Source of the DNA: Chroococcidiopsidaceae cyanobacterium CP_BM_ER_R8_30
GTDB lineage: Bacteria; Cyanobacteriota; Cyanobacteriia; Cyanobacteriales; Chroococcidiopsidaceae
Length of the DNA: 64,000 bases
Reading direction: 5' to 3'
Assembly (NCBI GenBank): GCA_019244235.1
Contig: JAFASY010000227.1
Span: 1-64,000, forward strand
Part shown: positions 1-64,000 of the stretch, piece after piece
Numbering within the stretch: position 1 is the first letter of the stretch
Layout: the number at the start of each line of letters is the position of its first letter
Notes under the pieces: generated by a model
What the model was told of the DNA's origin: nothing
What the model saw: the letters and a program-made list of their open reading frames with translations, nothing else
Databases searched by the model: none
Program-made: the position numbers and the translations under genes

Positions 1-939
1 CACAGCTGAGATTGGGAAAACGGGAGCCTGACTCATTTGACTCAACTGAGTTGCTAGCACCGCAACCTGGGACGTTTCTGAATCAATGGCATCAATTTTA
101 TTGAGTGCCAGAATTTGAGGGCGTTCGGCTAAGCCTCTTCCGTAGGCTTGTAATTCCTGCTGAATTGTGTTGTAGTTGCCTATTGGGTCATCACTATTGG
201 CATCAATTAGGTGCAGGAGTACTCGTGTCCGCTCGATGTGGCGTAAGAATTCATAACCTAGCCCTGCTCCCTGGTGAGCGCCAGCAATCAATCCAGGGAT
301 GTCGGCAAAAACGGTGCCGTCGCCAGTGGGTTTACGTACCACACCTAAATTTGGCACCAAGGTTGTGAAGGGGTAATCTGCCACCTTAGGTCGAGCTGAG
401 GATAATGCTGAAATGAGAGTAGATTTACCAGCATTCGGTAGCCCAATAATTCCCACCTCCGCTAAGAGCTTCAACTCCAACCGCAGTAGTCGTTGTTCTC
501 CTGGCAGTCCTGGTAAGGCATACTCCGGGGCACGGTTGCGATTGCTTAAGAAATGCTTGTTGCCTAGTCCGCCCTTCCCTCCTAGGGCAACACACAATGT
601 CTGCCCCGGCTGCACCAAATCGCCCAGAATCTCACCTGTTTCGGCTGCGTAGACAACAGTGCCACAGGGAAGTTCAATCTCGCAATCCTTCCCGGCAGCT
701 CCAGTGCGATTATTTGGTCCACCACGACCGCCGTCTTCAGCTTTAAAGTGGTGAGTATATCTAAAGTCGAGCAAGGTTTGTAGATGTTCTCCGGCAATGA
801 GGATAACGGAGCCACCTCGTCCCCCATTGCCACCAGATGGTCCACCAGCTGGCACATACTTTTCACGGCGAAAGGCGACAATTCCATCACCACCTTTCCC
901 CGCTTCAACTTCAATTTCGACTTGATCGATAAATTGCAT
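1..939 (-). CDS. obgE: GTPase Obg/CgtA (3' end outside window)
   Basis: Obg GTPases bind the large ribosomal subunit and link GTP level to ribosome assembly and stress. The reading frame starts at ATG 939 ([19 protein letters not shown]) and stays open for 313 codons to the window edge, so the C-terminus is missing. The N-terminal Obg fold is visible as glycine-rich stretches ([28 protein letters not shown]), followed by the GTPase domain with G1 GLPNAGKST near residue 165, G3 DIPGL and G4 NKID. Start and glycine pattern match the family exactly. The next gene downstream is not visible. Confidence 0.96.
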
Positions 940-983
940 AGCTTATTAGCTACTAGCTGTAGATAACACTGACTGCTGATGAT

Positions 984-1667
984 CTAGCAGTAAGCTGAAA
1001 CATCTTCTTTGCACTCCTCTGCCAAATAACATAGAGACCGAAAGCGTAAGCCAACTAGCTGTTCGTAAAGCGGATTGAGCTTGCACAGAGGCGGGATATG
1101 GACAATTTTATGACCAAAAAGTTTGATATCTCGCTCGAATGGACATTGGGCAGGAATCATTTTGCACAAGAATCTTGCTAGCCTGGGGTCATGAATTTCT
1201 AACCCGTCTAGCCATTTGCGGACAAAGTGCAAGGCATCGCGCTGAGCTTTAGTGGGTGCAGTAGCCAGGAGGCTAGATGGTTCACTAGGGTCGCATAAAG
1301 TGTGCTGTAAAGCTGCCAATACCTGCTGTGGCTGTTCCAAGGCTTGAGCATACTCGCGTAACAGGTGTGATTCACAGAGACTATAAATGCCATCAGCGAT
1401 CGCTACCATGACCGCTGTGCGTAAGAAATTTTCTGCGGCATTTGCATCTTGCCCTAACACACCTGCTAATTCTGCTGGCTGCATTGGTTCAAACGGAACT
1501 GGATTTAGGCTCAGGGATAGTTCATCCCGTGTGAAAGCAGCGATTAATTCCTGTTCTTGAGCACCGAAGTCGCCGTCTGCCCAAGCAATGGTTAGCAGTC
1601 CACGCAGCCAAGCTGCCATTTGCTCACTGGTGTAGGGAGATTTTACGACGCTCGTCATAGAGTTCAT
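984..1667 (-). CDS. TerB-like / Mo-dependent nitrogenase C-terminal domain protein
   Basis: This 227-residue protein has two parts. Residues 15-110 resemble the acidic helical TerB/DjlA fold (LLTIAWADGDFGAQEQELI). The last 70 residues (DPRLARFLCKMIPAQCPFER and a following NPLYEQLVGLRFRSLCYL) match the cyanobacterial family named after a C-terminal nitrogenase-associated domain (Pfam Mo-nitro_C, recognised from memory). Three or four conserved cysteines lie in this part. The family also occurs in genomes without nitrogenase, so it does not prove nitrogen fixation. It is followed closely by obgE on the same strand (44 bp gap). Function unknown. Confidence 0.8.
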   Translation of the reverse strand: MNSMTSVVKSPYTSEQMAAWLRGLLTIAWADGDFGAQEQELIAAFTRDELSLSLNPVPFEPMQPAELAGVLGQDANAAENFLRTAVMVAIADGIYSLCESHLLREYAQALEQPQQVLAALQHTLCDPSEPSSLLATAPTKAQRDALHFVRKWLDGLEIHDPRLARFLCKMIPAQCPFERDIKLFGHKIVHIPPLCKLNPLYEQLVGLRFRSLCYLAEECKEDVSAYC

Positions 1668-1760
1668 ATAAGTTTACGATCTGACATATTTATCCTAGCT
1701 CTGGTTATGGTGGAGTTGCCTGTAAACTAGAAAACCAATTGCCGACTTTAAGAGTATTTT

Positions 1761-2129
1761 ATGAGTCCACCAGAGTTGGGGCTGCTACTGCTCTCAATCC
1801 TAGCGAGCGTTGCTGGGCAGTTCTTTTTAAAAGCTGGGGCTTTGAAATTGGGCAAAGTCAACGCTGGTAATCTCAGCAGTCATGTTTTAGGTATACTCGC
1901 TACCCCAGAACTGCTGTTAGGTCTCACATGCTATGGATTGGGTGCAGTTGCCTATATTTTGCTCTTGACGCGGGTCAAACTTAGTATTGCGGCTCCCTGT
2001 GCTGCCCTAGTTTATGTGTTTGCAGTGCTAGTAGGCTGCTTCGTGTTTCGCGAACCAGTTCCCTTCTCCCGCTTGGTGGGGTTGGGGTTGATTATATGTG
2101 GTGTAGTGTTGGTAGTCTGGAAAAGTTAA
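1761..2129 (+). CDS. small EamA/SMR-like 4-TM membrane protein
   Basis: The 122-residue product is almost wholly hydrophobic with four predicted membrane helices, the size and pattern of half an EamA transporter or an EmrE-type SMR protein. The last helix pair carries FREPVPFSRLVGLGLIICGV, the usual end of an EamA repeat. Proteins of this kind in polysaccharide loci act as small drug/metabolite or undecaprenyl-sugar flippase subunits (ArnE/F-like). It is divergent from the gene at 984-1667 and its stop overlaps the convergent glycosyltransferase by 4 bp. Substrate cannot be read from the sequence. Confidence 0.75.
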   Translation: MSPPELGLLLLSILASVAGQFFLKAGALKLGKVNAGNLSSHVLGILATPELLLGLTCYGLGAVAYILLLTRVKLSIAAPCAALVYVFAVLVGCFVFREPVPFSRLVGLGLIICGVVLVVWKS

Positions 2130-3196
2130 AGGTAGCGCTTTAAAACTTCAGTGGTGGCAAGTCCGGTTTTAGCCCAACTAAATTGGCTAGCTCTAGCTAA
2201 ACCAAGGGTGGAAAGATGAGATTGCAATCCTGCATCGGTGGCTATGGCTTGCATAGCAGCAGTTATTTCTTGCACGTTGTAAGGGTTAACCAACAGTGCC
2301 GCATCCCCCGCAACTTCTGGCAAGGAGGCAAGGTTGGAGGTGATCACAGGAGTGCCACAAGCCATCGCTTCTAGAACGGGAAGACCAAATCCTTCCCAGA
2401 GGCTAGGAAAGACAAGCGCGATCGCACTGTTAAGGAGTTCTGGTAATTGACTGTAGGGAACGTAGTCGAAGAACTTAACTTGGGTGGTAATTCCTAGGTG
2501 TTCTGCACAAGCTTTGAGTACGGGTGTGTAGCGCCGATCTGTTGCACCTGCAATCCAGAGTTCGTAGTCGTGGCAACCAGGTAAGGCGGCGAAGGCGGTA
2601 ATGAGTCTTTCCAGGTTTTTGTAAGGATCTTGGCGACCAACATAGAGGAAGTAGTTTCGCCTGGGCAGGTTGAGATAGCGAAAGTGTTTGGCATCATGGG
2701 CGAGGAGGGTAGGGGTAATTTTGCTAGCGCTGATGTGGAAGAAGTCGATGATGTCTTCGGCAGTGGCAGTGGAGTTGCAGAGGATATGTTGAGCGCAGGC
2801 TAGGACTTGGGGGATGTAGTGGCGTTGGTAATGTGTCAGGGGTGAGAAGGGTTTGGGAAAGCGCAGGGCAATCAGATCGTGGACAGTGACAATGTAGCGG
2901 CAGTTGGCAACTAAGGGGGCTTCGGGGACAGGGGAAAACAAGAGGCGTGATCGCAATTTTTGGTAAATGCGTGGCAGTTCCATCTGAGTCCACAACAGAC
3001 GTTGGAAATGACCCCTTGTGCCTTGATCGGGGGTAAGATGGGGTGGGACGGGGTAGCAGGTAGAGTGATCAAACCTTTGTGAAGTCAGTAAGGTTGGGTT
3101 GAGAGACTGAAGGTGAGGAATTAAATTAGTTGCGTAGGTTGCAATCCCTGTTGGTTTTGGGATGAGAAAAGCTAGGTTAACCAGTACTGGATTCAT
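2126..3196 (-). CDS. GT4-family glycosyltransferase
   Basis: A GT-B fold retaining glycosyltransferase of about 356 residues. The C-terminal half carries the nucleotide-sugar signature: [17 protein letters not shown], then the EX7E motif in [11 protein letters not shown] and [19 protein letters not shown]. The N-terminal half has the glycine-containing acceptor-side motif [14 protein letters not shown] at 3196 is preferred to the TTG one codon upstream. It is the last gene of the minus-strand polysaccharide locus and is separated from the rest by about 280 bp holding a PEP-CTERM-like fragment. It probably adds a hexose to the exported glycan; donor and acceptor are unknown. Confidence 0.9.
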
Positions 3197-3294
3197 CAAA
3201 TTTCTGACGGAGGAAAGTCAAGACTTCGGCGATCACCCTGAGTCTTTAGTGATGTGCAATACCTCTTTTCCTGGCATAGGGACGGAGTTAGAAA

Positions 3295-3435
3295 ATGATT
3301 TTGGTGTTATTTCATGATGTAGAGGGAGGAACAGTTTTTGTACAATCTCAATCTGTTCCCGAACCCCTCACCACTGCGGGCACAGTATTAGCTGGTGCTA
3401 TCGGTTGGCTGAAGAGAAAGGTAGCAACCCGATGA
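3295..3435 (+). pseudogene. PEP-CTERM-like C-terminal fragment
   Basis: A 46-codon frame beginning at ATG 3295 and ending at TGA 3433-3435 closes with SVPEPLTTAGTVLAGAIGWL followed by KRK. This is the layout of a PEP-CTERM sorting tail: VPEP, a hydrophobic helix and a basic end. An in-frame TAG lies directly upstream of the ATG and no signal peptide or body precedes it, so it looks like the surviving tail of a broken gene, opposite in strand to the surrounding locus. Chance resemblance is possible with so short a frame. Confidence 0.45.
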
Positions 3436-3472
3436 ATCGAGCAGGACTACAAACGGAGGTATTTCACAAGCT

Positions 3473-4081
3473 CTACTTTGCAGTTACAGTGACAGGAAAT
3501 TTCGGGGCTTGAGCACCTGCATCGTTGAACCAAGTCACACCCTCTTGTACCATTGTTAAAACCAAATTGTATTTTCCTGGTTTGTTAGGGAATTTGATAA
3601 CCGCATTCAGTTTTTCTGAGTGTAATGGAGCTAAGCTTTGCGGTAAAGGAGTACGCTCACCATTGAAGACGACTCTAGTCCCTCGCGAATCATACCAGTT
3701 ATAGGAAAGGTCTACAAGATTTGCGCCTACATTATTCCAGACGAAATTGCTAGTATTTTTTACAGTAACTGGTAGTTTTATTGTTGAGTCAACCTTACCA
3801 GATTTTGGTGGGTTTGGGACTTGAATTTGTTGAGCAAATACTTTGTGTTCTGAAGCGGGAGTGTTAGCGGCTGGAGAACCAGTGGTTCCTGCAGGTGAGG
3901 ATGAAGTAGTTGAAGGTGAAGGTGAGGTCTCTGTAGGTGAGGATGAAGCAGTTGAAGGTGAGGTCTCTGTAGATGAGGTTGTAGGCGAAGTTGAACTGCT
4001 TGTCGTGTTTGGGTTGCCGGAACAAGCAGCTAATGCAACAGCCAGTGCGGAAATGAACAAAGTTTTCCTGAGATAAAGCAT
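3473..4081 (-). CDS. lipoprotein with Ser/Thr/Pro linker and beta-domain shared with the GT-C-like protein
   Basis: The 202-residue product starts with a lipoprotein signal: a basic N-end, a hydrophobic stretch and the lipobox LAAC with Cys20. Residues about 21-80 are a low-complexity Ser/Thr/Pro/Glu linker. The last 110 residues form a compact beta-rich domain (LPVTVKNTSNFVWNNVG, then GERTPLPQSLAP, LVLTMVQEGVTWFNDAG). The same domain ends the membrane protein at 5276-7381, with roughly half of the residues identical. It is therefore probably an envelope-anchored protein with a carbohydrate- or partner-binding module serving the neighbouring glycan pathway. Function is inferred from context only. 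Confidence 0.72.
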   Translation of the reverse strand: MLYLRKTLFISALAVALAACSGNPNTTSSSTSPTTSSTETSPSTASSSPTETSPSPSTTSSSPAGTTGSPAANTPASEHKVFAQQIQVPNPPKSGKVDSTIKLPVTVKNTSNFVWNNVGANLVDLSYNWYDSRGTRVVFNGERTPLPQSLAPLHSEKLNAVIKFPNKPGKYNLVLTMVQEGVTWFNDAGAQAPKFPVTVTAK

Positions 4082-4180
4082 GATTGTCAGCGAAACTATA
4101 TTGAGTCTGAGATGTCATCAATTGGTTATTAATCACTCCTGACAAACACCTGTTTTACAGTAGAGGAGTGACTCAAAGGT

Positions 4181-4223
4181 CAGCCGGATTAAAACTCCGG
4201 CTGCTGCTTTAAGCAAGCTCAAA
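4181..4223. repeat. palindromic element, family 2 copy (CAGCCGG...CCGGCTG)
   Basis: The hairpin CAGCCGG-attaaaact-CCGGCTG lies between gmd and the lipoprotein gene and is followed by AAGCAAGCTCAA, the tail seen in the larger palindromic elements. A close relative of the hairpin overlaps the end of the DUF2862 gene at 22005-22052. Confidence 0.6.
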
Positions 4224-4278
4224 TAGATAGCCAGAAAGCCTTTACTCCACTATATAAAGGTGCCCAATTTTGACGCAA

Positions 4279-5265
4279 TTATATTAGCACACCGTTGCCA
4301 CACTCCTTGCGTAACTCCTTTAAATCGTACTCGACCATTAATTCAACGAGTTGTTCAAAGGAGTATTGAGGCTTCCAATCAAGCTGAGTCTGAATTTTAT
4401 TAATACAGCCTACTAACTGCACTGGTTCATCTGGTCGGTAAAAGGCAGGATCGACAGAGACATAGTCCTGCCACTTGAGGCTAACGCAGCTGAAGGCACA
4501 TTCTACTAACTCTCTGACGGAGTAAGTTCTGCCGCTAGCGATGATGTAGTCATCAGGTTGTTCCTGCTGAAGCATCAACCACATGCCATAGACAGCGTCT
4601 TTGGCATAGCACCAGTCACGACGGGCATCTAAATTACCTAGTTTCAGTTCTTTAGCAAGTCCAAGCTTGATGGCAGCAGCACCGCGAGTGATTTTACGAA
4701 AAACAAATTCTGTACCGCGTCGAGGTGATTCATGGGTGTACGTGATGCCACAGCAGGCATAAAGGTTGTATCTTTGCCGATAGTTGACAGTCATCCAGTG
4801 AGCATAGGCTTTAGCAACACCATAGGGGTTACGAGGGCGGAAAGCAGTACGTTCTGTTTGAGGTGACTCATCGGGTTGCCCAAAAACCTCGCTACTAGAG
4901 GCTTGATAAAATCGGGCATCCGGCTTACAGCGCCGGATGGATTCTAATAGACGAGAAACACCAAGAGCAGTGTATTCTGCCGTGAGGGCTGGCTGTGTCC
5001 AGGAAGTGGGAACGTAGCTCTGGGAGGCGAGGTTATAGATCTCGTCCGGTTGGGCTTCGACGATGGCATCCATCAGTGAACATTGATCTAGGAGATCGCC
5101 AGAGAGAATCTGAACGTCGTTACTGAGATGGCTGATGCGATCGCTTTTATCAGAACTAGAGCGGCGGACTAAGCCAAAGACTTTATAACCCTTTGCTACC
5201 AGAATTTCGGCTAGATAGGAACCATCTTGACCTGTCAACCCTGTAATCAGTGCTTTTCTTGCCAC
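4279..5265 (-). CDS. gmd: GDP-mannose 4,6-dehydratase
   Basis: An extended short-chain dehydrogenase converting GDP-D-mannose to GDP-4-keto-6-deoxy-D-mannose, the precursor of fucose, rhamnose and related sugars. It has the NAD(P)-binding TGLTGQDGSYLAE at its start, ASSSEVFGQP with the catalytic acidic residue, the YGVAK catalytic Tyr/Lys pair and the family mark HESPRRG. I choose GTG 5265 (giving MARKALITGLTGQDG). A longer frame from ATG 5331 exists but would overlap the upstream gene, which stops at 5276, and would add residues absent from the family. The 328-residue length is normal. No later-step gene (fcl, rmd) is present in the window, so the final sugar is open. Confidence 0.9.
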   Translation of the reverse strand: MARKALITGLTGQDGSYLAEILVAKGYKVFGLVRRSSSDKSDRISHLSNDVQILSGDLLDQCSLMDAIVEAQPDEIYNLASQSYVPTSWTQPALTAEYTALGVSRLLESIRRCKPDARFYQASSSEVFGQPDESPQTERTAFRPRNPYGVAKAYAHWMTVNYRQRYNLYACCGITYTHESPRRGTEFVFRKITRGAAAIKLGLAKELKLGNLDARRDWCYAKDAVYGMWLMLQQEQPDDYIIASGRTYSVRELVECAFSCVSLKWQDYVSVDPAFYRPDEPVQLVGCINKIQTQLDWKPQYSFEQLVELMVEYDLKELRKECGNGVLI

Positions 5266-5275
5266 GGTTTTGTCT

Positions 5276-7381
5276 CTAGGGTGAAGTAACTGTGATCGGA
5301 ATTTTTGGAGATCCTGCACCTTTATCATCAAACCATGCCACCATCTCCTGTACCATTGTTAAATTCAAAGTGTAACTTCCTGCTTGGCTAGGTGTTTTGA
5401 CAACTGCATTTAATGCAACTGCCTCTTCAGGAACGACAGCATGAGGTAGTGGTGTCCGAACATTGTTCCCACTAAAAACTTTTCCACTATCGTCTACCCA
5501 GTGGTAAGAAAAATCTGTTGGAGAAGCTCCTGTAGGAGACCATAAAAAGTTGCTTGTATTTTTTACGAAGACTGGTAGTTCTATAGTGACATCAGGTTCA
5601 ACAAGTGTTGGAGGTTCTAAAACGTTAATTTCTTGAGAAAAGATTTTTGGTAACGGTAGCTGAAGTGTGTAGGATGTAAAACTTCCCACAGGGCTGATGT
5701 TTCTAGCTATCGAGTACTCAGATAGCACTTCATCAGACAATTTTAGAGAACTGGGAGATATCATGCATAAGTGCCCCTTCTCTCCTTCTCCTAACCAGTA
5801 GGCAACCTGAGCTGTATCCATTGACTGCATCATATCGCCGCTGTATTCTGGTGGAGCTTTACCACTATAACCATTGATAACTGGAACATTAGCTCCAATA
5901 CCAGCCCACATAGCAGTCAGCTGGTCGATCACAAATGGTACTTGAGGATTTAATAACACATATGCAACATTACAGTCTTTCTGCATCAGTGTTTGGATAT
6001 CTGCTACTTCCCTTAAGTACGGTGCTTTTTCATAGCTAGGCGAACCTAAAACAATTTGTTCGGCTATGCCTAAAATCAAAAGTAAACTCACTAAGGCAGA
6101 GCTTAATCTTCTTCTAACGATCGCTGTACGTAATAGGGAATCGAAACTCACTATTACAGCGATTAACAGATAGAAATAAGCAACCGTCCAGACTCTCGTT
6201 ACCGATCTAATTGCTTTAGCTCCAGGTACAACTTCATAGACTATCCTCCAGAGTGACAGTCCAGATGGTAAGCGTAGCGAAAGGATGAAAAGTATGACAA
6301 AGACTATTAAGCAAGCTTGAATCAGCAAAAATCTTTCCACTGTGAGCAGCTTTTTGAACCGGAGTAAGGTTAGTAAAGAAAATCCAGTGAGTAAGATTAT
6401 GCTGATACCAGCAAAGAGATGGTGTTCTGGTACTGCGGGCAAACCCTCAGAGAGCCGAGATAGTAGAGGTGACCAAAGACCGATACCTTCTGGAACTGAG
6501 AACCAGGAAGCTAATCTTGGAAGCATAGTATCTATCTCTGAGTAAGACCTTGCCCCTATAACTCGCATGATTTCTACATAGGGGAACAAAGTCAGGCTCA
6601 TTAAGCCTAGCCAGACTAAAACAATTGCGATCGCTGCTTTATAGCGACTACGACAATATCTAATTAATCTAGTTCGAGCTGATAAATCTAAAATGTAAAC
6701 TATGCCAAAAAAGATGATTGAGCTAAATAGCCAGAACCATCCTAAGTATATTCCTGCCAATACTTGCAGATATGTTAGCAACAATAGTAAAGCAAGCCGC
6801 TTGCTAGTTGGGTACTTGACAAATTCCCATCCGACTAGAAATGCTAAAGGAGTAAAGAACTGAGGCAGGAGCTGGGCATGACTGAGCTGACCGATTCTAG
6901 GCATGCTAAAAGCGAATAGAAAAGCCCCGAATGCGCTGAGCAAGTGGCTTACTCGATAGTGCCGCAGCAGGACAACAAAGCTAGCGAAACACAGTATAGC
7001 GGCGGCGATCACCCATAGCTGAAACGCTGTTGTTGGCGGTAAAAATGTCCTAAATCCCCAATAGATCGGGGCGGAACCGAACAAATTATCTGAGAGGGCT
7101 AGGACATTTTTGAAAGGGTAGAAAAATGCTGGTGACCATAACTCGCCAATATAGTTTCTATTAGAAAGAAGTTGAAATGAATGTTCCAGAAAATAATTAT
7201 TTACCCGAGTATCTCCTGGGTCAGTTTGCATGCGCTCGAAACCAGATAGCAGCGTCGGGTTGAATAAGTTAAATACTCCTATCCCGCAAACAACTAAGTA
7301 AAGAGAAATTCGAGAAAAATCTGTAAGAGTGATTTTTCTAAAAGAGAAGGAGAAAATATTTTTATCTTTAGTATTTTTCAT
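5276..7381 (-). CDS. multi-TM GT-C/YfhO-like membrane protein with C-terminal beta-domain
   Basis: The 701-residue product has about ten to twelve membrane helices in residues 20-450. The first long periplasmic loop carries TDPGDTRVNNYFLEH, an acidic loop like that of GT-C glycosyltransferases. A soluble periplasmic part follows, and the last 110 residues are the beta-domain also found in the lipoprotein at 3473-4081 (VFVKNTSNFLW, RTPLPHAVVP, LNLTMVQEMVAWFDDKG). GAGGAG stands three bases before ATG 7381. A polyprenyl-phosphate-sugar-dependent transferase acting outside the membrane is the likely role, perhaps using the lipid-linked sugar made by the neighbouring GT2. It could also be a non-enzymatic YfhO-type protein. 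Confidence 0.65.
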   Translation of the reverse strand: MKNTKDKNIFSFSFRKITLTDFSRISLYLVVCGIGVFNLFNPTLLSGFERMQTDPGDTRVNNYFLEHSFQLLSNRNYIGELWSPAFFYPFKNVLALSDNLFGSAPIYWGFRTFLPPTTAFQLWVIAAAILCFASFVVLLRHYRVSHLLSAFGAFLFAFSMPRIGQLSHAQLLPQFFTPLAFLVGWEFVKYPTSKRLALLLLLTYLQVLAGIYLGWFWLFSSIIFFGIVYILDLSARTRLIRYCRSRYKAAIAIVLVWLGLMSLTLFPYVEIMRVIGARSYSEIDTMLPRLASWFSVPEGIGLWSPLLSRLSEGLPAVPEHHLFAGISIILLTGFSLLTLLRFKKLLTVERFLLIQACLIVFVILFILSLRLPSGLSLWRIVYEVVPGAKAIRSVTRVWTVAYFYLLIAVIVSFDSLLRTAIVRRRLSSALVSLLLILGIAEQIVLGSPSYEKAPYLREVADIQTLMQKDCNVAYVLLNPQVPFVIDQLTAMWAGIGANVPVINGYSGKAPPEYSGDMMQSMDTAQVAYWLGEGEKGHLCMISPSSLKLSDEVLSEYSIARNISPVGSFTSYTLQLPLPKIFSQEINVLEPPTLVEPDVTIELPVFVKNTSNFLWSPTGASPTDFSYHWVDDSGKVFSGNNVRTPLPHAVVPEEAVALNAVVKTPSQAGSYTLNLTMVQEMVAWFDDKGAGSPKIPITVTSP

Positions 7382-7397
7382 GCACTCCTCTACTCTC

Positions 7398-8086
7398 TTA
7401 TGACAATAAGTTGTATTTCAAAATACATATAATTGCTCTAAATCCATCTTTCAAGCTAATTTTTTTCCTTCTTTGTAAGTACGTTCATAGTAAGATATAC
7501 TTACCTCAAAAATACGACATCCCATTTTTGCAACTTTTGCGGTTATTTCAGGTTCAAAGCCAAATCTATTCTCTTGAATTTTAATAGATTGAATAACTTC
7601 GCGCTTAAAAGCTTTATAGCAAGTTTCCATATCAGTAAGATTAATATTGGTCAGCATGTTGGAAAGGGTTGTGAGAAATAGGTTTCCTAGCATGTGCCAA
7701 TAGTAGACAACTCTATGCGGGTTGCCGCCACAAAAGCGCGATCCAAATACGACATCAGCTTTACCTTTAAGAATAGGCTCAATGAGTAGAGGATACTCAT
7801 TAGGGTCGTACTCAAGATCGACGTCTTGAACAACTACAATGTCTCCAGTTGCGGCTGCAAATCCTGTACTTAAAGCAGCTCTCTTGCCTCGATTCTTTTG
7901 ATGATAAAAAACCTTATCTACCTGAGATTCTATTTTTGATCTTAAGAGTTCTCTTGTCCCATCAGTTGAACGGTCATCAACCACAATGATTTCTATATCT
8001 TTAACAGGAGACGCTTTAACAGCTTCAATAACTTTACAAATCGTTCCTAGTTCATTAAAGCAAGGTATCACAACAGTCAGTTTCAT
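7398..8086 (-). CDS. GT2 polyprenyl-phosphate-mannose synthase-like transferase, apparent frameshift near the 3' end
   Basis: A dolichol/polyprenyl-phosphate hexose synthase-like GT2: TVVIPCFNELGTI, IIVVDDRSTDGT, NRGKRAALSTGF, VVVQDVDLEYDP and GSRFCGGNPHR. ATG 8086 is preferred to GTG 8101 (AAGGTGAG stands just before it). The zero frame stops at TGA 7453-7451 after KEGKKLA. Seven A residues (7466-7460 read on the minus strand) form A AAA AAA in the zero frame just before the stop. Reading on in the -1 frame gives KISLKDGFRAIICILKYNLL and ends at TAA 7400-7398, which matches the usual GKKI-WKDG-FRA end of this family. I give the range to the restored stop. Cause: programmed shift, transcript slippage, mutation or a homopolymer error. 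Confidence 0.82.
7460..7466 (-). other. A AAA AAA slippery heptamer at frame break
   Basis: On the minus strand the codons read GGA AAA AAA TTA, so the seven A residues have the phase of a canonical -1 slippery site. The TGA stop follows two codons later. Seven A residues are also enough for polymerase slippage and are a common place for sequencing errors. Confidence 0.5.
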
Positions 8087-8145
8087 CTCACCTTCACACA
8101 CCTAATTCTCCATTAAAGCTAATTTGAAGCGGATTACTTGAGTAG

Positions 8146-9567
8146 TCAATCAATTAAACGAAAATAATGTACAGCCACACCTAATTCTCTGCTATCACCA
8201 TTATGATAAACTTTTGCAGGACACCAAGTTTGGCTACTGATATTTATTTGACCACTCCAATTTTGGGATGGCACTCTGTATATACCTTTGCTAGAGTGCT
8301 TATCCAATCGAAAGCTATGAGTTGAATGACCATCGCCCAGTTTCACATCCAAATCAAGAGGTGCGTAATTACTCAAACAAAACTCGATCCACTTTACATT
8401 AACGTCCTTTTGGCAAGTTATAACTGAGTGAGCACCTGTAAAGCGCTGTTTTAAACTTGAATCTGCCTCTGGTGGTGCCCAAGTTTTACATTCATCGGGT
8501 GGCAGAGTAATTTCACTCAACTCATAGTACATATGACTTTTTCTAGCTATGATTACGTCAGCTAGAGGACTAGCATCAGAGCTATATCGCTTAGGTGTCC
8601 AACCAAGTAGCAATAGCGTTTTCATAAAGTAGGATGTGTTAAATCCCAGTTCAAGCCAGCCAAACTTGCGGATAGACCAAACTGACATTCCCTCCAATCG
8701 CACTCCCCACTGATATGGGAAATCTGCAACTGGTTCTGCTGCAAAAGCAACCAAACCTTGATCGTCAATTAAATCGTGTAGATTTTTTAGCAACTTTAAA
8801 TGATTTGAACAATGATGAAAGCACGAAAAGAATACTGCAGCATTATACTTAGTAGTGGAGCTAAACTCCAGCATATCTCCTTTAACGAAGTTGACTTTTT
8901 TCAATACCTTTTCTGTTCGGTATTTAATCAAATCAATAAAAGACTGTTCGCTGTCTACCGCAGTTACTTTATAATCCATCTGGGCAAAGTGTAAAGTTGT
9001 ATTTCCCCATCCAGGACCAAATTCTACAATATGAGAACCAGGAGCTAAATTCATGATTTTAATAACAAACCCTTCGGCAATCAGATGATCTCCTACAGTC
9101 GTTGGGCTTTTTGTACAGTAAGGATATGGGTTATTTTTCAATCTCTCAAAATCGAAATCCACATGTTCATTCTCAACCGCATACTGTTTTTTACCTGATA
9201 TATCCAAATATAACTTCATCTGAGTATCGTAATACTCTTGGGAGTATGGATCTGATGGAAGACTACTACTATCTACTGCATAGCAAAACTCAGATAGTGC
9301 TTGCCTAAGTTGATCGTCCGAGATTTTGGCTTGCTCATCGGCTGCAGCAATTTCTCTGTCTAACGCTTCCAAGGTACTAATATATCTCACTGGCTTATCC
9401 TTGTTGTCAAGAACAGAACCATCCAATTTTATTTCTTCAGACTTAGGTAAAATCTTTTCGTCAATCATCGTAACTAACTTACTTTTGTTATCAGCAGTAA
9501 ACTCTTTTATGATCTTTTTTAAAGATACAGGTAAAATCTTTTTGATGACGATTACGAAATTATCCAT
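8146..9567 (-). CDS. SAM-dependent methyltransferase with N- and C-terminal extensions
   Basis: The 473-residue product has a class I methyltransferase core at about residues 160-330: motif I HIVEFGPGWGNTTLHFA, motif II acidic residue in VTAVDSEQSF and a NAAVFFSCFHHC motif IV region. An N-terminal stretch of about 110 residues is helical and polar. The last 100 residues (KWIEFCLSNYAPLDLDVKLG onward) look like a separate beta-rich accessory domain. Methylation of a sugar or of a carrier-linked glycan is the likely role, given glycosyltransferases on both sides (gaps 17 and 59 bp). The C-terminal domain is not one I can name. Confidence 0.75.
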   Translation of the reverse strand: MDNFVIVIKKILPVSLKKIIKEFTADNKSKLVTMIDEKILPKSEEIKLDGSVLDNKDKPVRYISTLEALDREIAAADEQAKISDDQLRQALSEFCYAVDSSSLPSDPYSQEYYDTQMKLYLDISGKKQYAVENEHVDFDFERLKNNPYPYCTKSPTTVGDHLIAEGFVIKIMNLAPGSHIVEFGPGWGNTTLHFAQMDYKVTAVDSEQSFIDLIKYRTEKVLKKVNFVKGDMLEFSSTTKYNAAVFFSCFHHCSNHLKLLKNLHDLIDDQGLVAFAAEPVADFPYQWGVRLEGMSVWSIRKFGWLELGFNTSYFMKTLLLLGWTPKRYSSDASPLADVIIARKSHMYYELSEITLPPDECKTWAPPEADSSLKQRFTGAHSVITCQKDVNVKWIEFCLSNYAPLDLDVKLGDGHSTHSFRLDKHSSKGIYRVPSQNWSGQINISSQTWCPAKVYHNGDSRELGVAVHYFRLID

Positions 9568-9584
9568 GATTTATTTATGCTGAA

Positions 9585-10757
9585 TTAGCAACTCCTCAGT
9601 AAACTCAAGTATTCACTTTCTATCTTTGACCATACATAATTTGCTTTTACAAAAGCTTTGCCCTGCACCCCCAACTGCTTTCTAACTGGCTCATCCATCT
9701 TCTCTAAAGCCACCTGAAACTCATCTCTATTGGTGTACCACAGCCCGCCTTGTGCCCTGCGACATTGCCCTACTAGAACTTCACACTTGCCATTGACTAA
9801 TACAGGTTTACCTACTGTCCAAGCTTCTAACAGTACCATAGAAAGACTTTCATAGGGAGATGGCATCACTAGTAAGTCACAAGCAGCTAAAGCATCCCAC
9901 TTAGTCTGCTCATCTACAAAACCTAATGACACAATATCTGGATGCTGAGGAATTGGCATCATTGGCTTACCCAACAACACTAATTTCCTCGAACCAAAAT
10001 CCTGTTGCAAGCGCGACTCCATATAGTGGCGAAACAATTCTTCACATCCTTTAGATGGATCGATCCTGCCAATATATAGCAAAAATGGTTCATGGATGTT
10101 GTATCGCTGTCGAAAGCTTTCCGCACTATAGACGGCTGGTGGCTCTACCGCTATCCCTGCAACAGGTCCCTTTAAGTTAGCTTTAGGGAAGCGCAACTTA
10201 AGAAAATTCCTTTCTTCTAACGTATTAAATATAAAGCCGCGCGGCTTCGCAAACAGGGAATCCCACATGCTCATGTAAATTGGCCATTCATCGTGAGCTA
10301 AGGGAGCTAAAAATGCCTTGTCTTGAACAATCGGTAATGTCAAGTACGTAGTTGCGTACAGATAGGTAAAAAATATAAAAGCATCGTACTCATGCTTATG
10401 TTTCTTTACATATGTAATGAGTTCAGGAGAGTATGGACCTTGAGCGTACATCCATGCTTCTTGTTCCTCAATAGATGCTTCTCTTAAGCGAGAAAAGAGC
10501 TTATCAGATAAAATATTAAAGGTTTTTAAATTCCGCTGTTTTGCAACACGGAAGCGTCGAATTTTAACACCAGCAATCTCTACAATTCCAGGTGGATAAT
10601 AATTCTGCCAAGTTAAATAATCAAATGCACAGGTTGTTAATATCTCTGTACTCCAGTACTGAGACATTCGCTCTGAAACTTTGAGACAGTGAGCTTCTGC
10701 ACCACCATTAACCTCTAATCCACATCTTTGAACTACGAAAGCTACTCGTTGTTTCAT
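9585..10757 (-). CDS. GT4-family glycosyltransferase
   Basis: A 390-residue GT-B enzyme. The N-terminus AFVVQRCGLEVNGGAEAHCL is the acceptor-domain start seen in GT4 proteins that begin with a GGAE motif. The donor domain has FLLYIGRIDPSKGCEELF and the acidic EX7E motif in PYESLSMVLLEAWTVGKPVL. It starts at ATG 10757, 22 bp after the long methyltransferase-DUF4214 protein, and it resembles in layout the first half of the double transferase at 13142-15475. Sugar donor is unknown; UDP- or GDP-hexose is typical. Confidence 0.88.
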   Translation of the reverse strand: MKQRVAFVVQRCGLEVNGGAEAHCLKVSERMSQYWSTEILTTCAFDYLTWQNYYPPGIVEIAGVKIRRFRVAKQRNLKTFNILSDKLFSRLREASIEEQEAWMYAQGPYSPELITYVKKHKHEYDAFIFFTYLYATTYLTLPIVQDKAFLAPLAHDEWPIYMSMWDSLFAKPRGFIFNTLEERNFLKLRFPKANLKGPVAGIAVEPPAVYSAESFRQRYNIHEPFLLYIGRIDPSKGCEELFRHYMESRLQQDFGSRKLVLLGKPMMPIPQHPDIVSLGFVDEQTKWDALAACDLLVMPSPYESLSMVLLEAWTVGKPVLVNGKCEVLVGQCRRAQGGLWYTNRDEFQVALEKMDEPVRKQLGVQGKAFVKANYVWSKIESEYLSLLRSC

Positions 10758-10778
10758 ATGTGTAAAATTTGATTTAGT

Positions 10779-13103
10779 CTAAGTAATTCCTAAGTTATTA
10801 GAATTTGTGTAGTAATCTTTGAGAGCGGATGGCGGAGTGGAGACAATACGGTTTACGATAGCTCTGCTACGAGCTTTATCAGTGTTTTTAGAAAAAACGT
10901 AATACATCTTTCTACCTATCGCCGTTTTTTCCATATAGTCATCATATTTCTTATGCAATACTTTCTCTATCTCCACTTCACGACGAAATCCATGCTGTTC
11001 AAACTGCTGTACCCACCAGGATGAACTAGCCCAAATTAAATGTCCGTGAATTGGATATCCGTCTGGATCAACAGGAAGTTGAGTAAAAATCTTGCCCTGA
11101 AGGCTGTCCTGCTCCCACTGCTTAATATAAAGAGGAAAAACAGTACCAAAAATAGGATCAGTATCAAATACAGGAATGTTACAAAATAGATAGCTACCAT
11201 CGCTTAATACTTGCTCAATTTTAGCAATGTAGTTATTCAGTTTGTTAGGGTTTAAGTGTTCAAAAATATCTAAACCAAAAACAAAATCGTATTGTCCTGA
11301 TAACTGAATATTTAATATATCCCCCTTATGAATGTTGTTTTTAATCTCAGGAAAGGCTTTTGATATAGCCATCTGACTAATTTCAACTCCCTCACAGTTC
11401 ACATTTAATTCGTGAAGGCACTTTAGTATCGTACCATTCGCGCAGCCTATTTCTAAAGCTCGCTCTGGATTGAATGTCGATACGATTTCAGCCATGACTC
11501 TCTTATCAAGATTAATATTAAAACCCCATACCCCTGGTTTCTCATAGTAGCCATGTTCTACAATCATTGATTCCAACCAATCAAAGTCTTCGTCAGACTT
11601 TGCATGAAAGATTAAAACTTTATCTTCCTGTGAAAGATGCTCGACTAATTCATAACTTGGTGGTCTCAATTCTCTTAAGCTTTGAACTAAGTTATTTTCT
11701 CTTAAAACCTTATTGACAAACTCATCTGATTTAACGAGATCTATCAAAACAGAAGTTCTGCTGTGTCCAGATTCTAAAAGTCTTAGGTAATTGTTAAGAC
11801 CGCTTTCATCTATATCTCGACCGAGTATTTCTCGATAAGTCTCTTCTAAAAATTCTTTATTTGAAGGAAATGAGCTATTTTCTCTTAAAACTTTATTGGC
11901 AAACTCGTCTGATTTAACTAACTCTAGTAGAACCTCAGTTCTGCTATATCCAGCTTTTAAATGTCTTGTAAAGCTATTGAGACCCTCTCGATCTATATCC
12001 CGACCAAGTATTTCTCGATAAGCCTCCTCTAAAAACTTTTTGTCGGAATCAACTGTCAAGCCTATTCTATTCGCTGTTCTCTTAACTGAATTTACTGATG
12101 TGTTATCTATCTTATCTAAAGTTTCCTTCTTGCTTTTGTCACCTAAATTGATTAAAGGTTGACTCTTTAGAAAATTATCAGAATGGTATGATTCCAGTTG
12201 ATCGCCAGGATAACTTCTATATAAGAAATCAGGTCTTTTCTCACGGGCTCTTCTAGTGTTTAATGCTTTAACAAAAATATATTGTCCTAAATCCAGTTCT
12301 CGCTTTTTTAAAAAGGGCTCTAACTGGACGGCTGAATAATGCTTGCTAGAGTCATTATGATACACATCGGCAGTAAAAATCGTACCAGTTGAAAAGCCAA
12401 TATAATTAAGTAGTAAATCTAATTCATGTTTGTTATACTCCCGATTATGTCTGCCATACGGACCATAGCCGGAGTAAGGATCATAAATGTTAATACCTCC
12501 AATCATCTTAGTGACGTTCTCTAGTCTGTTAACATTTGGTGTAGTAAGAACTAGTACTCCATTTGGCTTTAATACTCTTTTTATCTCTTTCAAGACAGAA
12601 ACGGGATCTATAATCAGATGCTCTATAATTTCGCAAAACAGAACAATGTCAAATTCTGCATCATTAAAAGGGAACTGCTCTCCTTCTATGTTGAAGTGAT
12701 GAGATTCAAGCTTAGCTAATAAAGGCTCTCCAGATTTAAAATCTTTGTATGTAACCTCTTGCGTAAGTCGCTCTTCAAAGTGAGGACTAAAATAATTAGC
12801 TAAAGTTAGCTCCAGTTGGGTAAACTGCCGCAACAGCATAGTGGTGAAGTATGGATTTGAACCTAGTTCGAGACACTTTCCTGTTAAATCTCGTACTAGT
12901 CCATATGTGTAGACAAATCTCCTAAAGTCCTGTTCGCAATAATTAGCCATCTCCTGGGGAGGAGCATCTGCAATTAGGACGGATTTTAAAAAAGCTCTTA
13001 GCTCACTTTCAGAAACGCCCTTTGGTAAAGGTAATTCTGGAGTGAGAGGAAACAAAGCATTGGGTTGTGGCTCTAAAGCGTTCTTGACTTTCCGATTCAT
13101 CAT
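10779..13103 (-). CDS. methyltransferase - DUF4214 x2 - methyltransferase fusion
   Basis: A 774-residue protein with four modules. Residues about 60-240 are a methyltransferase-type domain (KCLELGSNPYFTTMLL; FDIVLFCEIIEHL; LKPNGVLVLTTPN). Residues about 353-405 and 414-466 are two near-identical helical repeats, FLEEAYREILGRDIDREGLN and FLEETYREILGRDIDESGLN, each closing with LVKSDEFxNKVLREN, the DUF4214 pattern. Residues about 530-720 are a second methyltransferase domain (ERALEIGCANGTILKCL; DFVFGLDIFEHL). DUF4214 occurs in glycan-related and surface proteins. The protein probably methylates the growing glycan at one or two positions while the repeats mediate docking. The first domain's motif I lacks the usual GxGxG and may have changed activity. 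Confidence 0.8.
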   Translation of the reverse strand: MMNRKVKNALEPQPNALFPLTPELPLPKGVSESELRAFLKSVLIADAPPQEMANYCEQDFRRFVYTYGLVRDLTGKCLELGSNPYFTTMLLRQFTQLELTLANYFSPHFEERLTQEVTYKDFKSGEPLLAKLESHHFNIEGEQFPFNDAEFDIVLFCEIIEHLIIDPVSVLKEIKRVLKPNGVLVLTTPNVNRLENVTKMIGGINIYDPYSGYGPYGRHNREYNKHELDLLLNYIGFSTGTIFTADVYHNDSSKHYSAVQLEPFLKKRELDLGQYIFVKALNTRRAREKRPDFLYRSYPGDQLESYHSDNFLKSQPLINLGDKSKKETLDKIDNTSVNSVKRTANRIGLTVDSDKKFLEEAYREILGRDIDREGLNSFTRHLKAGYSRTEVLLELVKSDEFANKVLRENSSFPSNKEFLEETYREILGRDIDESGLNNYLRLLESGHSRTSVLIDLVKSDEFVNKVLRENNLVQSLRELRPPSYELVEHLSQEDKVLIFHAKSDEDFDWLESMIVEHGYYEKPGVWGFNINLDKRVMAEIVSTFNPERALEIGCANGTILKCLHELNVNCEGVEISQMAISKAFPEIKNNIHKGDILNIQLSGQYDFVFGLDIFEHLNPNKLNNYIAKIEQVLSDGSYLFCNIPVFDTDPIFGTVFPLYIKQWEQDSLQGKIFTQLPVDPDGYPIHGHLIWASSSWWVQQFEQHGFRREVEIEKVLHKKYDDYMEKTAIGRKMYYVFSKNTDKARSRAIVNRIVSTPPSALKDYYTNSNNLGIT
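11690..12050 (-). repeat. about 180-bp intragenic tandem duplication (two DUF4214 modules)
   Basis: Two copies of an approximately 180-bp unit lie side by side inside the methyltransferase fusion gene. For example, CAAACTCRTCTGATTTAAC recurs near 11717 and 11900, and TATTTCTCGATAAG recurs near 11825 and 12008. The high DNA identity indicates a fairly recent duplication of one module. Confidence 0.7.
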
Positions 13104-13141
13104 TTTACCTGTTAGAAATTTACAATCTACATTGATGTAAG

Positions 13142-15475
13142 CTATGACTCCATCTTGGAAATCACTCGTCTTAATTGCTTCATCACCACTGTAGGTAAGA
13201 AACTCTCTCGCCTTTTTCGCTCTCGCTCTATAACTTTCAAACGTAAATCTTTATCCTTTACCAGCAGTTTGGCAAGAGCTGCTACTTTAAGAAGATCGTC
13301 TTTACTGGTAAACATTATTCCAGCGTCGGCTAAAGTTTCTGGTACAGCGCTACTCTTATAGGCAAGCACAGGAATATCGAACCACATTGATTCGACCAAT
13401 GGTACACAAAAACCTTCATGTTCGCTCATTGACCAGAACAAGTGAGCAGTTCGATAAAAAGCTAGTAACTGTGAATCGTTAACTTGTCCTGTAACCAGAA
13501 CATGCCCAGTTAAGCCTAGTTTTCGAGTTGTATTGACAATACTAGACCAGTAGGGGTCGTTGGTTTCATGACTACCCGCAATAATTAGACGGGCGTTGCT
13601 ATCCATCGTCAGGTAATGAGCAAAAGCCTCCACAAGGTGATCTTGTCGCTTGTTGGGAGATATACGACCAACAAAAAGGAGGTTAGATTTACCATCTTGT
13701 AATTGCTTTATCCATGAAGCATCTGCAGCAATGTCCCACTTTCTCGGATCTATAGTGATAGGTAATACCTCTGGTTGATAGAATCCAGATGCAGCAAGTT
13801 CGGCAGCGTTATAAGCTGAATCGCCGACTGATATTGAGAAGGGCGTAGCTAGCAGATTCAGTTCAGAGCGACCTTTTTCGAGAATTTTGGCAAACTCGGG
13901 TCGGTAAGGCTGAAAAAACTCTGCTGGTGTGATGTTATGGTAGATGAGGCATTTAGGACCTGAATGTTTAATTGCGTGTTCTGTCAGTTCAGAGCCAATC
14001 GAGTGGTGATAGAATAACCCCGCTTGACGATCGATAATATTTGGCTGAAAGACTTTTGCCTCTTGAGTTAAGCGTTCATCTATATATCTCACAAAAATCT
14101 CTGATTTGTAACCCCAACTACGTAAGTAATTTCTGATTGTCAGTGCATGATTAGAAATAGCATCACCGTAAGAAAGATTAGGTAATAGTTGATGTATTTC
14201 TTTGAGTTTTGTTTCTGATTGTGGTTCAGGAAAAATTCTGACTTCTTCTACCGATAGTTCCAGTGCTGCTTCGTAGCGTTCAATGACCCTATCCCAGATT
14301 GCATTTGCTTCAGCATATCCTTGACCGTTAAAGCCATACTGTGCTAATTTAACTTCTTCAATACCATCTATTGTGGAGAAGAGCTCTTGCCACTCAGCTT
14401 TTGTTCCTGCTACCCACCCTCCTTGTGCCTGTTCAACAGCAATGGCAGTAGCTAAGCAATCCTTATGGGCAGCAACAGGTTTTCCATACAACCAAGCCTC
14501 CATCATGACACGAGAATAACTTTCATTACGACTTGGTTGAAAGAGGGCTAAGCAATGAGCTAACAATGCTTCTTTCTCGTTTTCTTCTACTAAACCCAAA
14601 TCGAATACACCTGGTATAGCACCATTAAAAGATAGGCTTCCAGGACCAGCTAGAACAAGCTTTAGATCTGTATCTGGATGCTTATACTTAAAATCTGCAT
14701 ATACATCTACTAATAAATTTGTATTCTTTCCAGGATCGCGACGACCTAGGCAAAGGATAAATCGCTCTTGCTTAACTCTGAAATCTCGTATTTTTTCTAT
14801 TTGATTAATTGCTTCATTGCCACATCGACTGATTTCCACACCAGCACCAACTACTGTGCTTTTTGGAATAATTCCTGGTCCATATAGCTGTTTAGCCAAC
14901 TGAGCTTCGCCATCGCTAATGAATAATAAACCTTTAGCTGTGTGAAAAATATTGGCTACTCTAGGTAAATACGCATATACTTCATTATGTAGACAAGGTA
15001 GTAAAAAAGCTTTGCTGGCAACAAGCGGTAAACCATTTAGAATTGGACCATAAAGATAAGGGATAAAAATAAACGCATGATATTTTTCTTGCTGATTTTC
15101 CAGATAGCTAAGCAAATCAGCAGAATTAATATTTTCGGAGCTGAATATAGCCTCGTCTTCTAATGAAATAGGATTTACTCCAACTTTTAATGTAGAAGCA
15201 GGCAAGCTCAGCATCAAACCATTAATACGATCAAAATTGTGTTGCTTTCGTTCATCCACCGGGAAGCGCACAATTTTGAGATTTTGCTCTTGCACCGTTC
15301 CGGCTGGCAAATGGTTGAGAGCCCAATCTTCATGAAATGAGCGACAACATGTTGTTAATACCTCAACGGGATATCCTCGATTCGCTAGACGTGTTGCGAC
15401 TTGCCATGCGTGTTGTTCTGCTCCTCCCTTTAAATCCTTACCATACCAAGGGGTAACAATAGCTATTGGTTTCAT
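13142..15475 (-). CDS. double glycosyltransferase (two GT4 units in one chain)
   Basis: A 777-residue fusion of two GT-B transferases. Unit 1 (residues 1-400) starts AIVTPWYGKDLKGGAEQHAW and has FILCLGRRDPGKNTNLLVDV and ESYSRVMMEAWLYGKPV. Unit 2 (about 420-775) has a GDAISNHALTIRNYL start, NLLFVGRISPNKRQDHLVEA and the EX7E motif EHEGFCVPLVESMWFDIPVL. Two active sites suggest it adds two successive sugars. Its ATG overlaps the stop of the upstream methyltransferase gene in an ATGA, a sign of translational coupling. Similar double transferases are known in bacterial O-antigen and EPS loci. Confidence 0.87.
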   Translation of the reverse strand: MKPIAIVTPWYGKDLKGGAEQHAWQVATRLANRGYPVEVLTTCCRSFHEDWALNHLPAGTVQEQNLKIVRFPVDERKQHNFDRINGLMLSLPASTLKVGVNPISLEDEAIFSSENINSADLLSYLENQQEKYHAFIFIPYLYGPILNGLPLVASKAFLLPCLHNEVYAYLPRVANIFHTAKGLLFISDGEAQLAKQLYGPGIIPKSTVVGAGVEISRCGNEAINQIEKIRDFRVKQERFILCLGRRDPGKNTNLLVDVYADFKYKHPDTDLKLVLAGPGSLSFNGAIPGVFDLGLVEENEKEALLAHCLALFQPSRNESYSRVMMEAWLYGKPVAAHKDCLATAIAVEQAQGGWVAGTKAEWQELFSTIDGIEEVKLAQYGFNGQGYAEANAIWDRVIERYEAALELSVEEVRIFPEPQSETKLKEIHQLLPNLSYGDAISNHALTIRNYLRSWGYKSEIFVRYIDERLTQEAKVFQPNIIDRQAGLFYHHSIGSELTEHAIKHSGPKCLIYHNITPAEFFQPYRPEFAKILEKGRSELNLLATPFSISVGDSAYNAAELAASGFYQPEVLPITIDPRKWDIAADASWIKQLQDGKSNLLFVGRISPNKRQDHLVEAFAHYLTMDSNARLIIAGSHETNDPYWSSIVNTTRKLGLTGHVLVTGQVNDSQLLAFYRTAHLFWSMSEHEGFCVPLVESMWFDIPVLAYKSSAVPETLADAGIMFTSKDDLLKVAALAKLLVKDKDLRLKVIERERKRRESFLPTVVMKQLRRVISKMES

Positions 15476-17040
15476 AGTTTATGTCCAACTACTGCATAAT
15501 CACGCGCACCGAAAAACCAATTATGAAGGACTTGCGAGCCCATGTCTTCTTGAGTAAAAGGACTCGCCTCCGCTGGATGTAAGTAAAGTATTTCCACATT
15601 TGATAATCCTATATATCTTAAAAGGAATTGAATCGTCTCCGGAAAAATTGGATGACGGTGTGTTGGATCTGAATAAAAGTTACAAGCACCTACTACTAAA
15701 TTTTTTGGATTTGGTGTCTCAAAAATGCTCAATCCGCCTGGTTTAAGTACTCTTACTGTCTCACCTAAAAGTTTTATTAGTACTGTAAAAGATAAATGTT
15801 CAACAATATGAAAACCAGTTATTACACCTAGACTAGCATCAGGTAGGGTTTGAAGATAAGAAATCGCGTCTCCCTCAATGACTTCGAGTTTTCTTGCTTG
15901 GCATTGTTCTACCATACTCCTATTTATGTCTAGACCACGAGCTGTATATCCAGATTCATGCAGCAACTCTAGCCACTCTCCACGTCCACATCCTAGATCT
16001 AGGATGGGTAAGTCTTGTGTATTCACTTTTACTTTTTCAATCAAAGGCAAGTATGCTGTCAACCTATCTATAATTTCTGCACGGCTGCCACGAAATTGCT
16101 CTTCAAAAGCCGCGTAAAAAGCATCTAGCAAATGCGATTCTTCATTCACAAGTGTCTGAAGCTGTTCCTGGTCAAAAGGTTCTGGTAGACGTTGACGGGC
16201 TTCCTCAAGAAAAAGGGTAATAAGTCGTTTCTGCTGTGCTAAGTCATTCTTGAGATAGCTATCATCTCTTAGATGAAGCTCATCCATAGTTTTCATCCGC
16301 TCGTCGGTAGCCGTTAGATGGTGGTCTATTGTTGCAACTCGCTCGTCGGTAGCTATTAGATGGTGATCTATCGCTACTGCCCGCTCGTCGGTAGCCGTTA
16401 GATGGTGATCTATTGTTGCAACTCGCTGGTCAGTAGCTGTTAAATGGTGGTCTATTGTTACTATGCGCTCGTTAGTAGCCGTTAGATGGTCGTCTAGCAC
16501 TACAACTCGCTCATCGATAGCCGTTAGATGGTCGTCTAACACTGCAACTCTCTCATCGGTGGTCACTAGACGATCGTTCATGTCTGTCACCTGCACCAGT
16601 GTGGCAGCCAGGTGTTCGCCCATCAAGCTAACCTGAGTTTGAAGAGCAGCTACTTGCTCAATTAACCTACGGTTTAGAGTTAGAGAGTCCTTTGCTGCTT
16701 GGATTAAAGGTAAATTAACGACTCGTTGCTTTTTAAATAGGAACCCATACAGCTTTAAGCCAAATCTCTGTAGCGGCTTACTGATACTGAATGGAAAACG
16801 ATTAAACTTTTCTGGAAATTTTGTGGGTAGCTGAGCATTCATCTCAGCATCATTCAGCAAATATTCTATATTTTTAAAATCTACTTCATTTATAGTACTT
16901 ACACTTGTAGTACCTATGTTAAAGTTGAAATTACTGTTGATATTTTTGGGTGTGAAGTTTTTTTGACGTTTAGCAACTTCTTCTAAGACACTCTGCATTA
17001 ATTTATCAACGTCAATTTCAGGATTGTTTGCCTCAATCAT
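15472..17040 (-). CDS. methyltransferase with tandem-repeat coiled coil (possible chain-end modifier and ruler)
   Basis: A 522-residue protein. Residues 1-25 (PEIDVDKLMQSVLEEVAKRQ) are an N-terminal helix often seen in polysaccharide methyltransferases. Residues about 105-280 are a long coiled coil; within it about 150-247 are six to seven copies of a 14-residue unit such as TDERVATIDHHLTA, two heptads with hydrophobics at a/d. Residues about 345-490 are a class I methyltransferase: LPILDLGCGRGEWLELL, LGVITGFHIVEHL, LKPGGLSIFETPNP. In E. coli O9a, WbdD combines a methyltransferase with a coiled coil that measures chain length; here the order is reversed and no kinase is seen. The neighbouring ABC exporter makes a chain-terminating role plausible but unproven. 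Confidence 0.8.
   Translation of the reverse strand: MIEANNPEIDVDKLMQSVLEEVAKRQKNFTPKNINSNFNFNIGTTSVSTINEVDFKNIEYLLNDAEMNAQLPTKFPEKFNRFPFSISKPLQRFGLKLYGFLFKKQRVVNLPLIQAAKDSLTLNRRLIEQVAALQTQVSLMGEHLAATLVQVTDMNDRLVTTDERVAVLDDHLTAIDERVVVLDDHLTATNERIVTIDHHLTATDQRVATIDHHLTATDERAVAIDHHLIATDERVATIDHHLTATDERMKTMDELHLRDDSYLKNDLAQQKRLITLFLEEARQRLPEPFDQEQLQTLVNEESHLLDAFYAAFEEQFRGSRAEIIDRLTAYLPLIEKVKVNTQDLPILDLGCGRGEWLELLHESGYTARGLDINRSMVEQCQARKLEVIEGDAISYLQTLPDASLGVITGFHIVEHLSFTVLIKLLGETVRVLKPGGLSIFETPNPKNLVVGACNFYSDPTHRHPIFPETIQFLLRYIGLSNVEILYLHPAEASPFTQEDMGSQVLHNWFFGARDYAVVGHKL
16298..16591 (-). repeat. 42-bp tandem repeat encoding heptad coiled coil, about seven units
   Basis: The word CGCTCGTCGGTAG or a close variant starts at 16298, 16340, 16382, 16424, 16466, 16508 and 16550, exactly every 42 bases. 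Each unit encodes 14 residues, two heptads, so changes in copy number keep both reading frame and coiled-coil phase. Confidence 0.9.
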
Positions 17041-17227
17041 ACTATCTCCTGTTAGTTAGAAAATGCCCAGATTCCTACTTAGATATGGAAGTAAAACACA
17101 TTACTAGAAAACTTAGGGGCACCTTTTTTGCTCAGTAACCAAGCTTCTTGAAAAAGAAGATAAAGTTACAGCTCTACGTCATATAGGCTAGGGTATACAA
17201 TACCTTTCATAACAATTAACGCTACAA

Positions 17228-18634
17228 TTAAGGCTTCCTAACAAACAAGTAGACATTATCGCGTTCATAGTTTAGCTTAAATTGTTGCGTTTTCTGAATT
17301 TGGTTCACTAGATCAAAGGCGTACTTTTTAGTATCAGGCCAAGGATGACGTAAATTTAGTAACACGTAACTCATCTTAGGTAAATCATCAGCTGCTACAT
17401 CAGAAGAGATTTGCTTTATAAGTGGTCGGTGAGTTACCTGAGGTGCGTATTGGTTGTCTGTTAAAACACCTCCTTTAGTCTGAATTTGCTCGATTGCATC
17501 CTCTGTTGCTTTCCATGTATCAAGGGTCTTTAGATAAGAATGAAAATCACCATACTTCGCTAGTATTAGGAAAGCGAGTATCGACCATAATACTATTGTT
17601 CGTCCACTGCGCAACCATCCTTGACCTGCAGCTAGGCTAGAAATCACAGCCACTATGAGAAAAGGCTCTATAGGTAAGGAGTATTGCGTTGTCAATGACA
17701 ATTGGCCTGGATCGGTAGAGAGAATGTTCAGGGCTAGCGTAGGAACTGCACCCATTAGAGGTGCTAGATGCCGTAATGAAAGCCCCCAGATAACTGGTGA
17801 TATCAGCAAAAGCAAGTATTCAAAAGTTTTCAGGGAAATAATTTGCCCCAGTATTAGCCATGGCTTAAGTACTAGATTTCTGGCAATCTCTGGAAAAGAG
17901 TTTCCTAAGTAGCTATACCGCGAGATATGTCGACCTATTGTTACGACATCATTACCAAAATATGGAATAATCGCTTGCGTAGAAATGATAAACCAGGCAA
18001 CACCTGCAAATAAGGCGATCGCGCCACATAAACGTTTCCTTTCACATATAAGTAGCCAAATCCCCATTGCCGCTACAGTCAACGACAATACTTCTTTACA
18101 AGCCATCACAATGGCGATGGCCAAACAGAACCAACCAGTTTGTCCCAGTCGTGCTGACAAAATTGCCCAGAGCAGCGCGGGTAAAGCAATTACCTCTGGA
18201 TGGAAATCAAACAAATTGATATTAAAAACCACTGGATACAGGAGGTACGCTGCTGCCACCGCTATTGCTTGCCCCTGTTTCAGCCCTGCGTGACGAGATA
18301 AACTCCAGGTTGGCAAAGCTCCTATTGCTAAAGCTACTGCTTGTACAGCTAACAACCAGTGGACATCTGGATAAATTTTGTAAAGTATGCTAAGAGGATA
18401 AAGAATTACAGCTGCATGGTCAGCAAGAACGTGGAAACCCATCAAAGAAGAAAAAGCTGGTAGTCCTTGGCTCATCAGGTAAACAGCCTGATCGAATATC
18501 CCTAAATCCCAAGCTGTTGAGTGAAAGAGTGCATGTTTTGCACTGCTATAGGTAAACAGAATTAGGGCACTAATACCGATCATTATGTAAACAGAGCTGA
18601 TATCGGGGCTGACGTTAGGCAATCTTTTGTTCAT
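17228..18634 (-). CDS. DUF2079 multi-TM membrane protein
   Basis: A 468-residue integral membrane protein with about ten helices. The first periplasmic loop carries the DUF2079 marks WDLGIFDQAVYLMSQG and HVLADHAA, followed by NLFDFHPEVIALP. The acidic and histidine residues after the first helix resemble GT-C transferase active loops, so a polyprenyl-linked sugar transferase is possible though unproven. A short soluble C-terminal part follows the last helix. It lies between the GT4 gene upstream and the coiled-coil methyltransferase downstream, with a 187-bp gap before the latter that could contain an internal promoter. Confidence 0.82.
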   Translation of the reverse strand: MNKRLPNVSPDISSVYIMIGISALILFTYSSAKHALFHSTAWDLGIFDQAVYLMSQGLPAFSSLMGFHVLADHAAVILYPLSILYKIYPDVHWLLAVQAVALAIGALPTWSLSRHAGLKQGQAIAVAAAYLLYPVVFNINLFDFHPEVIALPALLWAILSARLGQTGWFCLAIAIVMACKEVLSLTVAAMGIWLLICERKRLCGAIALFAGVAWFIISTQAIIPYFGNDVVTIGRHISRYSYLGNSFPEIARNLVLKPWLILGQIISLKTFEYLLLLISPVIWGLSLRHLAPLMGAVPTLALNILSTDPGQLSLTTQYSLPIEPFLIVAVISSLAAGQGWLRSGRTIVLWSILAFLILAKYGDFHSYLKTLDTWKATEDAIEQIQTKGGVLTDNQYAPQVTHRPLIKQISSDVAADDLPKMSYVLLNLRHPWPDTKKYAFDLVNQIQKTQQFKLNYERDNVYLFVRKP

Positions 18635-18703
18635 TTTTCTTTACCCCCTCTATTTCAAGATCTTTTAGTCGATATGCATTGAGCAAATAATAGAGTATGT
18701 TAA

Positions 18704-19987
18704 CTACAAAACCACATTGTAGGCGTCAGATAGTTTTTTTATGTAATTATCCATACTAAATAATTTGACTCTCTCCCTGCCAGCTTCTGAGAGTTTTGCT
18801 CCCACTTGTGGATCATTAATCATCTTTTCTATTTTCTCTTTGATGTCAGTAACATCGTAAGGATTAACATAGAGCGCAGCGTCTCCGCATACTTCTGGTA
18901 AAGATGCGGCGTTGGACGTAATAACTGGACAGTTAAAACTCATGGCTTCCAAAGGTGGCAACCCAAATCCTTCATATAAGGACGGAAAAACTAGACAAAG
19001 CGCTCCTTGATAAAAGTATCCCAAATCATTATTTGACACATATTCTAGAAATTTGACTTTGGCTGCAAAGCGTTTATCAAAAGTAGAATTTAATTTTCCA
19101 ATCTCGCCTTTCCATAACCAGCCCTTCTTGCCAACAATTATGAGCTGCATGTCTGTATCCAGTTCTGCATAAGCATCTATCAATCTTCCTAAATTTTTCT
19201 TTGGTTCTATAGCTCCAACAAATAGAATGTATTTTTTAAATTTGATTTCATATTTTTTTAAAAAAGCCTTGACTCTTTCTTCTTCAAGTAATGGCTTTAG
19301 TAGTACGGGTTGATAAGTTACATGAACTTTATCTGAAGTAATGTCAAAAATATTTAAGATATCCCTTTTTGAGTTCTCTGACACGGTGATGATAATACTT
19401 GAATCTTTTATACTGTCTTTAACCAGAGTATAAAATGCTTTTTTATCATCTAACGTTGTGTAGGGAAGTCTTAGTGGTATCAAATCATGAATTGTTGTAA
19501 TCTTTTTTGCTCTCCTAATTTTTATAGGGAGCGGACAGGTCGAATGCCATATATCTATCTGGTAAGGAGTAGTAATCTTTATTTGTTTTCCAAAAAATTT
19601 ATATAAAGTATTAGCTGATAAATAACATGATGAAAGATTAAGGATTTCTGATGAACTGAGCAATTCGTCACTGAATTCAGTTTGAAGAACCTGTCTGCCA
19701 GCTTTTATCTTTGTGGGTTGGTTAAACAAACCAATGCTTGTCTTGGCCAAGGTTCTAATCAAATCAATCTTACTAAGCTTTCTATTATTGGGATTGTCGA
19801 ATAATAAAACTTCGTTTAAAATCGAATCGTTACTGTTACTGCCACTACGACTAAATAATATATTTACATCTGCTTCTAGTAGATTTAAAGCTTGAACTAA
19901 ACTCTTGCTATAAGTTTTGATTCCTGTACCAGTTGGCAGTTCTAAATTATATCCATCGACTAGAACATTGATTCCTTTTAAACTCAT
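18704..19987 (-). CDS. GT4-family glycosyltransferase
   Basis: A 427-residue GT-B transferase. The N-terminal [20 protein letters not shown] carries the glycine-rich acceptor loop. The donor half has [20 protein letters not shown] and the EX7E motif in [20 protein letters not shown] followed by [15 protein letters not shown]. It resembles the enzyme at 2126-3196 in its motifs. It is the first transferase gene after the ABC exporter genes (40-bp gap), a place often taken by an early-acting mannosyl- or rhamnosyltransferase; the sugar is not readable. Confidence 0.88.
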
Positions 19988-20027
19988 TAGCGATTCGCCT
20001 GATTCATTACATCTTAATACACTCTAG

Positions 20028-20759
20028 TTAGACTGACTCAAGATATCGCTGAATTGCTGTTTCTGTATCACCTATAAACCTAACCTTGCCTTTATCTAAC
20101 CAGATAACTTTGTCACAAGATTGCATAATGAAACTAAGTTCATGAGACACAACTAAAACCGTTGAATTTGCTTCCCAAAACTTATCAATTCGCTGCTTAC
20201 ATTTATTTTTAAAGCTCTGATCTCCCACAGATAAAACTTCATCTAAAATCAGAATATCCGGTTGTACATCTGTAGCGATCGCAAATCCTAACCTTGCCAC
20301 CATCCCTGAAGATAATGCCTTAACAGGCAACACCGCATACTCCTGTAGCTCGGCAAACTCCAAAATCGAATCGACTCTGCCTCGCATCTGGTCCCGTGAG
20401 AACCCCAACAATACCCCATAAAGTAAAATATTATCTATCACTGAAATTTCTGGATCGAACCCTGCCCCTAGTTCAATCAGTGGCGCAATTTTCCCCCGTA
20501 CCCGCACCAAGCCCTTCGTCGGTCGCAAAATGCCACAAATTACCTTCAGGAGTGTTGACTTTCCGGCTCCATTCGCGCCAATAATTCCCACCTTGTTTCC
20601 CGCTTCTACAACCAGCGCGATTTGGTCCAGGACCAACTTTCTGGCTGGTTGGCGATACTTACCCTCGACAACGGACAACACAGTTCTTTTCAGATCGTAT
20701 GAAAATTCCTCCTGTGTTCGCCGCCAGAGCGAAACCTGATCTAGGCGAATAACTTCCAC
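20028..20759 (-). CDS. Wzt-like ABC transporter ATPase, short form without C-terminal domain
   Basis: ATPase of a polysaccharide (Wzt/TagH/RfbE-type) exporter. Walker A is GANGAGKST, the signature region is ALSSGMVARLGFAIA (a degenerate LSGGQ, as in this family) and Walker B is ILILDEVLSVGD. The chain ends after 243 residues, so the C-terminal carbohydrate-recognition domain found in O9a-type Wzt is absent. Export by this type is then less selective for the chain end, as in O-antigen systems using short Wzt. The start is a GTG at 20759 placed directly after the permease stop TAA, so the two genes abut without a gap. Confidence 0.9.
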   Translation of the reverse strand: MEVIRLDQVSLWRRTQEEFSYDLKRTVLSVVEGKYRQPARKLVLDQIALVVEAGNKVGIIGANGAGKSTLLKVICGILRPTKGLVRVRGKIAPLIELGAGFDPEISVIDNILLYGVLLGFSRDQMRGRVDSILEFAELQEYAVLPVKALSSGMVARLGFAIATDVQPDILILDEVLSVGDQSFKNKCKQRIDKFWEANSTVLVVSHELSFIMQSCDKVIWLDKGKVRFIGDTETAIQRYLESV

Positions 20760-21605
20760 TTATAGTAAATCCATAAACTGAGTACGCCACACTTGAAAAC
20801 AAGTCAATCCAAGTGTGAAAATGATCAAACCACTGAGCAATGCTTCCCCAATTAAACTTAAGCTAGGTGCCCTTCCAGATAGAGCAATTTGTCGCAAACT
20901 CTCAATAATCGGCAGTAACGGATTCAAGAACAAAAAAGGCTGCACCCGAGTCGGCACAATTGCTGTTGGATAGAATATAGGAGTACCAAACAAGAGGGCA
21001 AATACGACTAACTCATAAAAGTAGGACAAATCTCTAAAAAATACGTATAACGCACTTACCAGAAATCCCACCCCGATACAAACTAGAATCAGAGCCAGCA
21101 ATGGTATTGTCAGGGCTAGGGCATTGATGAATCTTCCAGAAGTCAGCAATGTGACAGTCATCAGTAATGGCAGCACGCTAACCGTTAACTGAAATACATT
21201 TGCTGTAATCATCGATACTGGAAACACACTTACTGGCAATTGAATCTTGTTCAAAAGTGCCCCATTACTCACTACACTTGGTAATGCTTGGGATGTTGAA
21301 GCCGAGAAAAAATTCATCACAACTACGCCTGTAAACGCTGCTAGCGCATAGTTGAGATACGAGTGTCCGTAATACGGCGTAAACGCTGCTCCAAAGACTG
21401 CCGTATACAACCCCGTCATAGTCAGTGGATTTAACAACGACCAACCGATACCTAGTAACGATCCCCGATAGCGCACCTTCAGGTTTCGCGTCACCAGAAC
21501 ATTCAGCAACTCCCAGTAGCGCTGCACTTGCGACAGGCTAGCGTCAGATTTTAGAGAGCGCGGCACTTGCAACAAGCGAACGCCAGATCTTAGAGAAAGC
21601 TTCAT
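20760..21605 (-). CDS. Wzm-like ABC-2 polysaccharide export permease
   Basis: Six-helix ABC-2 permease that moves the lipid-linked glycan across the inner membrane with the adjacent ATPase. Recognisable parts are YWELLNVLVTRNLKVRYRGS with the amphipathic helix before TM1, LLGIGWSLLNPL, FRDLSYFYELV and GTPIFYP. I choose ATG 21605 (281 residues, normal length). A longer frame from TTG 21746 would add 47 residues with no family match. It is the first gene of the minus-strand locus, so the promoter should lie between 21605 and about 21820, a region shared with the divergent DUF2862 gene. Confidence 0.9.
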   Translation of the reverse strand: MKLSLRSGVRLLQVPRSLKSDASLSQVQRYWELLNVLVTRNLKVRYRGSLLGIGWSLLNPLTMTGLYTAVFGAAFTPYYGHSYLNYALAAFTGVVVMNFFSASTSQALPSVVSNGALLNKIQLPVSVFPVSMITANVFQLTVSVLPLLMTVTLLTSGRFINALALTIPLLALILVCIGVGFLVSALYVFFRDLSYFYELVVFALLFGTPIFYPTAIVPTRVQPFLFLNPLLPIIESLRQIALSGRAPSLSLIGEALLSGLIIFTLGLTCFQVWRTQFMDLL

Positions 21606-21820
21606 CCTCAAACACCCCGAAAACACCAGAAGCAATTTATCCAGGTATTCTACCCTATGCAATTGCTGCCGCTCCAAGAACACTCCCCCAATTTCCAACG
21701 GAGACTGAGTATTGTCAAGCCCTAGTGGTTGATGTCTTATGTCCAACAGATTTGAGATAGCTATGCTCTCGTTCGAAGGTTCCGCTACACTGATTCATGT
21801 TAATTGCAGCGTGATTTGGA

Positions 21821-22018
21821 ATGGAAATCGGACAGCAAGTCAAAGTCTACCGTCTAAGGGATAGGGTATCGCCAGCACTGGTCAAACGGCTGGGACAAGT
21901 TGGCACCATTAAGGGATTCAAAATGACAGATGGTAGCGGCGTTGGCGTGGTAGTACAGTTCAGTGACAATTTTGCCACTTGGTTTTTTGAAGATGAACTC
22001 AAGGGAGCGCCGGATTAG
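21821..22018 (+). CDS. DUF2862 small conserved cyanobacterial protein
   Basis: A 65-residue protein of a family found across cyanobacteria and plastid lineages (MEIGQQVKVYRLRDRVSPAL; VGTIKGFKMTDGSG; QFSDNFATWFFEDEL). Its SH3-like small beta fold resembles other short cyanobacterial proteins; no function is established as far as I know. It is divergent from the ABC exporter genes. Its last codons (KGAPD) lie in the start of a palindromic repeat at 22005, which may have replaced the original C-terminus. Confidence 0.85.
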   Translation: MEIGQQVKVYRLRDRVSPALVKRLGQVGTIKGFKMTDGSGVGVVVQFSDNFATWFFEDELKGAPD

Positions 22019-22090
22019 AACTCTGGCTGCTTTCCTGGCAGCTCAAAGTTCAGCTGTAGTAGAACTTTGGCTGCGCTCTTGAGCGCTCTT
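22005..22090. repeat. palindromic element, family 2, tandem pair
   Basis: GCGCCGGATTAGAACTCTGGC with tail AGCTCAAA (22006-22047) is followed by a second related unit CAGCTGTAGTAGAACTTTGG with GCTCTTGAGCGCTC (22051-22090). The first resembles the 4181-4223 hairpin base for base in its loop. It overlaps the stop of the DUF2862 gene and could act as its terminator although no clear T-run follows. Confidence 0.55.
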
Positions 22091-22204
22091 CTCAAAACCA
22101 TGCAGTAGAGATTAACAAGGTATCTCTCCTTAGCCTGTTGGGGGTACTTAACCAAACATGGCAAGATCGCTCTAGGTAATTAAAACCGCTGAGGAAATCA
22201 ATTA

Positions 22205-23305
22205 ATGGCCCTAATATTGACATTTTTGGGCAAAGGCGGCACGGGTCGTACGACCATTGCGACTGCTGCGGCTAGACAATTAGCAAGCTTAGGGAAGCGG
22301 GTGCTACTAGCTGGGCAAGATACTAGTCCAGCCTTCAAACTGTTGGTAGGCACAACCTCTTCCTCCCCTGACCCTCAAGAACTAGCTCCGAACCTCCAAG
22401 TTGTGCAGTTCCAAGCATCCGCGCTTCTGGAACGGAGTTGGGAAGACGTGAAAAAACTGGAGGTACAATACCTCCGCACGCCAATCCTCAAGGAAGTTTA
22501 TGGTCAGGAGCTGAGCGTATTGCCAGGAATGGACAGCGCTTTAATACTTAACGCCATCCGCGAGTACGACGCTAGCGGCGAATACGACGTTATTGTCTAC
22601 GATGGCACTGGCGACATGTCCACATTACGGTTGTTGGGGATGGCAGAAAGCCTGAGCTGGTATATGCGTCGATTTGGCAAGGTGCTGGCAGATTCCGATC
22701 TCGGTAAAACGGTTTCGCCCTTCATCCAGCCCGTTGTGAGTACCATCTTCAACGTCAGCTGGACTGGGGATAACTTGACTCAACCGACTAGTAAAGTTAC
22801 CAATTTACTTGAGCAGGGTCAAGCCGCGCTGGCTGATCCTAACCGGGTTGCAGCCTACCTCGTGACCACTGATGCCCCGCCTGCTATTGCTACTGCCCGT
22901 TATCTCTGGGGCACAGCTCAGCAAGTCGGGCTAACAGTGGGTGGTGTCATTCTCAATCAACAATCGGTTGTGAATGACACAGTGCTAGCTGAGTTTTCTC
23001 CTCTGTCAGTCAGTAGCCTTCCCAGTTGTCCAAATGGTGACTGGCAACCCCTGATAGCTGCTCTGCCAGATTTCACACAAACAGCACAAGCTCCTAAACC
23101 GATTGAGATTGATGTTCCAGCCCATCAAGTGCGCCTATTCCTGCCTGGATTTGACAAGAATCAGGTTAAGCTGACTCAGTCTGGTCCAGAAGTTACTGTA
23201 GAAGCAGGAGATCAGCGACGGAATATCTCCCTCCCTCCCGCTTTTAATGGCAGAGCCATAAAAGGTGCGAAGTTCCAAAACAGTTATTTAACGATATCGT
23301 TTTAA
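22205..23305 (+). CDS. Get3d/ArsA-like ATPase with C-terminal Hsp20-like domain
   Basis: A SIMIBI-class ATPase of 366 residues. The P-loop region reads GKGGTGRTT (residues 9-17): the deviant-Walker lysine is kept but the usual GKT lysine is Arg. Switch-like YDVIVYDGTGDMSTLRLL follows. Residues about 300-366 (IDVPAHQVRLFLPGFDKNQV to FQNSYLTISF) form an alpha-crystallin-like domain, the mark of the photosynthetic Get3d clade. Cys-rich client-binding motifs of eukaryotic Get3 are not seen. It sits 20 bp upstream of chlG, a neighbourhood known in cyanobacteria, suggesting handling of membrane or pigment proteins. Actual clients are not known. Confidence 0.85.
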   Translation: MALILTFLGKGGTGRTTIATAAARQLASLGKRVLLAGQDTSPAFKLLVGTTSSSPDPQELAPNLQVVQFQASALLERSWEDVKKLEVQYLRTPILKEVYGQELSVLPGMDSALILNAIREYDASGEYDVIVYDGTGDMSTLRLLGMAESLSWYMRRFGKVLADSDLGKTVSPFIQPVVSTIFNVSWTGDNLTQPTSKVTNLLEQGQAALADPNRVAAYLVTTDAPPAIATARYLWGTAQQVGLTVGGVILNQQSVVNDTVLAEFSPLSVSSLPSCPNGDWQPLIAALPDFTQTAQAPKPIEIDVPAHQVRLFLPGFDKNQVKLTQSGPEVTVEAGDQRRNISLPPAFNGRAIKGAKFQNSYLTISF

Positions 23306-23325
23306 CACCTTTGTAGATACGCCGT

Positions 23326-24372
23326 ATGTCAGAGTCAACTCCCTCACCGTTATCTCCAGACTCCAAACCATCTGAGGCAATAGACACCAACCCCAGCCTC
23401 CTAGATGCACCTGCCACCCTAAGTCGCACTGCTAGAACCCGGCAACTGCTGGGAATGAAAGGTGCTGCGCCAGGGGAGACATCCATCTGGAAAATCCGCC
23501 TCCAATTGATGAAGCCGATCACCTGGATTCCCCTTATATGGGGTGTAGTCTGTGGCGCAGCGTCTTCAGGACAGTTTAGTTGGACTTGGGAAGATGTGTT
23601 GAAAGCGGCTACATGCATGTTGTTGTCAGGACCATTGATGGCAGGTTACACCCAAATCACTAATGATTTCTACGATCGCGACATTGATGCCATTAATGAA
23701 CCCTACCGTCCCATCCCCTCTGGAGCCATTTCCATCCCGCAAGTCGTTGCCCAAATACTAGTGTTGTTAATTGCTGGGATTGGTGTTGCCTACGCTCTCG
23801 ACCTTTGGGCTGGTCACGAGTTCCCAACTATGACGGCGTTGGCGCTCTTCGGGGCTTTTTTGGCGTATATCTATTCAGCTCCACCCCTAAAACTGAAGCG
23901 TAACGGTTGGTTGGGTGGCTATGCCCTTGGTGCTAGCTACATTGCTCTGCCTTGGTGGGCAGGCCATGCTTTGTTTGGTGACCTTAACTGGACAATTGTG
24001 ATTCTAACGCTGATCTACAGTCTGGCAGGATTGGGAATTGCTGTGGTCAATGACTTCAAGAGTGTAGAAGGCGATCGCCAACTGGGGTTGAGGTCGCTCC
24101 CTGTAATGTTTGGTGTCAACACTGCCGCCTGGATTTGTGTCGCCATGATTGACCTGTTTCAAGCTGGGATTGCTGCTTATCTAATCTACCTGCACCAAAA
24201 TCTGTACGGCACGATTCTGCTGCTTTTAGTGATTCCACAAATCACCTTTCAGGATATGTATTTTCTGCGCGATCCCCTAAACAATGATGTCAAGTATCAG
24301 GCAAGCGCCCAACCATTTCTTGTTTTGGGAATGCTTGTTGCTGGATTGGCGCTGGGTCATGCATCGGTCTGA
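23326..24372 (+). CDS. chlG: chlorophyll synthase (chlorophyllide a geranylgeranyl/phytyl transferase)
   Basis: Membrane prenyltransferase that esterifies chlorophyllide with geranylgeranyl or phytyl diphosphate, the last step of chlorophyll a synthesis. The UbiA-type first aspartate motif is NDFYDRDIDAINEPYRPIPS and the second is NDFKSVEGDRQLGLRSLPV. About eight or nine helices follow a soluble N-terminal tail of 60 residues with IWKIRLQLMKPITWIPLIWG. The 348-residue length and layout are normal. It is probably cotranscribed with the Get3d gene. Confidence 0.96.
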   Translation: MSESTPSPLSPDSKPSEAIDTNPSLLDAPATLSRTARTRQLLGMKGAAPGETSIWKIRLQLMKPITWIPLIWGVVCGAASSGQFSWTWEDVLKAATCMLLSGPLMAGYTQITNDFYDRDIDAINEPYRPIPSGAISIPQVVAQILVLLIAGIGVAYALDLWAGHEFPTMTALALFGAFLAYIYSAPPLKLKRNGWLGGYALGASYIALPWWAGHALFGDLNWTIVILTLIYSLAGLGIAVVNDFKSVEGDRQLGLRSLPVMFGVNTAAWICVAMIDLFQAGIAAYLIYLHQNLYGTILLLLVIPQITFQDMYFLRDPLNNDVKYQASAQPFLVLGMLVAGLALGHASV

Positions 24373-24567
24373 GAAGTCTTAACTCGATTACCTGAACTAC
24401 CCATCCTCTAGAGTCAATTTGGCTTAAGGTTGCTGCCAAGGTATAAGGCTTGGTAATTGCCTGACTTTAAACTCATGGCTTCAGCTTTGTTCCATGCTTA
24501 TCTTTTCATAAATCGTATCTTTCTATACTTGCTTCATACATATGGTAAGACCTATCTTTGCTGCTAA

Positions 24568-24852
24568 CCTCCGGTCATCTACACATCCAGTGGCACACCT
24601 ACATGGGCAACTGGTACTGCACTTGCAGTGCCAAATATATTTGTAGGTAAATGGGTGAGTACTGATGCTGGATTTAGTCCTGTAGATGACAGCTATATTT
24701 TTAACCCTAATGGCGAGTATTTGCACCTGTATCACATTAACCATTTCAATTACGTCTCAGGCATAAGCACTTGCGGAATAGTTGAAACATTCACTTGGAC
24801 AGGTCACTCTTCCGTAAAGGGAAATACTATAAATTTTTACTTACAATCATAG
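24568..24852 (+). pseudogene. fragment of an unrecognised protein, no start
   Basis: After a TAA the frame is open for 94 codons (PPVIYTSSGTPTWATG, VGKWVSTDAGFSPVDDSYIF, then NGEYLHLY, SSVKGNTINFYLQS). The sequence has the look of the C-terminal beta-sheet of a small lipocalin-like or bacterial surface protein. No convincing start or ribosome site is present, though GTG 24628 could give 74 residues. It stands between chlG and a dead tnpB, suggesting a gene cut by transposition. Function unknown. Confidence 0.4.
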
Positions 24853-24872
24853 TGGGTAAACCATGTTATGAT

Positions 24873-25360
24873 ATGTTCATACTAATACTCGAAGCAAAGC
24901 TCGAAGGAACCCAAGCTCAGTACATTAAGTTGAATGAAGCTATCCCTATAGGATAATTCATCCGCAATAGTTGCTTGCGCCATTGGGAAGACAATAAGGG
25001 GGTCACTCGCAATGACCTCCAAAAACTTTGTGCAGTGTTAGCTAGAAACAAAGAGTTTCCTTGGGCGAATAAGTAAAGTTAGCAAGGCTCTTAGTACCAG
25101 AACTCATAGATGCAACAAATGTGGAACGGTCTTAGACCGGGATCACAATGCGGCAAAGAACATCCTAGCAAAAGGATTTAAGTTGTTGGCTGAATATCTA
25201 AACAGTACCGAAGGGCATTCGGGATCTGGAGCCAAAAGCTCGCAAGCGAAACCGCATTCCGCGGGGAGAAACTGACCACTGGCTCAAGAATAGAGATGTT
25301 CTTGTTCTAAGTCAGCTCGATGAACTGAGAACCAAGTTTTCTTGGGAATCCCCTGCTTAA
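24873..25360 (+). pseudogene. decayed tnpB (IS200/IS605-type), internally deleted
   Basis: The N-terminus starts at ATG 24873 (LEAKLEGTQAQYIKLNEAIP), meets TAA at 24954, then continues in frame as FIRNSCLRHWEDNKGVTRND and KEFPWANK before another stop. The next recognisable part is already the C-terminal zinc ribbon HRCNKCGTVLDRDHNAAKNI, so the RuvC-bearing middle (a few hundred residues) is deleted. After a further shift the end reads FSWESPA, the usual TnpB finish. No tnpA is present, so this copy cannot move by itself. TnpB is an RNA-guided nuclease; this remnant lacks its catalytic core. Confidence 0.85.
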
Positions 25361-25390
25361 CCGCTTTGCGGTTAGCGGTGGGAGGATGTC
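25359..25390 (+). mobile_element. right-end hairpin of the IS200/IS605-type element
   Basis: AACCGC-TTT-GCGGTT followed by AGCGGTGGGAGGATGTCAA directly after the tnpB remnant matches the subterminal hairpin and end of cyanobacterial IS605-family elements. In intact copies this stretch is part of the guide (omega) RNA. The left end, expected just before 24873, was not delimited. Confidence 0.6.
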
Positions 25391-25437
25391 AATACCATTA
25401 TTAAACCTAGCACTTGCCAAGAACTCAAACAATTATT

Positions 25438-27402
25438 CTAGATATTAGGGGAAGAACAGTCGCGCAACTTTGAAATAAACTCTTCTCTCTCTCGGCTTTG
25501 TAAAAGCTTTTGCCACAAGTTCTTAATTGCCTCCGTTGATACATCAGCTTTCTCAAGCTCTGTAAGAGCGTTTTGCGCTTCAGCAGCCTTAGGAGGGCGA
25601 TGCAAAAATGTTTGAAAGGCGTCGTTGACAACAACTTGCGCTATTTGCTTCTCGTTCAAAACATTAGGAGGTAAGGCGATCGCTTGTTTTCTCTTAACCT
25701 GCTGCAAATCTTTAGAGGCTAGTAGTGATAGAAAAAGACCCTTCGGACCGTGCGACTCTAGTTCCATCCGCCACTGCTTTTCATTGCTTTTAGTTGCCTG
25801 AGTAATAGGCTGAAGGAATAACATCTCGTAGAAACGATTAAACAGAGCAAGTTCTACATTATCTGGGTCAGAAAGCAATGACTCAACAATAGTTCCGGGT
25901 GAAGGTACGATTTGAGAAGTGGGAAAAATAAAATCTTTGACTTCAGCTGTAGTCGGTTTTCTACCAAACAAGTCTTGAGTAAGGGTCTCTAAAAAATCCT
26001 CTTCCCAGCTTTTAACCTTTGGCGGCAAAAAGTTTTTACGCAACCTAACTCTATAAATACCACTTTCTAAACTTGATGAATCTTCCTGTTTGACTTTTAC
26101 CGCACCAAATGAACCGAAAATTCCTGGTACTTCTGAGAAATTACTATCAAGAAAAGTGTAAGAGCTTGGATTTCTCAAAGGGAAACGACTGATCTTGTTT
26201 CTGGTAAAAATACCATTCCCAAGAGCAGAATGGGAACGTGAGATACTAAATTGATAACAGCCCTTAATTGCATCTGCTGGTCCTAAGCATCCTTGACCGC
26301 CAATTGCACCAAGAGCATAAACATAATTTCCATCACTAATAAATTGAAACGCATCAGCAAGGGAGTTATCGTATGCCTGTTGTCCAAGTGACCAAACTTC
26401 CCAAGTGGAAGGATCATTTGCCATGATCTCTTTATCTAAGGAACCCTTCGCCCATAAACGCTTCAAACCATCTGATTCCTGCTCCAACTCAATTCCACGT
26501 ACAGAAACTTGTTGCCATTTAAGCGTTTTACGATTGAACTTTGCACTAGACCAATATAAGAACAGCCGTTCTTTATGAGCTAAGAGTTTTGGTACTGAAG
26601 CAGAATACCCGAAGGCATCTCCTGGTTTATAAGACCCGCCAAGAATTGGTATCGTTCCTCTAGAATAGTCAATCCTGCGAGTTGATGGGTTGTAAGGAGC
26701 AATGCATGAGGCAACAGAGTCAGACTTTACTTGATCAAATCCTGTGCCAAAACCGACAGAGCCGCCTTTTCCTTCTGCATTCCCATAACATTCAAAAGCA
26801 ACCCAAATTTCATTATTAAAAATGATGGCACTTTGATCGTAACCGATATCAACTTTAAATTTTCCTCCAGAAAATGGGACTCCCTCCGGTGGCGGTGCAA
26901 AAACCACTGACTTAGGTTCAAATAAAGGAGGTACTACCTCACTATTGATATGGCTAATACGAATTCCCCATTGTTGGAAGGAACAATCATCATTATGTTC
27001 CTTGAAGTTGTACCCAAATCTTTGAAAATAAGAGTCTGATTGAGATGGAATGGGATAAAAGCGTACTGCATTACAACCACGGTAATCAAATGGACCTTGA
27101 ATATCTTCGATTGTGAATAAGTTGTTTTTGCAGCGATAATCTTCAGACCAAAACACTGATAGTGGAGAAGGTGACCTTTCAGTTGCCAGGGAGAGTACAA
27201 AACTACTTTCAACTGGGTTACTTTTGCTCCCCCAGCCTAGGTATACAAGCTGATCGGTACTATTCTTTATTAGGTCAATAGCTAGAGCGCCTTGACTGCA
27301 AACTGCCCATACAATCACTATGAATGCCAGTAAACTGATGATAGTTGTTAAGAGCCGAGTAGATAGTAATAAAAACTTTTGCACTGTCCTACCTAGCTTC
27401 AA
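25438..27402 (-). CDS. large exported protein of unknown function with DUF4214-like C-terminal repeats
   Basis: A 654-residue product with an N-terminal membrane anchor or long signal (LLTTIISLLAFIVIVWAV, about residues 18-35). The body, to about residue 440, is beta-rich with repeated aromatic and glycine patterns (LVYLGWGSKSNP, AIIFNNEIWVAFECYG, YVYALGAIGGQGCLG) and may be a propeller-like sugar-binding or sugar-cleaving fold. The last 200 residues contain two or three helical units resembling DUF4214 (LTQDLFGRKPTTAEVKDF; VVNDAFQTFLHRPPKAAEA with LLQSREREEFISKL). I do not recognise the family. The resemblance to the DUF4214 repeats at 10779-13103 hints at a surface-glycan role. Confidence 0.6.
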   Translation of the reverse strand: MKLGRTVQKFLLLSTRLLTTIISLLAFIVIVWAVCSQGALAIDLIKNSTDQLVYLGWGSKSNPVESSFVLSLATERSPSPLSVFWSEDYRCKNNLFTIEDIQGPFDYRGCNAVRFYPIPSQSDSYFQRFGYNFKEHNDDCSFQQWGIRISHINSEVVPPLFEPKSVVFAPPPEGVPFSGGKFKVDIGYDQSAIIFNNEIWVAFECYGNAEGKGGSVGFGTGFDQVKSDSVASCIAPYNPSTRRIDYSRGTIPILGGSYKPGDAFGYSASVPKLLAHKERLFLYWSSAKFNRKTLKWQQVSVRGIELEQESDGLKRLWAKGSLDKEIMANDPSTWEVWSLGQQAYDNSLADAFQFISDGNYVYALGAIGGQGCLGPADAIKGCYQFSISRSHSALGNGIFTRNKISRFPLRNPSSYTFLDSNFSEVPGIFGSFGAVKVKQEDSSSLESGIYRVRLRKNFLPPKVKSWEEDFLETLTQDLFGRKPTTAEVKDFIFPTSQIVPSPGTIVESLLSDPDNVELALFNRFYEMLFLQPITQATKSNEKQWRMELESHGPKGLFLSLLASKDLQQVKRKQAIALPPNVLNEKQIAQVVVNDAFQTFLHRPPKAAEAQNALTELEKADVSTEAIKNLWQKLLQSREREEFISKLRDCSSPNI

Positions 27403-27886
27403 TACAGATCATCTTTGTCATAAACTGCCGTCTCTTCTGAGCGAGACCTAGCAGTTGAAAAGATTAAAGTCAAGCTTTTCATCACAATGGCTACACTAGC
27501 CCTAGTTAAAGTTTGGTGATATCTATCATGATATCTATTTCTTTCTCCCAATAGTGCTGGTTTGAGTGGAGATTATTTGATTTCTTGAAAAAATTTGTTA
27601 GTACAGGGCTAGTTCTTGCCTTAAGTAAATGTTGTTTGTAAGTACACCCAAACTTCATTTTTAGTCAGCTCTGTGTGGATGGTAGCAATCTATGTTGACA
27701 AGAATCAAATAATGCATTATCTATCTATCAAGCGTGACTTTGTAGATCTATGAGCCAGAGGTTGTAGTGTCGTATACAATAGACTATTGACTATTATCAC
27801 CTTTTTTGGTCAGGTAAGGTAATGCCATAGCTATGTAGCATGTTATCTAGACCAGGTTACCTCTGCCCTTTGAAAAAGGAGTCATA
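27403..27886. other. 484-bp intergenic region without recognisable gene
   Basis: Divergent promoter region between the exported protein (minus) and the small membrane protein (plus). It is AT-rich with a local direct repeat ATATCTAT around 27523-27540. AGGAG at 27877-27881 is the ribosome site for GTG 27887. I see no RNA gene or conserved frame. Confidence 0.4.
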
Positions 27887-28174
27887 GTGTTTCAAGTGCT
27901 TTCCCTTCTCATCCGTGCCGTCCAACCATTTTTAGTTCCAGTTTGTTTCTTCTGCGCCTGGACATTGACCTTAATGTTTGCTTGGAGTCTCTGGATCGCG
28001 ATTCGTGACAGTGCTACCACAACCAAGCGAATGCATCAAATTCCCTGCCCTAACTGTCAATTCTTCACTGGCGATTATCGACTGAAATGCACAGTACAGC
28101 CATCTCTTGCCAGCTCAGAGGAAGCAATTAACTGTTCTGACTATCAACCAAAGACTAACCCTCTACTTTACTAA
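27887..28174 (+). CDS. small one-TM protein with Cys motif, cyanobacterial conserved
   Basis: A 95-residue protein. Residues 10-42 are hydrophobic (PVCFFCAWTLTLMFAWSLWI), followed by a soluble tail with HQIPCPNCQFFTGDYRLKCT and ending with NCSDYQP. Four cysteines in the tail (CPNC, KC, NC) could bind a metal or form disulfides. The start is GTG 27887, with AGGAG five bases upstream. I know similar short proteins from other cyanobacteria, all without a function. A cupin gene follows after 23 bp. Confidence 0.75.
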   Translation: MFQVLSLLIRAVQPFLVPVCFFCAWTLTLMFAWSLWIAIRDSATTTKRMHQIPCPNCQFFTGDYRLKCTVQPSLASSEEAINCSDYQPKTNPLLY

Positions 28175-28197
28175 AAGGTTAAACACCAGTAAGCTAA

Positions 28198-28563
28198 ATG
28201 CTCGTACAAAAACTCAACGACTGTGCAGAATTTATGGCAGGAGATAGCACTCACCTACGAGAACTGCTACATCCTGACAAGCAGTCAATAGCATTACGTT
28301 ACAGTTTAGCGCATGCAACCCTACCAGTCGGGCAAACTTCTCAACCCCACTCGCTCAAAACATCTGAAGTTTACTACATCCTCAGCGGCAGTGGGGAAAT
28401 GCATATCGATAATGAAACTCAGGTAGTTGAACCAGGTGATGCCGTGTACATCCCTCCTAACGTTCGACAATTCATCCGCAACTGCGGCAGTGAACCGCTG
28501 GTATTCATCTGTATCGTTGATCCAGCTTGGCGTCAGGAAGACGAGACAGTGTATGAAGAATGA
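28198..28563 (+). CDS. cupin-domain protein
   Basis: A 121-residue single-domain cupin. Motif 1 appears as QPHSLKTSEVYYILSGSGEM: the second His of the usual HxH is Ser, while a Glu follows at the normal place. Motif 2 is PGDAVYIPPNVRQFIRNCG, where the His usually found is Gln/Phe. Metal binding may thus be weak or altered, and the protein could be a sugar- or ligand-binding cupin rather than an enzyme. It likely forms a short operon with the preceding gene. The next gene is convergent with a 12-bp gap. Confidence 0.8.
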   Translation: MLVQKLNDCAEFMAGDSTHLRELLHPDKQSIALRYSLAHATLPVGQTSQPHSLKTSEVYYILSGSGEMHIDNETQVVEPGDAVYIPPNVRQFIRNCGSEPLVFICIVDPAWRQEDETVYEE

Positions 28564-28575
28564 CAATGAGATTTG

Positions 28576-29313
28576 TCAATCAAGCATCAGCTGCGTCCTT
28601 TTGAAGCGCCTGATTGCCGCAGCAATTAGTAGCAAGTCAAGTCCAATCAGAAGCAATATAGTTGTTAAGACGATTTGGGTTACGCCAGCTACCTTTAATA
28701 TCTGGGCTAAGCTAAGCCTCCAATCTTTTGGTAGCAAGAATAAACTAATGAGCGGTATCATAGCCAGGATAAATATACCTAACCCCAAGCTCTGCTGAGC
28801 TTGCCGTACTGTTGCTGACCCTAAAGAAACAAAAACACCAAGGCTTGCTACTAGTGTCGCCGTCAGCAAACATGTACCGATGCCTGCAAGGAAAATGCCC
28901 AAGGAGTAAAAGTGAAGCATACCATCCCAATGCATAGCGTTGACAACCACCATTGACAGTAAGGCAGCTAACAGCGTCATTGCGAAGGCATAACTCACTG
29001 CTGCCCCCATCTTGCCTAGTAAAATTGCTGACTCTGACAAGCGGCTAGCAAGCATTGTTTCCAGCGTATGCCGTTCTCGCTCACCAGCAAAAGAGTCAGG
29101 AATAATTGCAATCACTAGCAACATCGGCAGCAGATACCAGATTTGCAGCGACACTGGTGTTTCGAGCCATTCATATCCTGCTTGTAGGGAAAAAGAAACC
29201 GCGAAGATGACTACCAGCAACAACTGATTCAACACGGTGGCATAGATACTGCCACGTTGGTGTAAGATTTCTTGCCACTCTTTCCACATGACAGTCTGAA
29301 TATCGGCAAACAC
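28576..29313 (-). CDS. ABC-2 type transporter permease
   Basis: A 245-residue membrane protein with six helices. It has the ABC-2 layout: MWKEWQEILHQRGSIYATVL before TM1 and FAGERERHTLETMLASRLSE in the cytoplasmic loop, the mark of the CcmB/NatB-like export permeases. It works with the ATPase gene directly upstream, whose stop touches its start at 29313. The substrate is unknown; drug, lipid or sodium efflux have been assigned to related pairs. Confidence 0.88.
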   Translation of the reverse strand: MFADIQTVMWKEWQEILHQRGSIYATVLNQLLLVVIFAVSFSLQAGYEWLETPVSLQIWYLLPMLLVIAIIPDSFAGERERHTLETMLASRLSESAILLGKMGAAVSYAFAMTLLAALLSMVVVNAMHWDGMLHFYSLGIFLAGIGTCLLTATLVASLGVFVSLGSATVRQAQQSLGLGIFILAMIPLISLFLLPKDWRLSLAQILKVAGVTQIVLTTILLLIGLDLLLIAAAIRRFKRTQLMLD

Positions 29314-30245
29314 TACTCTGCCTCCATCAGTTTTAAAAAGGCTTCTATTAAACTGACTTTGCCCTTATGGACTTCTTCTACCTGAACCCCTATCTGTACC
29401 AACAGACTGACGAGCGGTGCCACACTGATCTCTCGGTGCAGCTGAATTAACAAGCGACCATTTTGGAACTCGGCCCTTAACACTTCTGGTTGTTCCCGCA
29501 GCAGTTCCAAAACCCGATTGTTGAACCCCTGCCCTAGGATTTCTACATGTGGACTGCCAATCCTAGCTCTTAGCTCATCTGGATGACCTACTGCCAGCAA
29601 CTTTCCTTTGCGAATCACACCGATAAGCGCACATAACTTTTCTGCTTCTGCCAAGTTGTGCGTTGTTAGGAAGACTGTAACTCCTTCACGAGTTACCATT
29701 TCCGCAATGTCATCGCAAAGAGCTGTTGCAGCAATTGGGTCAAGTCCCGCTGTTGGCTCATCTAAAAAGATCAAAGGTGGTCGGTGGAGCATAGCTCTAG
29801 CTACTGCCAGTTTTTGTTTCATTCCTCGGCTCCAAGTGCCGACACGCTCTCGGCGACGCTGCCATAAGCCCAAACCAGTCAGTAGTTCCCGAATCCGAGT
29901 CTGTCTCTGGGCTGGTGGCAGTCGCCAAACCCGTCCATAAAACTCTAAGTTATCTTCTGCACTCAAACGTTCGTAGAGACCTGAATGTTCGAGAAGTGCT
30001 CCAGTCCGACAACGAATTTCATCTGCCTGTGACTGAGTATCGAAACCTAGCACTGTAGCTCGTCCAGTAGTTGGTTGAAGTAGACCAAGTAGAAGTTGGA
30101 TTGTCGTCGTCTTACCAGAGCCGTTGGGACCAAGAAATCCGAAGACTATGCCCTGCGGCACTTTTAAACAGAGATTATCCAAGGCTTGAACATTGTTTTT
30201 GAAGCTACAACTCAGATTTTCGGTGTGAATAGCTATTTCTGTCAT
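29313..30245 (-). CDS. ABC-2 exporter ATPase
   Basis: ATPase partner of the preceding permease. Walker A GPNGSGKTT, signature WSRGMKQKLAVARA, Walker B LIFLDEPTAGLDP and the H-loop TTHNLAEAEKLC are all present. A C-terminal extension of about 90 residues follows (VLRAEFQNGRLLIQL), typical of the CcmA/DrrA-like group. ATG 30245 (MTEIAIHTENLS) is preferred over a frame extending seven codons upstream to 30266. It is the first gene of the pair. Confidence 0.9.
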   Translation of the reverse strand: MTEIAIHTENLSCSFKNNVQALDNLCLKVPQGIVFGFLGPNGSGKTTTIQLLLGLLQPTTGRATVLGFDTQSQADEIRCRTGALLEHSGLYERLSAEDNLEFYGRVWRLPPAQRQTRIRELLTGLGLWQRRRERVGTWSRGMKQKLAVARAMLHRPPLIFLDEPTAGLDPIAATALCDDIAEMVTREGVTVFLTTHNLAEAEKLCALIGVIRKGKLLAVGHPDELRARIGSPHVEILGQGFNNRVLELLREQPEVLRAEFQNGRLLIQLHREISVAPLVSLLVQIGVQVEEVHKGKVSLIEAFLKLMEAE

Positions 30246-30275
30246 GCCATTTTTCTTCTGAAGCAAACCTTGGAC

Positions 30276-30325
30276 TTAAGGGTTTGCCGGAGCTGCCTCC
30301 GGCAACTTCCTTGAGCAAGCTCAAC
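30276..30325 (+). repeat. palindromic element copy 1 (intergenic, SL1 + SL3)
   Basis: SL1 GCCGGAG-ctgc-CTCCGGC (30286-30303) and SL3 TTGAGC-AA-GCTCAA (30311-30324) are joined by ACTTCC. The central hairpin seen in other copies is missing. It lies between the ABC ATPase gene and the inositol-phosphatase-like gene. Confidence 0.75.
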
Positions 30326-30343
30326 GTCTTGGTTTGAATACCC

Positions 30344-31225
30344 TTACTGCATAAATGGCTGAAACACTGGCACAAGTTGGGCGTGACTAACGACAAGGGT
30401 AGGATAGGAGCGATCACCATATTCTGCTCCATCCTGCATCGGAAACGGCTCTTTCTGCAGCGATATCCAAACTCCTCCAGCTGCCTGAACAATTACCCAG
30501 ACGGCAGCAATATCCCAGATTTTAGGTGTAGCCTCAACACCACCCAGAGTCGCACCAGCAGCCACCATAAGAAAGTTGTAGCTAGCAACACCCAGCATGC
30601 GGAACTTACAGGGAAATTCTGGTTTGAGCATAGATGCGCTGCGAGAACAGAGACTGAAAAAGTGATTGTTACTGGGAGAGTCAGCACTGGTATGGATAGG
30701 ATGGTGATTGAGAAATGCTCCATTTGATTGACTAAACCTATTAGCTCCATCCCAATAGCCGTGAAAGGTTTGCCCCAGTGGCGGCAGATAGACGTAACCG
30801 AAAACTGGTACACCTTGGTAGAGTAAGCCTAAAGAAATTGCCCAAATGGGAATTCCTCTAGTGAAATTAGTCGTGCCATCTAGAGGATCGATCACCCAGC
30901 ACCATTCAGTTCCAAAGAAAATATGTTCGCCTTCTTCGCTGAGAATGCCGTGTCCAGGAAAGGTAGCAGCGATCGCCTCCCGAATTTCTCGATCTGCCCA
31001 CTGATCTGCTTGCGTCACCAAACTGCCATCTGCTTTCTGGGCTTGCCCAAGGAAGTCGAGGCAGTTGGGGTCGGTCGCACCGACCCCTTTATCCGCCGTG
31101 CCGGAGCTTCCTCCGGCGAAGCCTTGGGTAGCCTGCACCTGTCCAAATTCTTTTAATAACTGGCTTCCCACTCTGGCAGTGGTGGCTTGGGCGAAGTCGA
31201 GGACTGTTTGCCAAAAGTCGGTCAT
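30344..31225 (-). CDS. inositol monophosphatase-family enzyme with in-frame repeat insertion
   Basis: A Mg2+/Li+-sensitive phosphatase-fold protein of 293 residues hydrolysing a sugar or inositol phosphate. The metal-site motifs are EEGEH (about residue 97), VIDPLDGTTNFTRGIP (about 112-127) and WDIAAVWVIVQAAGG near the C-terminus. Residues about 33-62 (TQGFAGGSSGTADKG and following) are encoded by a palindromic element and are absent, as I recall, from relatives, where the text runs VQA directly into QKADGSLVTQAD. The insert lies before the catalytic core, so activity may persist. Substrate in cyanobacteria may be inositol-1-P or fructose-1,6-bisphosphate. Confidence 0.85.
   Translation of the reverse strand: MTDFWQTVLDFAQATTARVGSQLLKEFGQVQATQGFAGGSSGTADKGVGATDPNCLDFLGQAQKADGSLVTQADQWADREIREAIAATFPGHGILSEEGEHIFFGTEWCWVIDPLDGTTNFTRGIPIWAISLGLLYQGVPVFGYVYLPPLGQTFHGYWDGANRFSQSNGAFLNHHPIHTSADSPSNNHFFSLCSRSASMLKPEFPCKFRMLGVASYNFLMVAAGATLGGVEATPKIWDIAAVWVIVQAAGGVWISLQKEPFPMQDGAEYGDRSYPTLVVSHAQLVPVFQPFMQ
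31037..31131 (-). repeat. palindromic element copy 2, inside the inositol-phosphatase gene, sense
   Basis: SL1 GCCGGAG-CTCCGGC (arms 31090-31096 and 31101-31107), SL2 GGGGTCGGT-cgc-ACCGACCCC (31067-31087) and SL3, in sense, TTGGGC-AA-GCCCAG (31037-31050). It adds about 30 codons without disturbing the frame. Confidence 0.85.
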
Positions 31226-31349
31226 TTGCTATGCGCTTTTTAAGGGAATTCCTGAGACATCCAAAAGTTTACCTCCTAGACTTGGCAGCACTCCACTACT
31301 ATAAACTGAGGAAATATAAACAAATGTAAAGCTCAAGGAATCAGACGAA

Positions 31350-32300
31350 GTGGAGACAATCGCACTAGGACAAAATGGCCCAGCTGTTAAACCCCTCTGC
31401 CTCGGCACTTGGGCTTGGGGCGACAAACTGTTTTGGAACTACGGCAGCGACTACAGCTTTGAGCAATTGCGAGAGGCTTTCTTAACTGCTATCGAAGTTG
31501 GGCTCAACTTCTTTGACACAGCTGAAGTCTATGGACTTGGGCTTTCAGAGGAGTTCTTAGGACAGTTTAGACAGCAAATAGCTGCACCTGTACAAATTGC
31601 CACTAAATACGGTCCCTTACCGTGGAGATTTAGTGCCCAATCTGTAGCTGACGCTTTGACCGCTAGTCTCAAACGTCTGCAAGTTCAGCGGGTTGAACTT
31701 TATCAGGTGCATTGGCCGTTCAATTTCTTTATGAGCCAAGAAACGCTAATGAATGCTTTAGCAGACGAAGTCCAACGGGGTAGAATTGCTGCAGTCGGAG
31801 TTAGTAACTATTCAGCTGAGCAGATGCAGGAAGCCCACCAGTTATTAGCAGTGCGGGGAGTGCCTCTAGCTGTTAACCAAGTGCGCTACTCATTACTAAC
31901 TCGGCAGATTGAAACTAACGGCATTTTGAACATGGCTCGCCAGCTTAGTGTTACCATCCTAGCTTACAGCCCCTTGGCTCAAGGTTTACTAACTGGTAAA
32001 TACACAGGAGGAGTTAACCCCAAAAAACCGACTGGAGCCCGCCAGTTCGATTCCCGCTTCAGTGCCAATGGCTTGAAGAAAATTACTCCAGTGACTTCTC
32101 TACTACAACAGTTGGCAGAAAAGTACCAACGTACCCCTGCCCAGGTTGCCCTTAACTGGTTAATCGCTCAAGGCAACGTTATTCCCATTGCAGGCGTGAA
32201 AACAGCTGAACAGGTGCGGCAGAATGCAAGTGCTTTAGGTTGGACATTAGATGCAGCAGAATTTGCCCAGTTGGAGCAGGCTAGCCGCCCCTGGCTGTAA
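31350..32300 (+). CDS. aldo/keto reductase
   Basis: A 316-residue NADPH-dependent TIM-barrel reductase. Features: LCLGTWAWGD, FFDTAEVYGLG with the catalytic Asp and Tyr, ATKYGPLPWRF with the catalytic Lys, LYQVHWPFNF with the His, and the NADPH-site end VIPIAGVKTAEQVRQNA. The start is GTG 31350 with AAGGA ten bases upstream. The substrate is unknown. It is alone, divergent from the inositol-phosphatase gene and convergent with the helicase, with a shared terminator. Confidence 0.92.
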   Translation: METIALGQNGPAVKPLCLGTWAWGDKLFWNYGSDYSFEQLREAFLTAIEVGLNFFDTAEVYGLGLSEEFLGQFRQQIAAPVQIATKYGPLPWRFSAQSVADALTASLKRLQVQRVELYQVHWPFNFFMSQETLMNALADEVQRGRIAAVGVSNYSAEQMQEAHQLLAVRGVPLAVNQVRYSLLTRQIETNGILNMARQLSVTILAYSPLAQGLLTGKYTGGVNPKKPTGARQFDSRFSANGLKKITPVTSLLQQLAEKYQRTPAQVALNWLIAQGNVIPIAGVKTAEQVRQNASALGWTLDAAEFAQLEQASRPWL

Positions 32301-32327
32301 GAGAGCAGGGGAGCCCCCTGCTCTCTT
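32299..32327. terminator. bidirectional terminator between aldo/keto reductase and helicase
   Basis: AAGAGAGCAGGGG-agc-CCCCTGCTCTCTT, a 13-bp perfect stem with a 3-base loop. It fills the gap between two convergent genes. Confidence 0.8.
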
Positions 32328-32328
32328 C

Positions 32329-33720
32329 TTAGCTGTTCTTAGACACCGAAGTCTGAGAACGCTTAAGAATGGGCTTGGGAGTGGCAGGTCTTTCTTCTTC
32401 CACATTACCAATGTCTGACTGTAGCCAGGCAGGACGGGTTTGATCGTAAGCCATTTGCAGGGCTGCTGCTGCGATCGCATGAGCATCATACTCTGCCTCT
32501 AACTCTCGCACCATTGGCAAAAATGACGCCAGGCGTTCCCCGGCTAGAGCTTCGCGCACCTGAGACTGCAATTTTTGTAGCTGCCGCGCCTCTATCTGCG
32601 CCTTGGTAGGAATAGAATTGACTTTCCAACTCTGGCGCATGTGGCGTTCGATTTGCTGCTGCTTGCGTCGCTCCAAAGGTTGGACCAGAGAGATCGCTGT
32701 GCCCTCCTTACCAGCTCGACCTGTACGACCGATGCGGTGGACATAGGTTTCTAAACTATCTGGCAAATCGAAGTTAATGACATGTGTCAGATGGTCTACA
32801 TCTAAACCTCGGGCAGCGATATCGGTGGCAACAACCCAGCGTACCTGCTTATTTCGGAATCGCATCAACAACCGCTCCCGCGCTTGCTGACTCAAGTCGC
32901 CGTGATATTCATCGACACTGTGACCAGCTGCCTGTAGCTGATTTGTGAGTTCAGCTGCTGTGCGACGAGTCCGAACAAAAATTAAAGCTGACTCTGGATC
33001 TTCCAGTTCCAAAATGGGCTGTAAGGCTTTAGCTTTCGTCCAATGACGCGGCACTAGATAAGCTACCTGGTTAATTTTTGTCGGGGCGGTTTTAGGCTGC
33101 TCAACTGTGATTGTGACTGGCGAACGCAAAAACCGCGTCACCAAGCGTCGAATCGATATCGGCATCGTGGCAGAGAACAGAGCTGTTTGTCGCTCAGTAG
33201 GTGCAGCTTCAAGGATTTTCTCTACATCCTCAATAAAGCCCATACTCAACATTTCATCTGCTTCGTCTAACACGAGCCACTTAACCTGCTCTAGCCTAAG
33301 ACTACCTCGATCGAGCAGATCGATAACTCGCCCTGGCGTTCCTACTACAATCTGAACACCGCGTTTGAGCTGAAGCATCTGACGGTCGATTGCCTGACCA
33401 CCATAAATTGCCAACACCCGCACTCCTTGGTCACCAACAAAGCTAGTAATTGCCGCACAGACTTGCACAGCTAATTCACGAGTTGGTGTTAGAACTAGCG
33501 CTTGCACACCCTTCTGATTGACATCAAGCTGTTCCAGAATAGGTAGTGAGAATGCCGCTGTTTTACCTGTCCCTGTTTGGGACTGACCAACAACATCTCG
33601 CCCAGCTAAAATCTCTGGGATCGCTTGCGCTTGAATGTTTGTAGGCGTAGTAAACCCTAATTTTTCTAATTGGTTAACGCGAGTTTCACTAAGACCTAAG
33701 TTTGCGAACGAAAGGTTCAT
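32329..33720 (-). CDS. DEAD-box RNA helicase (CrhR/CsdA-like)
   Basis: ATP-dependent RNA helicase of 463 residues. Q motif FTTPTNIQAQAIP, motif I SQTGTGKTAAF, Ia PTRELAVQV, Ib TPGRVIDL, motif II VLDEADEML, III FSATMP, IV ALIFVRTRR, V ATDIAARGLDVDHL, VI HRIGRTGRAGKEG are all seen. The C-terminal tail of about 90 residues is basic then Pro-rich. The sequence fits the cyanobacterial redox- and cold-controlled CrhR group, but I did not use that name as a symbol. Upstream rimO is on the same strand, 58 bp away. Confidence 0.94.
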   Translation of the reverse strand: MNLSFANLGLSETRVNQLEKLGFTTPTNIQAQAIPEILAGRDVVGQSQTGTGKTAAFSLPILEQLDVNQKGVQALVLTPTRELAVQVCAAITSFVGDQGVRVLAIYGGQAIDRQMLQLKRGVQIVVGTPGRVIDLLDRGSLRLEQVKWLVLDEADEMLSMGFIEDVEKILEAAPTERQTALFSATMPISIRRLVTRFLRSPVTITVEQPKTAPTKINQVAYLVPRHWTKAKALQPILELEDPESALIFVRTRRTAAELTNQLQAAGHSVDEYHGDLSQQARERLLMRFRNKQVRWVVATDIAARGLDVDHLTHVINFDLPDSLETYVHRIGRTGRAGKEGTAISLVQPLERRKQQQIERHMRQSWKVNSIPTKAQIEARQLQKLQSQVREALAGERLASFLPMVRELEAEYDAHAIAAAALQMAYDQTRPAWLQSDIGNVEEERPATPKPILKRSQTSVSKNS

Positions 33721-33778
33721 CTATTCTCCTAATATTGTTTGTTGTGCGATATAAGGTTGGGTTAAAGACACCTAAAAT

Positions 33779-35116
33779 CTAGCCATAATTGACTTGACCA
33801 TAAAGGTCATAGATATCAGCGTCGACAATCGAGACTGGTACTAAAGAGCCCAGTGGAACTCGACTGTCTGAATTGATATTGCTGTTGACATAGACTAAAC
33901 CATCAACCTCTGGAGAGAACCGAGCGGAGCGGCCAATCAATTCTCCTGTCTGAGGATTTTCTTGCTCAACCAGCACATCAACAACTTTGCCCACTTGAGC
34001 TTGATTCTTCTTCAAAGAGATTGGTTGCTGCGCCGCCATCAGAATGTCGCGCCGCTGGTCCATTCCACTTTGAGGTAGCTGCCCAGGTAAGTGGTAAGCG
34101 GGAGTTTCCTCCTCTGGAGAAAACGTAAATACACCTACATGGTCAAATTCATGACGCTGGATGAACTGTAGCAGGTGTTGAAAATGTGCCTCTGTTTCTC
34201 CTGGGAATCCAACAATGAATGTGGTTCGCAGTACTGCTTGAGGCAACGCTGTCTTGATTCGTTCAATCACACCATCGTTTACCTGCCCTTGCCAAGGTCG
34301 GTTCATACTACGGAGAATCTCTGGATGAGAATGCTGTAAAGGTAGATCCAGGTAAGGCAAGATATTAGGAGTTTCCTGGATCGCGGCAATCACATCTGGA
34401 GTCAACCCAGTTGGATATGCGTAATGCATCCGAACCCAAGGAACATTGACTTTACCTAATCTCCGTAGCAGTTCTGCCAGCTTTGGCATGCCATACAGGT
34501 CAATGCCGTAGTTGGTGGTAATTTGAGAAATGAGAATTAATTCCTGCACTCCCTGCGCGGCAAGCAGCTCAGCCTCCGCCACGATTGATGCAATCGAGCG
34601 AGAGCGCTGCTTGCCGCGCAGGTGTGGGATAATACAAAAAGCACAGCGATAATCACACCCTTCTGCTACCCGCAAGTAAGCTACGCCTTCTGATGTAGTA
34701 CGGTAGCGTGGTACCGTCTCATCTGCAATATAAGTTGGCGTATCTGAAACCTCATTGACGCGCTCGCCTGCCTCCACCCGCTGAATCACATCTACGATTT
34801 TGTGGTAATCTCCTGTTCCTACTAACGCTACTGCCTCTGGCAACTCTTCCAGCAATTGAGTTTGGAAGTGCTGGGCCATGCAGCCAGTGATCACGATTTT
34901 TTTGTCTGCTTCTGCCAGTTCCACCAGAGTCCGGACAGACTCTTCACGTGCGGCTTCTATAAAGCTACAAGTGTTGACAATGACGTAGTCTGCTAACTCT
35001 TCATTAGTATCTACTCCATAGCCAGCTTTGACTAAAAGCCCTAACATGTGTTCGGTGTCGATTCTGTTCTTCTCACAACCCAAGTGAGAAATTGCAATAG
35101 TTGGCTTTTCCCCCAT
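33779..35116 (-). CDS. rimO: ribosomal protein uS12 methylthiotransferase
   Basis: A radical-SAM enzyme that adds a methylthio group to Asp of ribosomal protein S12. The N-terminal UPF0004 domain starts [20 protein letters not shown], with further cysteines in [10 protein letters not shown] and ITGCMAQHF. The radical-SAM cluster motif is [11 protein letters not shown]. The TRAM domain ends the chain ([13 protein letters not shown]). ATG 35116 ([13 protein letters not shown]) is preferred to TTG 35152 because it gives the family N-terminus. Length 445 is normal. Confidence 0.94.
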
Positions 35117-35594
35117 ACATTGGAATGGTACAGCTTTGGTTAAGTTAATCAACTAGCTTAGTGGACTCAACCTCAAGAGTGTTAGCCCTACTATATATAG
35201 AAATAATCCCAAGAATACTTAGAGTGCCGTTTAAACGAATTCGGGCAGTTTGAGAATTGCTATGTACTGGCGCTTCTCTTTCATTTTAGAAAACCACCCT
35301 CATAATGAGAGAGTGAGGGTAACTACGCTCTTGCTTGAGTAACGCTTCACTGAGGAGGGAGTACACCCTAGGCGTATGTTGGAGCTAATGCTTCCTTAAT
35401 GCCGATCCCCAAGTCTTACGTTCCTTTGAGTTTAGGTTGTGGCAAACTCATCTTCTGGGTTCTGTTTTATCTTAACATATCTTATGGGTATTTCCACGCC
35501 AATTCCTAAGCTAGGGATAGGTATTTTTTTCACTCTGGAAAACTCATCAAATTTAAGTTAAGCTTTTCCATCTGAAGTCCGTAATGATAAACCT
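35117..35594. other. 478-bp intergenic region between divergent rimO and btpA
   Basis: No frame or RNA gene recognised. It contains AT-rich stretches with an ACCCTCATAATGAGAGAGTG block near 35295 that is weakly palindromic. Promoters for rimO and btpA must lie here, but I see no clear -35/-10 pair. Confidence 0.4.
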
Positions 35595-36455
35595 GTGGAC
35601 TTAAATCAGTTGTTTAAAACTCCTCATCCAGTTATTGGTGTTGTTCACTTGCTGCCGCTACCAGCCTCGCCGCAGTGGGGAGGCAATATAAAAGCAGTCA
35701 TTGATCGCGCCGAGCAAGAGGCAACAGCACTAGCAAGCGGTGGGGTTGATGGTCTCATTGTCGAGAATTTTTTCGACGCGCCGTTTACTAAGAGTCAAGT
35801 TGATCCAGCCGTTGTTAGCGCTATGACTTTAATCGTCCAGCGACTGATGAATCTAGTCACGCTGCCGATGGGCATTAATGTTTTGCGCAATGATGCCCAG
35901 AGTGCCTTGGCGATCGCGACTTGTGTCAAGGCACAATTCATTCGTGTCAATGTATTGACAGGGGTGATGGCAACCGACCAAGGGCTAATTGAAGGACAAG
36001 CACATCAACTCCTCCGCTATCGTCGGGAGTTAGGCAGCAATGTCAAGATTTTAGCTGACGTACTGGTAAAGCATGCCCGACCTTTAGGCTCACCCAATTT
36101 GACTACCGCTGTTCAAGATACAATTGAGCGCGGTTTGGCAGATGGGGTTATCCTATCTGGCTGGGCTACTGGTAGCCCTCCTAACCTAGAAGATCTAGAA
36201 CTGGCATCAGCTGCGGCTGACGGCACTCCTGTTTTTATTGGTAGTGGTGCTAACTGGGAAAATATTGCCACTCTGATGCAAGCAGCAGATGGTGTCATTG
36301 TCTCCAGCTCTCTCAAGCGCCATGGTCGTCGCGATCAGCCAATAGATCCGATTCGCGTGAGTCAATTTGTGCAAGCAGCTAAACAAAGCATAGAAAGGAA
36401 AACATCACAAGCATCAGCAGCCTCTAATTCCGAGAGGCTGACGTCTGAAGTGTAA
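35595..36455 (+). CDS. btpA: BtpA family protein (photosystem I biogenesis)
   Basis: A TIM-barrel-like protein of 286 residues first known from Synechocystis, where its loss destabilises photosystem I reaction centre proteins. Recognisable parts are IGVVHLLPLPASPQWGG, DGLIVENFFDAPF, GINVLRNDAQSAL, FIRVNVLTGVM and GSGANWENIATLM. The start is GTG 35595 (VDLNQLFKTPHPVIG), as no ATG is in frame. The last 20 residues are low complexity. It is followed after 26 bp by the VKOR-thioredoxin gene. Exact biochemical function is unsettled. Confidence 0.9.
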   Translation: MDLNQLFKTPHPVIGVVHLLPLPASPQWGGNIKAVIDRAEQEATALASGGVDGLIVENFFDAPFTKSQVDPAVVSAMTLIVQRLMNLVTLPMGINVLRNDAQSALAIATCVKAQFIRVNVLTGVMATDQGLIEGQAHQLLRYRRELGSNVKILADVLVKHARPLGSPNLTTAVQDTIERGLADGVILSGWATGSPPNLEDLELASAAADGTPVFIGSGANWENIATLMQAADGVIVSSSLKRHGRRDQPIDPIRVSQFVQAAKQSIERKTSQASAASNSERLTSEV

Positions 36456-36481
36456 ATTTACCTCTCGCCCCTCACTTCACA

Positions 36482-37450
36482 ATGAGTCGTCAACCTACTA
36501 TTCCCTGGATGCATCGCTGGTCTCGGTTACTTATTGCCGCAACCGCAGGACTAGGAGCCTTGACCACTGCTTACCTTACAGTAGTCAAGCTAACACAAAG
36601 CACAGCAGCCTGCCCCACAGCAGGCTGCAATACGGTCCTTAATAGTGACTATGCTACTGTTCTCGGACAGCCCCTAGCCTTGTTCGGTTTCCTAGCTTAC
36701 ACCGGCATGGTGATATTTGCCCTGACCCCTCTAGCGATCTCCAAAGAAGAGAAGCCAGAACTCTACTCCACTCTAGAAAATTGGACTTGGTCACTACTTT
36801 TAGTCGGTGCAATCGCCATGAGTGTCTTCAGCGGCTACCTGGTGTATCTACTGACTTTCAAGATTCAAGCAGCCTGTCTTTATTGCATTGCCTCGGCTCT
36901 CTTTTCTCTCAGTCTTTTAGTACTCACAATCATTGGTCGTGCTTGGGAGGATGTCGGGCAAATCGTGTTTACTAGCATTGTTGTTGGCGTTGTGGTACTA
37001 GTTGGTACCCTAGGTATCTATGCTGTCAAACCAACAGCCGCGATGGCTGAACTTCCTCCCGAATCTGCTGCTCTCAGTCTGCTCCCATTTGGTCAACCTA
37101 TTCCTGGGATTGGTTGGTCTATTACCACCACCTCTGGCAAGGCAGAAATCGCCCTAGCAAAGCATCTGCAAAAAATAGGTGCCAAAGAATACATTGCCTG
37201 GTGGTGCCCTCATTGTCACGAGCAGAAGCAACTATTTGGCAAAGAGGCGTATCGTGAAATTAATTCTATTGATTGTGCCTCCAGTGGGGTTAGCCCCCGT
37301 CCTGAATGTCAGGCAGCCCATGTTGAGAGCTACCCCACTTGGGAAATCAATGGTAAATCCTATGAGGGCGTCCAATCTTTAGATCAACTGGCAGAGATTT
37401 CTGGCTATACAGGTCCGCGTGATTTTAAAAACTTCTCTGGAGCGTTTTAA
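36482..37450 (+). CDS. VKOR - thioredoxin-like fusion (disulfide-bond formation, LTO1-like)
   Basis: A thiol oxidase for extracytoplasmic disulfide formation. The membrane part (four or five helices, residues 15-185) has the loop Cys pair in CPTAGCN and the active-site CLYC before the last helix, as in VKOR. The C-terminal part (about residues 220-322) is a thioredoxin-like domain with WWCPHCHEQKQLF. Such fusions replace DsbB/DsbA in cyanobacteria and assist photosystem assembly in plants (LTO1). Both active CxxC motifs are intact. It probably shares a transcript with btpA. Confidence 0.93.
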   Translation: MSRQPTIPWMHRWSRLLIAATAGLGALTTAYLTVVKLTQSTAACPTAGCNTVLNSDYATVLGQPLALFGFLAYTGMVIFALTPLAISKEEKPELYSTLENWTWSLLLVGAIAMSVFSGYLVYLLTFKIQAACLYCIASALFSLSLLVLTIIGRAWEDVGQIVFTSIVVGVVVLVGTLGIYAVKPTAAMAELPPESAALSLLPFGQPIPGIGWSITTTSGKAEIALAKHLQKIGAKEYIAWWCPHCHEQKQLFGKEAYREINSIDCASSGVSPRPECQAAHVESYPTWEINGKSYEGVQSLDQLAEISGYTGPRDFKNFSGAF

Positions 37451-37459
37451 GGAACAGGG

Positions 37460-37479
37460 TGTAGGGTATACACCCTACA
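37460..37479. terminator. hairpin at convergent ends of VKOR and nadB
   Basis: TGTAGGGT-atac-ACCCTACA, an 8-bp perfect stem. It overlaps the nadB stop region. No T-run on either side, so termination strength is doubtful. Confidence 0.5.
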
Positions 37480-39292
37480 ACCGCGGATGAAGGGGCGAAT
37501 CGCATTCGCCCCAACTGCCTCCCCCACCCCCTGTTTGCTCAGACTTAAACCATTTGTCTTGTTGTACTAGCGTGTGAACTTGCCAGTTAGGATCTTTTTG
37601 GGGATAGTCTAGTCGGTAGTGTCCACCTCGGCTTTCGGTGCGAAAAGCTGCACTTTTAAGAATTAAGTTAGCCACATCTAGTAGGTTGTGGGTTTCTCCC
37701 CATAGCCGCAATTGCCGCTCAACATCTGGTAAGTTAAATTTGGCTGGCTGACCGGGGGGTAAAGACAGCAAAAATTGGCTCAGGGGCAGGGCGGCAAACC
37801 TTTGCTGCCAGGTTTCCACTTGATCGATAGCTGCCTCCAAACCAGCTTGTTCTCGACAAATGCCAGCCCGCTGCCATACCAGACGCGGTAGCTCTTGGTG
37901 CAGTTTTTCTAGCCAAGCTATTGATTGGAATGGCTGCCTGTCGTCTTCGAGACAGAAAGTCTGGACAGAGGGCTGGGCTTCTGATATGTCTTTTTCAGAT
38001 GAATCGGAAGCAAGCTCAACGGTTCGCTGGAGGTCGCTCCAGCGCGGCGGATAAAGGGACGAGGCTCCCTCGTCCCAACCGCCTTGACTTCCTTGAGCAA
38101 GCGCAATATCAGCCATTTGAGAACCAAACACAATACATTCCAGCAGAGAATTACTGGCTAAGCGATTAGCACCATGCACCCCGGTGCTAGCTGCTTCCCC
38201 TATCGCGTATAAACCAGGGATGGAGGTTCGGTTCATCAAATCTGTAGCGATCCCACCCATCCAGTAATGTGCCGCTGGGGACACGGGAATCGGTTCTGAG
38301 AATACGTCAATGCCCCAGCGTTGACAAATCTGAATAATATTGGGAAATCGGTGACGAATTCTAGCAGCTGGGATTGGTCGCAAATCTAACCAGACATGCG
38401 CTGTAGCAGGATCGGCTGAAGTTCTTTGTAAGTGACTGAAAATGGCGCGACTGACTACATCTCTAGGCGCAAGTTCACCCGCACTGTGGTAATCGAAGGC
38501 GAAGCGCCTTCCTTCAGTATCTACTAGGTGGGCACCCTCGCCTCGAACTGCTTCACTGATCAAAAAGCGACCAGGCTTGACCAAGGCTGTAGGGTGAAAT
38601 TGCACAAATTCTAGGTCTCGCAGCAATGCTCCCGATCGCCAAGCGATCGCCACCCCATCTCCTGTACTGACCTCTGGGTTAGTTGTCTGAGCAAACACCT
38701 GACCACCACCCCCTGTGGCTAGCACCACGGCTCCCGCTCGTATCCAGCTGACCTGATTCTGATGGATTAAACTGATCCCTTGGCAGTGCTGAGTTTGAGG
38801 ATGGAGCCACAGACTGAGTGCGAAAGCTTGCGGAATTACTTTTACGTTCTGGCGTTGCAGAACCTGAGCCTTCAAAGTGGAGATCACCTCTCGCCCTGTG
38901 GTATCTGCTGCGTGCAGGACGCGTTTGCGAGAATGAGCTGCCTCCAAGGTTAAAGCCAACTCGCTACTGTTACGGTCAAAAGCTACTCCTAGTTTCAGCA
39001 GTGACTGGATACAGCTAGGCGCTCGTTGTGCCAAAAAGTTTACCGCTTGGCGATCACATAAACCTGCTCCTGCTTGCAGCGTGTCTTCAGCATGCAGCAG
39101 CGGGGAATCTTCTTCTGAAATTGCAGCAGCAATACCACCCTGTGCCCACTCACTGGCAGAAAGTGACAGAGTATCTTTAGTAATTAAGCCGACTTGGAGT
39201 GTGTCTGGTAGACACAGTGCTGTATACAGTCCCGCAGCACCTGCTCCGACTATTAGAACATCGAATTGGTTCTTGAGATGAATTTGAGACAA
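37475..39292 (-). CDS. nadB: L-aspartate oxidase with two in-frame repeat insertions
   Basis: The FAD enzyme oxidising L-aspartate to iminoaspartate, the first step of de novo NAD synthesis. FAD site FDVLIVGAGAAGLYTALC, then ASEWAQGGIAAA, SEAVRGEGAHLVD, the substrate-site HPTAL and GVHGANRLASNSLLECIVFG are intact. Residues about 390-430 (QGSQGGWDEGASSLYPPRWS) are encoded by a palindromic element read in antisense, and the last 15 residues (SWGECDSPLHPRL) come from a second partial copy. Total length 605 exceeds the usual 530-560. The start is TTG 39292, since no ATG is in frame near MSQIHLKNQFDVLIVG. Insertions lie outside the catalytic core, so function is probably kept. Confidence 0.92.
   Translation of the reverse strand: MSQIHLKNQFDVLIVGAGAAGLYTALCLPDTLQVGLITKDTLSLSASEWAQGGIAAAISEEDSPLLHAEDTLQAGAGLCDRQAVNFLAQRAPSCIQSLLKLGVAFDRNSSELALTLEAAHSRKRVLHAADTTGREVISTLKAQVLQRQNVKVIPQAFALSLWLHPQTQHCQGISLIHQNQVSWIRAGAVVLATGGGGQVFAQTTNPEVSTGDGVAIAWRSGALLRDLEFVQFHPTALVKPGRFLISEAVRGEGAHLVDTEGRRFAFDYHSAGELAPRDVVSRAIFSHLQRTSADPATAHVWLDLRPIPAARIRHRFPNIIQICQRWGIDVFSEPIPVSPAAHYWMGGIATDLMNRTSIPGLYAIGEAASTGVHGANRLASNSLLECIVFGSQMADIALAQGSQGGWDEGASSLYPPRWSDLQRTVELASDSSEKDISEAQPSVQTFCLEDDRQPFQSIAWLEKLHQELPRLVWQRAGICREQAGLEAAIDQVETWQQRFAALPLSQFLLSLPPGQPAKFNLPDVERQLRLWGETHNLLDVANLILKSAAFRTESRGGHYRLDYPQKDPNWQVHTLVQQDKWFKSEQTGGGGGSWGECDSPLHPRL
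37483..37520 (+). repeat. palindromic element copy 4 (partial, SL2 only), nadB 3' end
   Basis: GCGGATGAAGGGGCGAAT-cgc-ATTCGCCCC followed by AACTGCCTC. The flanks GCGGATRAAGGGG and CCCCAACTGCCTC are those of copy 2, but SL1 and SL3 are missing. It supplies the final codons of nadB in antisense. Confidence 0.7.
38009..38106 (+). repeat. palindromic element copy 3, inside nadB, antisense
   Basis: SL1 GCTGGAG-gtcg-CTCCAGC (38026-38043), GGCGGATAAA, SL2 GGGACGAGG-ctc-CCTCGTCCC (38056-38076), AACCGCCTTGACTTCC and SL3 TTGAGC-AA-GCGCAA (38093-38106). nadB reads through it on the opposite strand. Confidence 0.85.
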
Positions 39293-39339
39293 GGAGTTAT
39301 TACATAATCACTTTTTTAGCCTAGCAGCCCTAGCAAAAA

Positions 39340-39365
39340 CAGCCCACCTGCTTTGAGGTAGGCTG
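39340..39365 (-). terminator. psbU Rho-independent terminator
   Basis: On the minus strand: CAGCCTACCT-caaagc-AGGTGGGCTG followed by TTTTTG. It stands 35 bp after the psbU stop. Confidence 0.85.
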
Positions 39366-39399
39366 ATTCAACTGAATGAAGGTACAGGTATTTACAGAC

Positions 39400-39837
39400 T
39401 CATCTGTAGATGCCGTTGTTATAGCGGTCATCCCCCTCATTGAAGACAGTATCTGCCTCAGTGACAGTAAAGTTATCCAGGTTAGCTTGCAGAATTTCTT
39501 TCTGGCGCTCGCTTAATCCTGGAATCGATAGTACATCGTTCACTTGACTGTAAGGAGCATTGCCAATAATTTTCCGGGCTAGGTGGGGATATAGACCTGG
39601 ATACTTCTGAAAGGCTCGCACATTTGTGTTGTTCAAATCAATCTTTTTGCCGAACTCCGTTCCTAGCTTGGCATCCGCTCGGTTTCTTAGAGGAGTTGGG
39701 GCTTCAGCCGCCAGAATAGGTGTGGCAAGGTGGAAGGTATTAATGCTCAATCCCGCCGCCAAACTGTATTGGGGGAACACGCCAAACCATCCCAGACATC
39801 CAACTAACAAACCCAAAATTATTAATAAGCGTTTCAC
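39400..39837 (-). CDS. psbU: photosystem II 12 kDa extrinsic protein PsbU
   Basis: PsbU binds the lumenal side of photosystem II and stabilises the oxygen-evolving cluster. A signal peptide (residues 1-28, [17 protein letters not shown] with AAG-like cleavage region) and a second Ala-rich segment precede the mature start near [20 protein letters not shown]. The helix-hairpin-helix body reads [20 protein letters not shown] and [20 protein letters not shown]. Mature length is about 100 residues, as usual. The start is GTG 39837. A terminator follows. Confidence 0.95.
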
Positions 39838-39970
39838 AGTCTCTACACCTCATTTCCCTCAAAGTGGAATTAATGCACAGCATTCAACAGAAACTACTAT
39901 ATAGTCTAATGATCTCGATAATACGACTACTTCTAGCTTCTGCCCTACTGTTGCAAAAATTTACCTCACT

Positions 39971-40696
39971 TTATGCCGCTGCCGCCGCTATCCAAAACAG
40001 AATATCAACCAAGATAGTACTTAATATTGCACCACTAAAAGCCCAATGGTGGAGTTTTCCTTGGCGTAAAGGTAAAATGCCGAGCACTAGCAGCACTAGG
40101 GCTAAAATGACCGCCCAACCCTGTCCCCAAGGTGTCTGGACTTGCTCAATTGCACTCTGTAGGATGGGCGATGCCAGTATTGGGTCAACATGCATTAGCT
40201 GCCGCCAGTAAGGGATTAAACCTACTATATAGAAGTAAGCATCTGTCAGTGCCGTGCCAATCAAAGACCCTAAATAGAAAAGGTTTCCTATCTTGCCTCT
40301 ACCTTGTCTCAAACCGACTAAGGCAAATGGAAGACCAATTGATTCTACTGGTATGTGAAGTAGAGGTTCCCAGCGTAGCCAACCCCAGTAGAGCGACCCT
40401 GCAAGCCAACTCCAGCTAAACCCTAGTAGTAGATCGCCCCAGAATCGGGTTGAAGAACGAGACATTAAAGAGAGGCTTAACCACAGCCAGAACGCTGTCA
40501 GGGCGAGGCTCACTACGGGTAGCGATCGCACTAGTGGCGCTTCAATGAATACTGGTACTGTCACCAGAAACACAGCTGCGGTGAAGACCATCCAGGTCTG
40601 TTGAGCTCTGATTTGCCACCACCCGCGAGTAGAGTCACATCTATCTCTACCCAAGGGGGCAGAACTGGTATGCACGGACAACGTATTGTTAACCAA
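39971..40696 (-). CDS. DUF3120 conserved cyanobacterial membrane protein
   Basis: A 241-residue protein with six or seven membrane helices of a family restricted to cyanobacteria (PVFIEAPLVRSLPVVSL; FSWSWLAGSLYWGWLRWEP; GSLIGTALTDAYFYIVGLIP). The start at TTG 40696 is uncertain: the first 30 residues are polar and poorly conserved in my memory, and a later start is possible. It precedes psbU on the same strand with a 133-bp gap. No function is known. Confidence 0.82.
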   Translation of the reverse strand: MVNNTLSVHTSSAPLGRDRCDSTRGWWQIRAQQTWMVFTAAVFLVTVPVFIEAPLVRSLPVVSLALTAFWLWLSLSLMSRSSTRFWGDLLLGFSWSWLAGSLYWGWLRWEPLLHIPVESIGLPFALVGLRQGRGKIGNLFYLGSLIGTALTDAYFYIVGLIPYWRQLMHVDPILASPILQSAIEQVQTPWGQGWAVILALVLLVLGILPLRQGKLHHWAFSGAILSTILVDILFWIAAAAA

Positions 40697-40915
40697 CGGA
40701 ATGTTAATATTATTTACGTAACTTTACTTTACTCAAGATAACACAACAAAAATCCCCCCTGGGGGCATATTTATCCTAACTTAATTTTTGACGACATCTT
40801 GAGGAAAGGTGGGGAGATAAGGAGATAGGGAGAGAAACTTCTCCACATAAACTGACTGGCAGTGTTGTTTCCTATAGGCTATACATGAAGGATTGTCTAA
40901 AGCCGCAAAACCCCT
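40697..40915. other. divergent intergenic region with polypurine tract
   Basis: 219 bp between the DUF3120 and uppP genes. It contains CCCCCCTGGGGG (40756) and a G/A-rich tract GGTGGGGAGATAAGGAGATA (about 40809) resembling other polypurine stretches of the window. No promoter called. Confidence 0.4.
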
Positions 40916-41812
40916 ATGATGGTCTCTCTACTCTTAACTACCCCGACCCATCCCAGTGATGTGGATTTCGGATTTGTTCAATTGGGTTGGTTTAAGGTGA
41001 TTGTTTTAGGCATTGTCCAAGGCATTACGGAGTTGCTGCCAATTAGCAGTACTGCCCATTTACGAGTGGTACCAGCTTTGTTGGGATGGCAAGATCCTGG
41101 CTCTGCCTTCTCTGCGGCAATGCAGCTTGCTAGTCTAATAGCCGTCATCACTTATTTTTGGCAAGACATAAAAGAGTTGGTAGGAGGGACAGTGAGGGCA
41201 GTTGCCAGACGCAACTACCAGTCAGAACCCTTTCGAATAGTAGTGGGAATTGTGGTAGGTACAATCCCGATTTGCATTAGTGGTTTGCTGTTAAAGAAGC
41301 TCCTGAACATGCCTGATTCCCCTTTGCGGAGATTGGAAGTTGTTGGGATAGCTTGTATCGTCATGTCTCTTTTATTAGCTTTGGCAGAAATGCAGGGCAA
41401 GCACAATCGTAGATTCAATCAGCTAACCCTGTGGGACGGACTTTTAGTCGGAGTTGCTCAAGCTTTTGCACCGATTCCAGGGGTTTCCCGTTCAGGGTCG
41501 ACAATCACAGCTGCTATTTCTCTTAAGATGGAGCGAGAGACAGCGGCGAGATTCTCCTTTCTACTAGGCATCCCAGCTGTGCTGTTGGCAGGAGCGGTAG
41601 AGTTACATGCCCTGTTTCAGGCACATCTTAATGCTGAGGGTTGGCTCATATTGTTAGTAGGTTTGATCTCTGGAAGTATTTCAGCCTTCTTCGCCATCTT
41701 CTTGCTCCTGCGCTACCTGGAAAAACAGAGTACTTGGGTATTCGTTTGGTATCGATTGGGACTAGGTATATTCTTGCTGGTTAGCCTAAAAACAGGATTT
41801 TTACACAACTAA
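40916..41812 (+). CDS. uppP: undecaprenyl-diphosphatase
   Basis: A membrane phosphatase that recycles undecaprenyl diphosphate to the monophosphate carrier used for peptidoglycan and polysaccharides. The first active motif is GIVQGITELLPISSTAH with the Glu and Ser-Ser-Thr; the second is PGVSRSGSTITAAISLKMER. About eight helices; length 298 is slightly above the usual 270 because of an N-terminal extension. It serves the carrier-dependent glycan pathways implied by the 2-21.6 kb locus, though not in that operon. BacA is a synonym. Confidence 0.95.
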   Translation: MMVSLLLTTPTHPSDVDFGFVQLGWFKVIVLGIVQGITELLPISSTAHLRVVPALLGWQDPGSAFSAAMQLASLIAVITYFWQDIKELVGGTVRAVARRNYQSEPFRIVVGIVVGTIPICISGLLLKKLLNMPDSPLRRLEVVGIACIVMSLLLALAEMQGKHNRRFNQLTLWDGLLVGVAQAFAPIPGVSRSGSTITAAISLKMERETAARFSFLLGIPAVLLAGAVELHALFQAHLNAEGWLILLVGLISGSISAFFAIFLLLRYLEKQSTWVFVWYRLGLGIFLLVSLKTGFLHN

Positions 41813-41854
41813 AACTCGTTTATTTTGCATAGCATGAACTGACTGTTGAGAGTT

Positions 41855-43180
41855 ATGAGCCTTTCGATTCTTCCTGCCTTAATTACGACGGTTCTGCCTG
41901 GTTCGATTGCCGCTGAAGTGGGATTCGAGCCAGGTGATCGCCTGATGACAATTAACGGTACTCGACCACGCGACTTGATCGATTACCAGTTCTTGTGTGC
42001 TGACGAAGTCTTAGAACTAGAAGTCTTAGATGCATCTGGGAAAACTCATCAAGTTGCAATTGAGAAAGACTACGACGAAGACCTAGGTTTAGAATTCGAC
42101 AGTGCCCTCTTCGATGGGCTAATTCAATGCAATAACCGCTGCCCTTTTTGTTTCATAGATCAACAGCCTCCTGGTAAAAGGCAGAGCTTGTATCTCAAAG
42201 ATGACGACTACCGCCTCAGCTTTCTGTATGGCTCGTACCTGACCTTAACCAATCTATCACCACGGGAATGGCAGCGGATTGAGCAAATGCGACTCACTCC
42301 CCTTTATGTTTCTGTTCACGCTACAGAGCCAGAAGTCAGAATCCGCCTATTGAAAAATCCTCGGGCTGGTCAAATTTTGACCCAGTTGGAGTGGTTTCAA
42401 GCCCGACGACTGCAAATTCATGCCCAGGTCGTTGTTTGTCCTGAGATCAACGATGGCATACATTTAGAGCAGACGCTACTAGATCTGGCTTCATTTCATC
42501 AAGGCGAATTACCAACCGTTGCTTCAGTAGCAGTTGTACCAGTGGGGTTAACTCGCTTTCGTCCTACAGAAGATGAACTGATACCCGTGAGCCGAGATAA
42601 GGCGGTTGAGGTCATCGTTCAAGTTCAAGCGTTGCAACAGAGATTTCGGCAGCAGCTACAGTCTAACTTTGTTTGGTTAGCCGATGAGTGGTTCCTGATA
42701 GCTGGTACAGAATTGCCGCCTGAATCCCATTACGAAGACTACCCCCAAATTGGTAATGGTGTGGGTTCCATTCGCTCCTTCCTCAAGCAATTTCAACACG
42801 CCGCTATATCTCTACCGCCACGGTTGAGCCGCCCACGAATGCTGACTTGGGTGGTGGGCAACGCTGTTGAACAAGCCTTTCAACCCATCGTTCAACGACT
42901 CAACCAAGTTGAAGGTTTAGAAGTCAATATGGTAGCACTGTGCAGCAATTACTGGGGACAGACAATGACTGTTACAGGATTACTTACTGGTCAAGACTTA
43001 CTGCACAAACTTCAAGGTAAATACTTGGGCTGTGCTATTTTGTTACCTGCTATAATGCTCAAGCACGGAGATTCTTGTTTTTTGGATGACGTGACAGTTG
43101 AAGAACTAGCCCGTAAAATTGGGACACCTATTGTCCCTGTTAGGGATGTTGAAGAGCTAATCAATGCTTGTATTTCTTAA
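41855..43180 (+). CDS. TIGR03279-type radical-SAM/DUF512 protein
   Basis: A cyanobacterial putative Fe-S oxidoreductase of 441 residues. An N-terminal PDZ-like part (VLPGSIAAEVGFEPGDRLMT) precedes a radical-SAM-like cluster motif CNNRCPFCFIDQ and a DUF512 C-terminal part (PIGNGVGSIRSF variant, RMLTWVVGNAVEQAF). ATG 41855 is preferred to TTG 41846. The gene is nearly universal in cyanobacteria and often adjacent to the sugar-hydrolase-like gene that follows, with which it overlaps by one base here. Substrate unknown. Confidence 0.9.
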   Translation: MSLSILPALITTVLPGSIAAEVGFEPGDRLMTINGTRPRDLIDYQFLCADEVLELEVLDASGKTHQVAIEKDYDEDLGLEFDSALFDGLIQCNNRCPFCFIDQQPPGKRQSLYLKDDDYRLSFLYGSYLTLTNLSPREWQRIEQMRLTPLYVSVHATEPEVRIRLLKNPRAGQILTQLEWFQARRLQIHAQVVVCPEINDGIHLEQTLLDLASFHQGELPTVASVAVVPVGLTRFRPTEDELIPVSRDKAVEVIVQVQALQQRFRQQLQSNFVWLADEWFLIAGTELPPESHYEDYPQIGNGVGSIRSFLKQFQHAAISLPPRLSRPRMLTWVVGNAVEQAFQPIVQRLNQVEGLEVNMVALCSNYWGQTMTVTGLLTGQDLLHKLQGKYLGCAILLPAIMLKHGDSCFLDDVTVEELARKIGTPIVPVRDVEELINACIS

Positions 43181-46100
43181 TGGTTATTAAATCTTATTTC
43201 TCAGTATTAAAATCGAGAACAGAATCTAAACAAGGAACCCAGGATCAAGACTCAGGGATCAGAAGAGGAGACTTTTCTGGTCCTTGGCTTTTGGCACCTG
43301 GCTTCTGGGTTCTAACTTTTTACTTTTTACTGTTTCAGCCAGTTGCCGTCCTAGCACAGCAAATGGTGTTGAGCGTGGTCAAAAGCCAGGAAAATGCTAG
43401 TCAATGGGCGGGAATTCAAGCCCGCTTGCAAGCAGCTGGAGTGAATTACTGCGCGATCGATCTCTCTAGCGTGAAGACTGCAGCAGATTTGGGCAATACA
43501 GGTGTACTGTTTTTGCCAAACATTGAGACCTTGACACAAACCCAGGCAATCGCGTTGAATGAGTGGCTCAGCCAAGGTAGGCGTGTGATTGCGAGTGGTC
43601 CAGTAGGCAACCTTTCCGAGCCTGGAGTGCGTCAGATGTTAAGAACTATGCTCGGTGGTTATTGGGGATTCAACCTCACGACTCCAGCTAAATTGGAACC
43701 TCTGCGCAATAGCACACAAGATGCTTGGCTCCATACACCTGGACTTGCTGGAAATGTGAGTGGCGGCGTTGTCATCCCAACAAGCTTGACCAGTCAACCT
43801 GCTGCCATCTGGGAGTCAAAAAGTAGCGCTCCAGCTGTCGTGACAACCGAGCAATCAGCTCTATTAGGCTGGACTTGGGGAGCAGATGCCGCATCATCAG
43901 TCCAACTAGATAGTGCCTGGTTAAAAGCGCTCCTCAGCCATTATCTTCAACTTGCCCCTGGGATAACAACCAATTCCACCTGCCCCACCCCAGTCGTGCA
44001 AACTGCCACCGCCTCTCCTAACCCAAAACCAGCAACAACGCAACCCAAACCCACCCCTACCGCCCATCCAATCCTCCCTGTCTCAGTAGTGCAAGCAGCT
44101 CCCTCAAAACCAGCAGCCAAACCCCAACCTAAAACACCCCCGATTCACCCTGCAACTCCAAACGCGACAGCCAAAAAACCCCAACCTAAAACACTCCCGA
44201 TTCACGCTGCATCCCCACCATCATCCTCAAGTAACATTTCTGCCCTTCTCTACTCCCCTCCACTCCCCTCCTCCTCAACCCAGCAGTCAAAGGAGGCAAC
44301 TGCCCAGTTAATCCGCCAAGGTTTAGAAGTTGTGCCCGGTACTAGAGAGCCAGTTGACAGCATCCAAGCTATCTCCTTGCCGCAAGAGCTAGAAAACATG
44401 ATTGGTCGGTTTGAGAGTGCAGAGCTAGATGCTAATGCAAAAAATAGCGCATTAGGGACTCAAGGGTTTGCCGGAGGCGGCTCCGGCACGGCAGATGAAG
44501 GGGAGGGACGTGGGGACGGGGAACCCGTCCCCTTTAAGTCCCGTGTCGGTGCGACCGACCCCAACCGCCTCAACTTCCTTGAGCAAGCTCAATCAAGGTC
44601 AGTAAGTGAGGGTACTGAAGTCGCCAGTACCAATGTGAGTCTTCTCGGCTCAGCAATGCCAGTGACAGCACCAGCTACAGTTGTTTCCCAAGCCAGAGAT
44701 ATTGCCAAAACCTTACCCCAGCTGATTGAACAAAAAAACTACACAGCTGCGCGACAGCAGTGGCTTAAAGCCCAGCAGCTCTTGTGGAACAACTACCCAA
44801 CAAACCGCAATTTAGCTCAGCCAGAAATCCGGGCAATATGGTTAGATAGAGGCACGATTGTAGGTGCTGGATCGGAGCAACGACTGGCACATATATTTGA
44901 TGAGTTAGCGGCAGCAGGAATTAATACAGTATTTTTTGAAACCATCAACGCGGGTTACCCCATCTACCCCAGTAGAGTAGCACCACAGCTAAATCCCTTA
45001 GTACATGGGTGGGACCCATTAGCCGTCGCTGTCAAATTAGCGCACGAGCGCGGTATGGAGTTACATGCTTGGGTATGGACATTTGCGGTGGGCAACCAAC
45101 GTCACAATCTGCTAGTTGGTCTACCAGCCGATTATCCCGGACCAGTGCTTGCCGCTCATCCTGATTGGGCAAGCTATGACAACCACGGTAGTTTGTTTCC
45201 CCCTGGTCAAGGCAAGCCTTTCTTGGACCCAGCTAACCCAGCAGCGCGACAATACTTGATGCAAATGCTTGAGGAGATCGTCAGTCGCTATCAGGTAGAT
45301 GGGCTACAGTTAGATTACATTCGCTATCCCTTCCAAGACCCAAGTGCTGATCGAAGCTACGGCTATGGGATAGCAGCTCGCCAAATGTTTCAGCAGATGA
45401 CCGGGGTTGACCCAATACAAATTTCTCCTAGTGATCGCGACCTTTGGCAGAAGTGGACAGATTTTCGGACCCAGCAAATTGATAGCTTTGTAGCGCGAGT
45501 GTCTCATCAACTGCGGCAACAGCGTCCTAACTTGATCCTCTCGGTCGCCGTCTATCCCTTCTCAGAACACGATCGAATTAACAAGCTACAGCAGCACTGG
45601 GAAGTCTGGGCGCGGCGCGGAGATGTCAATTTGGTTGTTCCGATGACCTATGCTATAGATACCTATCGATTCCAGCACCTCATCCAACCCTGGCTGACCT
45701 CAGCAGACCTGGGTCCGACCTTAATCTTGCCAGGAATCCGCCTGCTGGATCTGCCATTAGCCGAGGTAATGGATCAAATCCAGTTAGTGCGGGACTTACC
45801 AGCGAGCGGTTACTCCCTGTTTGCTACAGAAAATTTCAGTCGTGACCTAGCAACCGTTTTCCAGCATACTCAAGGCAACGACAGTAGTACAGATCAGGCT
45901 CCTATCCCCTACCGTAAGCCTTTCCAGACTGCAGCTGCCCGATTTGCTGCTTTGGAGCAGGAATGGAATTTTCTTTTAGCTAACCAGCGATTGTGGTTAC
46001 AGGAGCCAGACCTGTCATTATGGCGCACGCAATCTCAAGAGTTAGGAAAGACCTTGAACCATCTGGCGGCTGCTCCTTCTATTTCTGGCTCAGCAGCGGC

Positions 46101-46278
46101 TCTAGCCGCTTTAACGAGCTTCACATCACACTTTCAAGTATGGATGCGTCCCCAAGCTTTAGAACATCCTTACCAGGTCACCGTATGGTCTAATCGGCTC
46201 GATGCGATAGAAGTGCTTTTGCGCTATGGCGATCGAGTTATCTTGAAGCAAGCTGTTCCAACTATAGCTGAACATTGA
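43180..46278 (+). CDS. GHL10-like glycoside hydrolase with Pro-rich linker and in-frame repeat
   Basis: An exported protein of about 1030 residues. After a 35-residue polar lead comes a signal-like helix (APGFWVLTFYFLLFQPVAVL). Residues about 65-270 resemble a glutamine-amidotransferase/DUF4350-like fold (GIQARLQAAGVNYCAIDLSS; LSQGRRVIASGP). Residues 275-375 are a Pro/Lys/Thr linker with internal repeats. About residues 425-480 are encoded by a palindromic element. The catalytic TIM-barrel-like domain starts near residue 545 (EIRAIWLDRGTIVGAGS; FFETINAGYPIYPS; VDGLQLDYIRYPFQDPSA; VVPMTYAID). The family (GHL10/DUF187) probably cuts or modifies cell-wall glycans. ATG 43180 overlaps the previous stop as TAATG. 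Confidence 0.85.
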   Translation: MVIKSYFSVLKSRTESKQGTQDQDSGIRRGDFSGPWLLAPGFWVLTFYFLLFQPVAVLAQQMVLSVVKSQENASQWAGIQARLQAAGVNYCAIDLSSVKTAADLGNTGVLFLPNIETLTQTQAIALNEWLSQGRRVIASGPVGNLSEPGVRQMLRTMLGGYWGFNLTTPAKLEPLRNSTQDAWLHTPGLAGNVSGGVVIPTSLTSQPAAIWESKSSAPAVVTTEQSALLGWTWGADAASSVQLDSAWLKALLSHYLQLAPGITTNSTCPTPVVQTATASPNPKPATTQPKPTPTAHPILPVSVVQAAPSKPAAKPQPKTPPIHPATPNATAKKPQPKTLPIHAASPPSSSSNISALLYSPPLPSSSTQQSKEATAQLIRQGLEVVPGTREPVDSIQAISLPQELENMIGRFESAELDANAKNSALGTQGFAGGGSGTADEGEGRGDGEPVPFKSRVGATDPNRLNFLEQAQSRSVSEGTEVASTNVSLLGSAMPVTAPATVVSQARDIAKTLPQLIEQKNYTAARQQWLKAQQLLWNNYPTNRNLAQPEIRAIWLDRGTIVGAGSEQRLAHIFDELAAAGINTVFFETINAGYPIYPSRVAPQLNPLVHGWDPLAVAVKLAHERGMELHAWVWTFAVGNQRHNLLVGLPADYPGPVLAAHPDWASYDNHGSLFPPGQGKPFLDPANPAARQYLMQMLEEIVSRYQVDGLQLDYIRYPFQDPSADRSYGYGIAARQMFQQMTGVDPIQISPSDRDLWQKWTDFRTQQIDSFVARVSHQLRQQRPNLILSVAVYPFSEHDRINKLQQHWEVWARRGDVNLVVPMTYAIDTYRFQHLIQPWLTSADLGPTLILPGIRLLDLPLAEVMDQIQLVRDLPASGYSLFATENFSRDLATVFQHTQGNDSSTDQAPIPYRKPFQTAAARFAALEQEWNFLLANQRLWLQEPDLSLWRTQSQELGKTLNHLAAAPSISGSAAALAALTSFTSHFQVWMRPQALEHPYQVTVWSNRLDAIEVLLRYGDRVILKQAVPTIAEH
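43232..43318. repeat. inverted repeat encoding the N-terminus of the GHL10-like protein
   Basis: GGAACCCAGGATC near 43233 and its inverted partner TTCTGGGTTCT near 43305 bracket about 85 bases with further imperfect pairing (CAGGGATCAG against CTTTTGGCACCTGG). The arms resemble the GAACCCAGG/CCTGGGTTC repeats common in cyanobacterial intergenic DNA. Confidence 0.5.
44458..44592 (+). repeat. palindromic element copy 5, inside the GHL10-like gene, sense, composite
   Basis: SL1 GCCGGAG-gcgg-CTCCGGC (44470-44487); a doubled centre, with an inserted hairpin GGGGACGGG-gaa-CCCGTCCCC (44512-44532) and GTCGGT-gcg-ACCGAC; SL3 TTGAGC-AA-GCTCAA (44579-44592). It adds about 45 codons (TQGFAGGGSGTADEG to RLNFLEQAQ). 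Confidence 0.85.
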
Positions 46279-46341
46279 CAAGAGAACAGAGTGTGGGGAA
46301 ATCGATAAAATGAAGCTTGTGCTGTTTTTTGCAAAGCTCCA

Positions 46342-48678
46342 ATGTCCAGCATCACGTCTAGTGCTCCATTCTCTGCTGAAGAAATCGCATCTGTTGGTTT
46401 GAAGCCTGAAGAATATGAAGAAATTGTTCGACGGCTAGGACGCCATCCTAATCAAGCTGAACTAGGAATGTTTGGCGTTATGTGGTCGGAGCATTGCTGC
46501 TACAAAAACTCACGTCCGCTACTCAAGCAATTTCCTACTACAGGCGATCGCATTCTCGTTGGTCCTGGGGAGAATGCTGGTGTTGTGGACCTGGGCGATG
46601 GGTTGCGTCTAGCATTTAAGATTGAGTCCCATAACCACCCATCAGCAGTTGAACCGTTTCAAGGAGCTGCTACAGGGGTGGGAGGTATCCTACGAGACAT
46701 TTTCACCATGGGCGCACGTCCCATTGCCCTGCTAAATTCCCTGCGCTTTGGTTCTCTAGAAGATGCTCATACGCGCCAATTGTTTACAGGCGTCGTTTCT
46801 GGTATTGCTCATTATGGTAATGCGGTTGGTGTTCCCACAGTTGGGGGTGAAATCTACTTTGACCCAGCCTACTCTAGTAATCCCCTAGTCAATGTGATGG
46901 CACTAGGGTTGATGGAGACTCCAGAAATCGTTAAATCTGGTGCAGCTGGCGTAGGTAATCCGGTACTATATGTAGGTTCCACTACTGGTCGAGACGGTAT
47001 GGGAGGCGCAAGCTTTGCCAGCGCTGAATTAAGCGATGAGTCAGAACAAGACCGTCCAGCAGTGCAGGTGGGCGACCCTTTTCTAGAAAAATCTTTAATT
47101 GAGGCTTGTCTTGAGGCGTTTAAGACGGGTGCTGTGGTCGCGGCCCAAGATATGGGGGCAGCTGGAATTACCTGTTCTACATCAGAAATGGCTGCTAGAG
47201 GCGGCGTTGGGATTGAACTCGATCTAGACAGGATTCCAGTACGAGAAACTGGGATGGTGCCATATGAATACCTACTTTCTGAATCTCAGGAGCGGATGTT
47301 ATTTGTTGCCTACAAAGGGCGGGAGCAGGAATTAATCACAATTTTCCATCGCTGGGGACTACAGGCGGTGGTGGCAGGTACGGTGATTGCGGAACCAGTG
47401 GTAAGGATTCTATTTCAGGGCGAAATCGCAGCCGAAATTCCTGCCGCAGCGTTGGCAGAAAATACGCCGCTTTATCACCGAGACAAACTTGGCGAACCAC
47501 CAGAGTTTATCCGTCAAGCTTGCCAGTGGACGAGTGATCGCCTCCCTACCTGTACACCTACAGGCATTGAAACACCCGACGGCTTTCGCACCTGGAACGA
47601 AATTCTGCTGACTCTTTTAGATACTCCTAGCATCGCCTCTAAGCGTTGGGTATACCGTCAGTACGACCATCAAGTCCAGAACAATACAGTCATTCTCCCT
47701 GGCAGAGCTGATGCTGCCGTCATTCGCCTACGCCCCCCCTCCTCTTCCAAGGGTGTCGCTGCCACAGTCGATTGTAATTCTCGTTATGTCTATCTAGACC
47801 CTTACGAAGGGGCTAAGGCAGTGGTAGCAGAGGCAGCTCGTAATCTTAGCTGTGTTGGGGCAGAACCTCTAGCAGTGACAGACAACCTGAATTTTGGTAA
47901 TCCAGAGAAACCCATTGGCTATTGGCAACTAGCAGAAGCTTGTAGGGGGTTAGCCGATGCCTGTCGGGAATTAGGAACTCCAGTTACGGGTGGCAATGTC
48001 TCACTCTACAACGAAACTATTGCTCCTACTGGTCAACCCCAACCAATTTATCCTACACCAGTGGTTGGCATGGTGGGGCTAATCCCTGATTTGACTCGTG
48101 TCTGTGGCCAGGGTTGGCAGGCAAAAGGAGATTTGATCTATCTACTGGGACGCTGTCTCACAGCATTGGATCGGCTAACGTTAGGGGGTTCAGAGTATTT
48201 AGCCACAATTCATCACACAGTTGCTGGGTCACCGCCACGAGTAGATTTTAAACTAGAGCGCCTTGTCCAAGCTACCTGTCGCGAGGGTATTCGCCAAGGT
48301 TGGGTACGCTCCGCTCACGACTGTGCTGAGGGTGGGGTGGTCGTTGCTCTTGCCGAAGCCTGCATAAGCGGCGGTTTGGGAGCAGATGTCAACTTAACAC
48401 CCACCGTACACAAAGATATGTCTTGGCGCTGGGATTGCGTCTTATTTGGTGAAGGTGGGGCACAAATTGTCGTTTCTATCCTGCCAGAGCTACAAGTCAT
48501 TTGGGAGGCTTATCTTCAGCAACATTTGGGGAATGACTGGCAAAAACTTGGCTCTGTCGGGAACTCTGACACTTCTTTACGGGTTTTCACGGCTGACACG
48601 CAGCTTGTGATCGACGCTAAGATTAAGGAGATGAGTAATCGCTACAGCAAAGCTATTGAAAGACGTTTAACCTTTTAG
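46342..48678 (+). CDS. purL: phosphoribosylformylglycinamidine synthase subunit PurL
   Basis: Catalyses the ATP-dependent amidation of FGAR to FGAM in purine synthesis, using ammonia from PurQ with PurS. The 778-residue size is the small PurL type. Motifs: [13 protein letters not shown] with the active His, [47 protein letters not shown], and in the second half [20 protein letters not shown] and [17 protein letters not shown]. PurQ and PurS are not in the window. purF follows after 185 bp. Confidence 0.96.
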
Positions 48679-48863
48679 CCAGTCGGTCCAGTCATTTCCT
48701 ACAGAACGACTCCTTTAGGATCGGTAATGAAGTGAGAATTATTACGTTAATGTTTTAAGTAAAATGGTTAACGTTCTGTTTACGTTCAGTTAACCTTGAC
48801 TGATTTGAATTCAGAGCCAGTTCTCTAATGACTCAATACCCTGCTTAGGAGCAAAGCCGTAGC

Positions 48864-50363
48864 ATGTCCAACAATCCTCTTTCCTTTGATAACCACAAGT
48901 GCTTGGATACGAAGGCGAGCAGAACCATTGATCGAGCCGACAAACCAGAAGAAGCCTGTGGTGTTTTTGGCGTTTATGCCCCAGAGGAAGACGTGGCAAA
49001 ACTGACCTATTTTGGTCTGTATGCTCTCCAGCATCGAGGTCAGGAATCGGCTGGAATTGCCACATTTGTGGGAGAGCAAGTGCATTTGCATAAAGAAATG
49101 GGGTTAGTTTCCCAAGTTTTTAATGAAGCAATTCTCAACCAGCTACCTGGTAGCCTAGCTGTAGGTCATACTCGTTACTCAACAACTGGTTCTAGCCGCG
49201 TTGTAAATGCTCAACCAGCAGTGGTAGAAACTGATCTTGGGTCTTTGGCTCTAGCCCACAATGGTAATCTAGTCAATGCAACAGCTCTTCGCGAGGAGTT
49301 GCTGGAACATCATTGCAATTTAGTAACCACTACAGATTCAGAATTAATTGCTTTGGCGATCGCTGAAGAAGTTAATACTGGCAAAGCCTGGTTGGAGGGA
49401 GCTATTCGGGCTTTCAATCGTTGCCAAGGAGCCTTTAGTCTGGTAATTGGGACTCCGGCTGGCTTGATGGGTACACGCGACCTCAATGGTATTCGCCCGT
49501 TAGTCATTGGGACATTGGGACAAGACTCCCAACGCTACGTGCTTGCCTCTGAGACTTGCGGTTTAGATATTATCGGTGCTGAGTACCTGCGGGATGTAGA
49601 GCCAGGAGAGTTAGTTTGGATTACTGAAGCAGGTTTAACTTCATACCGATGGGCACAACAGCCCCAGCGAAAGCTCTGCATTTTCGAGATGATTTACTTT
49701 GCTAGACCAGATAGCGTCATGCATAGTGAGAGTCTCTATAGCTACAGACTGCGACTTGGACGGCGGTTAGCTATAGAGTCTCCAGCAGATGCTGATATTG
49801 TGATTGGTGTCCCAGACTCTGGTGTCCCAGCTGCCATCGGTTTTTCTCAGGCTTCAGGCATTCCCTACGCTGAGGGACTGATCAAAAATCGCTACGTAGG
49901 TCGAACCTTTATTCAGCCGACACAAACAATGCGTGAGTCTGGTATTCGGATGAAACTTAACCCTCTTAAAGACGTGCTAGCAGGAAAACGTGTAGTCATT
50001 GTGGATGACTCAATTGTCCGGGGTACGACTAGTCGCAAACTTGTGAAAACACTGCGAGACGCTGGAGCAGTTGAGGTTCATATGCGAGTCTCTTCTCCAC
50101 CAGTTACCCACCCCTGCTTTTATGGCATCGACACTGATAGTCAGGAGCAATTGATTGCCGCTACTAGGCCAGTGACAGACATTGTTAAGCAAATCGGGGT
50201 TGATTCTCTTGCCTATCTCAGTCGGGAAGGTATGCTGCAAGCAACGAAAGAAGATCCAAACAGTTTCTGCACGGCATGTTTTACTGGTGATTACCCAATT
50301 CCAGTGCCTGAGCAAGTTAAGCGTTCCAAGCTCATGCTAGAGTGTTCCATTGTACCAAGCTAA
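48864..50363 (+). CDS. purF: amidophosphoribosyltransferase
   Basis: First committed step of purine synthesis: PRPP plus glutamine to phosphoribosylamine. A 31-residue propeptide precedes the catalytic Cys32 in PEEACGVFGVYAP. The Ntn-type domain has TRYSTTGSSR and LAHNGNLVNA. The PRTase part has the PRPP loop VVIVDDSIVRGTT. The C-terminal CFTG/C region (FCTACFTGDYP) with further cysteines indicates the Fe-S type, as in B. subtilis. AGGAG lies 12 bases before ATG 48864. A GTTAAC inverted pair stands about 90 bp upstream, meaning unknown. Confidence 0.96.
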   Translation: MSNNPLSFDNHKCLDTKASRTIDRADKPEEACGVFGVYAPEEDVAKLTYFGLYALQHRGQESAGIATFVGEQVHLHKEMGLVSQVFNEAILNQLPGSLAVGHTRYSTTGSSRVVNAQPAVVETDLGSLALAHNGNLVNATALREELLEHHCNLVTTTDSELIALAIAEEVNTGKAWLEGAIRAFNRCQGAFSLVIGTPAGLMGTRDLNGIRPLVIGTLGQDSQRYVLASETCGLDIIGAEYLRDVEPGELVWITEAGLTSYRWAQQPQRKLCIFEMIYFARPDSVMHSESLYSYRLRLGRRLAIESPADADIVIGVPDSGVPAAIGFSQASGIPYAEGLIKNRYVGRTFIQPTQTMRESGIRMKLNPLKDVLAGKRVVIVDDSIVRGTTSRKLVKTLRDAGAVEVHMRVSSPPVTHPCFYGIDTDSQEQLIAATRPVTDIVKQIGVDSLAYLSREGMLQATKEDPNSFCTACFTGDYPIPVPEQVKRSKLMLECSIVPS

Positions 50364-50393
50364 CTAGAGCCGTTTTTGCCCCTCCTAGCGGCC

Positions 50394-51002
50394 TTAATCC
50401 AACTGCATTGGACCTAGGTATTTTGTTAGGTAAGGGGAGAAAACTTCATAGATTAGCGTTAAAGGCTGTCCATGGTGCCAGAACAAATAGTGACGTCCCC
50501 AAAAGGCACCTTTCTGATTAAAACCTGCTTCCAGAGCAGCCGAATGACCATAATGAATCCCTTGGATATCTCGATATAGTTCTTTCCGCAGGTGGGTCAG
50601 ACTATCCCAAATAGGTAATGCTCGATTCTGCAAATGCTGACTCACCTGGCTAGCTTCCCACCAGGAGACGGCATAATACAATCGCTGACCAGAAGCAGTA
50701 CGTACCCATACCTGCCGTCTTAGACGTGGTCCTGGTACCACCTGGATTTGGTCAGGGGCTCCATCTAAATCCATTCCAATCTCCGACATATCGATAACGT
50801 CTACTTCTGTTGGTTCACCTGTAAGAAGGTAGACATGTCTGGTCGGAGAGCCATCCCCAAGCAGGAACAGTTGCCAGATTGGTGACAGCTGTGTGTGGGG
50901 TAAACCTCGTTGAACAATTTCTTCTCCCCCTTGCCACACTGGGGTGAGACAGTGCCATGCCTTTGGTGGCACTATGGTGTTTGACGGTCTATAAGCAGTC
51001 AA
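50394..51002 (-). CDS. chorismate lyase (DUF98/UbiC-like)
   Basis: A 202-residue member of the DUF98 family that in cyanobacteria removes pyruvate from chorismate to give 4-hydroxybenzoate for plastoquinone. It shows SPIWQLFLLGDGSPTRHVYL, RRQVWVRTASGQRLYYAVSW, LPIWDSLTHLRKELYRDI and the end PLTLIYEVFSPYL, matching the Synechocystis protein known to have this activity. It is monocistronic and convergent with purF. Enzyme identity rests on family memory. Confidence 0.85.
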   Translation of the reverse strand: MTAYRPSNTIVPPKAWHCLTPVWQGGEEIVQRGLPHTQLSPIWQLFLLGDGSPTRHVYLLTGEPTEVDVIDMSEIGMDLDGAPDQIQVVPGPRLRRQVWVRTASGQRLYYAVSWWEASQVSQHLQNRALPIWDSLTHLRKELYRDIQGIHYGHSAALEAGFNQKGAFWGRHYLFWHHGQPLTLIYEVFSPYLTKYLGPMQLD

Positions 51003-51053
51003 GGTTCTTTACAAAACTTCATTCATCTCTTTAAGAGCTTAACAAAGTTGTAG

Positions 51054-51135
51054 TGCGGATGGCGAGACTCGAACTCGCAAGGCGTACGCCACACGCCCCT
51101 CAAACGTGCGTGTCTACCAGTTCCACCACATCCGC
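51054..51135 (-). tRNA. tRNA-Leu (anticodon GAG)
   Basis: 82 nt without encoded CCA. Acceptor stem GCGGATG/CATCCGC with discriminator A, D arm GGAACTGGTAGAC, anticodon stem CACGT/GCGTG with loop TTGAGGG (anticodon GAG, reading CUC/CUU), a long variable arm and T arm GAGTTCGAGTCTC. The class II variable arm and D arm are those of leucine tRNA. Confidence 0.95.
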
Positions 51136-51269
51136 AGGAGTTAGCCTTCTTATTATAGGCTTTTTGTGTGTCATACCATTCTCCCCCACACCCTGTTCTC
51201 GGTCAGAATATGCCAGGGCACCTCGAAAACTTCTATCCTACAAATACTTATGTACATTAGAGCTGGAAG

Positions 51270-52619
51270 ATGCAATTTTCCAAAATATTAATTGCCAACC
51301 GAGGAGAAATTGCCCTTCGGATTCTTCGTGCCTGTGAAGAGATGGGAATTGCTACTGTTGCAGTTCACTCTACGGTTGATCGTGATGCCCTCCACGTTCA
51401 ACTTGCTGATGAGACGGTCTGTATTGGCGAGCCTCATAGTAGCAAAAGTTATCTGAATATTCCTAGTATTATTGCCGCTGCTCTGACCCGAAACGCCACT
51501 GCTATCCATCCTGGCTATGGCTTTTTAGCAGAGAATGCTAGGTTTGCTGAGATTTGTGCCGATCACGGCATTGTCTTTATTGGACCTTCCCCTGAAGCGA
51601 TTCGAGCTATGGGGGATAAATCAACTGCTAAGGAAACAATGATCCGATCTGGTGTGCCAACAGTGCCAGGTAGTGATGGGTTGCTGAAAGACGAAATATC
51701 AGCGCGGGAGAGCGCCCGTCAAATTGGCTACCCTGTCATGCTTAAAGCTACAGCAGGTGGTGGCGGACGGGGGATGCGGCTAGTGCGAGATGATAGCGAA
51801 CTAGGCAAGCTATTCCAAGCTGCCCAGAGAGAAGCCGAAGCTAGCTTTAGTAATCCTGGCCTTTATCTAGAAAAATTTGTTGAACGTCCCCGCCACATTG
51901 AATTTCAGATTCTAGGCGATCGCTTCGGCAATGTCATTCACTTAGGTGAGCGCGAATGCTCAATCCAGCGCCGTCACCAGAAGCTTTTAGAGGAAGCTCC
52001 TAGTGTTGCCCTCAGTCCAGAACTGCGAGAAAAAATGGGTGCAGCAGCCGTTATGGCGGCTAAGTCAATTAACTATACCGGAGCCGGTACTGTCGAGTTT
52101 CTCCTGTCTCAGTCTGGGGAATTTTATTTTATGGAGATGAATACCCGGATTCAGGTCGAACATCCAGTGACAGAAATGATCACTGGTCTCGATTTAGTAT
52201 CGGAACAAATCCGGGTAGCACAAGGAGAGAAACTCCAACTGACTCAAGACCAGGTAGTACTTCGAGGTCATGCAATTGAATGCCGGATCAACGCAGAAGA
52301 TCCTGAACATAACTTTCGACCTTCAGCGGGGCGAATTAGTGGTTATCTACCACCTGGAGGCCCCGGAGTCCGGATGGATTCTCACGTCTACACGGATTAT
52401 TTCATTCCTCCCAACTACGACTCCCTGATTGGTAAATTGATTGTTTGGGGACCAGACCGCCCCACCGCGATCAAACGCATGAAACGAGCGCTACGAGAAT
52501 GTGCCCTCACGGGGCTACCGACCACGATTGGCTTTCATCAAAAGATCTTGGAAACACCAGAGTTTTTGAGAGGTGAGGTCTATACCAACTTTGTAGAGCA
52601 GGTCATGCTATCGCAGTAA
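51270..52619 (+). CDS. accC: acetyl-CoA carboxylase biotin carboxylase subunit
   Basis: Carboxylates the biotin on AccB with ATP and bicarbonate, the first half of malonyl-CoA synthesis. Features: [23 protein letters not shown]-grasp [46 protein letters not shown] with the following VEHPVTE, and the C-terminal [14 protein letters not shown]. The 449-residue length is standard. It is downstream of the divergently placed tRNA-Leu and ends at a bidirectional terminator. Confidence 0.97.
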
Positions 52620-52620
52620 T

Positions 52621-52651
52621 AAGAGGATGGGGAGATGTCCCCCATCCTCTT
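52621..52651. terminator. bidirectional terminator between accC and ycf19
   Basis: AAGAGGATGGGG-agatgtc-CCCCATCCTCTT, a 12-bp perfect stem filling the gap between two convergent stops. Confidence 0.85.
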
Positions 52652-52936
52652 CTAGGAAATCATATGTAACAGCCCTTGTTGACCTAACAGTAACTCTCTT
52701 ACTAAACTGACGACACCAACCCAGATGACTGGAGTGATGTCCACTCCACCCAAAGGTGGCACCAGTCGTCGCAATGGTACTAAGAAGGGTTCAGTGGGCC
52801 AAGTAATCAGATTAAAGGGAAGGCGATTTGGATCAACTTGTGGATACCAGGTAAGTACGATCCTAAAAATAAACAACAGCGTCATTAGACTCAATAAGGG
52901 GCCTAAAATCCAACTAGTGATGTCAATAGCAGTCAT
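52652..52936 (-). CDS. YGGT family protein (Ycf19-like)
   Basis: A 94-residue membrane protein with two hydrophobic segments around the polar loop TWYPQVDPNRLPFNLITWPT and the mark PTEPFLVPLRRLVPPLGGVD. The plastid counterpart is Ycf19. Members affect cell division, thylakoid and nucleoid organisation, by unclear means. Convergent with accC. The start at ATG 52936 fits the family length. Confidence 0.92.
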   Translation of the reverse strand: MTAIDITSWILGPLLSLMTLLFIFRIVLTWYPQVDPNRLPFNLITWPTEPFLVPLRRLVPPLGGVDITPVIWVGVVSLVRELLLGQQGLLHMIS

Positions 52937-53141
52937 GGCTTACTGCAATCTCTAAAGTTAAGATGTGTAAACAATCTATTCATTATTCTAGCGGATACTG
53001 CCTGCTCACTTCCATTAGAAGGAAACGGAATACCTACACTACGTAGACTAGATTGAGCAAATTTTATCTAAAAGTTATTCCTTAGAAGCGTAACAGACGA
53101 TTAAAATTAGTATTGAAGTATGTAGGAAAGGTTGAGGTTCT

Positions 53142-53261
53142 ATGACTCCTTCTTTAATGAATTTCTTTTACAGTCTGCTGGCAGGTGCAGTGGTAGTCGT
53201 CATTCCAGCGACTGCTTTCCTGATTTTTATTAGCCAAAAAGATAAAATTCAGCGTTCCTAG
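53142..53261 (+). CDS. psbX: photosystem II reaction centre protein PsbX
   Basis: A 39-residue one-helix subunit of photosystem II near cytochrome b559 and the quinone exchange site. Sequence features are MTPSLMNFFYSLLAGAVVVV, then IPATAFLIFISQKDKIQRS, which is the normal PsbX sequence over its whole length. GAGG lies five bases before ATG 53142. It is adjacent to ycf66, a known cyanobacterial gene order. Confidence 0.95.
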   Translation: MTPSLMNFFYSLLAGAVVVVIPATAFLIFISQKDKIQRS

Positions 53262-53359
53262 TGCTTTCGACATAGGGAGTGAGACCGCTTACTCCCTAAA
53301 ATTAGCGTGGTGATTTTCAGCGTGAGTCGCTAGGATAAGACATACTTGGGAGATGACAA

Positions 53360-54253
53360 ATGGTTAACTTCGGATTCGGTACAGCAAGCATCCTGGGTAT
53401 CTGCTTAGCCATAGCTGGAGCAGCGCTATATTTCCTACGCTCAGTGCGTCCAGAGCTATCGCGAGATCATGATATCTTTTTTGCTGCCGTAGGCTTACTC
53501 TGCGGCTTCATTCTCCTGTTTCAAGGTTGGCGGTTAGACCCAATTCTGCAATTTGGTCAACTGTTGTTGACTGGTTCAACTGTATTTTTTGCTGTTGAAA
53601 GTATCCGACTGCGGAGTGTGGCAACTGAACAAGCCAAGCGAAACACACCGATTGTTGATGAGGAGCGACGACCTAGTCGAGTCTATCGGACGGTGGCACA
53701 GCTAGATGATCTACCTCTAGAAGAGGAGGATGAAGAGCAATATAGTCGTCCTCGAATTAGGGGAAGTAGAGATGTTCGGTCCAGTAATAGATTGGATGAA
53801 TATGAGGAAGATGACAATCCTTCTCGGAGTCGCTATCGCTTAGATGAGTATGATGACGCTTCTTCCCGTCGCTCTACTAGTCGCTCTGCTAACCGAAGTG
53901 GTTCTGATAACCAGAATCAGGGCGAGAGAACTCGTCGGCGTCCCTCCCGTCCTGTAAGTCGTGTAACAGCACAGCCTGAAGCAGATGAATGGGGTGCTTC
54001 GGAGCGAGTTGAAGACGACTGGGACGTATCAAGCAGCCGAGTGAGGAAGTCGTCCCGTTCTGGAGCTAATAATTCTTCTCGTACCGATCGTAACCAGCAA
54101 ACACCTAGACTAAAAAAGAAGAGCCGTCCATCTCAATCGACGAGTCAACAGCAAGAGGATGAGTCAGCAACTTCAACAGAATATGTTGATTACCAGCCTG
54201 TTAATCAAGCTGAAGAGGAGTCAGATAACACGGCAAACTTCGACGACGTTTAA
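53360..54253 (+). CDS. ycf66: Ycf66 family protein
   Basis: A 297-residue protein with two or three N-terminal membrane helices (FGFGTASILGICLAIAGAAL; FFAAVGLLCGFILLFQGWRL) and then a long acidic and Arg/Ser-rich tail without obvious structure (about residues 100-297, with LPLEEEDEEQYSRPRIRGSR). The plastid Ycf66 has only the first part; the extended charged tail is typical of cyanobacterial members. Function unknown. It lies 98 bp after psbX. Confidence 0.9.
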   Translation: MVNFGFGTASILGICLAIAGAALYFLRSVRPELSRDHDIFFAAVGLLCGFILLFQGWRLDPILQFGQLLLTGSTVFFAVESIRLRSVATEQAKRNTPIVDEERRPSRVYRTVAQLDDLPLEEEDEEQYSRPRIRGSRDVRSSNRLDEYEEDDNPSRSRYRLDEYDDASSRRSTSRSANRSGSDNQNQGERTRRRPSRPVSRVTAQPEADEWGASERVEDDWDVSSSRVRKSSRSGANNSSRTDRNQQTPRLKKKSRPSQSTSQQQEDESATSTEYVDYQPVNQAEEESDNTANFDDV

Positions 54254-54390
54254 CTGGTCTAGGTTTTTTGTACATTCAATGGTAAACCAGTATATTAAGG
54301 AGATTAGTGGGCTTTTGACCCACAAATTAAAGCTCTTTTAATCTTAGTTGCGTCAGCAACAAGCGCGTTGCCGAAGGCATCCCAAGCAAA

Positions 54391-54975
54391 TTGCGAATTG
54401 CGAATTGTTTTGTCAAGGCTCGGTGCTTACCCCGGCGTTGGGTTCACTGGAGTTTAATCTTAGGAATGACCAGTTTAGTGGTAGCATGTAGTCCCACTAA
54501 TTATCTCGACAACCCCACTTATCTCAACAGTCGTTACAACGACGAACAACCAGCATTGAGTGGAAACGGTCGCTTTTTGGCATTCGTGTCTAATCGATAT
54601 GGCAATCGCAGTATCCTACTATACGACTTACAGCAACAGCAATTGATTCCTTTACCGGGCTTAAATCAGCGTAATACGATTGCTGAGAATCCCAGTCTTA
54701 GTTACACAGGGCGCTACCTTGTCTACGTTATTGGTATTCAAGGTCAACCGACGGTTGCGCTTTACGATCGAGCTACGCAACAGTCACAGCTTCTCACCCA
54801 GTTTTACCCAGGGTGGGTACGTCATCCCAGTATTAGTCCTAATGGGCGTTATGTTGTCTTTGAGGGCAGTAGCCGCGGTCAGTGGAGTATTGAGGTACTA
54901 GACCGAGGACCGAATATTGAGTTAGATATTCCAGATAGTGTTTTACCAGGAACTTCGGCTGCACCATCACCCTGA
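54391..54975 (+). CDS. TolB-like beta-propeller lipoprotein (paralogue 1)
   Basis: A short WD/TolB-type protein (194 residues) with a lipobox LVVAC before NPTNYL-like mature start. It has three repeats with the PD40-type pattern: ALSGNGRFLAFVSNRYGNRS, SLSYTGRYLVYVIG, SISPNGRYVVFEGSSRGQWS. Three blades do not make a whole propeller, so it may oligomerise or complement the neighbour. The TTG start 54391 is doubtful: the true start may be ATG 54466 or nearby. A paralogue follows at 55071. Confidence 0.75.
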   Translation: MRIANCFVKARCLPRRWVHWSLILGMTSLVVACSPTNYLDNPTYLNSRYNDEQPALSGNGRFLAFVSNRYGNRSILLYDLQQQQLIPLPGLNQRNTIAENPSLSYTGRYLVYVIGIQGQPTVALYDRATQQSQLLTQFYPGWVRHPSISPNGRYVVFEGSSRGQWSIEVLDRGPNIELDIPDSVLPGTSAAPSP

Positions 54976-54979
54976 GAAA

Positions 54980-55066
54980 AGAGAGCTGTTCTTGAGCAGG
55001 GGAGGCAGGGGGAGAATTAGAGAGCTGAGAAGACGACTTGGGGACAAGAGGACAAGGGAAAGAATA
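54980..55066 (+). repeat. polypurine tract between the two TolB-like genes
   Basis: Nearly all G and A on the plus strand (for example GGGGAGGCAGGGGGAGAATT and GGGGACAAGAGGACAAGGGA). It resembles the G/A-rich stretch near 40809 and the pyrimidine-rich one near 61500. Confidence 0.6.
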
Positions 55067-55070
55067 ACTT

Positions 55071-55595
55071 GTGAGATGGATTGTTTTATCAGCAATTACC
55101 TTAGCTGGGTTGTTGAGTAGCTGTACTGGCTCTCCCCGCTTGTTAGAGTATCCCTTTGACCCTGGAGGTCGCAGTCTCAATAGTTTAGCTTCACAGTTAA
55201 ACCCTAGAATAGCTGGTCGATACATTGTCTTTACTTCTGACCGACGCGGTAGTCAAGACATTTACATGTTCGATACTGTAGACGGGCGTTTAGTAGATTT
55301 ACCTGGATTGAATCAATTGAATACAGTCGCCTCAGATCCAGCTGTTTCTGAGAATGGTCGTTACATTGTGTTTGCAGCTAGCCAGGACGGTCGCTCGGCT
55401 ATCTTTCTCTACGATCGTGAAACCCGCCAACTGCGGAATCTTACAGCTAATCTGTCAGCTTCGGTAGTCCGCCACCCTACCATTAGCGCTGACGGTAGTA
55501 AGATTGCCTTTGAATCAAGCGCTAACGGTCAGTGGGATATCTTGGTCTACGATCGCTCCGGGCAACCTTTGAGTGTACCGACAGAGCCCCGTTAG
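55071..55595 (+). CDS. TolB-like beta-propeller lipoprotein (paralogue 2)
   Basis: A 174-residue lipoprotein (lipobox LLSSC, residues 14-18) with the same three PD40-like blades as the preceding gene: RIAGRYIVFTSDRRGSQDIY, AVSENGRYIVFAASQDGRSA, TISADGSKIAFESSANGQWD. The shared PGLNQxNTVA segment marks a tandem duplication. GTG 55071 gives the shortest sensible lipoprotein signal. A role in envelope maintenance by analogy with TolB is an inference; TolA/Pal are not in the window. Confidence 0.8.
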   Translation: MRWIVLSAITLAGLLSSCTGSPRLLEYPFDPGGRSLNSLASQLNPRIAGRYIVFTSDRRGSQDIYMFDTVDGRLVDLPGLNQLNTVASDPAVSENGRYIVFAASQDGRSAIFLYDRETRQLRNLTANLSASVVRHPTISADGSKIAFESSANGQWDILVYDRSGQPLSVPTEPR

Positions 55596-55599
55596 GGGA

Positions 55600-56610
55600 T
55601 TATTTACCCCTCTCCCTCTTCTGGACCGCTTCGATCAGTGATCGCACCACCGGAGCACCGGGGGAAGGCTCAAATGAGAGTGGGAACTTACCTCGAATTA
55701 ACATTCGTAGTCCCAGTGGTCCAATACTTAACAATCCCCTAAGATCGCGGAAATAGTTACCTACTACCTGTAAACCAAATTGCCGTTCGTCAATCCACCC
55801 TCCTTGCTTTACTAAGTCTACTAAAACTTTTCGGTGACGAATTGAACGGCTGTCTTGTGTTTCCTTAAAAGCTAAAATTTCTTGTTTAATTTGATTAATT
55901 TGTTCTAGGGGCTCGACACCCATAGGACAAACTGTGTTGCAGTAAAAACAACGGGTGCATCCCCACACTCCCTGAGTACCTTCGTTATATTCCTCTAAAC
56001 GGCTTCTTGTGCGTTCATCACGGGAATCTGCTACCATCCGATAAGCTTTTGCCAAGGCATGGGGACCAACGAAGTTTGGATTAACCTCACGTGCATTGCA
56101 CTCAGAATAGCAAGCGCCACATAAAATACAATTGCCAGTTTTTTCAAGCTGTGATCTCTCTTGGGGCGTCTGCAAAAACTCTCGTTCTGGGACAAGTCTT
56201 GCCTGGGTACTGACATAGGGTTCAACCGCTTCCAAGTGGTTCCAGAAACTACTCATATCCACTACCAGGTCTTTAATCACTGGCATGTTTCCCATTGGAG
56301 CGACAGTAATTTCTGGAATCCTGTCTAAATCAGTTGCTTGTGTCGGCAGTGATTGTAATCTTTGCAGTTCGCTGCCGACATTTTCCTTACAAGCCAAAGC
56401 TGAGCGACCATTGATTCGCATCCCACAGCTGCCGCAGATAGTGTTGCGGCAATTTTTACGAAAGGCTAGACTACCATCTTGCTCCCACTTAATGCGATTG
56501 AGACAATCTAGAATCGTATTTCCAGCTTCAACGTCTAGTTGGTAAGTCTGGATATGAGGCGAGGAGTTCTTCTCCTGCCGAATCACCTTAAAAATAACTT
56601 GCATTTTCAC
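55600..56610 (-). CDS. sdhB: succinate dehydrogenase/fumarate reductase iron-sulfur subunit
   Basis: Electron-transfer subunit of succinate:quinone oxidoreductase. The 2Fe-2S site is CRNTICGSCGMRINGRSALA with the following Cys; the 4Fe-4S and 3Fe-4S ligands are in NCILCGACYSEC and CTRCFYCNTVCPMGVEPLEQ. Length 336 includes a C-terminal extension of about 80 residues usual in cyanobacteria. SdhA is not in the window, as is common in cyanobacteria where these genes are scattered. Convergent with the TolB-like pair. Confidence 0.93.
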   Translation of the reverse strand: MKMQVIFKVIRQEKNSSPHIQTYQLDVEAGNTILDCLNRIKWEQDGSLAFRKNCRNTICGSCGMRINGRSALACKENVGSELQRLQSLPTQATDLDRIPEITVAPMGNMPVIKDLVVDMSSFWNHLEAVEPYVSTQARLVPEREFLQTPQERSQLEKTGNCILCGACYSECNAREVNPNFVGPHALAKAYRMVADSRDERTRSRLEEYNEGTQGVWGCTRCFYCNTVCPMGVEPLEQINQIKQEILAFKETQDSRSIRHRKVLVDLVKQGGWIDERQFGLQVVGNYFRDLRGLLSIGPLGLRMLIRGKFPLSFEPSPGAPVVRSLIEAVQKRERGK

Positions 56611-56855
56611 CTACTAAAATTTTGTGATTCCAAAACTCGCACCTAGAAAAAGAGGTTTTTCCTCTCCTCTCGTATTACTGGCGTAATGCTTCTATTTTAA
56701 GACCCGTTACCTTATCTTAGGAGGAGACTCTCAAACTCCTGTGCAGATTGCTATATTTGTAAAGTCACAATAGAATTGCACAAAATATTGAAAAGGGACT
56801 TAGTCTCAATTCGGGAATAGTTTAGTAATTTGGAGATAAGGATATTTTGAGCGCG

Positions 56856-57257
56856 ATGACTGAAACTGCAACTGCACCATTAACAGGGAAGGCACTACTG
56901 CAAAAGTTCAAAGAACTTTCTGACTTACCGCGACGAGAAAGAGCAAAGCGCTGTGGCTATTATACTCTTACTAAGAACCACCAGACTCGCGTCAATCTGA
57001 CTGATTTCTACGATGCGCTGCTAGCAGCTAGAGGAATTCCTCTAATTTCTGAAGGAACAAAAGACAGTAGCGGTCGGGAGCCAACCTATCGAGTTAGCGT
57101 CCACAAAAATTATCAGATTGTTATCGGTTCCACCTATACCGAGTCAATGGGCTTAAAGCCTGGCGATCAGTTCGAAATTAAGCTAGGTTACAAGCACATT
57201 CATTTGATTCAGCTCGATAATGAAGATGAAAAAACAGACGGACTAGATAATAAGTAG
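56856..57257 (+). CDS. cyAbrB-type transcription regulator
   Basis: A 133-residue member of the cyanobacterial AbrB-like global regulators, which bind DNA through a C-terminal AbrB domain (here TYRVSVHKNYQIVIGSTYTE and MGLKPGDQFEIKLGYKHIHL) and control carbon/nitrogen genes. The N-terminal PLTGKALLQKFKELSDLPRR and CGYYTLTKNHQTRVNLTDFY fits the cyAbrB2 (Sll0822-like) side rather than cyAbrB1, judged from memory. ATG 56856 (MTETATAPLTGK) is preferred over TTG 56847. It stands alone behind a 245-bp leader. Confidence 0.9.
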   Translation: MTETATAPLTGKALLQKFKELSDLPRRERAKRCGYYTLTKNHQTRVNLTDFYDALLAARGIPLISEGTKDSSGREPTYRVSVHKNYQIVIGSTYTESMGLKPGDQFEIKLGYKHIHLIQLDNEDEKTDGLDNK

Positions 57258-57309
57258 ATTCCCTTCTAGAGACTCTCAGAGAATGTTAGTCCTGTACTGG
57301 TGAATATGT

Positions 57310-58116
57310 ATGCCAAGTTCACTATTGTGGGTAATGGCTTTTTTCGTTGCTTGGGCTGTATGCTGGTCGCCAGCAGCAGTTACATGCGCGCTCGCTCTTG
57401 ATTGGCGACCTTCTAGAGCCCTAACAGCAGAACAAAAGCTGTCTTTACTAGCATCGCTCTACCTCATTGCCCCGCTCGTTCTTTGGGGAGTGAATTGGTT
57501 AACGGGAGCATCTTTCTCAGATTACGGTTTGAGCTGGAATTCCTCGATACTAACTGTTGGTGCAGGTATAGGGGGCGGAGTCATAGGCATGATTGTGTTG
57601 TTTGGTTGCCAAACAGCACTGGGCTGGATTACTTGGCAGCCAGTTATCTGGCAACGACTGGGATTAGTATTGTTGACAACCTTGCCATTAGCCCTCTGGA
57701 TTGGTGGTACGGAAGAATTAGTGTTTCGTGGCTTCATCCTGACTCAGCTCCAGCAGGATTACCAAATTTGGCTAGCAGCAGCAATCTCCAGCTTGATTTT
57801 TGCCCTACTACATCTAGTTTGGGAGCAACGAGAAACACTGCCTCAACTGCCTGGGTTGTGGCTGTTGGCAATGGTACTTGTGCTAGCACGCTACATAGAT
57901 AGCGGCAGTTTGGGTTTAGCTTGGGGACTTCATGCTGGTTGGATTTGGGCAATTGCTAGTTTAGACTCAGCCAAAATCATCAGCTATACAGGTAAAGCTA
58001 GTGAATGGATAACAGGTAAAGCCGGAAAACCCTTAGCTGGCATAGTTGGAATTCTCTGTTTACTGGCAACTGGAGCCATCCTCTGGTTGTCTTCCCCCCT
58101 GGTACACTCGCTTTGA
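57310..58116 (+). CDS. CPBP-family intramembrane metalloprotease
   Basis: A membrane protein of 268 residues with about seven helices of the CAAX-protease/bacteriocin-processing family (PF02517). The active motif GTEELVFRGFILTQL (about residues 132-146) carries the paired Glu and Arg, and the later helices hold the His residues in FALLHLVWE (about 168) and LAWGLHAGWIW (about 218). All key positions are present. Its stop overlaps the start of the next gene (TTGA), so the two are coupled. Substrate unknown. Confidence 0.92.
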   Translation: MPSSLLWVMAFFVAWAVCWSPAAVTCALALDWRPSRALTAEQKLSLLASLYLIAPLVLWGVNWLTGASFSDYGLSWNSSILTVGAGIGGGVIGMIVLFGCQTALGWITWQPVIWQRLGLVLLTTLPLALWIGGTEELVFRGFILTQLQQDYQIWLAAAISSLIFALLHLVWEQRETLPQLPGLWLLAMVLVLARYIDSGSLGLAWGLHAGWIWAIASLDSAKIISYTGKASEWITGKAGKPLAGIVGILCLLATGAILWLSSPLVHSL

Positions 58117-58709
58117 GTTATTACCGTGTCTTAAGCAATGCCTTTCCCCCTCAGTACTTGAGTGAACTGCGGGGGCAGATTATGGCCTGCCGCTATTTCG
58201 CTGTCAACAACCTAAACCGCGACTTTGTTGGAACGAAGGGGTTCTCGGTAGTATTCCAGCGTTCCAGCCTTGATGAAATGAGCAGGTGCTTTCCCTTTTT
58301 TATACCCTATTTAAGGGTAGCGCTCCAGCCCACCTGTAATGCCTTCTATCTCAACCCTCTACTGTTACAGACAGGTTCGCGTGTAGATCCCCACATTGAC
58401 CGCAGTTTGCGTTCTTACTGCAAAGCAATCGAGCCTCCAGCCACAGTTAGCGTCCTTTATGTCCAAGTGCCGTCCGCTTTGAATGGAGGGGAGCTAGTGC
58501 TACGTGATCGCAAGCACCAAGTTGGCTGTATCCGACCCCAACCTAACACGCTACTTCACTTTCAAGGCGATCTGACTCACTCAGTCAAGGAAGTCAAAAG
58601 TCCTCAGGCTTCTCGTCTCAGTCTAGTTTGCGAACAGTACAGCTTGACGACGGATGAACTCCAGGAAATACCAGAGTTTACCATTGAAACCAGAGCTATC
58701 CGCGTTTAA
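58113..58709 (+). CDS. 2-oxoglutarate/Fe(II) oxygenase (prolyl hydroxylase-like)
   Basis: A 198-residue double-stranded beta-helix dioxygenase. The iron site HxD appears as DPHID (His94, Asp96), the distal His156 as LTHSV, and Arg168 in QASRLSL for 2-oxoglutarate. The body has VSVLYVQVPSALNGGELVLR. It matches the group of small P4H-like cyanobacterial proteins. Start TTG 58113 overlaps the previous stop by four bases. Substrate unknown, possibly a protein side chain. Confidence 0.88.
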   Translation: MSYYRVLSNAFPPQYLSELRGQIMACRYFAVNNLNRDFVGTKGFSVVFQRSSLDEMSRCFPFFIPYLRVALQPTCNAFYLNPLLLQTGSRVDPHIDRSLRSYCKAIEPPATVSVLYVQVPSALNGGELVLRDRKHQVGCIRPQPNTLLHFQGDLTHSVKEVKSPQASRLSLVCEQYSLTTDELQEIPEFTIETRAIRV

Positions 58710-60328
58710 CTTAGTTGAGCAACCAACTGATCTTGCAATAGCGTTTGGTTTGTCAGGAGATCTTCAACCGTCATACGTAGGAAGCGCTGCCGATCGACTT
58801 GGAATAGAACTTTAATGCGATCACTACCCGGATGCCCAGGAGGTGTCAACTGGGCGATTGTCCTAGCCCCTTCGCGATCGTTAAGAGGCTGTACCTGCGT
58901 CTTTTGATTGTCAAAGCGACGAGTCATCAGACGATCGCCATCAAAATAAACTTCCACCCCACCCGACTCGGCTCCCAACTCCCCAATCACTAATTCAATG
59001 CTGGGTTGATTGTCTACCGAAGCTCCCAGCACTAACTCTACAGACTCACTCATTGGGTAAGCCTGTCCTGCCTTAATTAAGGGGTGCCATTTATGGCAGT
59101 TATGCCGCCTGTCCCAGTAGCGGATACCATAACTGTGGTAAAGAAAATCCTGTAATTCGATACCCTGACTAAGCTGGAGCGCGCCTTGGGCGATCGCTTC
59201 AAAAGGTCGCTCGCATCGAATTTTTGCTAGCTCAAAGTACTGCTTTACCCAATTTTGCACTGCTGGCATCTGGACTGTGCCACCAACCAATAAAACGGCG
59301 TCGATATCAGAAACTTCTAATCCTTGCCGCCGCGCCTGCTGCAATAGCTGGGTCATGCTATCATCTAATATTTGAAAAAACTGATGCTCTTTAAGAATTA
59401 TTTCTATCCGATCACGGTCTAATTTCAGTTCGTAACTTTCAAACGTTTCATCATTAAAGTAAACTTCTCGCGCCTGGGTTTGGGAAGATAGCTGAATCTT
59501 TAACCTTTCTGCTAGCCGGGTTGTCAAGGGAGTTACGATCAACCCCTGAGTAGCAGCAAAGTGATTTGCTACCCAGCTGTCAATATCAGATCCGCCTAAA
59601 TTTTGTCCGACTTTTGCAAGTACCCGAGCCGTCTTGACTTTCTGCCCAGACTTTTGAGCCATGTGCTTCTCGCCCCACTTCAAGATAAACCCCAATGGCT
59701 TTTTTCCTGCTTGGGCACCTCCATCTAGGCGCACCAAAGATAGATCTAGCGTCCCACCTCCGAAATCTATTACTAGCAGAATTTCTTGTTCTACCATTCC
59801 GTAACCTAAAGCTGCTGCTGTCGGTTCATCTAATATTCGTACCTGCTCTACTGGCAGAGATTGACAAACCTTTCCTAACCAGTGTCGATAAGCTTCAAAA
59901 CTATCTACAGGGACAGTTAACACTAAAGACTCACTATTGCCAGCATCAGACTGCAACTGCGATATGAGTTGGGTGAGAAACCATTCCCCTACCTGGGCAA
60001 AAGACACAACCTGCCCGTCTAGCTCTGGTAGGAAAGCTTGGATATCAGTGCCAATTCCTCTTTTGAAGCTGCGGAAAAAGCGCGGATTGTTACTGAGATC
60101 GAGACCTCGATCGCGCACAGCCTGTCCCACCAAGACTTTTCCCTGCAAGGCGTTCTCAACATATACCAAGCTAGGAATGAGTGGCGGATTATCAGATAAC
60201 TGCACTGACAAACCTGGCAGAGAAAGGGTTTCTGGCTTTTGGGTGACAGGATTCCAGCGAGCAATTACGGTATTGCTAGTGCCAAAATCGATTGCGTAGG
60301 ACAGAGTTTGAATCGTGGATATCGCCAT
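58706..60328 (-). CDS. Hsp70/actin-fold ATPase (DnaK-like, short)
   Basis: A 540-residue protein with a complete Hsp70-type nucleotide-binding domain: phosphate-1 AIDFGTSNTVIARW, phosphate-2 LLVIDFGGGTLDLSLV, RILDEPTAAALGYG and adenosine motif VLLVGGTVQMPAVQNW. After about residue 400 only a short beta-like tail follows; the standard substrate-binding lid is not evident. Such cyanobacterial Hsp70-related proteins have unknown clients. Its stop overlaps that of the oxygenase gene by 4 bp, convergently. Confidence 0.9.
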   Translation of the reverse strand: MAISTIQTLSYAIDFGTSNTVIARWNPVTQKPETLSLPGLSVQLSDNPPLIPSLVYVENALQGKVLVGQAVRDRGLDLSNNPRFFRSFKRGIGTDIQAFLPELDGQVVSFAQVGEWFLTQLISQLQSDAGNSESLVLTVPVDSFEAYRHWLGKVCQSLPVEQVRILDEPTAAALGYGMVEQEILLVIDFGGGTLDLSLVRLDGGAQAGKKPLGFILKWGEKHMAQKSGQKVKTARVLAKVGQNLGGSDIDSWVANHFAATQGLIVTPLTTRLAERLKIQLSSQTQAREVYFNDETFESYELKLDRDRIEIILKEHQFFQILDDSMTQLLQQARRQGLEVSDIDAVLLVGGTVQMPAVQNWVKQYFELAKIRCERPFEAIAQGALQLSQGIELQDFLYHSYGIRYWDRRHNCHKWHPLIKAGQAYPMSESVELVLGASVDNQPSIELVIGELGAESGGVEVYFDGDRLMTRRFDNQKTQVQPLNDREGARTIAQLTPPGHPGSDRIKVLFQVDRQRFLRMTVEDLLTNQTLLQDQLVAQLS

Positions 60329-60546
60329 CTAAGGAGCTAGGAACTAGGGGAATGAAAAAAAACTTTTGTGGGTCATAAGCCTACTTATCAACTGCCGACC
60401 CCGCTTGAATCAAATTTGAGCTGGAAAGCGGCAGTGCATTCCGCACAAATAATTATATCGAGCTGCTTAGCACGAGGTTAATGGTGTACTTGTGTTTCCA
60501 ATCCCATGTTTTTTTTAACGTGAAGAACCCTAGCTCCTAGACCCTC
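60329..60546. repeat. intergenic region bounded by imperfect inverted repeats
   Basis: AGCTAGGAACTAGGGG near 60335 and CCCTAGCTCCTAGACCC near 60528 pair as CTAGGARCTAGGG arms about 180 bases apart. The interior has no recognisable gene. It may be a small MITE-like unit or a relict of GAACTAGGG repeats common in cyanobacteria. Confidence 0.4.
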
Positions 60547-60780
60547 CTATTGAATGCTTTTCCAAGCTTGAGTGACAATGTCGCTGAGCCAACGCCTTTG
60601 AGTAACATCTAAAAGACTGTCATCGGCTAAAAGCTCAGATCTCAGGTATTCTAACGATTGACCCTGAGCGCGCACAACTTTGATGACGCCTGCTATTGCG
60701 GCAGCCACTAATTCTTCATCAACAGGTTTTTGCCGTAAAGCAGCAATTTCTTGGGTACTAGCTGGAATGGGATAATGCAT
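60547..60780 (-). CDS. small conserved hypothetical protein
   Basis: About 77 residues from ATG 60780 (HYPIPASTQEIAALRQKP). A longer frame reaches 60858 but its first 26 residues (MMRICLRKFTILPVL) look like leader or chance coding. The body is helical and acidic, with EELVAAAIAGVIKVVRAQGQ and LDVTQRRWLSDIVTQAW. I know similar small proteins in other cyanobacteria but no function. It is separated from the Hsp70-like gene by the inverted-repeat region. Confidence 0.7.
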   Translation of the reverse strand: MHYPIPASTQEIAALRQKPVDEELVAAAIAGVIKVVRAQGQSLEYLRSELLADDSLLDVTQRRWLSDIVTQAWKSIQ

Positions 60781-60941
60781 GGCGTGAGTCTTCATAAATG
60801 GGAAATGTCTTAATAAAACTGGCAAAATCGTAAACTTTCTTAAACAAATTCTCATCAAACCGTATAGGGAAGTTTAGCTTACTCTGTGCCTTTGTCAACT
60901 CTGTCTGCGTTAGTAATTAACAGGAGCTGAAATCATCCAAA

Positions 60942-63083
60942 ATGAGAGAACTACTTTACATAGAAATTCCTACCGCGGATATAGAGACGGTATGCAGATG
61001 GCTGCAAGAAGACTTCGAGCCAGAACTAGGGGAGAAAATTATTACCCCAGTAGGCTTTCGTCTCCGGTTGAAGGCTACAACTCGACGGTTTGCCAGAGGT
61101 AGCTCCAGCAGCCGAAGAGCGCAAGCTCCAGAAGCAACAATTTCGGAAACACATAAAAACTTAACTTATGAACTTTCAGTGTTTGTATGGTCAGCACTGC
61201 AAACAACCTACCTGAAAGTCTTCTGCTGGGCAGATCGGCCTATACCAGATGAGAGGAAAATCCTGCAACGCCTGAGTAATGAACTGAGAAGCCGATTTCC
61301 CCATCATTATCCTGAACCACCAATCGTCAATCTACAACAGCAGTCCATATTTACTGCACTTGCACCGCATTACCCCCTCACCGTTAAGTATTTTCAGAAA
61401 ATGCCAAATGGCGAGCGCGATCTACAGCGTGTCTACTGGTGGGAGCAGCGGTGGCGTGAAGGTGTCCGTAATCCCCAGAGGCCGAGGCAGGTGGTTTTCT
61501 CCTCATCTCCTCATCTCCCCACCCCCCTACCCCCCCACCCCCCTACCACCTACGATTTAATCTACATTGGTGGTGCTTTAGGGGTAATCCACGCGGCAGT
61601 TATGGCTCAATTGGGCTACCGAGTGCTACTGATAGAGCGACTGCCCTTTGGTCGGATGAATCGGGAGTGGAATATTTCCCGATCGGAGTTACAAAGTTTG
61701 ATTGATTTGGGCTTGCTGACTCCAGTCGAGTGTGAAAACATCATTGCCCGAGAATACAAAGATGGATTTAATAAATTCTTTGATGCGAACAACCCAATCA
61801 AACTCAAGGCGCCGATTTTGCATACCCCAACGGTGCTAAATGTGGCATTGGACGCAGAGAAACTGTTGCGTCTATGTGGAGAAAAATTGCAAGCAGCAGG
61901 GGGTGAAATCTGGGATGAGACAGAGTTTACCAGAGTGGATGTTGAACCTAAAAAGGTTGTCGTGCAGGCTAAGCATATACCTAGTCAGGCAGATAGGCAC
62001 GCTTGGGGACGGTTATTAGTAGATGCAATGGGCACCGCTTCCCCGATTGCCTGGCAACTGAATGGGGGTAGAGCATTCGACAGCGTTTGCCCAACCGTAG
62101 GGGCTGTCATTGCTGGTGGATTGGCTCCAGAAGTCTGGGATACACAATATGGTGATGTTTTGAACAGTCATGGAGATATCTCACGGGGACGGCAGCTGAT
62201 TTGGGAGTTATTTCCTGGTGCAGGGGAAGAAATCGCGATTTATTTGTTCCACTATCACCAAGTTAATCCCGATAACCCCGGCTCCTTGCTAGAGATGTAC
62301 GAAGACTTTTTCTCGATTTTGCCAGAATATAGACGTTGCGATCTAGATCGCTTGGTTTGGAAGAAGCCAACTTTTGGTTACATTCCAGGACACTTCAGTG
62401 TGGGTGGCGGCGATCGCCGAATTGCCTTTGACCGACTAATTGCTCTTGGTGATGCTGCATCCCTGCAATCTCCCCTCGTCTTTACTGGCTTTGGTTCTTT
62501 GGTTCGCAATTTGGGTCGCTTAACAGCACTTTTAGATACTGCTCTGCGGCATGACTTGTTGCAAGCAAAATACTTAAATCAAGTTAGCGCTTACCAGAGT
62601 AATGTTGCCGTCACTTGGCTATTCTCCAAAGGCATGATGGTTCCAACAAACACATTTTTGCCCCCTGAACGAATCAACTCAATGCTAAACTGCTTTTTTG
62701 GTATCTTGGCGGAAGAACCACCAACTGTAGCAGATAATTTCATTAAAGACCGAGTGGATTGGTTGACTTTCAACCGATTAGCTCTGAAGGCGGCAGCAAA
62801 AAACCCAGCCTTACTGCTATGGATTTGGCAATTAGCAGGTGCGAAGGATTTGCTACGTTGGTTGGGTAGTTACTTTAACTTTTGTCTTCATGCCCTCCTC
62901 AGTGCCGTGCTTGGTAGTTGGTTCGGGCGCTGCCTCCGCTGGATACAACCTTGGCTAGAGCCTCGGTATCCGGCTTTATGGTTTTGGCTGCTAGCTCAGA
63001 ACTATGCCCTTACCAATGGTATGGGACGTCCTCAACCAGATATCAGCTATCAGCCGTCAGCTATTAGCTCGCTCTCACATTAA
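60942..63083 (+). CDS. flavoprotein of the CruA/CruP lycopene-cyclase type
   Basis: A 713-residue FAD-dependent enzyme. An N-terminal module (residues 1-190, LYIEIPTADIETVCRWLQED; TTYLKVFCWADRP) precedes the Rossmann part YDLIYIGGALGVIHAAVMAQ. The later IALGDAASLQSPLVFTGFGS and LVRNLGRLTALLDTAL match the CruA/CruP group, so carotenoid or related membrane chemistry is likely, but the exact member is not settled. A palindromic-element relic gives residues about 46-65 (RRFARGSSSSRRAQAPEA), and a pyrimidine tract gives HLPTPLPPHPPTTYD just before the FAD fold. Both lie outside conserved motifs. Confidence 0.75.
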   Translation: MRELLYIEIPTADIETVCRWLQEDFEPELGEKIITPVGFRLRLKATTRRFARGSSSSRRAQAPEATISETHKNLTYELSVFVWSALQTTYLKVFCWADRPIPDERKILQRLSNELRSRFPHHYPEPPIVNLQQQSIFTALAPHYPLTVKYFQKMPNGERDLQRVYWWEQRWREGVRNPQRPRQVVFSSSPHLPTPLPPHPPTTYDLIYIGGALGVIHAAVMAQLGYRVLLIERLPFGRMNREWNISRSELQSLIDLGLLTPVECENIIAREYKDGFNKFFDANNPIKLKAPILHTPTVLNVALDAEKLLRLCGEKLQAAGGEIWDETEFTRVDVEPKKVVVQAKHIPSQADRHAWGRLLVDAMGTASPIAWQLNGGRAFDSVCPTVGAVIAGGLAPEVWDTQYGDVLNSHGDISRGRQLIWELFPGAGEEIAIYLFHYHQVNPDNPGSLLEMYEDFFSILPEYRRCDLDRLVWKKPTFGYIPGHFSVGGGDRRIAFDRLIALGDAASLQSPLVFTGFGSLVRNLGRLTALLDTALRHDLLQAKYLNQVSAYQSNVAVTWLFSKGMMVPTNTFLPPERINSMLNCFFGILAEEPPTVADNFIKDRVDWLTFNRLALKAAAKNPALLLWIWQLAGAKDLLRWLGSYFNFCLHALLSAVLGSWFGRCLRWIQPWLEPRYPALWFWLLAQNYALTNGMGRPQPDISYQPSAISSLSH
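61087..61132 (+). repeat. palindromic element copy 6 (degenerate), in the CruA-type gene
   Basis: GGTTTGCC then SL1-like GCCAGAG-gtag-CTCCAGC (61092-61109, two mismatched pairs) and GAGC-GCAA-GCTC (61117-61128). SL2 is missing. It fits copies 1-3 in word order and lies in a loop of the N-terminal module. Confidence 0.55.
61499..61552 (+). repeat. in-frame polypyrimidine tract
   Basis: CTCCTCATCTCCTCATCTCC followed by runs such as ACCCCCCTACCCCCCCACCC. It encodes a Ser/Pro/His-rich linker and is the complement of the GGGGAGATGAGGAG-type G/A tracts seen elsewhere in the window. Confidence 0.65.
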
Positions 63084-64000
63084 AAGATCGGTAATTCAAC
63101 TGCGGCAAAGGACTTACGTCCTTTGGGAGGACGTGATGGATAAACGACTGGTGAAGGCCAGTTGCTATCGGTAGGAGAGGTAGTTTCACTTATAGGTGTC
63201 TCAGATTGCTCTGTTGACAACGCGAATTCAGATGTCGATTCCGCTCCTACCTCAAGCAGGCTGAATAAATCTTGGTATTGTACCTGTTCCGGTTCATTAT
63301 TATCAGGTTGCCAGATTTCTTGAGGTCTTGTAAAGTCTGTTGGAATAGACTCTGGTGTATCAACTGAAGATAGATGCATCACCTCATCTGATTGTGCCGA
63401 TTGAGAAGAGTGCAGGCTGAAGTTTACAAACGCGTCCTCAGTCATGATTGGCAACCCATCAATACTCGCTTCTGGTAAGGTGATGGACTGCTGGGATGTC
63501 CTTGAGACAGACGAATAGAGCGTTGGCATGCTTGAGGAAATAGACCAAGGTGGAATAGATTGTGCCCTTGACAGTAAGATTGGCGGCAGTTCAGGTGCAG
63601 TTCTAAACTTGCGTGATGAGTTGGTAATTTGCGGGAAAAGGTTGGCTGAGGAAGAGTTGGGAGGTAAGTCTTTGACCTGGAATTGATATTTAGGTAAAGG
63701 TACCTCTAGACACTTTTCTAGAGCAACTTTGAATTGTAGGGTATGGCTTTGCTGTCGGCTTAGACGGGAGCGTAACTCGCGGCAATCATTTTCCAGCTGC
63801 ACCAGTTGATAAGATTGTTCGTTATAACGCTGCTGATTGAGGGCGAATTCCCGTTCCAACTGGGCTACACGTTCCTGACTGCTTTCAAACTGAACTGTTA
63901 AGGTTTCAATTAAGATCTGCTGGCGTTGGATAGTTTGATGAGAAGTCTCCAACTCGTGCCATAGCTGTTGCAGCTGTGTTTGAGTAGTGGCAAGTTCCTG
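63080..64000 (-). CDS. coiled-coil protein of unknown function (5' end outside window)
   Basis: The frame is open to the window edge without a start, so the N-terminus is missing (visible residues begin QELATTQTQLQQLWHELETS). The first 110 visible residues are a coiled coil (LTVQFESSQERVAQLEREFA; LRSRLSRQQSHTLQFKVALE). The rest is a long Ser/Pro/Glu-rich disordered part ending VYPSRPPKGRKSFAAVELPI. TTG 63952 inside the frame is not a likely start. The stop overlaps that of the CruA-type gene by 4 bp. It may bind DNA or the divisome; I cannot say. Confidence 0.65.
   Translation of the reverse strand, partial: QELATTQTQLQQLWHELETSHQTIQRQQILIETLTVQFESSQERVAQLEREFALNQQRYNEQSYQLVQLENDCRELRSRLSRQQSHTLQFKVALEKCLEVPLPKYQFQVKDLPPNSSSANLFPQITNSSRKFRTAPELPPILLSRAQSIPPWSISSSMPTLYSSVSRTSQQSITLPEASIDGLPIMTEDAFVNFSLHSSQSAQSDEVMHLSSVDTPESIPTDFTRPQEIWQPDNNEPEQVQYQDLFSLLEVGAESTSEFALSTEQSETPISETTSPTDSNWPSPVVYPSRPPKGRKSFAAVELPIF

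What the first reader, a model, noticed from the sequence alone, without database searches (positions are those of the whole stretch)
15472..17040. Tandem-repeat coiled coil joined to a methyltransferase beside an ABC glycan exporter
A 42-bp repeat (seven units from 16298) encodes exactly two heptads per unit. In E. coli O9a the WbdD coiled coil measures polysaccharide length and its methyltransferase caps the chain. Here the order is coiled coil before methyltransferase and no kinase is found, so it would be a different architecture. Repeat copy number could tune chain length.
Basis: partly seen in the sequence, partly recalled or inferred. Interest (0 to 1): 0.65.

Follow-up and report, generated by a model that had tools for sequence, protein, structure and literature searches.

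The report
Reversed, repeat-tuned glycan length ruler
A cyanobacterial gene encodes a protein that appears to hold a sugar-capping enzyme away from the membrane on a rod built from 42-base DNA repeats; its relatives carry from a few to thirteen copies, so bacteria may set the length of their surface sugar chains by gaining or losing repeats.

Summary
ORF 15472-17040(-), 522 aa, has a conserved N-terminal basic helix region, a coiled-coil segment with an in-frame 42-bp array (6.3 copies, no indels) and a C-terminal class I methyltransferase; there is no kinase. The closest characterised relative I found is not O9a WbdD but the methyl-only WbdD of E. coli O8: the methyltransferase is 51% identical over 157 aa. 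Module order is reversed: O8 is methyltransferase-coil-basic tail, here anchor-coil-methyltransferase. The family is widespread in cyanobacteria and also found in Pseudomonas. A Wzt lies within 5 kb in 53 of 62 testable loci; in 48 it carries the Wzt_C carbohydrate-binding domain. A glycosyltransferase follows in 61 of 62. Arrays occur in 30 of 66 family genes against 8 of 553 neighbouring genes, 25 of the 30 with period 42 bp. Two species of one genus, 96-98% identical in the flanks, carry 12 and 5 units. Best explanation: a polarity-reversed WbdD-type chain terminator whose ruler changes by repeat gain and loss. The window's own Wzt lacks the recognition domain, so the export checkpoint is not met there. 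No glycan length was measured.

The parts
15472..17040 (-). coiled-coil methyltransferase (CC-MT), 522 aa
16714..16875 (-). conserved N-terminal region with basic, helix-predicted segment (aa 56-109, ...NRFPFSISKPLQRFGLKLYGFLFKKQRVVN), proposed membrane anchor / polymerase docking site
   Evidence: family consensus NxFPFNxSxxLQKxxLKxxNFxFKDQREVN, net charge +2 to +7 in all 52 relatives compared; helix 89-104 in a low-confidence model; hydrophobic moment above shuffles at p=0.04 only
16264..16713 (-). coiled-coil spacer (aa 110-259, about 150 residues)
   Evidence: continuous helix 110-256 in the model, pLDDT mostly 60-77 from about aa 140; hydrophobic periodicity peaks near 3.5/7 in relatives; least conserved part, 26% identity
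16298..16560 (-). 42-bp tandem array, 6.3 copies, 14 aa (two heptads) per unit
16000..16263 (-). linker from the end of the coil to the SAM motif, 88 aa, invariant in length in 34 of 34 relatives with both anchors
15475..16122 (-). class I SAM-dependent methyltransferase domain (GCGRGEWL, FHIVEHL, ETPNPKN, DPTH)
   Evidence: Pfam/PDB; 51% identity over 157 aa to the O8 WbdD-position enzyme; alignment
13142..15475 (-). two-module GT4 glycosyltransferase, 777 aa; start overlaps the CC-MT stop by 4 bp (translational coupling likely); candidate polymerase
   Evidence: downstream gene is a glycosyltransferase in 61 of 62 relatives
20028..20759 (-). Wzt-like ABC ATPase, 243 aa, without Wzt_C carbohydrate-binding domain
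20760..21746 (-). Wzm-like ABC-2 permease (called 328 aa from TTG; relatives of 268-291 aa suggest a later start)
17228..18634 (-). DUF2079 membrane protein between CC-MT and exporter
18704..19987 (-). GT4 glycosyltransferase
10779..13103 (-). protein with two methyltransferase domains and two DUF4214 domains
9585..10757 (-). GT4 glycosyltransferase
8146..9567 (-). methyltransferase, 473 aa

Best explanation
The protein is a chain-terminating methyltransferase of the WbdD(O8) kind with its modules in reverse order. Its N-terminal basic region sits at the cytoplasmic membrane and/or binds the co-translated glycosyltransferase; the coiled coil stands off the membrane; the methyltransferase at the far end methylates the non-reducing end of an undecaprenol-linked glycan once it is long enough to reach, which stops elongation. 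Shown here: module content and order, homology of the methyltransferase to the O8 enzyme, linkage to Wzm/Wzt and a glycosyltransferase, coil length differing by in-frame 42-bp repeat number between close relatives. Inferred: membrane attachment, oligomeric rod, methylation of the terminal sugar, and that coil length sets chain length.
For: Methyltransferase 51% identical (E 5e-51) to the protein in the WbdD position of the E. coli O8 cluster wzm-wzt-MT-GT-GT-wbdC, and O8 WbdD is a simple methyltransferase terminator (PMC3482155). Gene order wzm-wzt-CC-MT-GT recurs in cyanobacteria and Pseudomonas: Wzt within 5 kb in 53 of 62 testable loci, Wzt_C in 48 of 48 long ones, GT downstream in 61 of 62, often with a 4-bp overlap. 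In WbdD the catalytic domains are held about 20 nm from the membrane and insertions or truncations of the coil change chain length (PMC5082667); the window coil of about 150 residues would be about 22 nm at 1.485 A per residue (inference). The coil is the least conserved part (26%) between conserved ends (48% and 60-68%), with an invariant 88-aa linker, as expected of a spacer. Repeat arrays in 30 of 66 family genes against 8 of 553 neighbours (Fisher p 1.6e-25).
Against: No biochemical data. The window's Wzt has no Wzt_C domain and the genome's only Wzt_C hit is a broken fragment, so the terminator-recognition checkpoint cannot work as in O8/O9a. Nine of 62 loci have no Wzt nearby. Membrane-anchor evidence is modest (moment p=0.04). 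The structure model is poor overall (pLDDT 44.6, pTM 0.20). Direct homology to O9a WbdD was not tested.
Confidence: 0.6

Rival explanations
1. A terminating or decorating methyltransferase whose coiled coil serves only for oligomerisation or for scaffolding with the glycosyltransferase; coil length drifts neutrally through repeat slippage and has no effect on chain length.
For: Close relatives tolerate coils of 105 and 217 residues and the family spans about 53-217, a wide range; tandem repeats slip without selection for length.
Against: Linker length is invariant (34 of 34); register is kept more often than chance (11 of 25 independent nonzero differences are multiples of 7, p 3e-4), though register alone would also be kept for a scaffold. 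In the experimentally studied WbdD the coil is a ruler.
Confidence: 0.22
2. The methyltransferase modifies an internal or branch sugar of the glycan (one of several methyltransferases in the cluster) and is not a terminator.
For: The cluster holds at least three further methyltransferase domains (8146-9567, 10779-13103); the window exporter lacks the terminus-recognising domain.
Against: The specific homologue, in the same cluster position, is the O8 terminator; 48 of 53 linked exporters carry Wzt_C.
Confidence: 0.1
3. The enzyme acts on glycans attached to secreted RTX/DUF4214 surface proteins, not on an ABC-exported polysaccharide.
For: Methyltransferase relatives on alphaproteobacterial plasmids lie beside DUF4214 proteins, type I secretion and glycosyltransferases; cyanobacterial loci L044-L046 lack Wzt and have a large protein upstream that looks DUF4214-like by eye; DUF4214 occurs inside L015's CC-MT and in the window's 10779-13103 protein.
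Against: The window cluster and most relatives have Wzm/Wzt in the cluster.
Confidence: 0.08

Closest known systems
WbdD of E. coli O8 (methyl-only chain terminator; L129:2831-4264, identified by cluster position and O8 wzm/wzt annotation)
   Same: Methyltransferase subfamily (51% identity over 157 aa, all motifs shared), no kinase, coil, basic segment at the other end, wzm-wzt-MT-GT gene order; the plasmid copies in E. coli and Serratia also carry a tandem duplication (52 aa) in the coil region.
   Different: Module order: methyltransferase at the N terminus in O8, at the C terminus here. O8 Wzt is 404 aa; the window Wzt is 243 aa without Wzt_C. O8 repeat unit is 52 aa, here 14 aa.
WbdD of E. 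coli O9a / K. pneumoniae O3
   Same: Coiled coil carrying a methyltransferase, beside an ABC exporter; experimentally a molecular ruler (PMC5082667, PMC11231755).
   Different: Has a kinase and the opposite order; sequence relation to the window enzyme not tested, and PDB search returned no WbdD among the 13 matches.
MT of E. coli O101/O162 (Onovel32) O-antigen cluster
   Same: Methyltransferase plus coil, proposed ruler (PMC13168486).
   Different: Methyltransferase N-terminal, coil C-terminal.
K. pneumoniae O4 ORF7, O7 ORF6, O12 WbbB terminators
   Same: Terminator plus coiled-coil ruler in ABC-dependent systems (PMC11231755).
   Different: Other chemistries (Kdo, methyl-phosphate); terminator module N-terminal to the coil as described there.

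Membership tests
WbdD-type coiled-coil chain terminator | terminating catalytic domain of a known terminator family | tested here: met
   homology to the O8 enzyme
WbdD-type coiled-coil chain terminator | extended coiled coil | tested here: met
   sequence-based, oligomer not tested
WbdD-type coiled-coil chain terminator | catalytic domain N-terminal, coil then membrane region C-terminal | tested here: not met
   order is reversed here and in all full-length relatives read
WbdD-type coiled-coil chain terminator | membrane association opposite the catalytic domain | tested here: inconclusive
   conserved basic helix-predicted region; moment p=0.04
WbdD-type coiled-coil chain terminator | encoded with Wzm/Wzt and polymerase glycosyltransferase | tested here: met
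WbdD-type coiled-coil chain terminator | terminates chain growth by modifying the non-reducing end; coil length sets chain length | not testable with these tools
   needs mutants and glycan analysis
O9a WbdD | kinase domain | tested here: not met
   no kinase in Pfam/NCBIfam scans
Wzm/Wzt-CBM export with terminus checkpoint | Wzt_C domain on Wzt | tested here: not met
   not met in the window; met in 48 of 53 relatives

The most novel reading that the evidence does not exclude
A polarity-reversed glycan ruler whose length is encoded by a minisatellite: 42-bp slippage changes the coil by whole heptad pairs without frameshift, giving graded rather than on/off variation of surface-glycan length.
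Probability: 0.4. Interest if true: 0.75.

Novelty: new variant of a known kind. Interest (0 to 1): 0.6.

Why it matters
If right, it shows that membrane-coil-terminator geometry, not chain polarity, is what is conserved in glycan rulers, and it offers natural length series (coil of about 53 to 217 residues; 12 against 5 identical-type units in two near-identical relatives) with which the ruler model can be tested. Graded tuning by a frame-neutral minisatellite would differ from the usual on/off contingency loci.

Tried and rejected
Kinase partner: none found in scanned neighbours. Hydrophobic-moment test of the anchor is weak. Simple claim that every length change is a multiple of 7 is false: 19 of 37 nonzero differences among close pairs and 11 of 25 independent ones are; three related genes use a 66-bp (22-aa) unit. 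Genome-contig scan gave few relatives; its Bacteroidetes locus L016 matches only the methyltransferase weakly and was dropped. The likely key survey of terminators (Mann et al. 2019, cited in PMC11231755) is not in the library, so whether the reversed order was noted there is unknown. Searches for P. aeruginosa PA5459 literature found nothing.

Full report
What is there. ORF 15472-17040(-) encodes 522 aa. TRF reports a 42-bp array at 16298-16560, 6.3 copies, 79% matches and no indels. Codon-shuffled versions of the gene scored at most 53 against 281. In frame the unit is 14 aa, two heptads. The C-terminal half is a class I methyltransferase. The gene is single copy in its genome.

Family. Relatives were found in 5 of 19 genomes of the family, 19 of 386 of the phylum sample and 51 of 218 of the family of G142 (the larger searches scored few candidates per genome, so these are lower bounds). 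Full-length relatives share the order conserved N-terminal region, coil, methyltransferase. Identity to the window protein is 48% in the anchor region, 26% in the coil, 68% in the linker and 60% in the methyltransferase, over 52 proteins.

Coil length. The linker from coil end to the SAM motif is 88 aa in all 34 genes where both anchors were found, while the coil varies; placing the same 88-aa linker in 61 genes gives coils of 53 to 217 aa. Of 25 phylogenetically independent nonzero differences, 11 are multiples of 7 (1/7 expected, p 3e-4). Arrays with TRF score of 100 or more occur in 30 of 66 family genes and 8 of 553 neighbouring genes; 25 of the 30 have period 42, three 66, one 63, one 84. 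Unit sequences differ between lineages by eye, which suggests repeated origin or turnover; this was not tested formally. L108 and L110, two species of one genus, are 97.7% (5' 390 nt) and 95.9% (3' 900 nt) identical, yet have 12 and 5 units by strict motif count, 11 of the 12 identical in DNA; the coils are 217 and 105 aa. Assembly collapse or expansion of repeats in draft genomes cannot be excluded for any single case.

Context. Excluding the window and three loci at contig ends (L047, L106, L110), 53 of 62 loci have a Wzt within 5 kb (counted). 48 are long (423-459 aa) and all 48 carry Wzt_C; five are short (L039, L042, L043, L103, L015), and these and the window's lack it. The gene after CC-MT is a group 1 glycosyltransferase in 61 of 62, and in the window and many relatives it overlaps the CC-MT stop by 4 bp. 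Pseudomonas plasmids show Wzt-CC-MT-GT.

Relation to known terminators. The E. coli plasmid hit lies in an O8 cluster, wzm-wzt-MT-GT-GT-wbdC. Its methyltransferase is 51% identical over 157 aa and motifs align throughout. The record does not name the gene; I identify it as WbdD(O8) by position and by the published description of O8 WbdD as a simple methyltransferase (PMC3482155). It has the opposite order: methyltransferase, coil, basic C-terminal region. In WbdD of O9a, coil insertions or truncations raise or lower modal chain length (PMC5082667), and only terminated chains bind the carbohydrate-binding domain of Wzt (PMC11231755). The plasmid O8 copies of E. coli and Serratia carry a 52-aa tandem duplication absent from the 1278-bp alleles listed for other E. 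coli.

Mechanism. The simplest reading is that anchor, rod and terminator keep the same spatial order while the chain runs the other way. Steps shown: architecture, homology, linkage, repeat-number variation. Steps inferred: membrane attachment, oligomeric rod, terminal methylation, length control. In the window the checkpoint role of Wzt is absent; CC-MT may still cap chains, or export may be coupled differently, as the short Wzt resembles galactan-type exporters only partially (205.9 bits against a cut-off of 400).

Limits. Counts of loci are not independent. No glycan is known for this organism. Novelty of the reversed order rests on the papers that could be read; a relevant 2019 survey could not.

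Noticed in passing
window 11693-12035, within ORF 10779-13103(-): 183-bp duplication (80% matches) inside a protein with two methyltransferase and two DUF4214 domains.
   Followed up: partly
L124, L126, L127, L131: Methyltransferase relatives on proteobacterial plasmids lie near DUF4214 proteins; on Sulfitobacter and Roseomonas plasmids also type I secretion genes.
   Followed up: partly
L129:2831-4264: O8 cluster methyltransferase on E. coli and Serratia plasmids has a 52-aa tandem duplication in the coil; listed E. coli alleles of 1278 bp have one copy.
   Followed up: partly
L044, L045, L046: Three related genes with a 66-bp (22-aa) unit instead of 42 bp; hydrophobic period 3.64 in L046, closer to a hendecad coil.
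   Followed up: no
L098, gene nt 382-727: 63-bp unit, 5.5 copies, 98% matches: three heptads per unit.
   Followed up: no
L133 (own genome, C157:5536-5799): Only Wzt_C match in the window's genome, a fragment with an in-frame stop close to a transposase-like ORF.
   Followed up: partly
window 21518-21596: 39-bp direct duplication in the first part of the Wzm ORF, near where relatives of 268-291 aa suggest the true start.
   Followed up: no

What the first reader, a model, noticed from the sequence alone, without database searches (positions are those of the whole stretch)
30276..44592. Dispersed modular palindromic element that spreads inside open reading frames
At least five related copies (30276-30325, 31037-31131, 37483-37520, 38009-38106, 44458-44592) and one degenerate one (61087-61132) share a fixed order of parts: SL1 (GCCGGAG/CTCCGGC), GGCGGATAAA, a hairpin of variable sequence (SL2), AACYGCCTYRACTTCC, and SL3 (TTGAGC-AA-GCTCAA). 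Five of the six lie inside protein genes or at their ends, and none breaks its frame. Copies 2 and 5 are read in sense (both give FAGG, SGTAD and ATDPN), copies 3 and 4 in antisense. Rickettsia palindromic elements are the closest known parallel. I know of no named cyanobacterial counterpart of this design, though palindromic repeats as such are common in the phylum.
Basis: partly seen in the sequence, partly recalled or inferred. Interest (0 to 1): 0.8.

Follow-up and report, generated by a model that had tools for sequence, protein, structure and literature searches.

The report
Tiny mobile hairpins inserting inside genes
A cyanobacterium carries at least a hundred copies of a roughly 45-base hairpin that drops into the five-base site CTCAA and, because 45 bases are exactly 15 codons, can sit inside protein genes without breaking their reading frame.

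Summary
The unit is a 45-nt palindrome (15 codons) inserted right after CTCAA and ending in its own CTCAA. Genome-wide the short form dominates: 63 of 103 collected copies are exactly 45 nt (lower bound). Empty sites show the gain: cas1 and GGT gained 45 nt, inositol monophosphatase 87 nt, and CTCAA is intact at two of these sites in a relative. Units also sit in the CTCAA of other copies. With each unit removed, 48 of 74 units of 3n length lie inside ORFs, against 2 of 29 of other lengths; CTCAA sites of the window give 142 of 196. Two helices covary. In the order, 9 of 388 genomes match well, own included. This is an RPE-like protein-coding palindrome in a cyanobacterium, and it resembles the small dispersed repeats of Elhai et al. 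2008 (recalled). The mobilising enzyme is unknown: none of 7 Y1 proteins scanned is a RAYT. An IS200/IS605-type single-strand route is inferred, not shown.

The parts
   Evidence: CM hit E 3.5e-12; sequence
30275..30324 (+). short copy, type A, 45-nt unit, between two ORFs
   Evidence: CM hit E 3.7e-15
31037..31128 (-). long copy, 87-nt unit (45 + 42-nt inner module), in frame and in sense inside the inositol monophosphatase gene 30344-31225
   Evidence: absent from the 14 family orthologues printed
37486..37519 (+). inner module alone (GATGAAGG-hairpin-CCAACTGCC), antisense to the last codons of nadB, without SL1 or SL3
   Evidence: pattern match; sequence
38015..38106 (+). long copy, 87-nt unit, antisense and in frame inside nadB (37475-39292, -)
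   Evidence: the element's 29 residues absent from 16 of 16 orthologues and from the 16 family orthologues printed; the linker is variable in length
44459..44592 (+). long copy, 129-nt unit (45 + 84), sense, inside the GHL10-domain gene 43168-46278
   Evidence: absent from the 16 family orthologues printed
61081..61130 (+). degenerate short copy, type D (CTCGA...GAGCGCAAGCTCCA), sense inside ORF 60942-63083
   Evidence: sequence; SL1 match with 2 mismatches; no CM hit at E <= 0.01, weakest copy; orthologues not examined
30344..31225 (-). host gene: inositol monophosphatase family
   Evidence: PF00459
37475..39292 (-). host gene: L-aspartate oxidase (nadB)
   Evidence: PF00890 and PF02910; orthologues; the name NadB is recalled
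43168..46278 (+). host gene: GHL10 glycoside-hydrolase-like protein
   Evidence: PF02638
60942..63083 (+). host ORF of the degenerate copy, no Pfam match

Best explanation
It is a very small, non-autonomous mobile element. Shown: the insertion unit is usually 45 nt, follows a CTCAA target (preferred context A-CTCAA-NNT), and ends in a second CTCAA, so the host gains 45 nt. In types A to C a 9-bp hairpin is closed by a 7-bp helix: the CTCAA at the left junction plus two unit bases pair with an internal CNTTGAG. The same TTGAG can instead pair with the terminal CTCAA (TTGAGC-AA-GCTCAA). Because 45 nt is 15 codons and at least two sense frames and one or two antisense frames are open in the four type examples, an insertion adds a short peptide and does not break the frame. 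Units of other lengths are found almost only outside genes. Composite copies arise by insertion of units into each other at CTCAA, and by an inner 42-nt-type palindromic module. Inferred: one internal guide (TTGAG) recognises both ends and the target by base pairing on a single strand, and an enzyme supplied in trans, most likely an IS200/IS605-type Y1 (HUH) transposase, cuts 3' of CTCAA and pastes the unit. The host benefit is probably nil: the element is selfish and merely tolerated, and occasionally diversifies proteins.
For: Copy number: 60 SL3 cores against 1 in the control; 106 CM rows at E <= 0.01, some being the same palindrome read on the other strand; 46 type-D tails against 0 in the control; 103 copies collected and measured, 63 of them exactly 45 nt, 77 with CTCAA at both ends. 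Empty sites: cas1, 45 nt gained at CTC-AAT, the same CTCAA present in G005, whose Cas1 is 88% identical. GGT, 15 residues against E. coli GGT 2e0w and 45 nt against G012 and G010. Inositol monophosphatase, 87 nt, with CTCAA intact in G003. NadB and the GHL10 protein. Nested: at C28 and C78 a 45-nt unit lies exactly after the internal CTCAA of a type-D copy. Frame: with units removed, 48 of 74 units of 3n length lie in ORFs, 2 of 29 others, Fisher 4e-8; CTCAA sites of the window 142 of 196. Structure: 57 distinct copies from several genomes, 89.7% of cells paired, 99 double changes against 30.6 shuffled, 0 of 500 shuffles, slid controls at most 42.4% paired; pair 6-36 occurs as GC, CG, AU and UA. 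Target context: A at -1 in 66 of 103 against 26% of 212 window CTCAA sites, p 5e-16; T at +3 in 51 of 103 against 21%, p 1e-10. Hosts have known domains: 27 of 30 scanned have Pfam matches, e.g. Cas1, DnaX parts, Tex. Y1 transposases are present: 11 matches in the genome, two of them fragments.
Against: No enzyme is tied to the element. The 10 Y1 loci printed show no ends matching it. Only two of 11 Y1 loci have a copy nearby (L203, L209), not clearly more than chance. None of 7 Y1 proteins scanned reaches the RAYT cut-off. The TTGAG-target pairing is nearly invariant, so covariation supports it only at the two bases beside the target and in a few copies (window copy 2 CCCAA/TTGGG/CCCAG; C136 GTCAA/ATGAC/GTCAA). 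Type D lacks the internal TTGAG, its one example folded does not form the same structure, yet it spread too. A 5-bp target duplication at a preferred site fits the same empty sites. No excision or new insertion was observed, and no host with an insert is shown to work. The cas1 host departs from its relatives about 120 nt before the contig's end, so it may be truncated or misassembled.
Confidence: 0.78

Rival explanations
1. A DDE-transposase MITE: the unit inserts with a 5-bp target-site duplication at preferred CTCAA sites, and the two CTCAA are the duplication.
For: Empty sites have one CTCAA and filled sites two. In a few copies left and right vary together: GTCAA/GTCAA, CCCAA/CCCAG, and CCCAA/CCCAA in G010.
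Against: The unit has no terminal inverted repeats at its ends: the inverted pair CTCAAGG/CCTTGAG leaves a 9-nt tail on one side only. The target is asymmetric and nearly fixed, unlike usual duplications (recalled). Of the 25 copies with a truly changed end (30 rows, 5 set aside because their left end was forced), 20 differ on one side only.
Confidence: 0.2
2. An RNA-intermediate route, as Elhai et al. proposed for cyanobacterial small dispersed repeats (recalled): a structured RNA copy is inserted through base pairing of TTGAG with CTCAA and then copied into DNA.
For: Strong RNA-compatible covariation, internal sequence complementary to the target, nested copies, and a raw sense excess in genes of 42 to 10.
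Against: The sense excess shrinks to 42 observed against 34.3 expected, p 0.011, once open frames and target supply are allowed for. Antisense insertions exist. No reverse transcriptase was looked for.
Confidence: 0.2
3. No transposition: the copies are quasi-palindromes made by replication slippage, or spread by microhomology-mediated recombination between CTCAA repeats.
For: CTCAA direct repeats flank most units, and several copies lie in short tandem repeats in G010.
Against: Sequence subfamilies are dispersed over many contigs with unrelated flanks and conserved ends. A preferred A at -1 and T at +3 outside the unit asks for a recognising factor.
Confidence: 0.1
4. The peptide is selected: copies are kept because they add a useful linker or domain to proteins.
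For: Sense bias is slightly above expectation, p 0.011.
Against: Two sense and two antisense frames are used. The share of 3n units in ORFs (48 of 74) is no higher than that of the window's CTCAA sites (142 of 196), as for neutral inserts. Sites differ from host to host.
Confidence: 0.05

Closest known systems
Rickettsia palindromic elements (Ogata et al. 2000, 2002; seen only through passages of the review PMC10969869, of PMC2996958 and of PMC3733652)
   Same: Dispersed palindromes found in frame inside many unrelated genes, with the peptide kept.
   Different: RPEs are about 150 bp (review passage), in an obligate intracellular alphaproteobacterium. Here the unit is 45 nt with a fixed CTCAA target, nested copies and a cyanobacterial lineage. 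Sequence relatedness was not tested.
Small dispersed repeats (SDR) of cyanobacteria, Elhai et al. 2008 (paper not held; SDR5 within HIP1 confirmed in a passage of PMC4390886; the rest recalled)
   Same: Very small cyanobacterial repeats with covarying structure, precise insertion into a short target, nesting in copies of themselves, and occurrence in heptameric tandem repeats (recalled). Several G010 copies also lie in AATTCAAAACTCAA-type repeats.
   Different: SDRs are recalled as 21-27 nt; SDR5 sits in HIP1 (GCGATCGC), not CTCAA. In-frame spread through dozens of protein genes is, as far as I recall, not part of their description. Sequences could not be compared.
REPINs / REP with RAYT (PMC3116915, PMC3733652, passages seen)
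   Same: Small palindromic, non-autonomous, many copies per genome; some REPs lie inside ORFs.
   Different: No GTAG or CGTC tag at the foot, no RAYT at cut-off among 7 Y1 proteins scanned, about half of the copies in ORFs, and a fixed target.
Protein-coding palindromes of Wolbachia and Methanocaldococcus jannaschii (named in a PMC2996958 passage)
   Same: In-frame palindromic insertions in housekeeping genes.
   Different: Other phyla; sequences and targets not compared.
IS200/IS605 single-strand transposition (recalled)
   Same: Insertion 3' of a short asymmetric target, hairpins, and short internal guides pairing with the cleavage sites.
   Different: Guide order differs from IS608 (recalled), one guide serves both ends, and no IS with matching ends was seen.

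Membership tests
Rickettsia palindromic element-like protein-coding palindrome (as a kind) | palindromic repeat inserted in frame in unrelated genes | tested here: met
   48 of 74 3n-length units in ORFs; 27 of 30 hosts scanned with Pfam domains; empty sites
Rickettsia palindromic elements (the named family) | about 150 bp, conserved RPE peptide, in Rickettsia | tested here: not met
   unit 45 nt, cyanobacterial relatives; RPE sequences and peptides themselves not compared
Elhai SDR families | unit of 21-27 nt (recalled) | tested here: not met
   63 of 103 copies are 45 nt, 20 are 46 nt
Elhai SDR families | precise insertion into a short target, nested copies | tested here: met
   CTCAA target and nested 45-nt units; target differs from HIP1
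Elhai SDR families | sequence of SDR1 to SDR8 | not testable with these tools
   paper not held
REP / REPIN | GTAG or CGTC tetranucleotide at the foot of the palindrome | tested here: not met
   no such foot in the alignment of 58 copies, most of which start CTCAA and end GCTCAA; read by eye
REP / REPIN | RAYT transposase in the genome, flanked by the element | tested here: not met
   7 of the 11 Y1 matches scanned: all over the IS200/IS605 cut-off, none over the RAYT cut-off; the other four are two near-copies of scanned genes and two fragments
IS200/IS605-mobilised MITE | ends shared with a TnpA-bearing copy in the genome | tested here: inconclusive
   no matching ends seen beside the 10 Y1 loci printed, by eye and pattern
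IS200/IS605-mobilised MITE | fixed short target kept at the left junction | tested here: met
   a duplication of this target is not excluded
DDE MITE | terminal inverted repeats at both ends | tested here: not met
   inverted pair CTCAAGG/CCTTGAG leaves a one-sided 9-nt tail
DDE MITE | target-site duplication | tested here: inconclusive
   CTCAA once at empty sites and twice at filled ones, which a duplication or an element-borne end would both give

The most novel reading that the evidence does not exclude
A mobile element of 45 nt in which one internal five-base guide (TTGAG) recognises the target, the left junction and the right end by base pairing, so that the whole mobility logic fits in 15 codons. 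Its length is kept at 45 because the copies that survive and seed new ones live inside genes. This would be a guide-paired micro-transposon that evolved to be translated, with a mechanism distinct from REPIN/RAYT and from IS608.
Probability: 0.25. Interest if true: 0.85.

Novelty: new variant of a known kind. Interest (0 to 1): 0.66.

Why it matters
In-frame selfish palindromes were described mainly in Rickettsia and Wolbachia, and in one archaeon; relaxed selection in intracellular bacteria is an easy explanation for the first two. Here a cyanobacterial lineage related to Gloeocapsopsis (not known to me as intracellular) carries about fifty such inserts in open reading frames, many with known domains, with empty sites in relatives, an identified five-base target and a defined unit. 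That makes the old question of how coding palindromes spread and why proteins tolerate them directly testable, and it may link the Rickettsia elements with the cyanobacterial small dispersed repeats.

Tried and rejected
Exact short-form pattern in genome contigs: 0 hits (records of this or a very near genome may be left out there), so the family is not widespread at that stringency. Tail pattern in viral contigs: 0. Short units of types A and C in plasmids: no match. Rfam on the window at gathering scores: 0 matches. Y1/RAYT adjacency as proof of the mobiliser: not supported.

My first length count (70 copies of 45 nt) forced 19 type-D copies to fixed ends; one search replaced it with measured ends (63). 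The raw sense bias (p 7e-5) mostly disappeared when per-copy open frames were counted (p 0.011), so I do not build on it. Calling a copy 'in an ORF' on filled sites is biased against frame-breaking lengths; one search repeats the test on empty sites with the same outcome. In one search the inner-helix offsets were one off; one search supersedes it. That the inner 42-nt module is an independent mobile element was considered: 6 exact matches, all in this genome, 5 inside long copies and 1 alone, so undecided.

Rows dropped before the count of 103: five partial or replaced CM rows (one re-entered as type D); other-strand reads of the same palindrome; most CM rows with E above 9.1e-4; tail matches without a CM row; the 16 of 46 type-D matches without loci, unless a CM row held them; five long type-D copies. 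So 103 is a lower bound. The ten long forms are those that one pattern found in the fetched loci; at least C5:7812 and C304:4853 and C219:9169 appear to hold further long forms that I did not measure.

On rereading I checked the cas1 host: its C-terminal part departs from the relative's near the contig's end.
Full report
WHAT IS THERE. The window is contig C11 of a 5.54 Mb genome in 328 contigs. The closest NadB relatives are cyanobacterial. A genome of the same family (G002) shows, over the stretch printed, the NadB sequence of Gloeocapsopsis crepidinum LEGE 06123, a member of the Chroococcidiopsidaceae in the NCBI taxonomy; the window's genome itself is unnamed. Comparing copies from the whole genome shows that the common form is short: CTCAA, then 45 nt, GG.TTCGCCGGAG-loop-CTCCGGCGACTTCCTTGAGCAAGCTCAA, so that CTCAA stands at both ends. 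Types differ in the helix beside the left end: A (CTCAAGG...CCTTGAG), B (CTCAACG...CGTTGAG), C (CTCAAAG...CTTTGAG) and D (tail GACTCAAGAGCGCAAGCTCAA, no internal TTGAG).

HOW MANY. A covariance model from 22 copies gives 106 rows at E <= 0.01 in this genome, some of them the same palindrome read on the other strand. Type-D tails add more: 46 matches with at most 2 mismatches, 0 in the control. I collected 103 copies: 63 have a 45-nt unit, 20 a 46-nt unit, and 77 have CTCAA at both ends. Elsewhere, 10 of 60 genomes (own included) match at E <= 0.01; apart from the own genome and G010 the best E-values lie between 1.5e-4 and 0.01. At E <= 1e-5, 9 of 388 genomes of the order match, own genome and G010 included; that search scored only 15 candidates per genome, so copy numbers there are lower bounds. 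Of 13 copies from other families printed, 11 have a 45- or 46-nt unit, most with CTCAA at both ends. G005, whose Cas1 is the closest in the family (88%), has no match at E <= 0.01. The family is thus probably old and patchy, with an expansion in this lineage.

STRUCTURE. On 58 copies of 45 nt from this and other genomes (57 distinct; type D left out), the outer helix (columns 1-7 with 35-41) and the hairpin (10-18 with 23-31) pair in 89.7% of cells, with 99 double-sided changes against 30.6 in shuffles (0 of 500) and at most 42.4% pairing in slid controls. The pair at the first unit base occurs as GC 19, CG 16, AU 11 and UA 2, with 8 cells unpaired. The alternative tail hairpin TTGAGC-AA-GCTCAA is also kept (92.7% of cells) but hardly varies, so it is weakly tested. 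Single strands of one type-A copy (both strands), one type-C and one type-B copy fold accordingly; a type-D copy does not, and a long copy does so in part.

EMPTY SITES. cas1: G005 has AAC CTC AAT TTG where this genome has GAG CTC AA + 45 nt + T TTT. This host's C-terminal part departs from the G005 protein about 120 nt before the contig's end, so the gene may be truncated or misassembled there. GGT: 15 residues extra against E. coli GGT 2e0w, and 45 nt against G012 and G010. A TauD-like protein has 15 extra residues against 1oih, aligned as two gaps; a P-type ATPase shows gaps at the site. Window copies: inositol monophosphatase lacks the 29 residues in the 14 family orthologues printed, and one of these (G003) reads TCT CAA AAA at the site, that is, CTCAA intact. 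NadB: the element's residues are absent from 16 of 16 orthologues and from the 16 family orthologues printed. GHL10 host: absent from the 16 family orthologues printed. In NadB and the GHL10 host the region varies in length, some orthologues having other residues there, so the exact junction cannot be read from relatives. Inside the genome, copies at C28 and C78 show a 45-nt unit placed exactly after the inner CTCAA of a type-D unit, and tandem 90-nt arrangements occur. The bases outside the unit are biased: A before CTCAA in 66 of 103 (window CTCAA sites 26%), T at +3 in 51 of 103 (21%).

FRAME. Removing each unit and asking whether the rejoined site lies within an ORF of at least 150 codons gives 48 of 74 for units divisible by three, 2 of 29 for others (Fisher 4e-8), and 142 of 196 for untouched CTCAA sites of the window. 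With a looser rule (100 codons) the figures are 51 of 74 and 4 of 29. Insertion into genes is therefore close to what target supply predicts, and frame-breaking units are purged. Of 30 host proteins scanned, 27 have Pfam domains, among them Cas1, DnaX domains, Tex, a LytR-type protein, response regulators and kinases. Whether any host with an insert works was not tested. Sense copies of type A read QGFAGGSSGDFLEQAQ or LKGSPEAAPATSLSKL. Sense exceeds antisense, 42 to 10, but 34.3 are expected from open frames and target supply (p 0.011).

LONG FORMS. Ten copies found by one pattern in the fetched loci carry extra sequence between CTCCGGC and the tail; nine of the ten units are multiples of three (87, 87, 87, 87, 87, 129, 132, 138, 174; the other is 124). 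Others seem to exist that were not measured. The core GATRAAGG-hairpin-CCAACNGCC has 6 exact matches here and none in 18 other family genomes. One of these six is the lone module at 37486-37519.

MECHANISM. Shown: target, unit, orientation, frame-keeping and nesting. Inferred: base pairing of TTGAG with target and ends, single-strand transfer, and an enzyme in trans. Two copies show left end, internal guide and right end changed together (window copy 2 CCCAA/TTGGG/CCCAG; C136 GTCAA/ATGAC/GTCAA, four of five bases pairing), which fits the guide idea. Of 25 copies with a changed end, 20 are changed on one side only, and type D spread without the guide. The genome has 11 Y1 matches; the seven proteins scanned are IS200/IS605 type, none RAYT, and the ten loci printed show no ends like the element. 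A copy lies 0.7 kb from one Y1 gene in L203, which chance can give.

KNOWN KIN. From passages of the MITE review PMC10969869, of PMC2996958, PMC3733652, PMC3116915 and PMC4390886: in-frame palindromes are known in Rickettsia, Wolbachia and Methanocaldococcus; REPs sometimes lie in ORFs; and SDR5 inserts precisely into HIP1. The abstract of Elhai et al. 2008 is recalled, the paper is not held; Ogata et al. 2002 is not held either. In the listings of the searches run (open-licence PMC only; titles and starts of abstracts seen) I saw no paper that announces this element. I file it as a new variant of the protein-coding palindrome kind, not as an RPE, SDR or REPIN.

Noticed in passing
G010 loci L099, L100, L101 (L032, L298, L302): Copies in this relative sit inside degenerate heptad repeats of the AATTCAA/AACTCAA type, which themselves supply CTCAA targets.
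   Followed up: partly
window 16275-16610: Six overlapping matches in register at 42-nt steps, a tandem repeat inside ORF 15472-17040.
   Followed up: no
window 3471-3607 and 5274-5410: A 137-nt duplicated stretch, 72% identical, 1.8 kb apart.
   Followed up: no
window 37459-37479: A separate small palindrome (GTGTAGGGTATACACCCTACA) just before the lone inner module at the end of nadB.
   Followed up: no
L203:1474-1878 with 277-1446(-) and a type-D copy at about 2598-2648: IS200/IS605 tnpA beside a divergently placed ORF that looks like TnpB (by eye), with a copy of the element about 0.7 kb downstream.
   Followed up: partly
G000:C67:31808-31986 (L030, L107): The longest composite copy measured, 174-nt unit, with several nested hairpins, still in frame near the start of a histidine-kinase ORF.
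   Followed up: partly
L006:53-895(-): Cas1 carries a 15-residue insert from the element, and its C-terminal part departs from the G005 protein close to the contig's end, so the gene may be broken or the contig end misassembled.
   Followed up: partly
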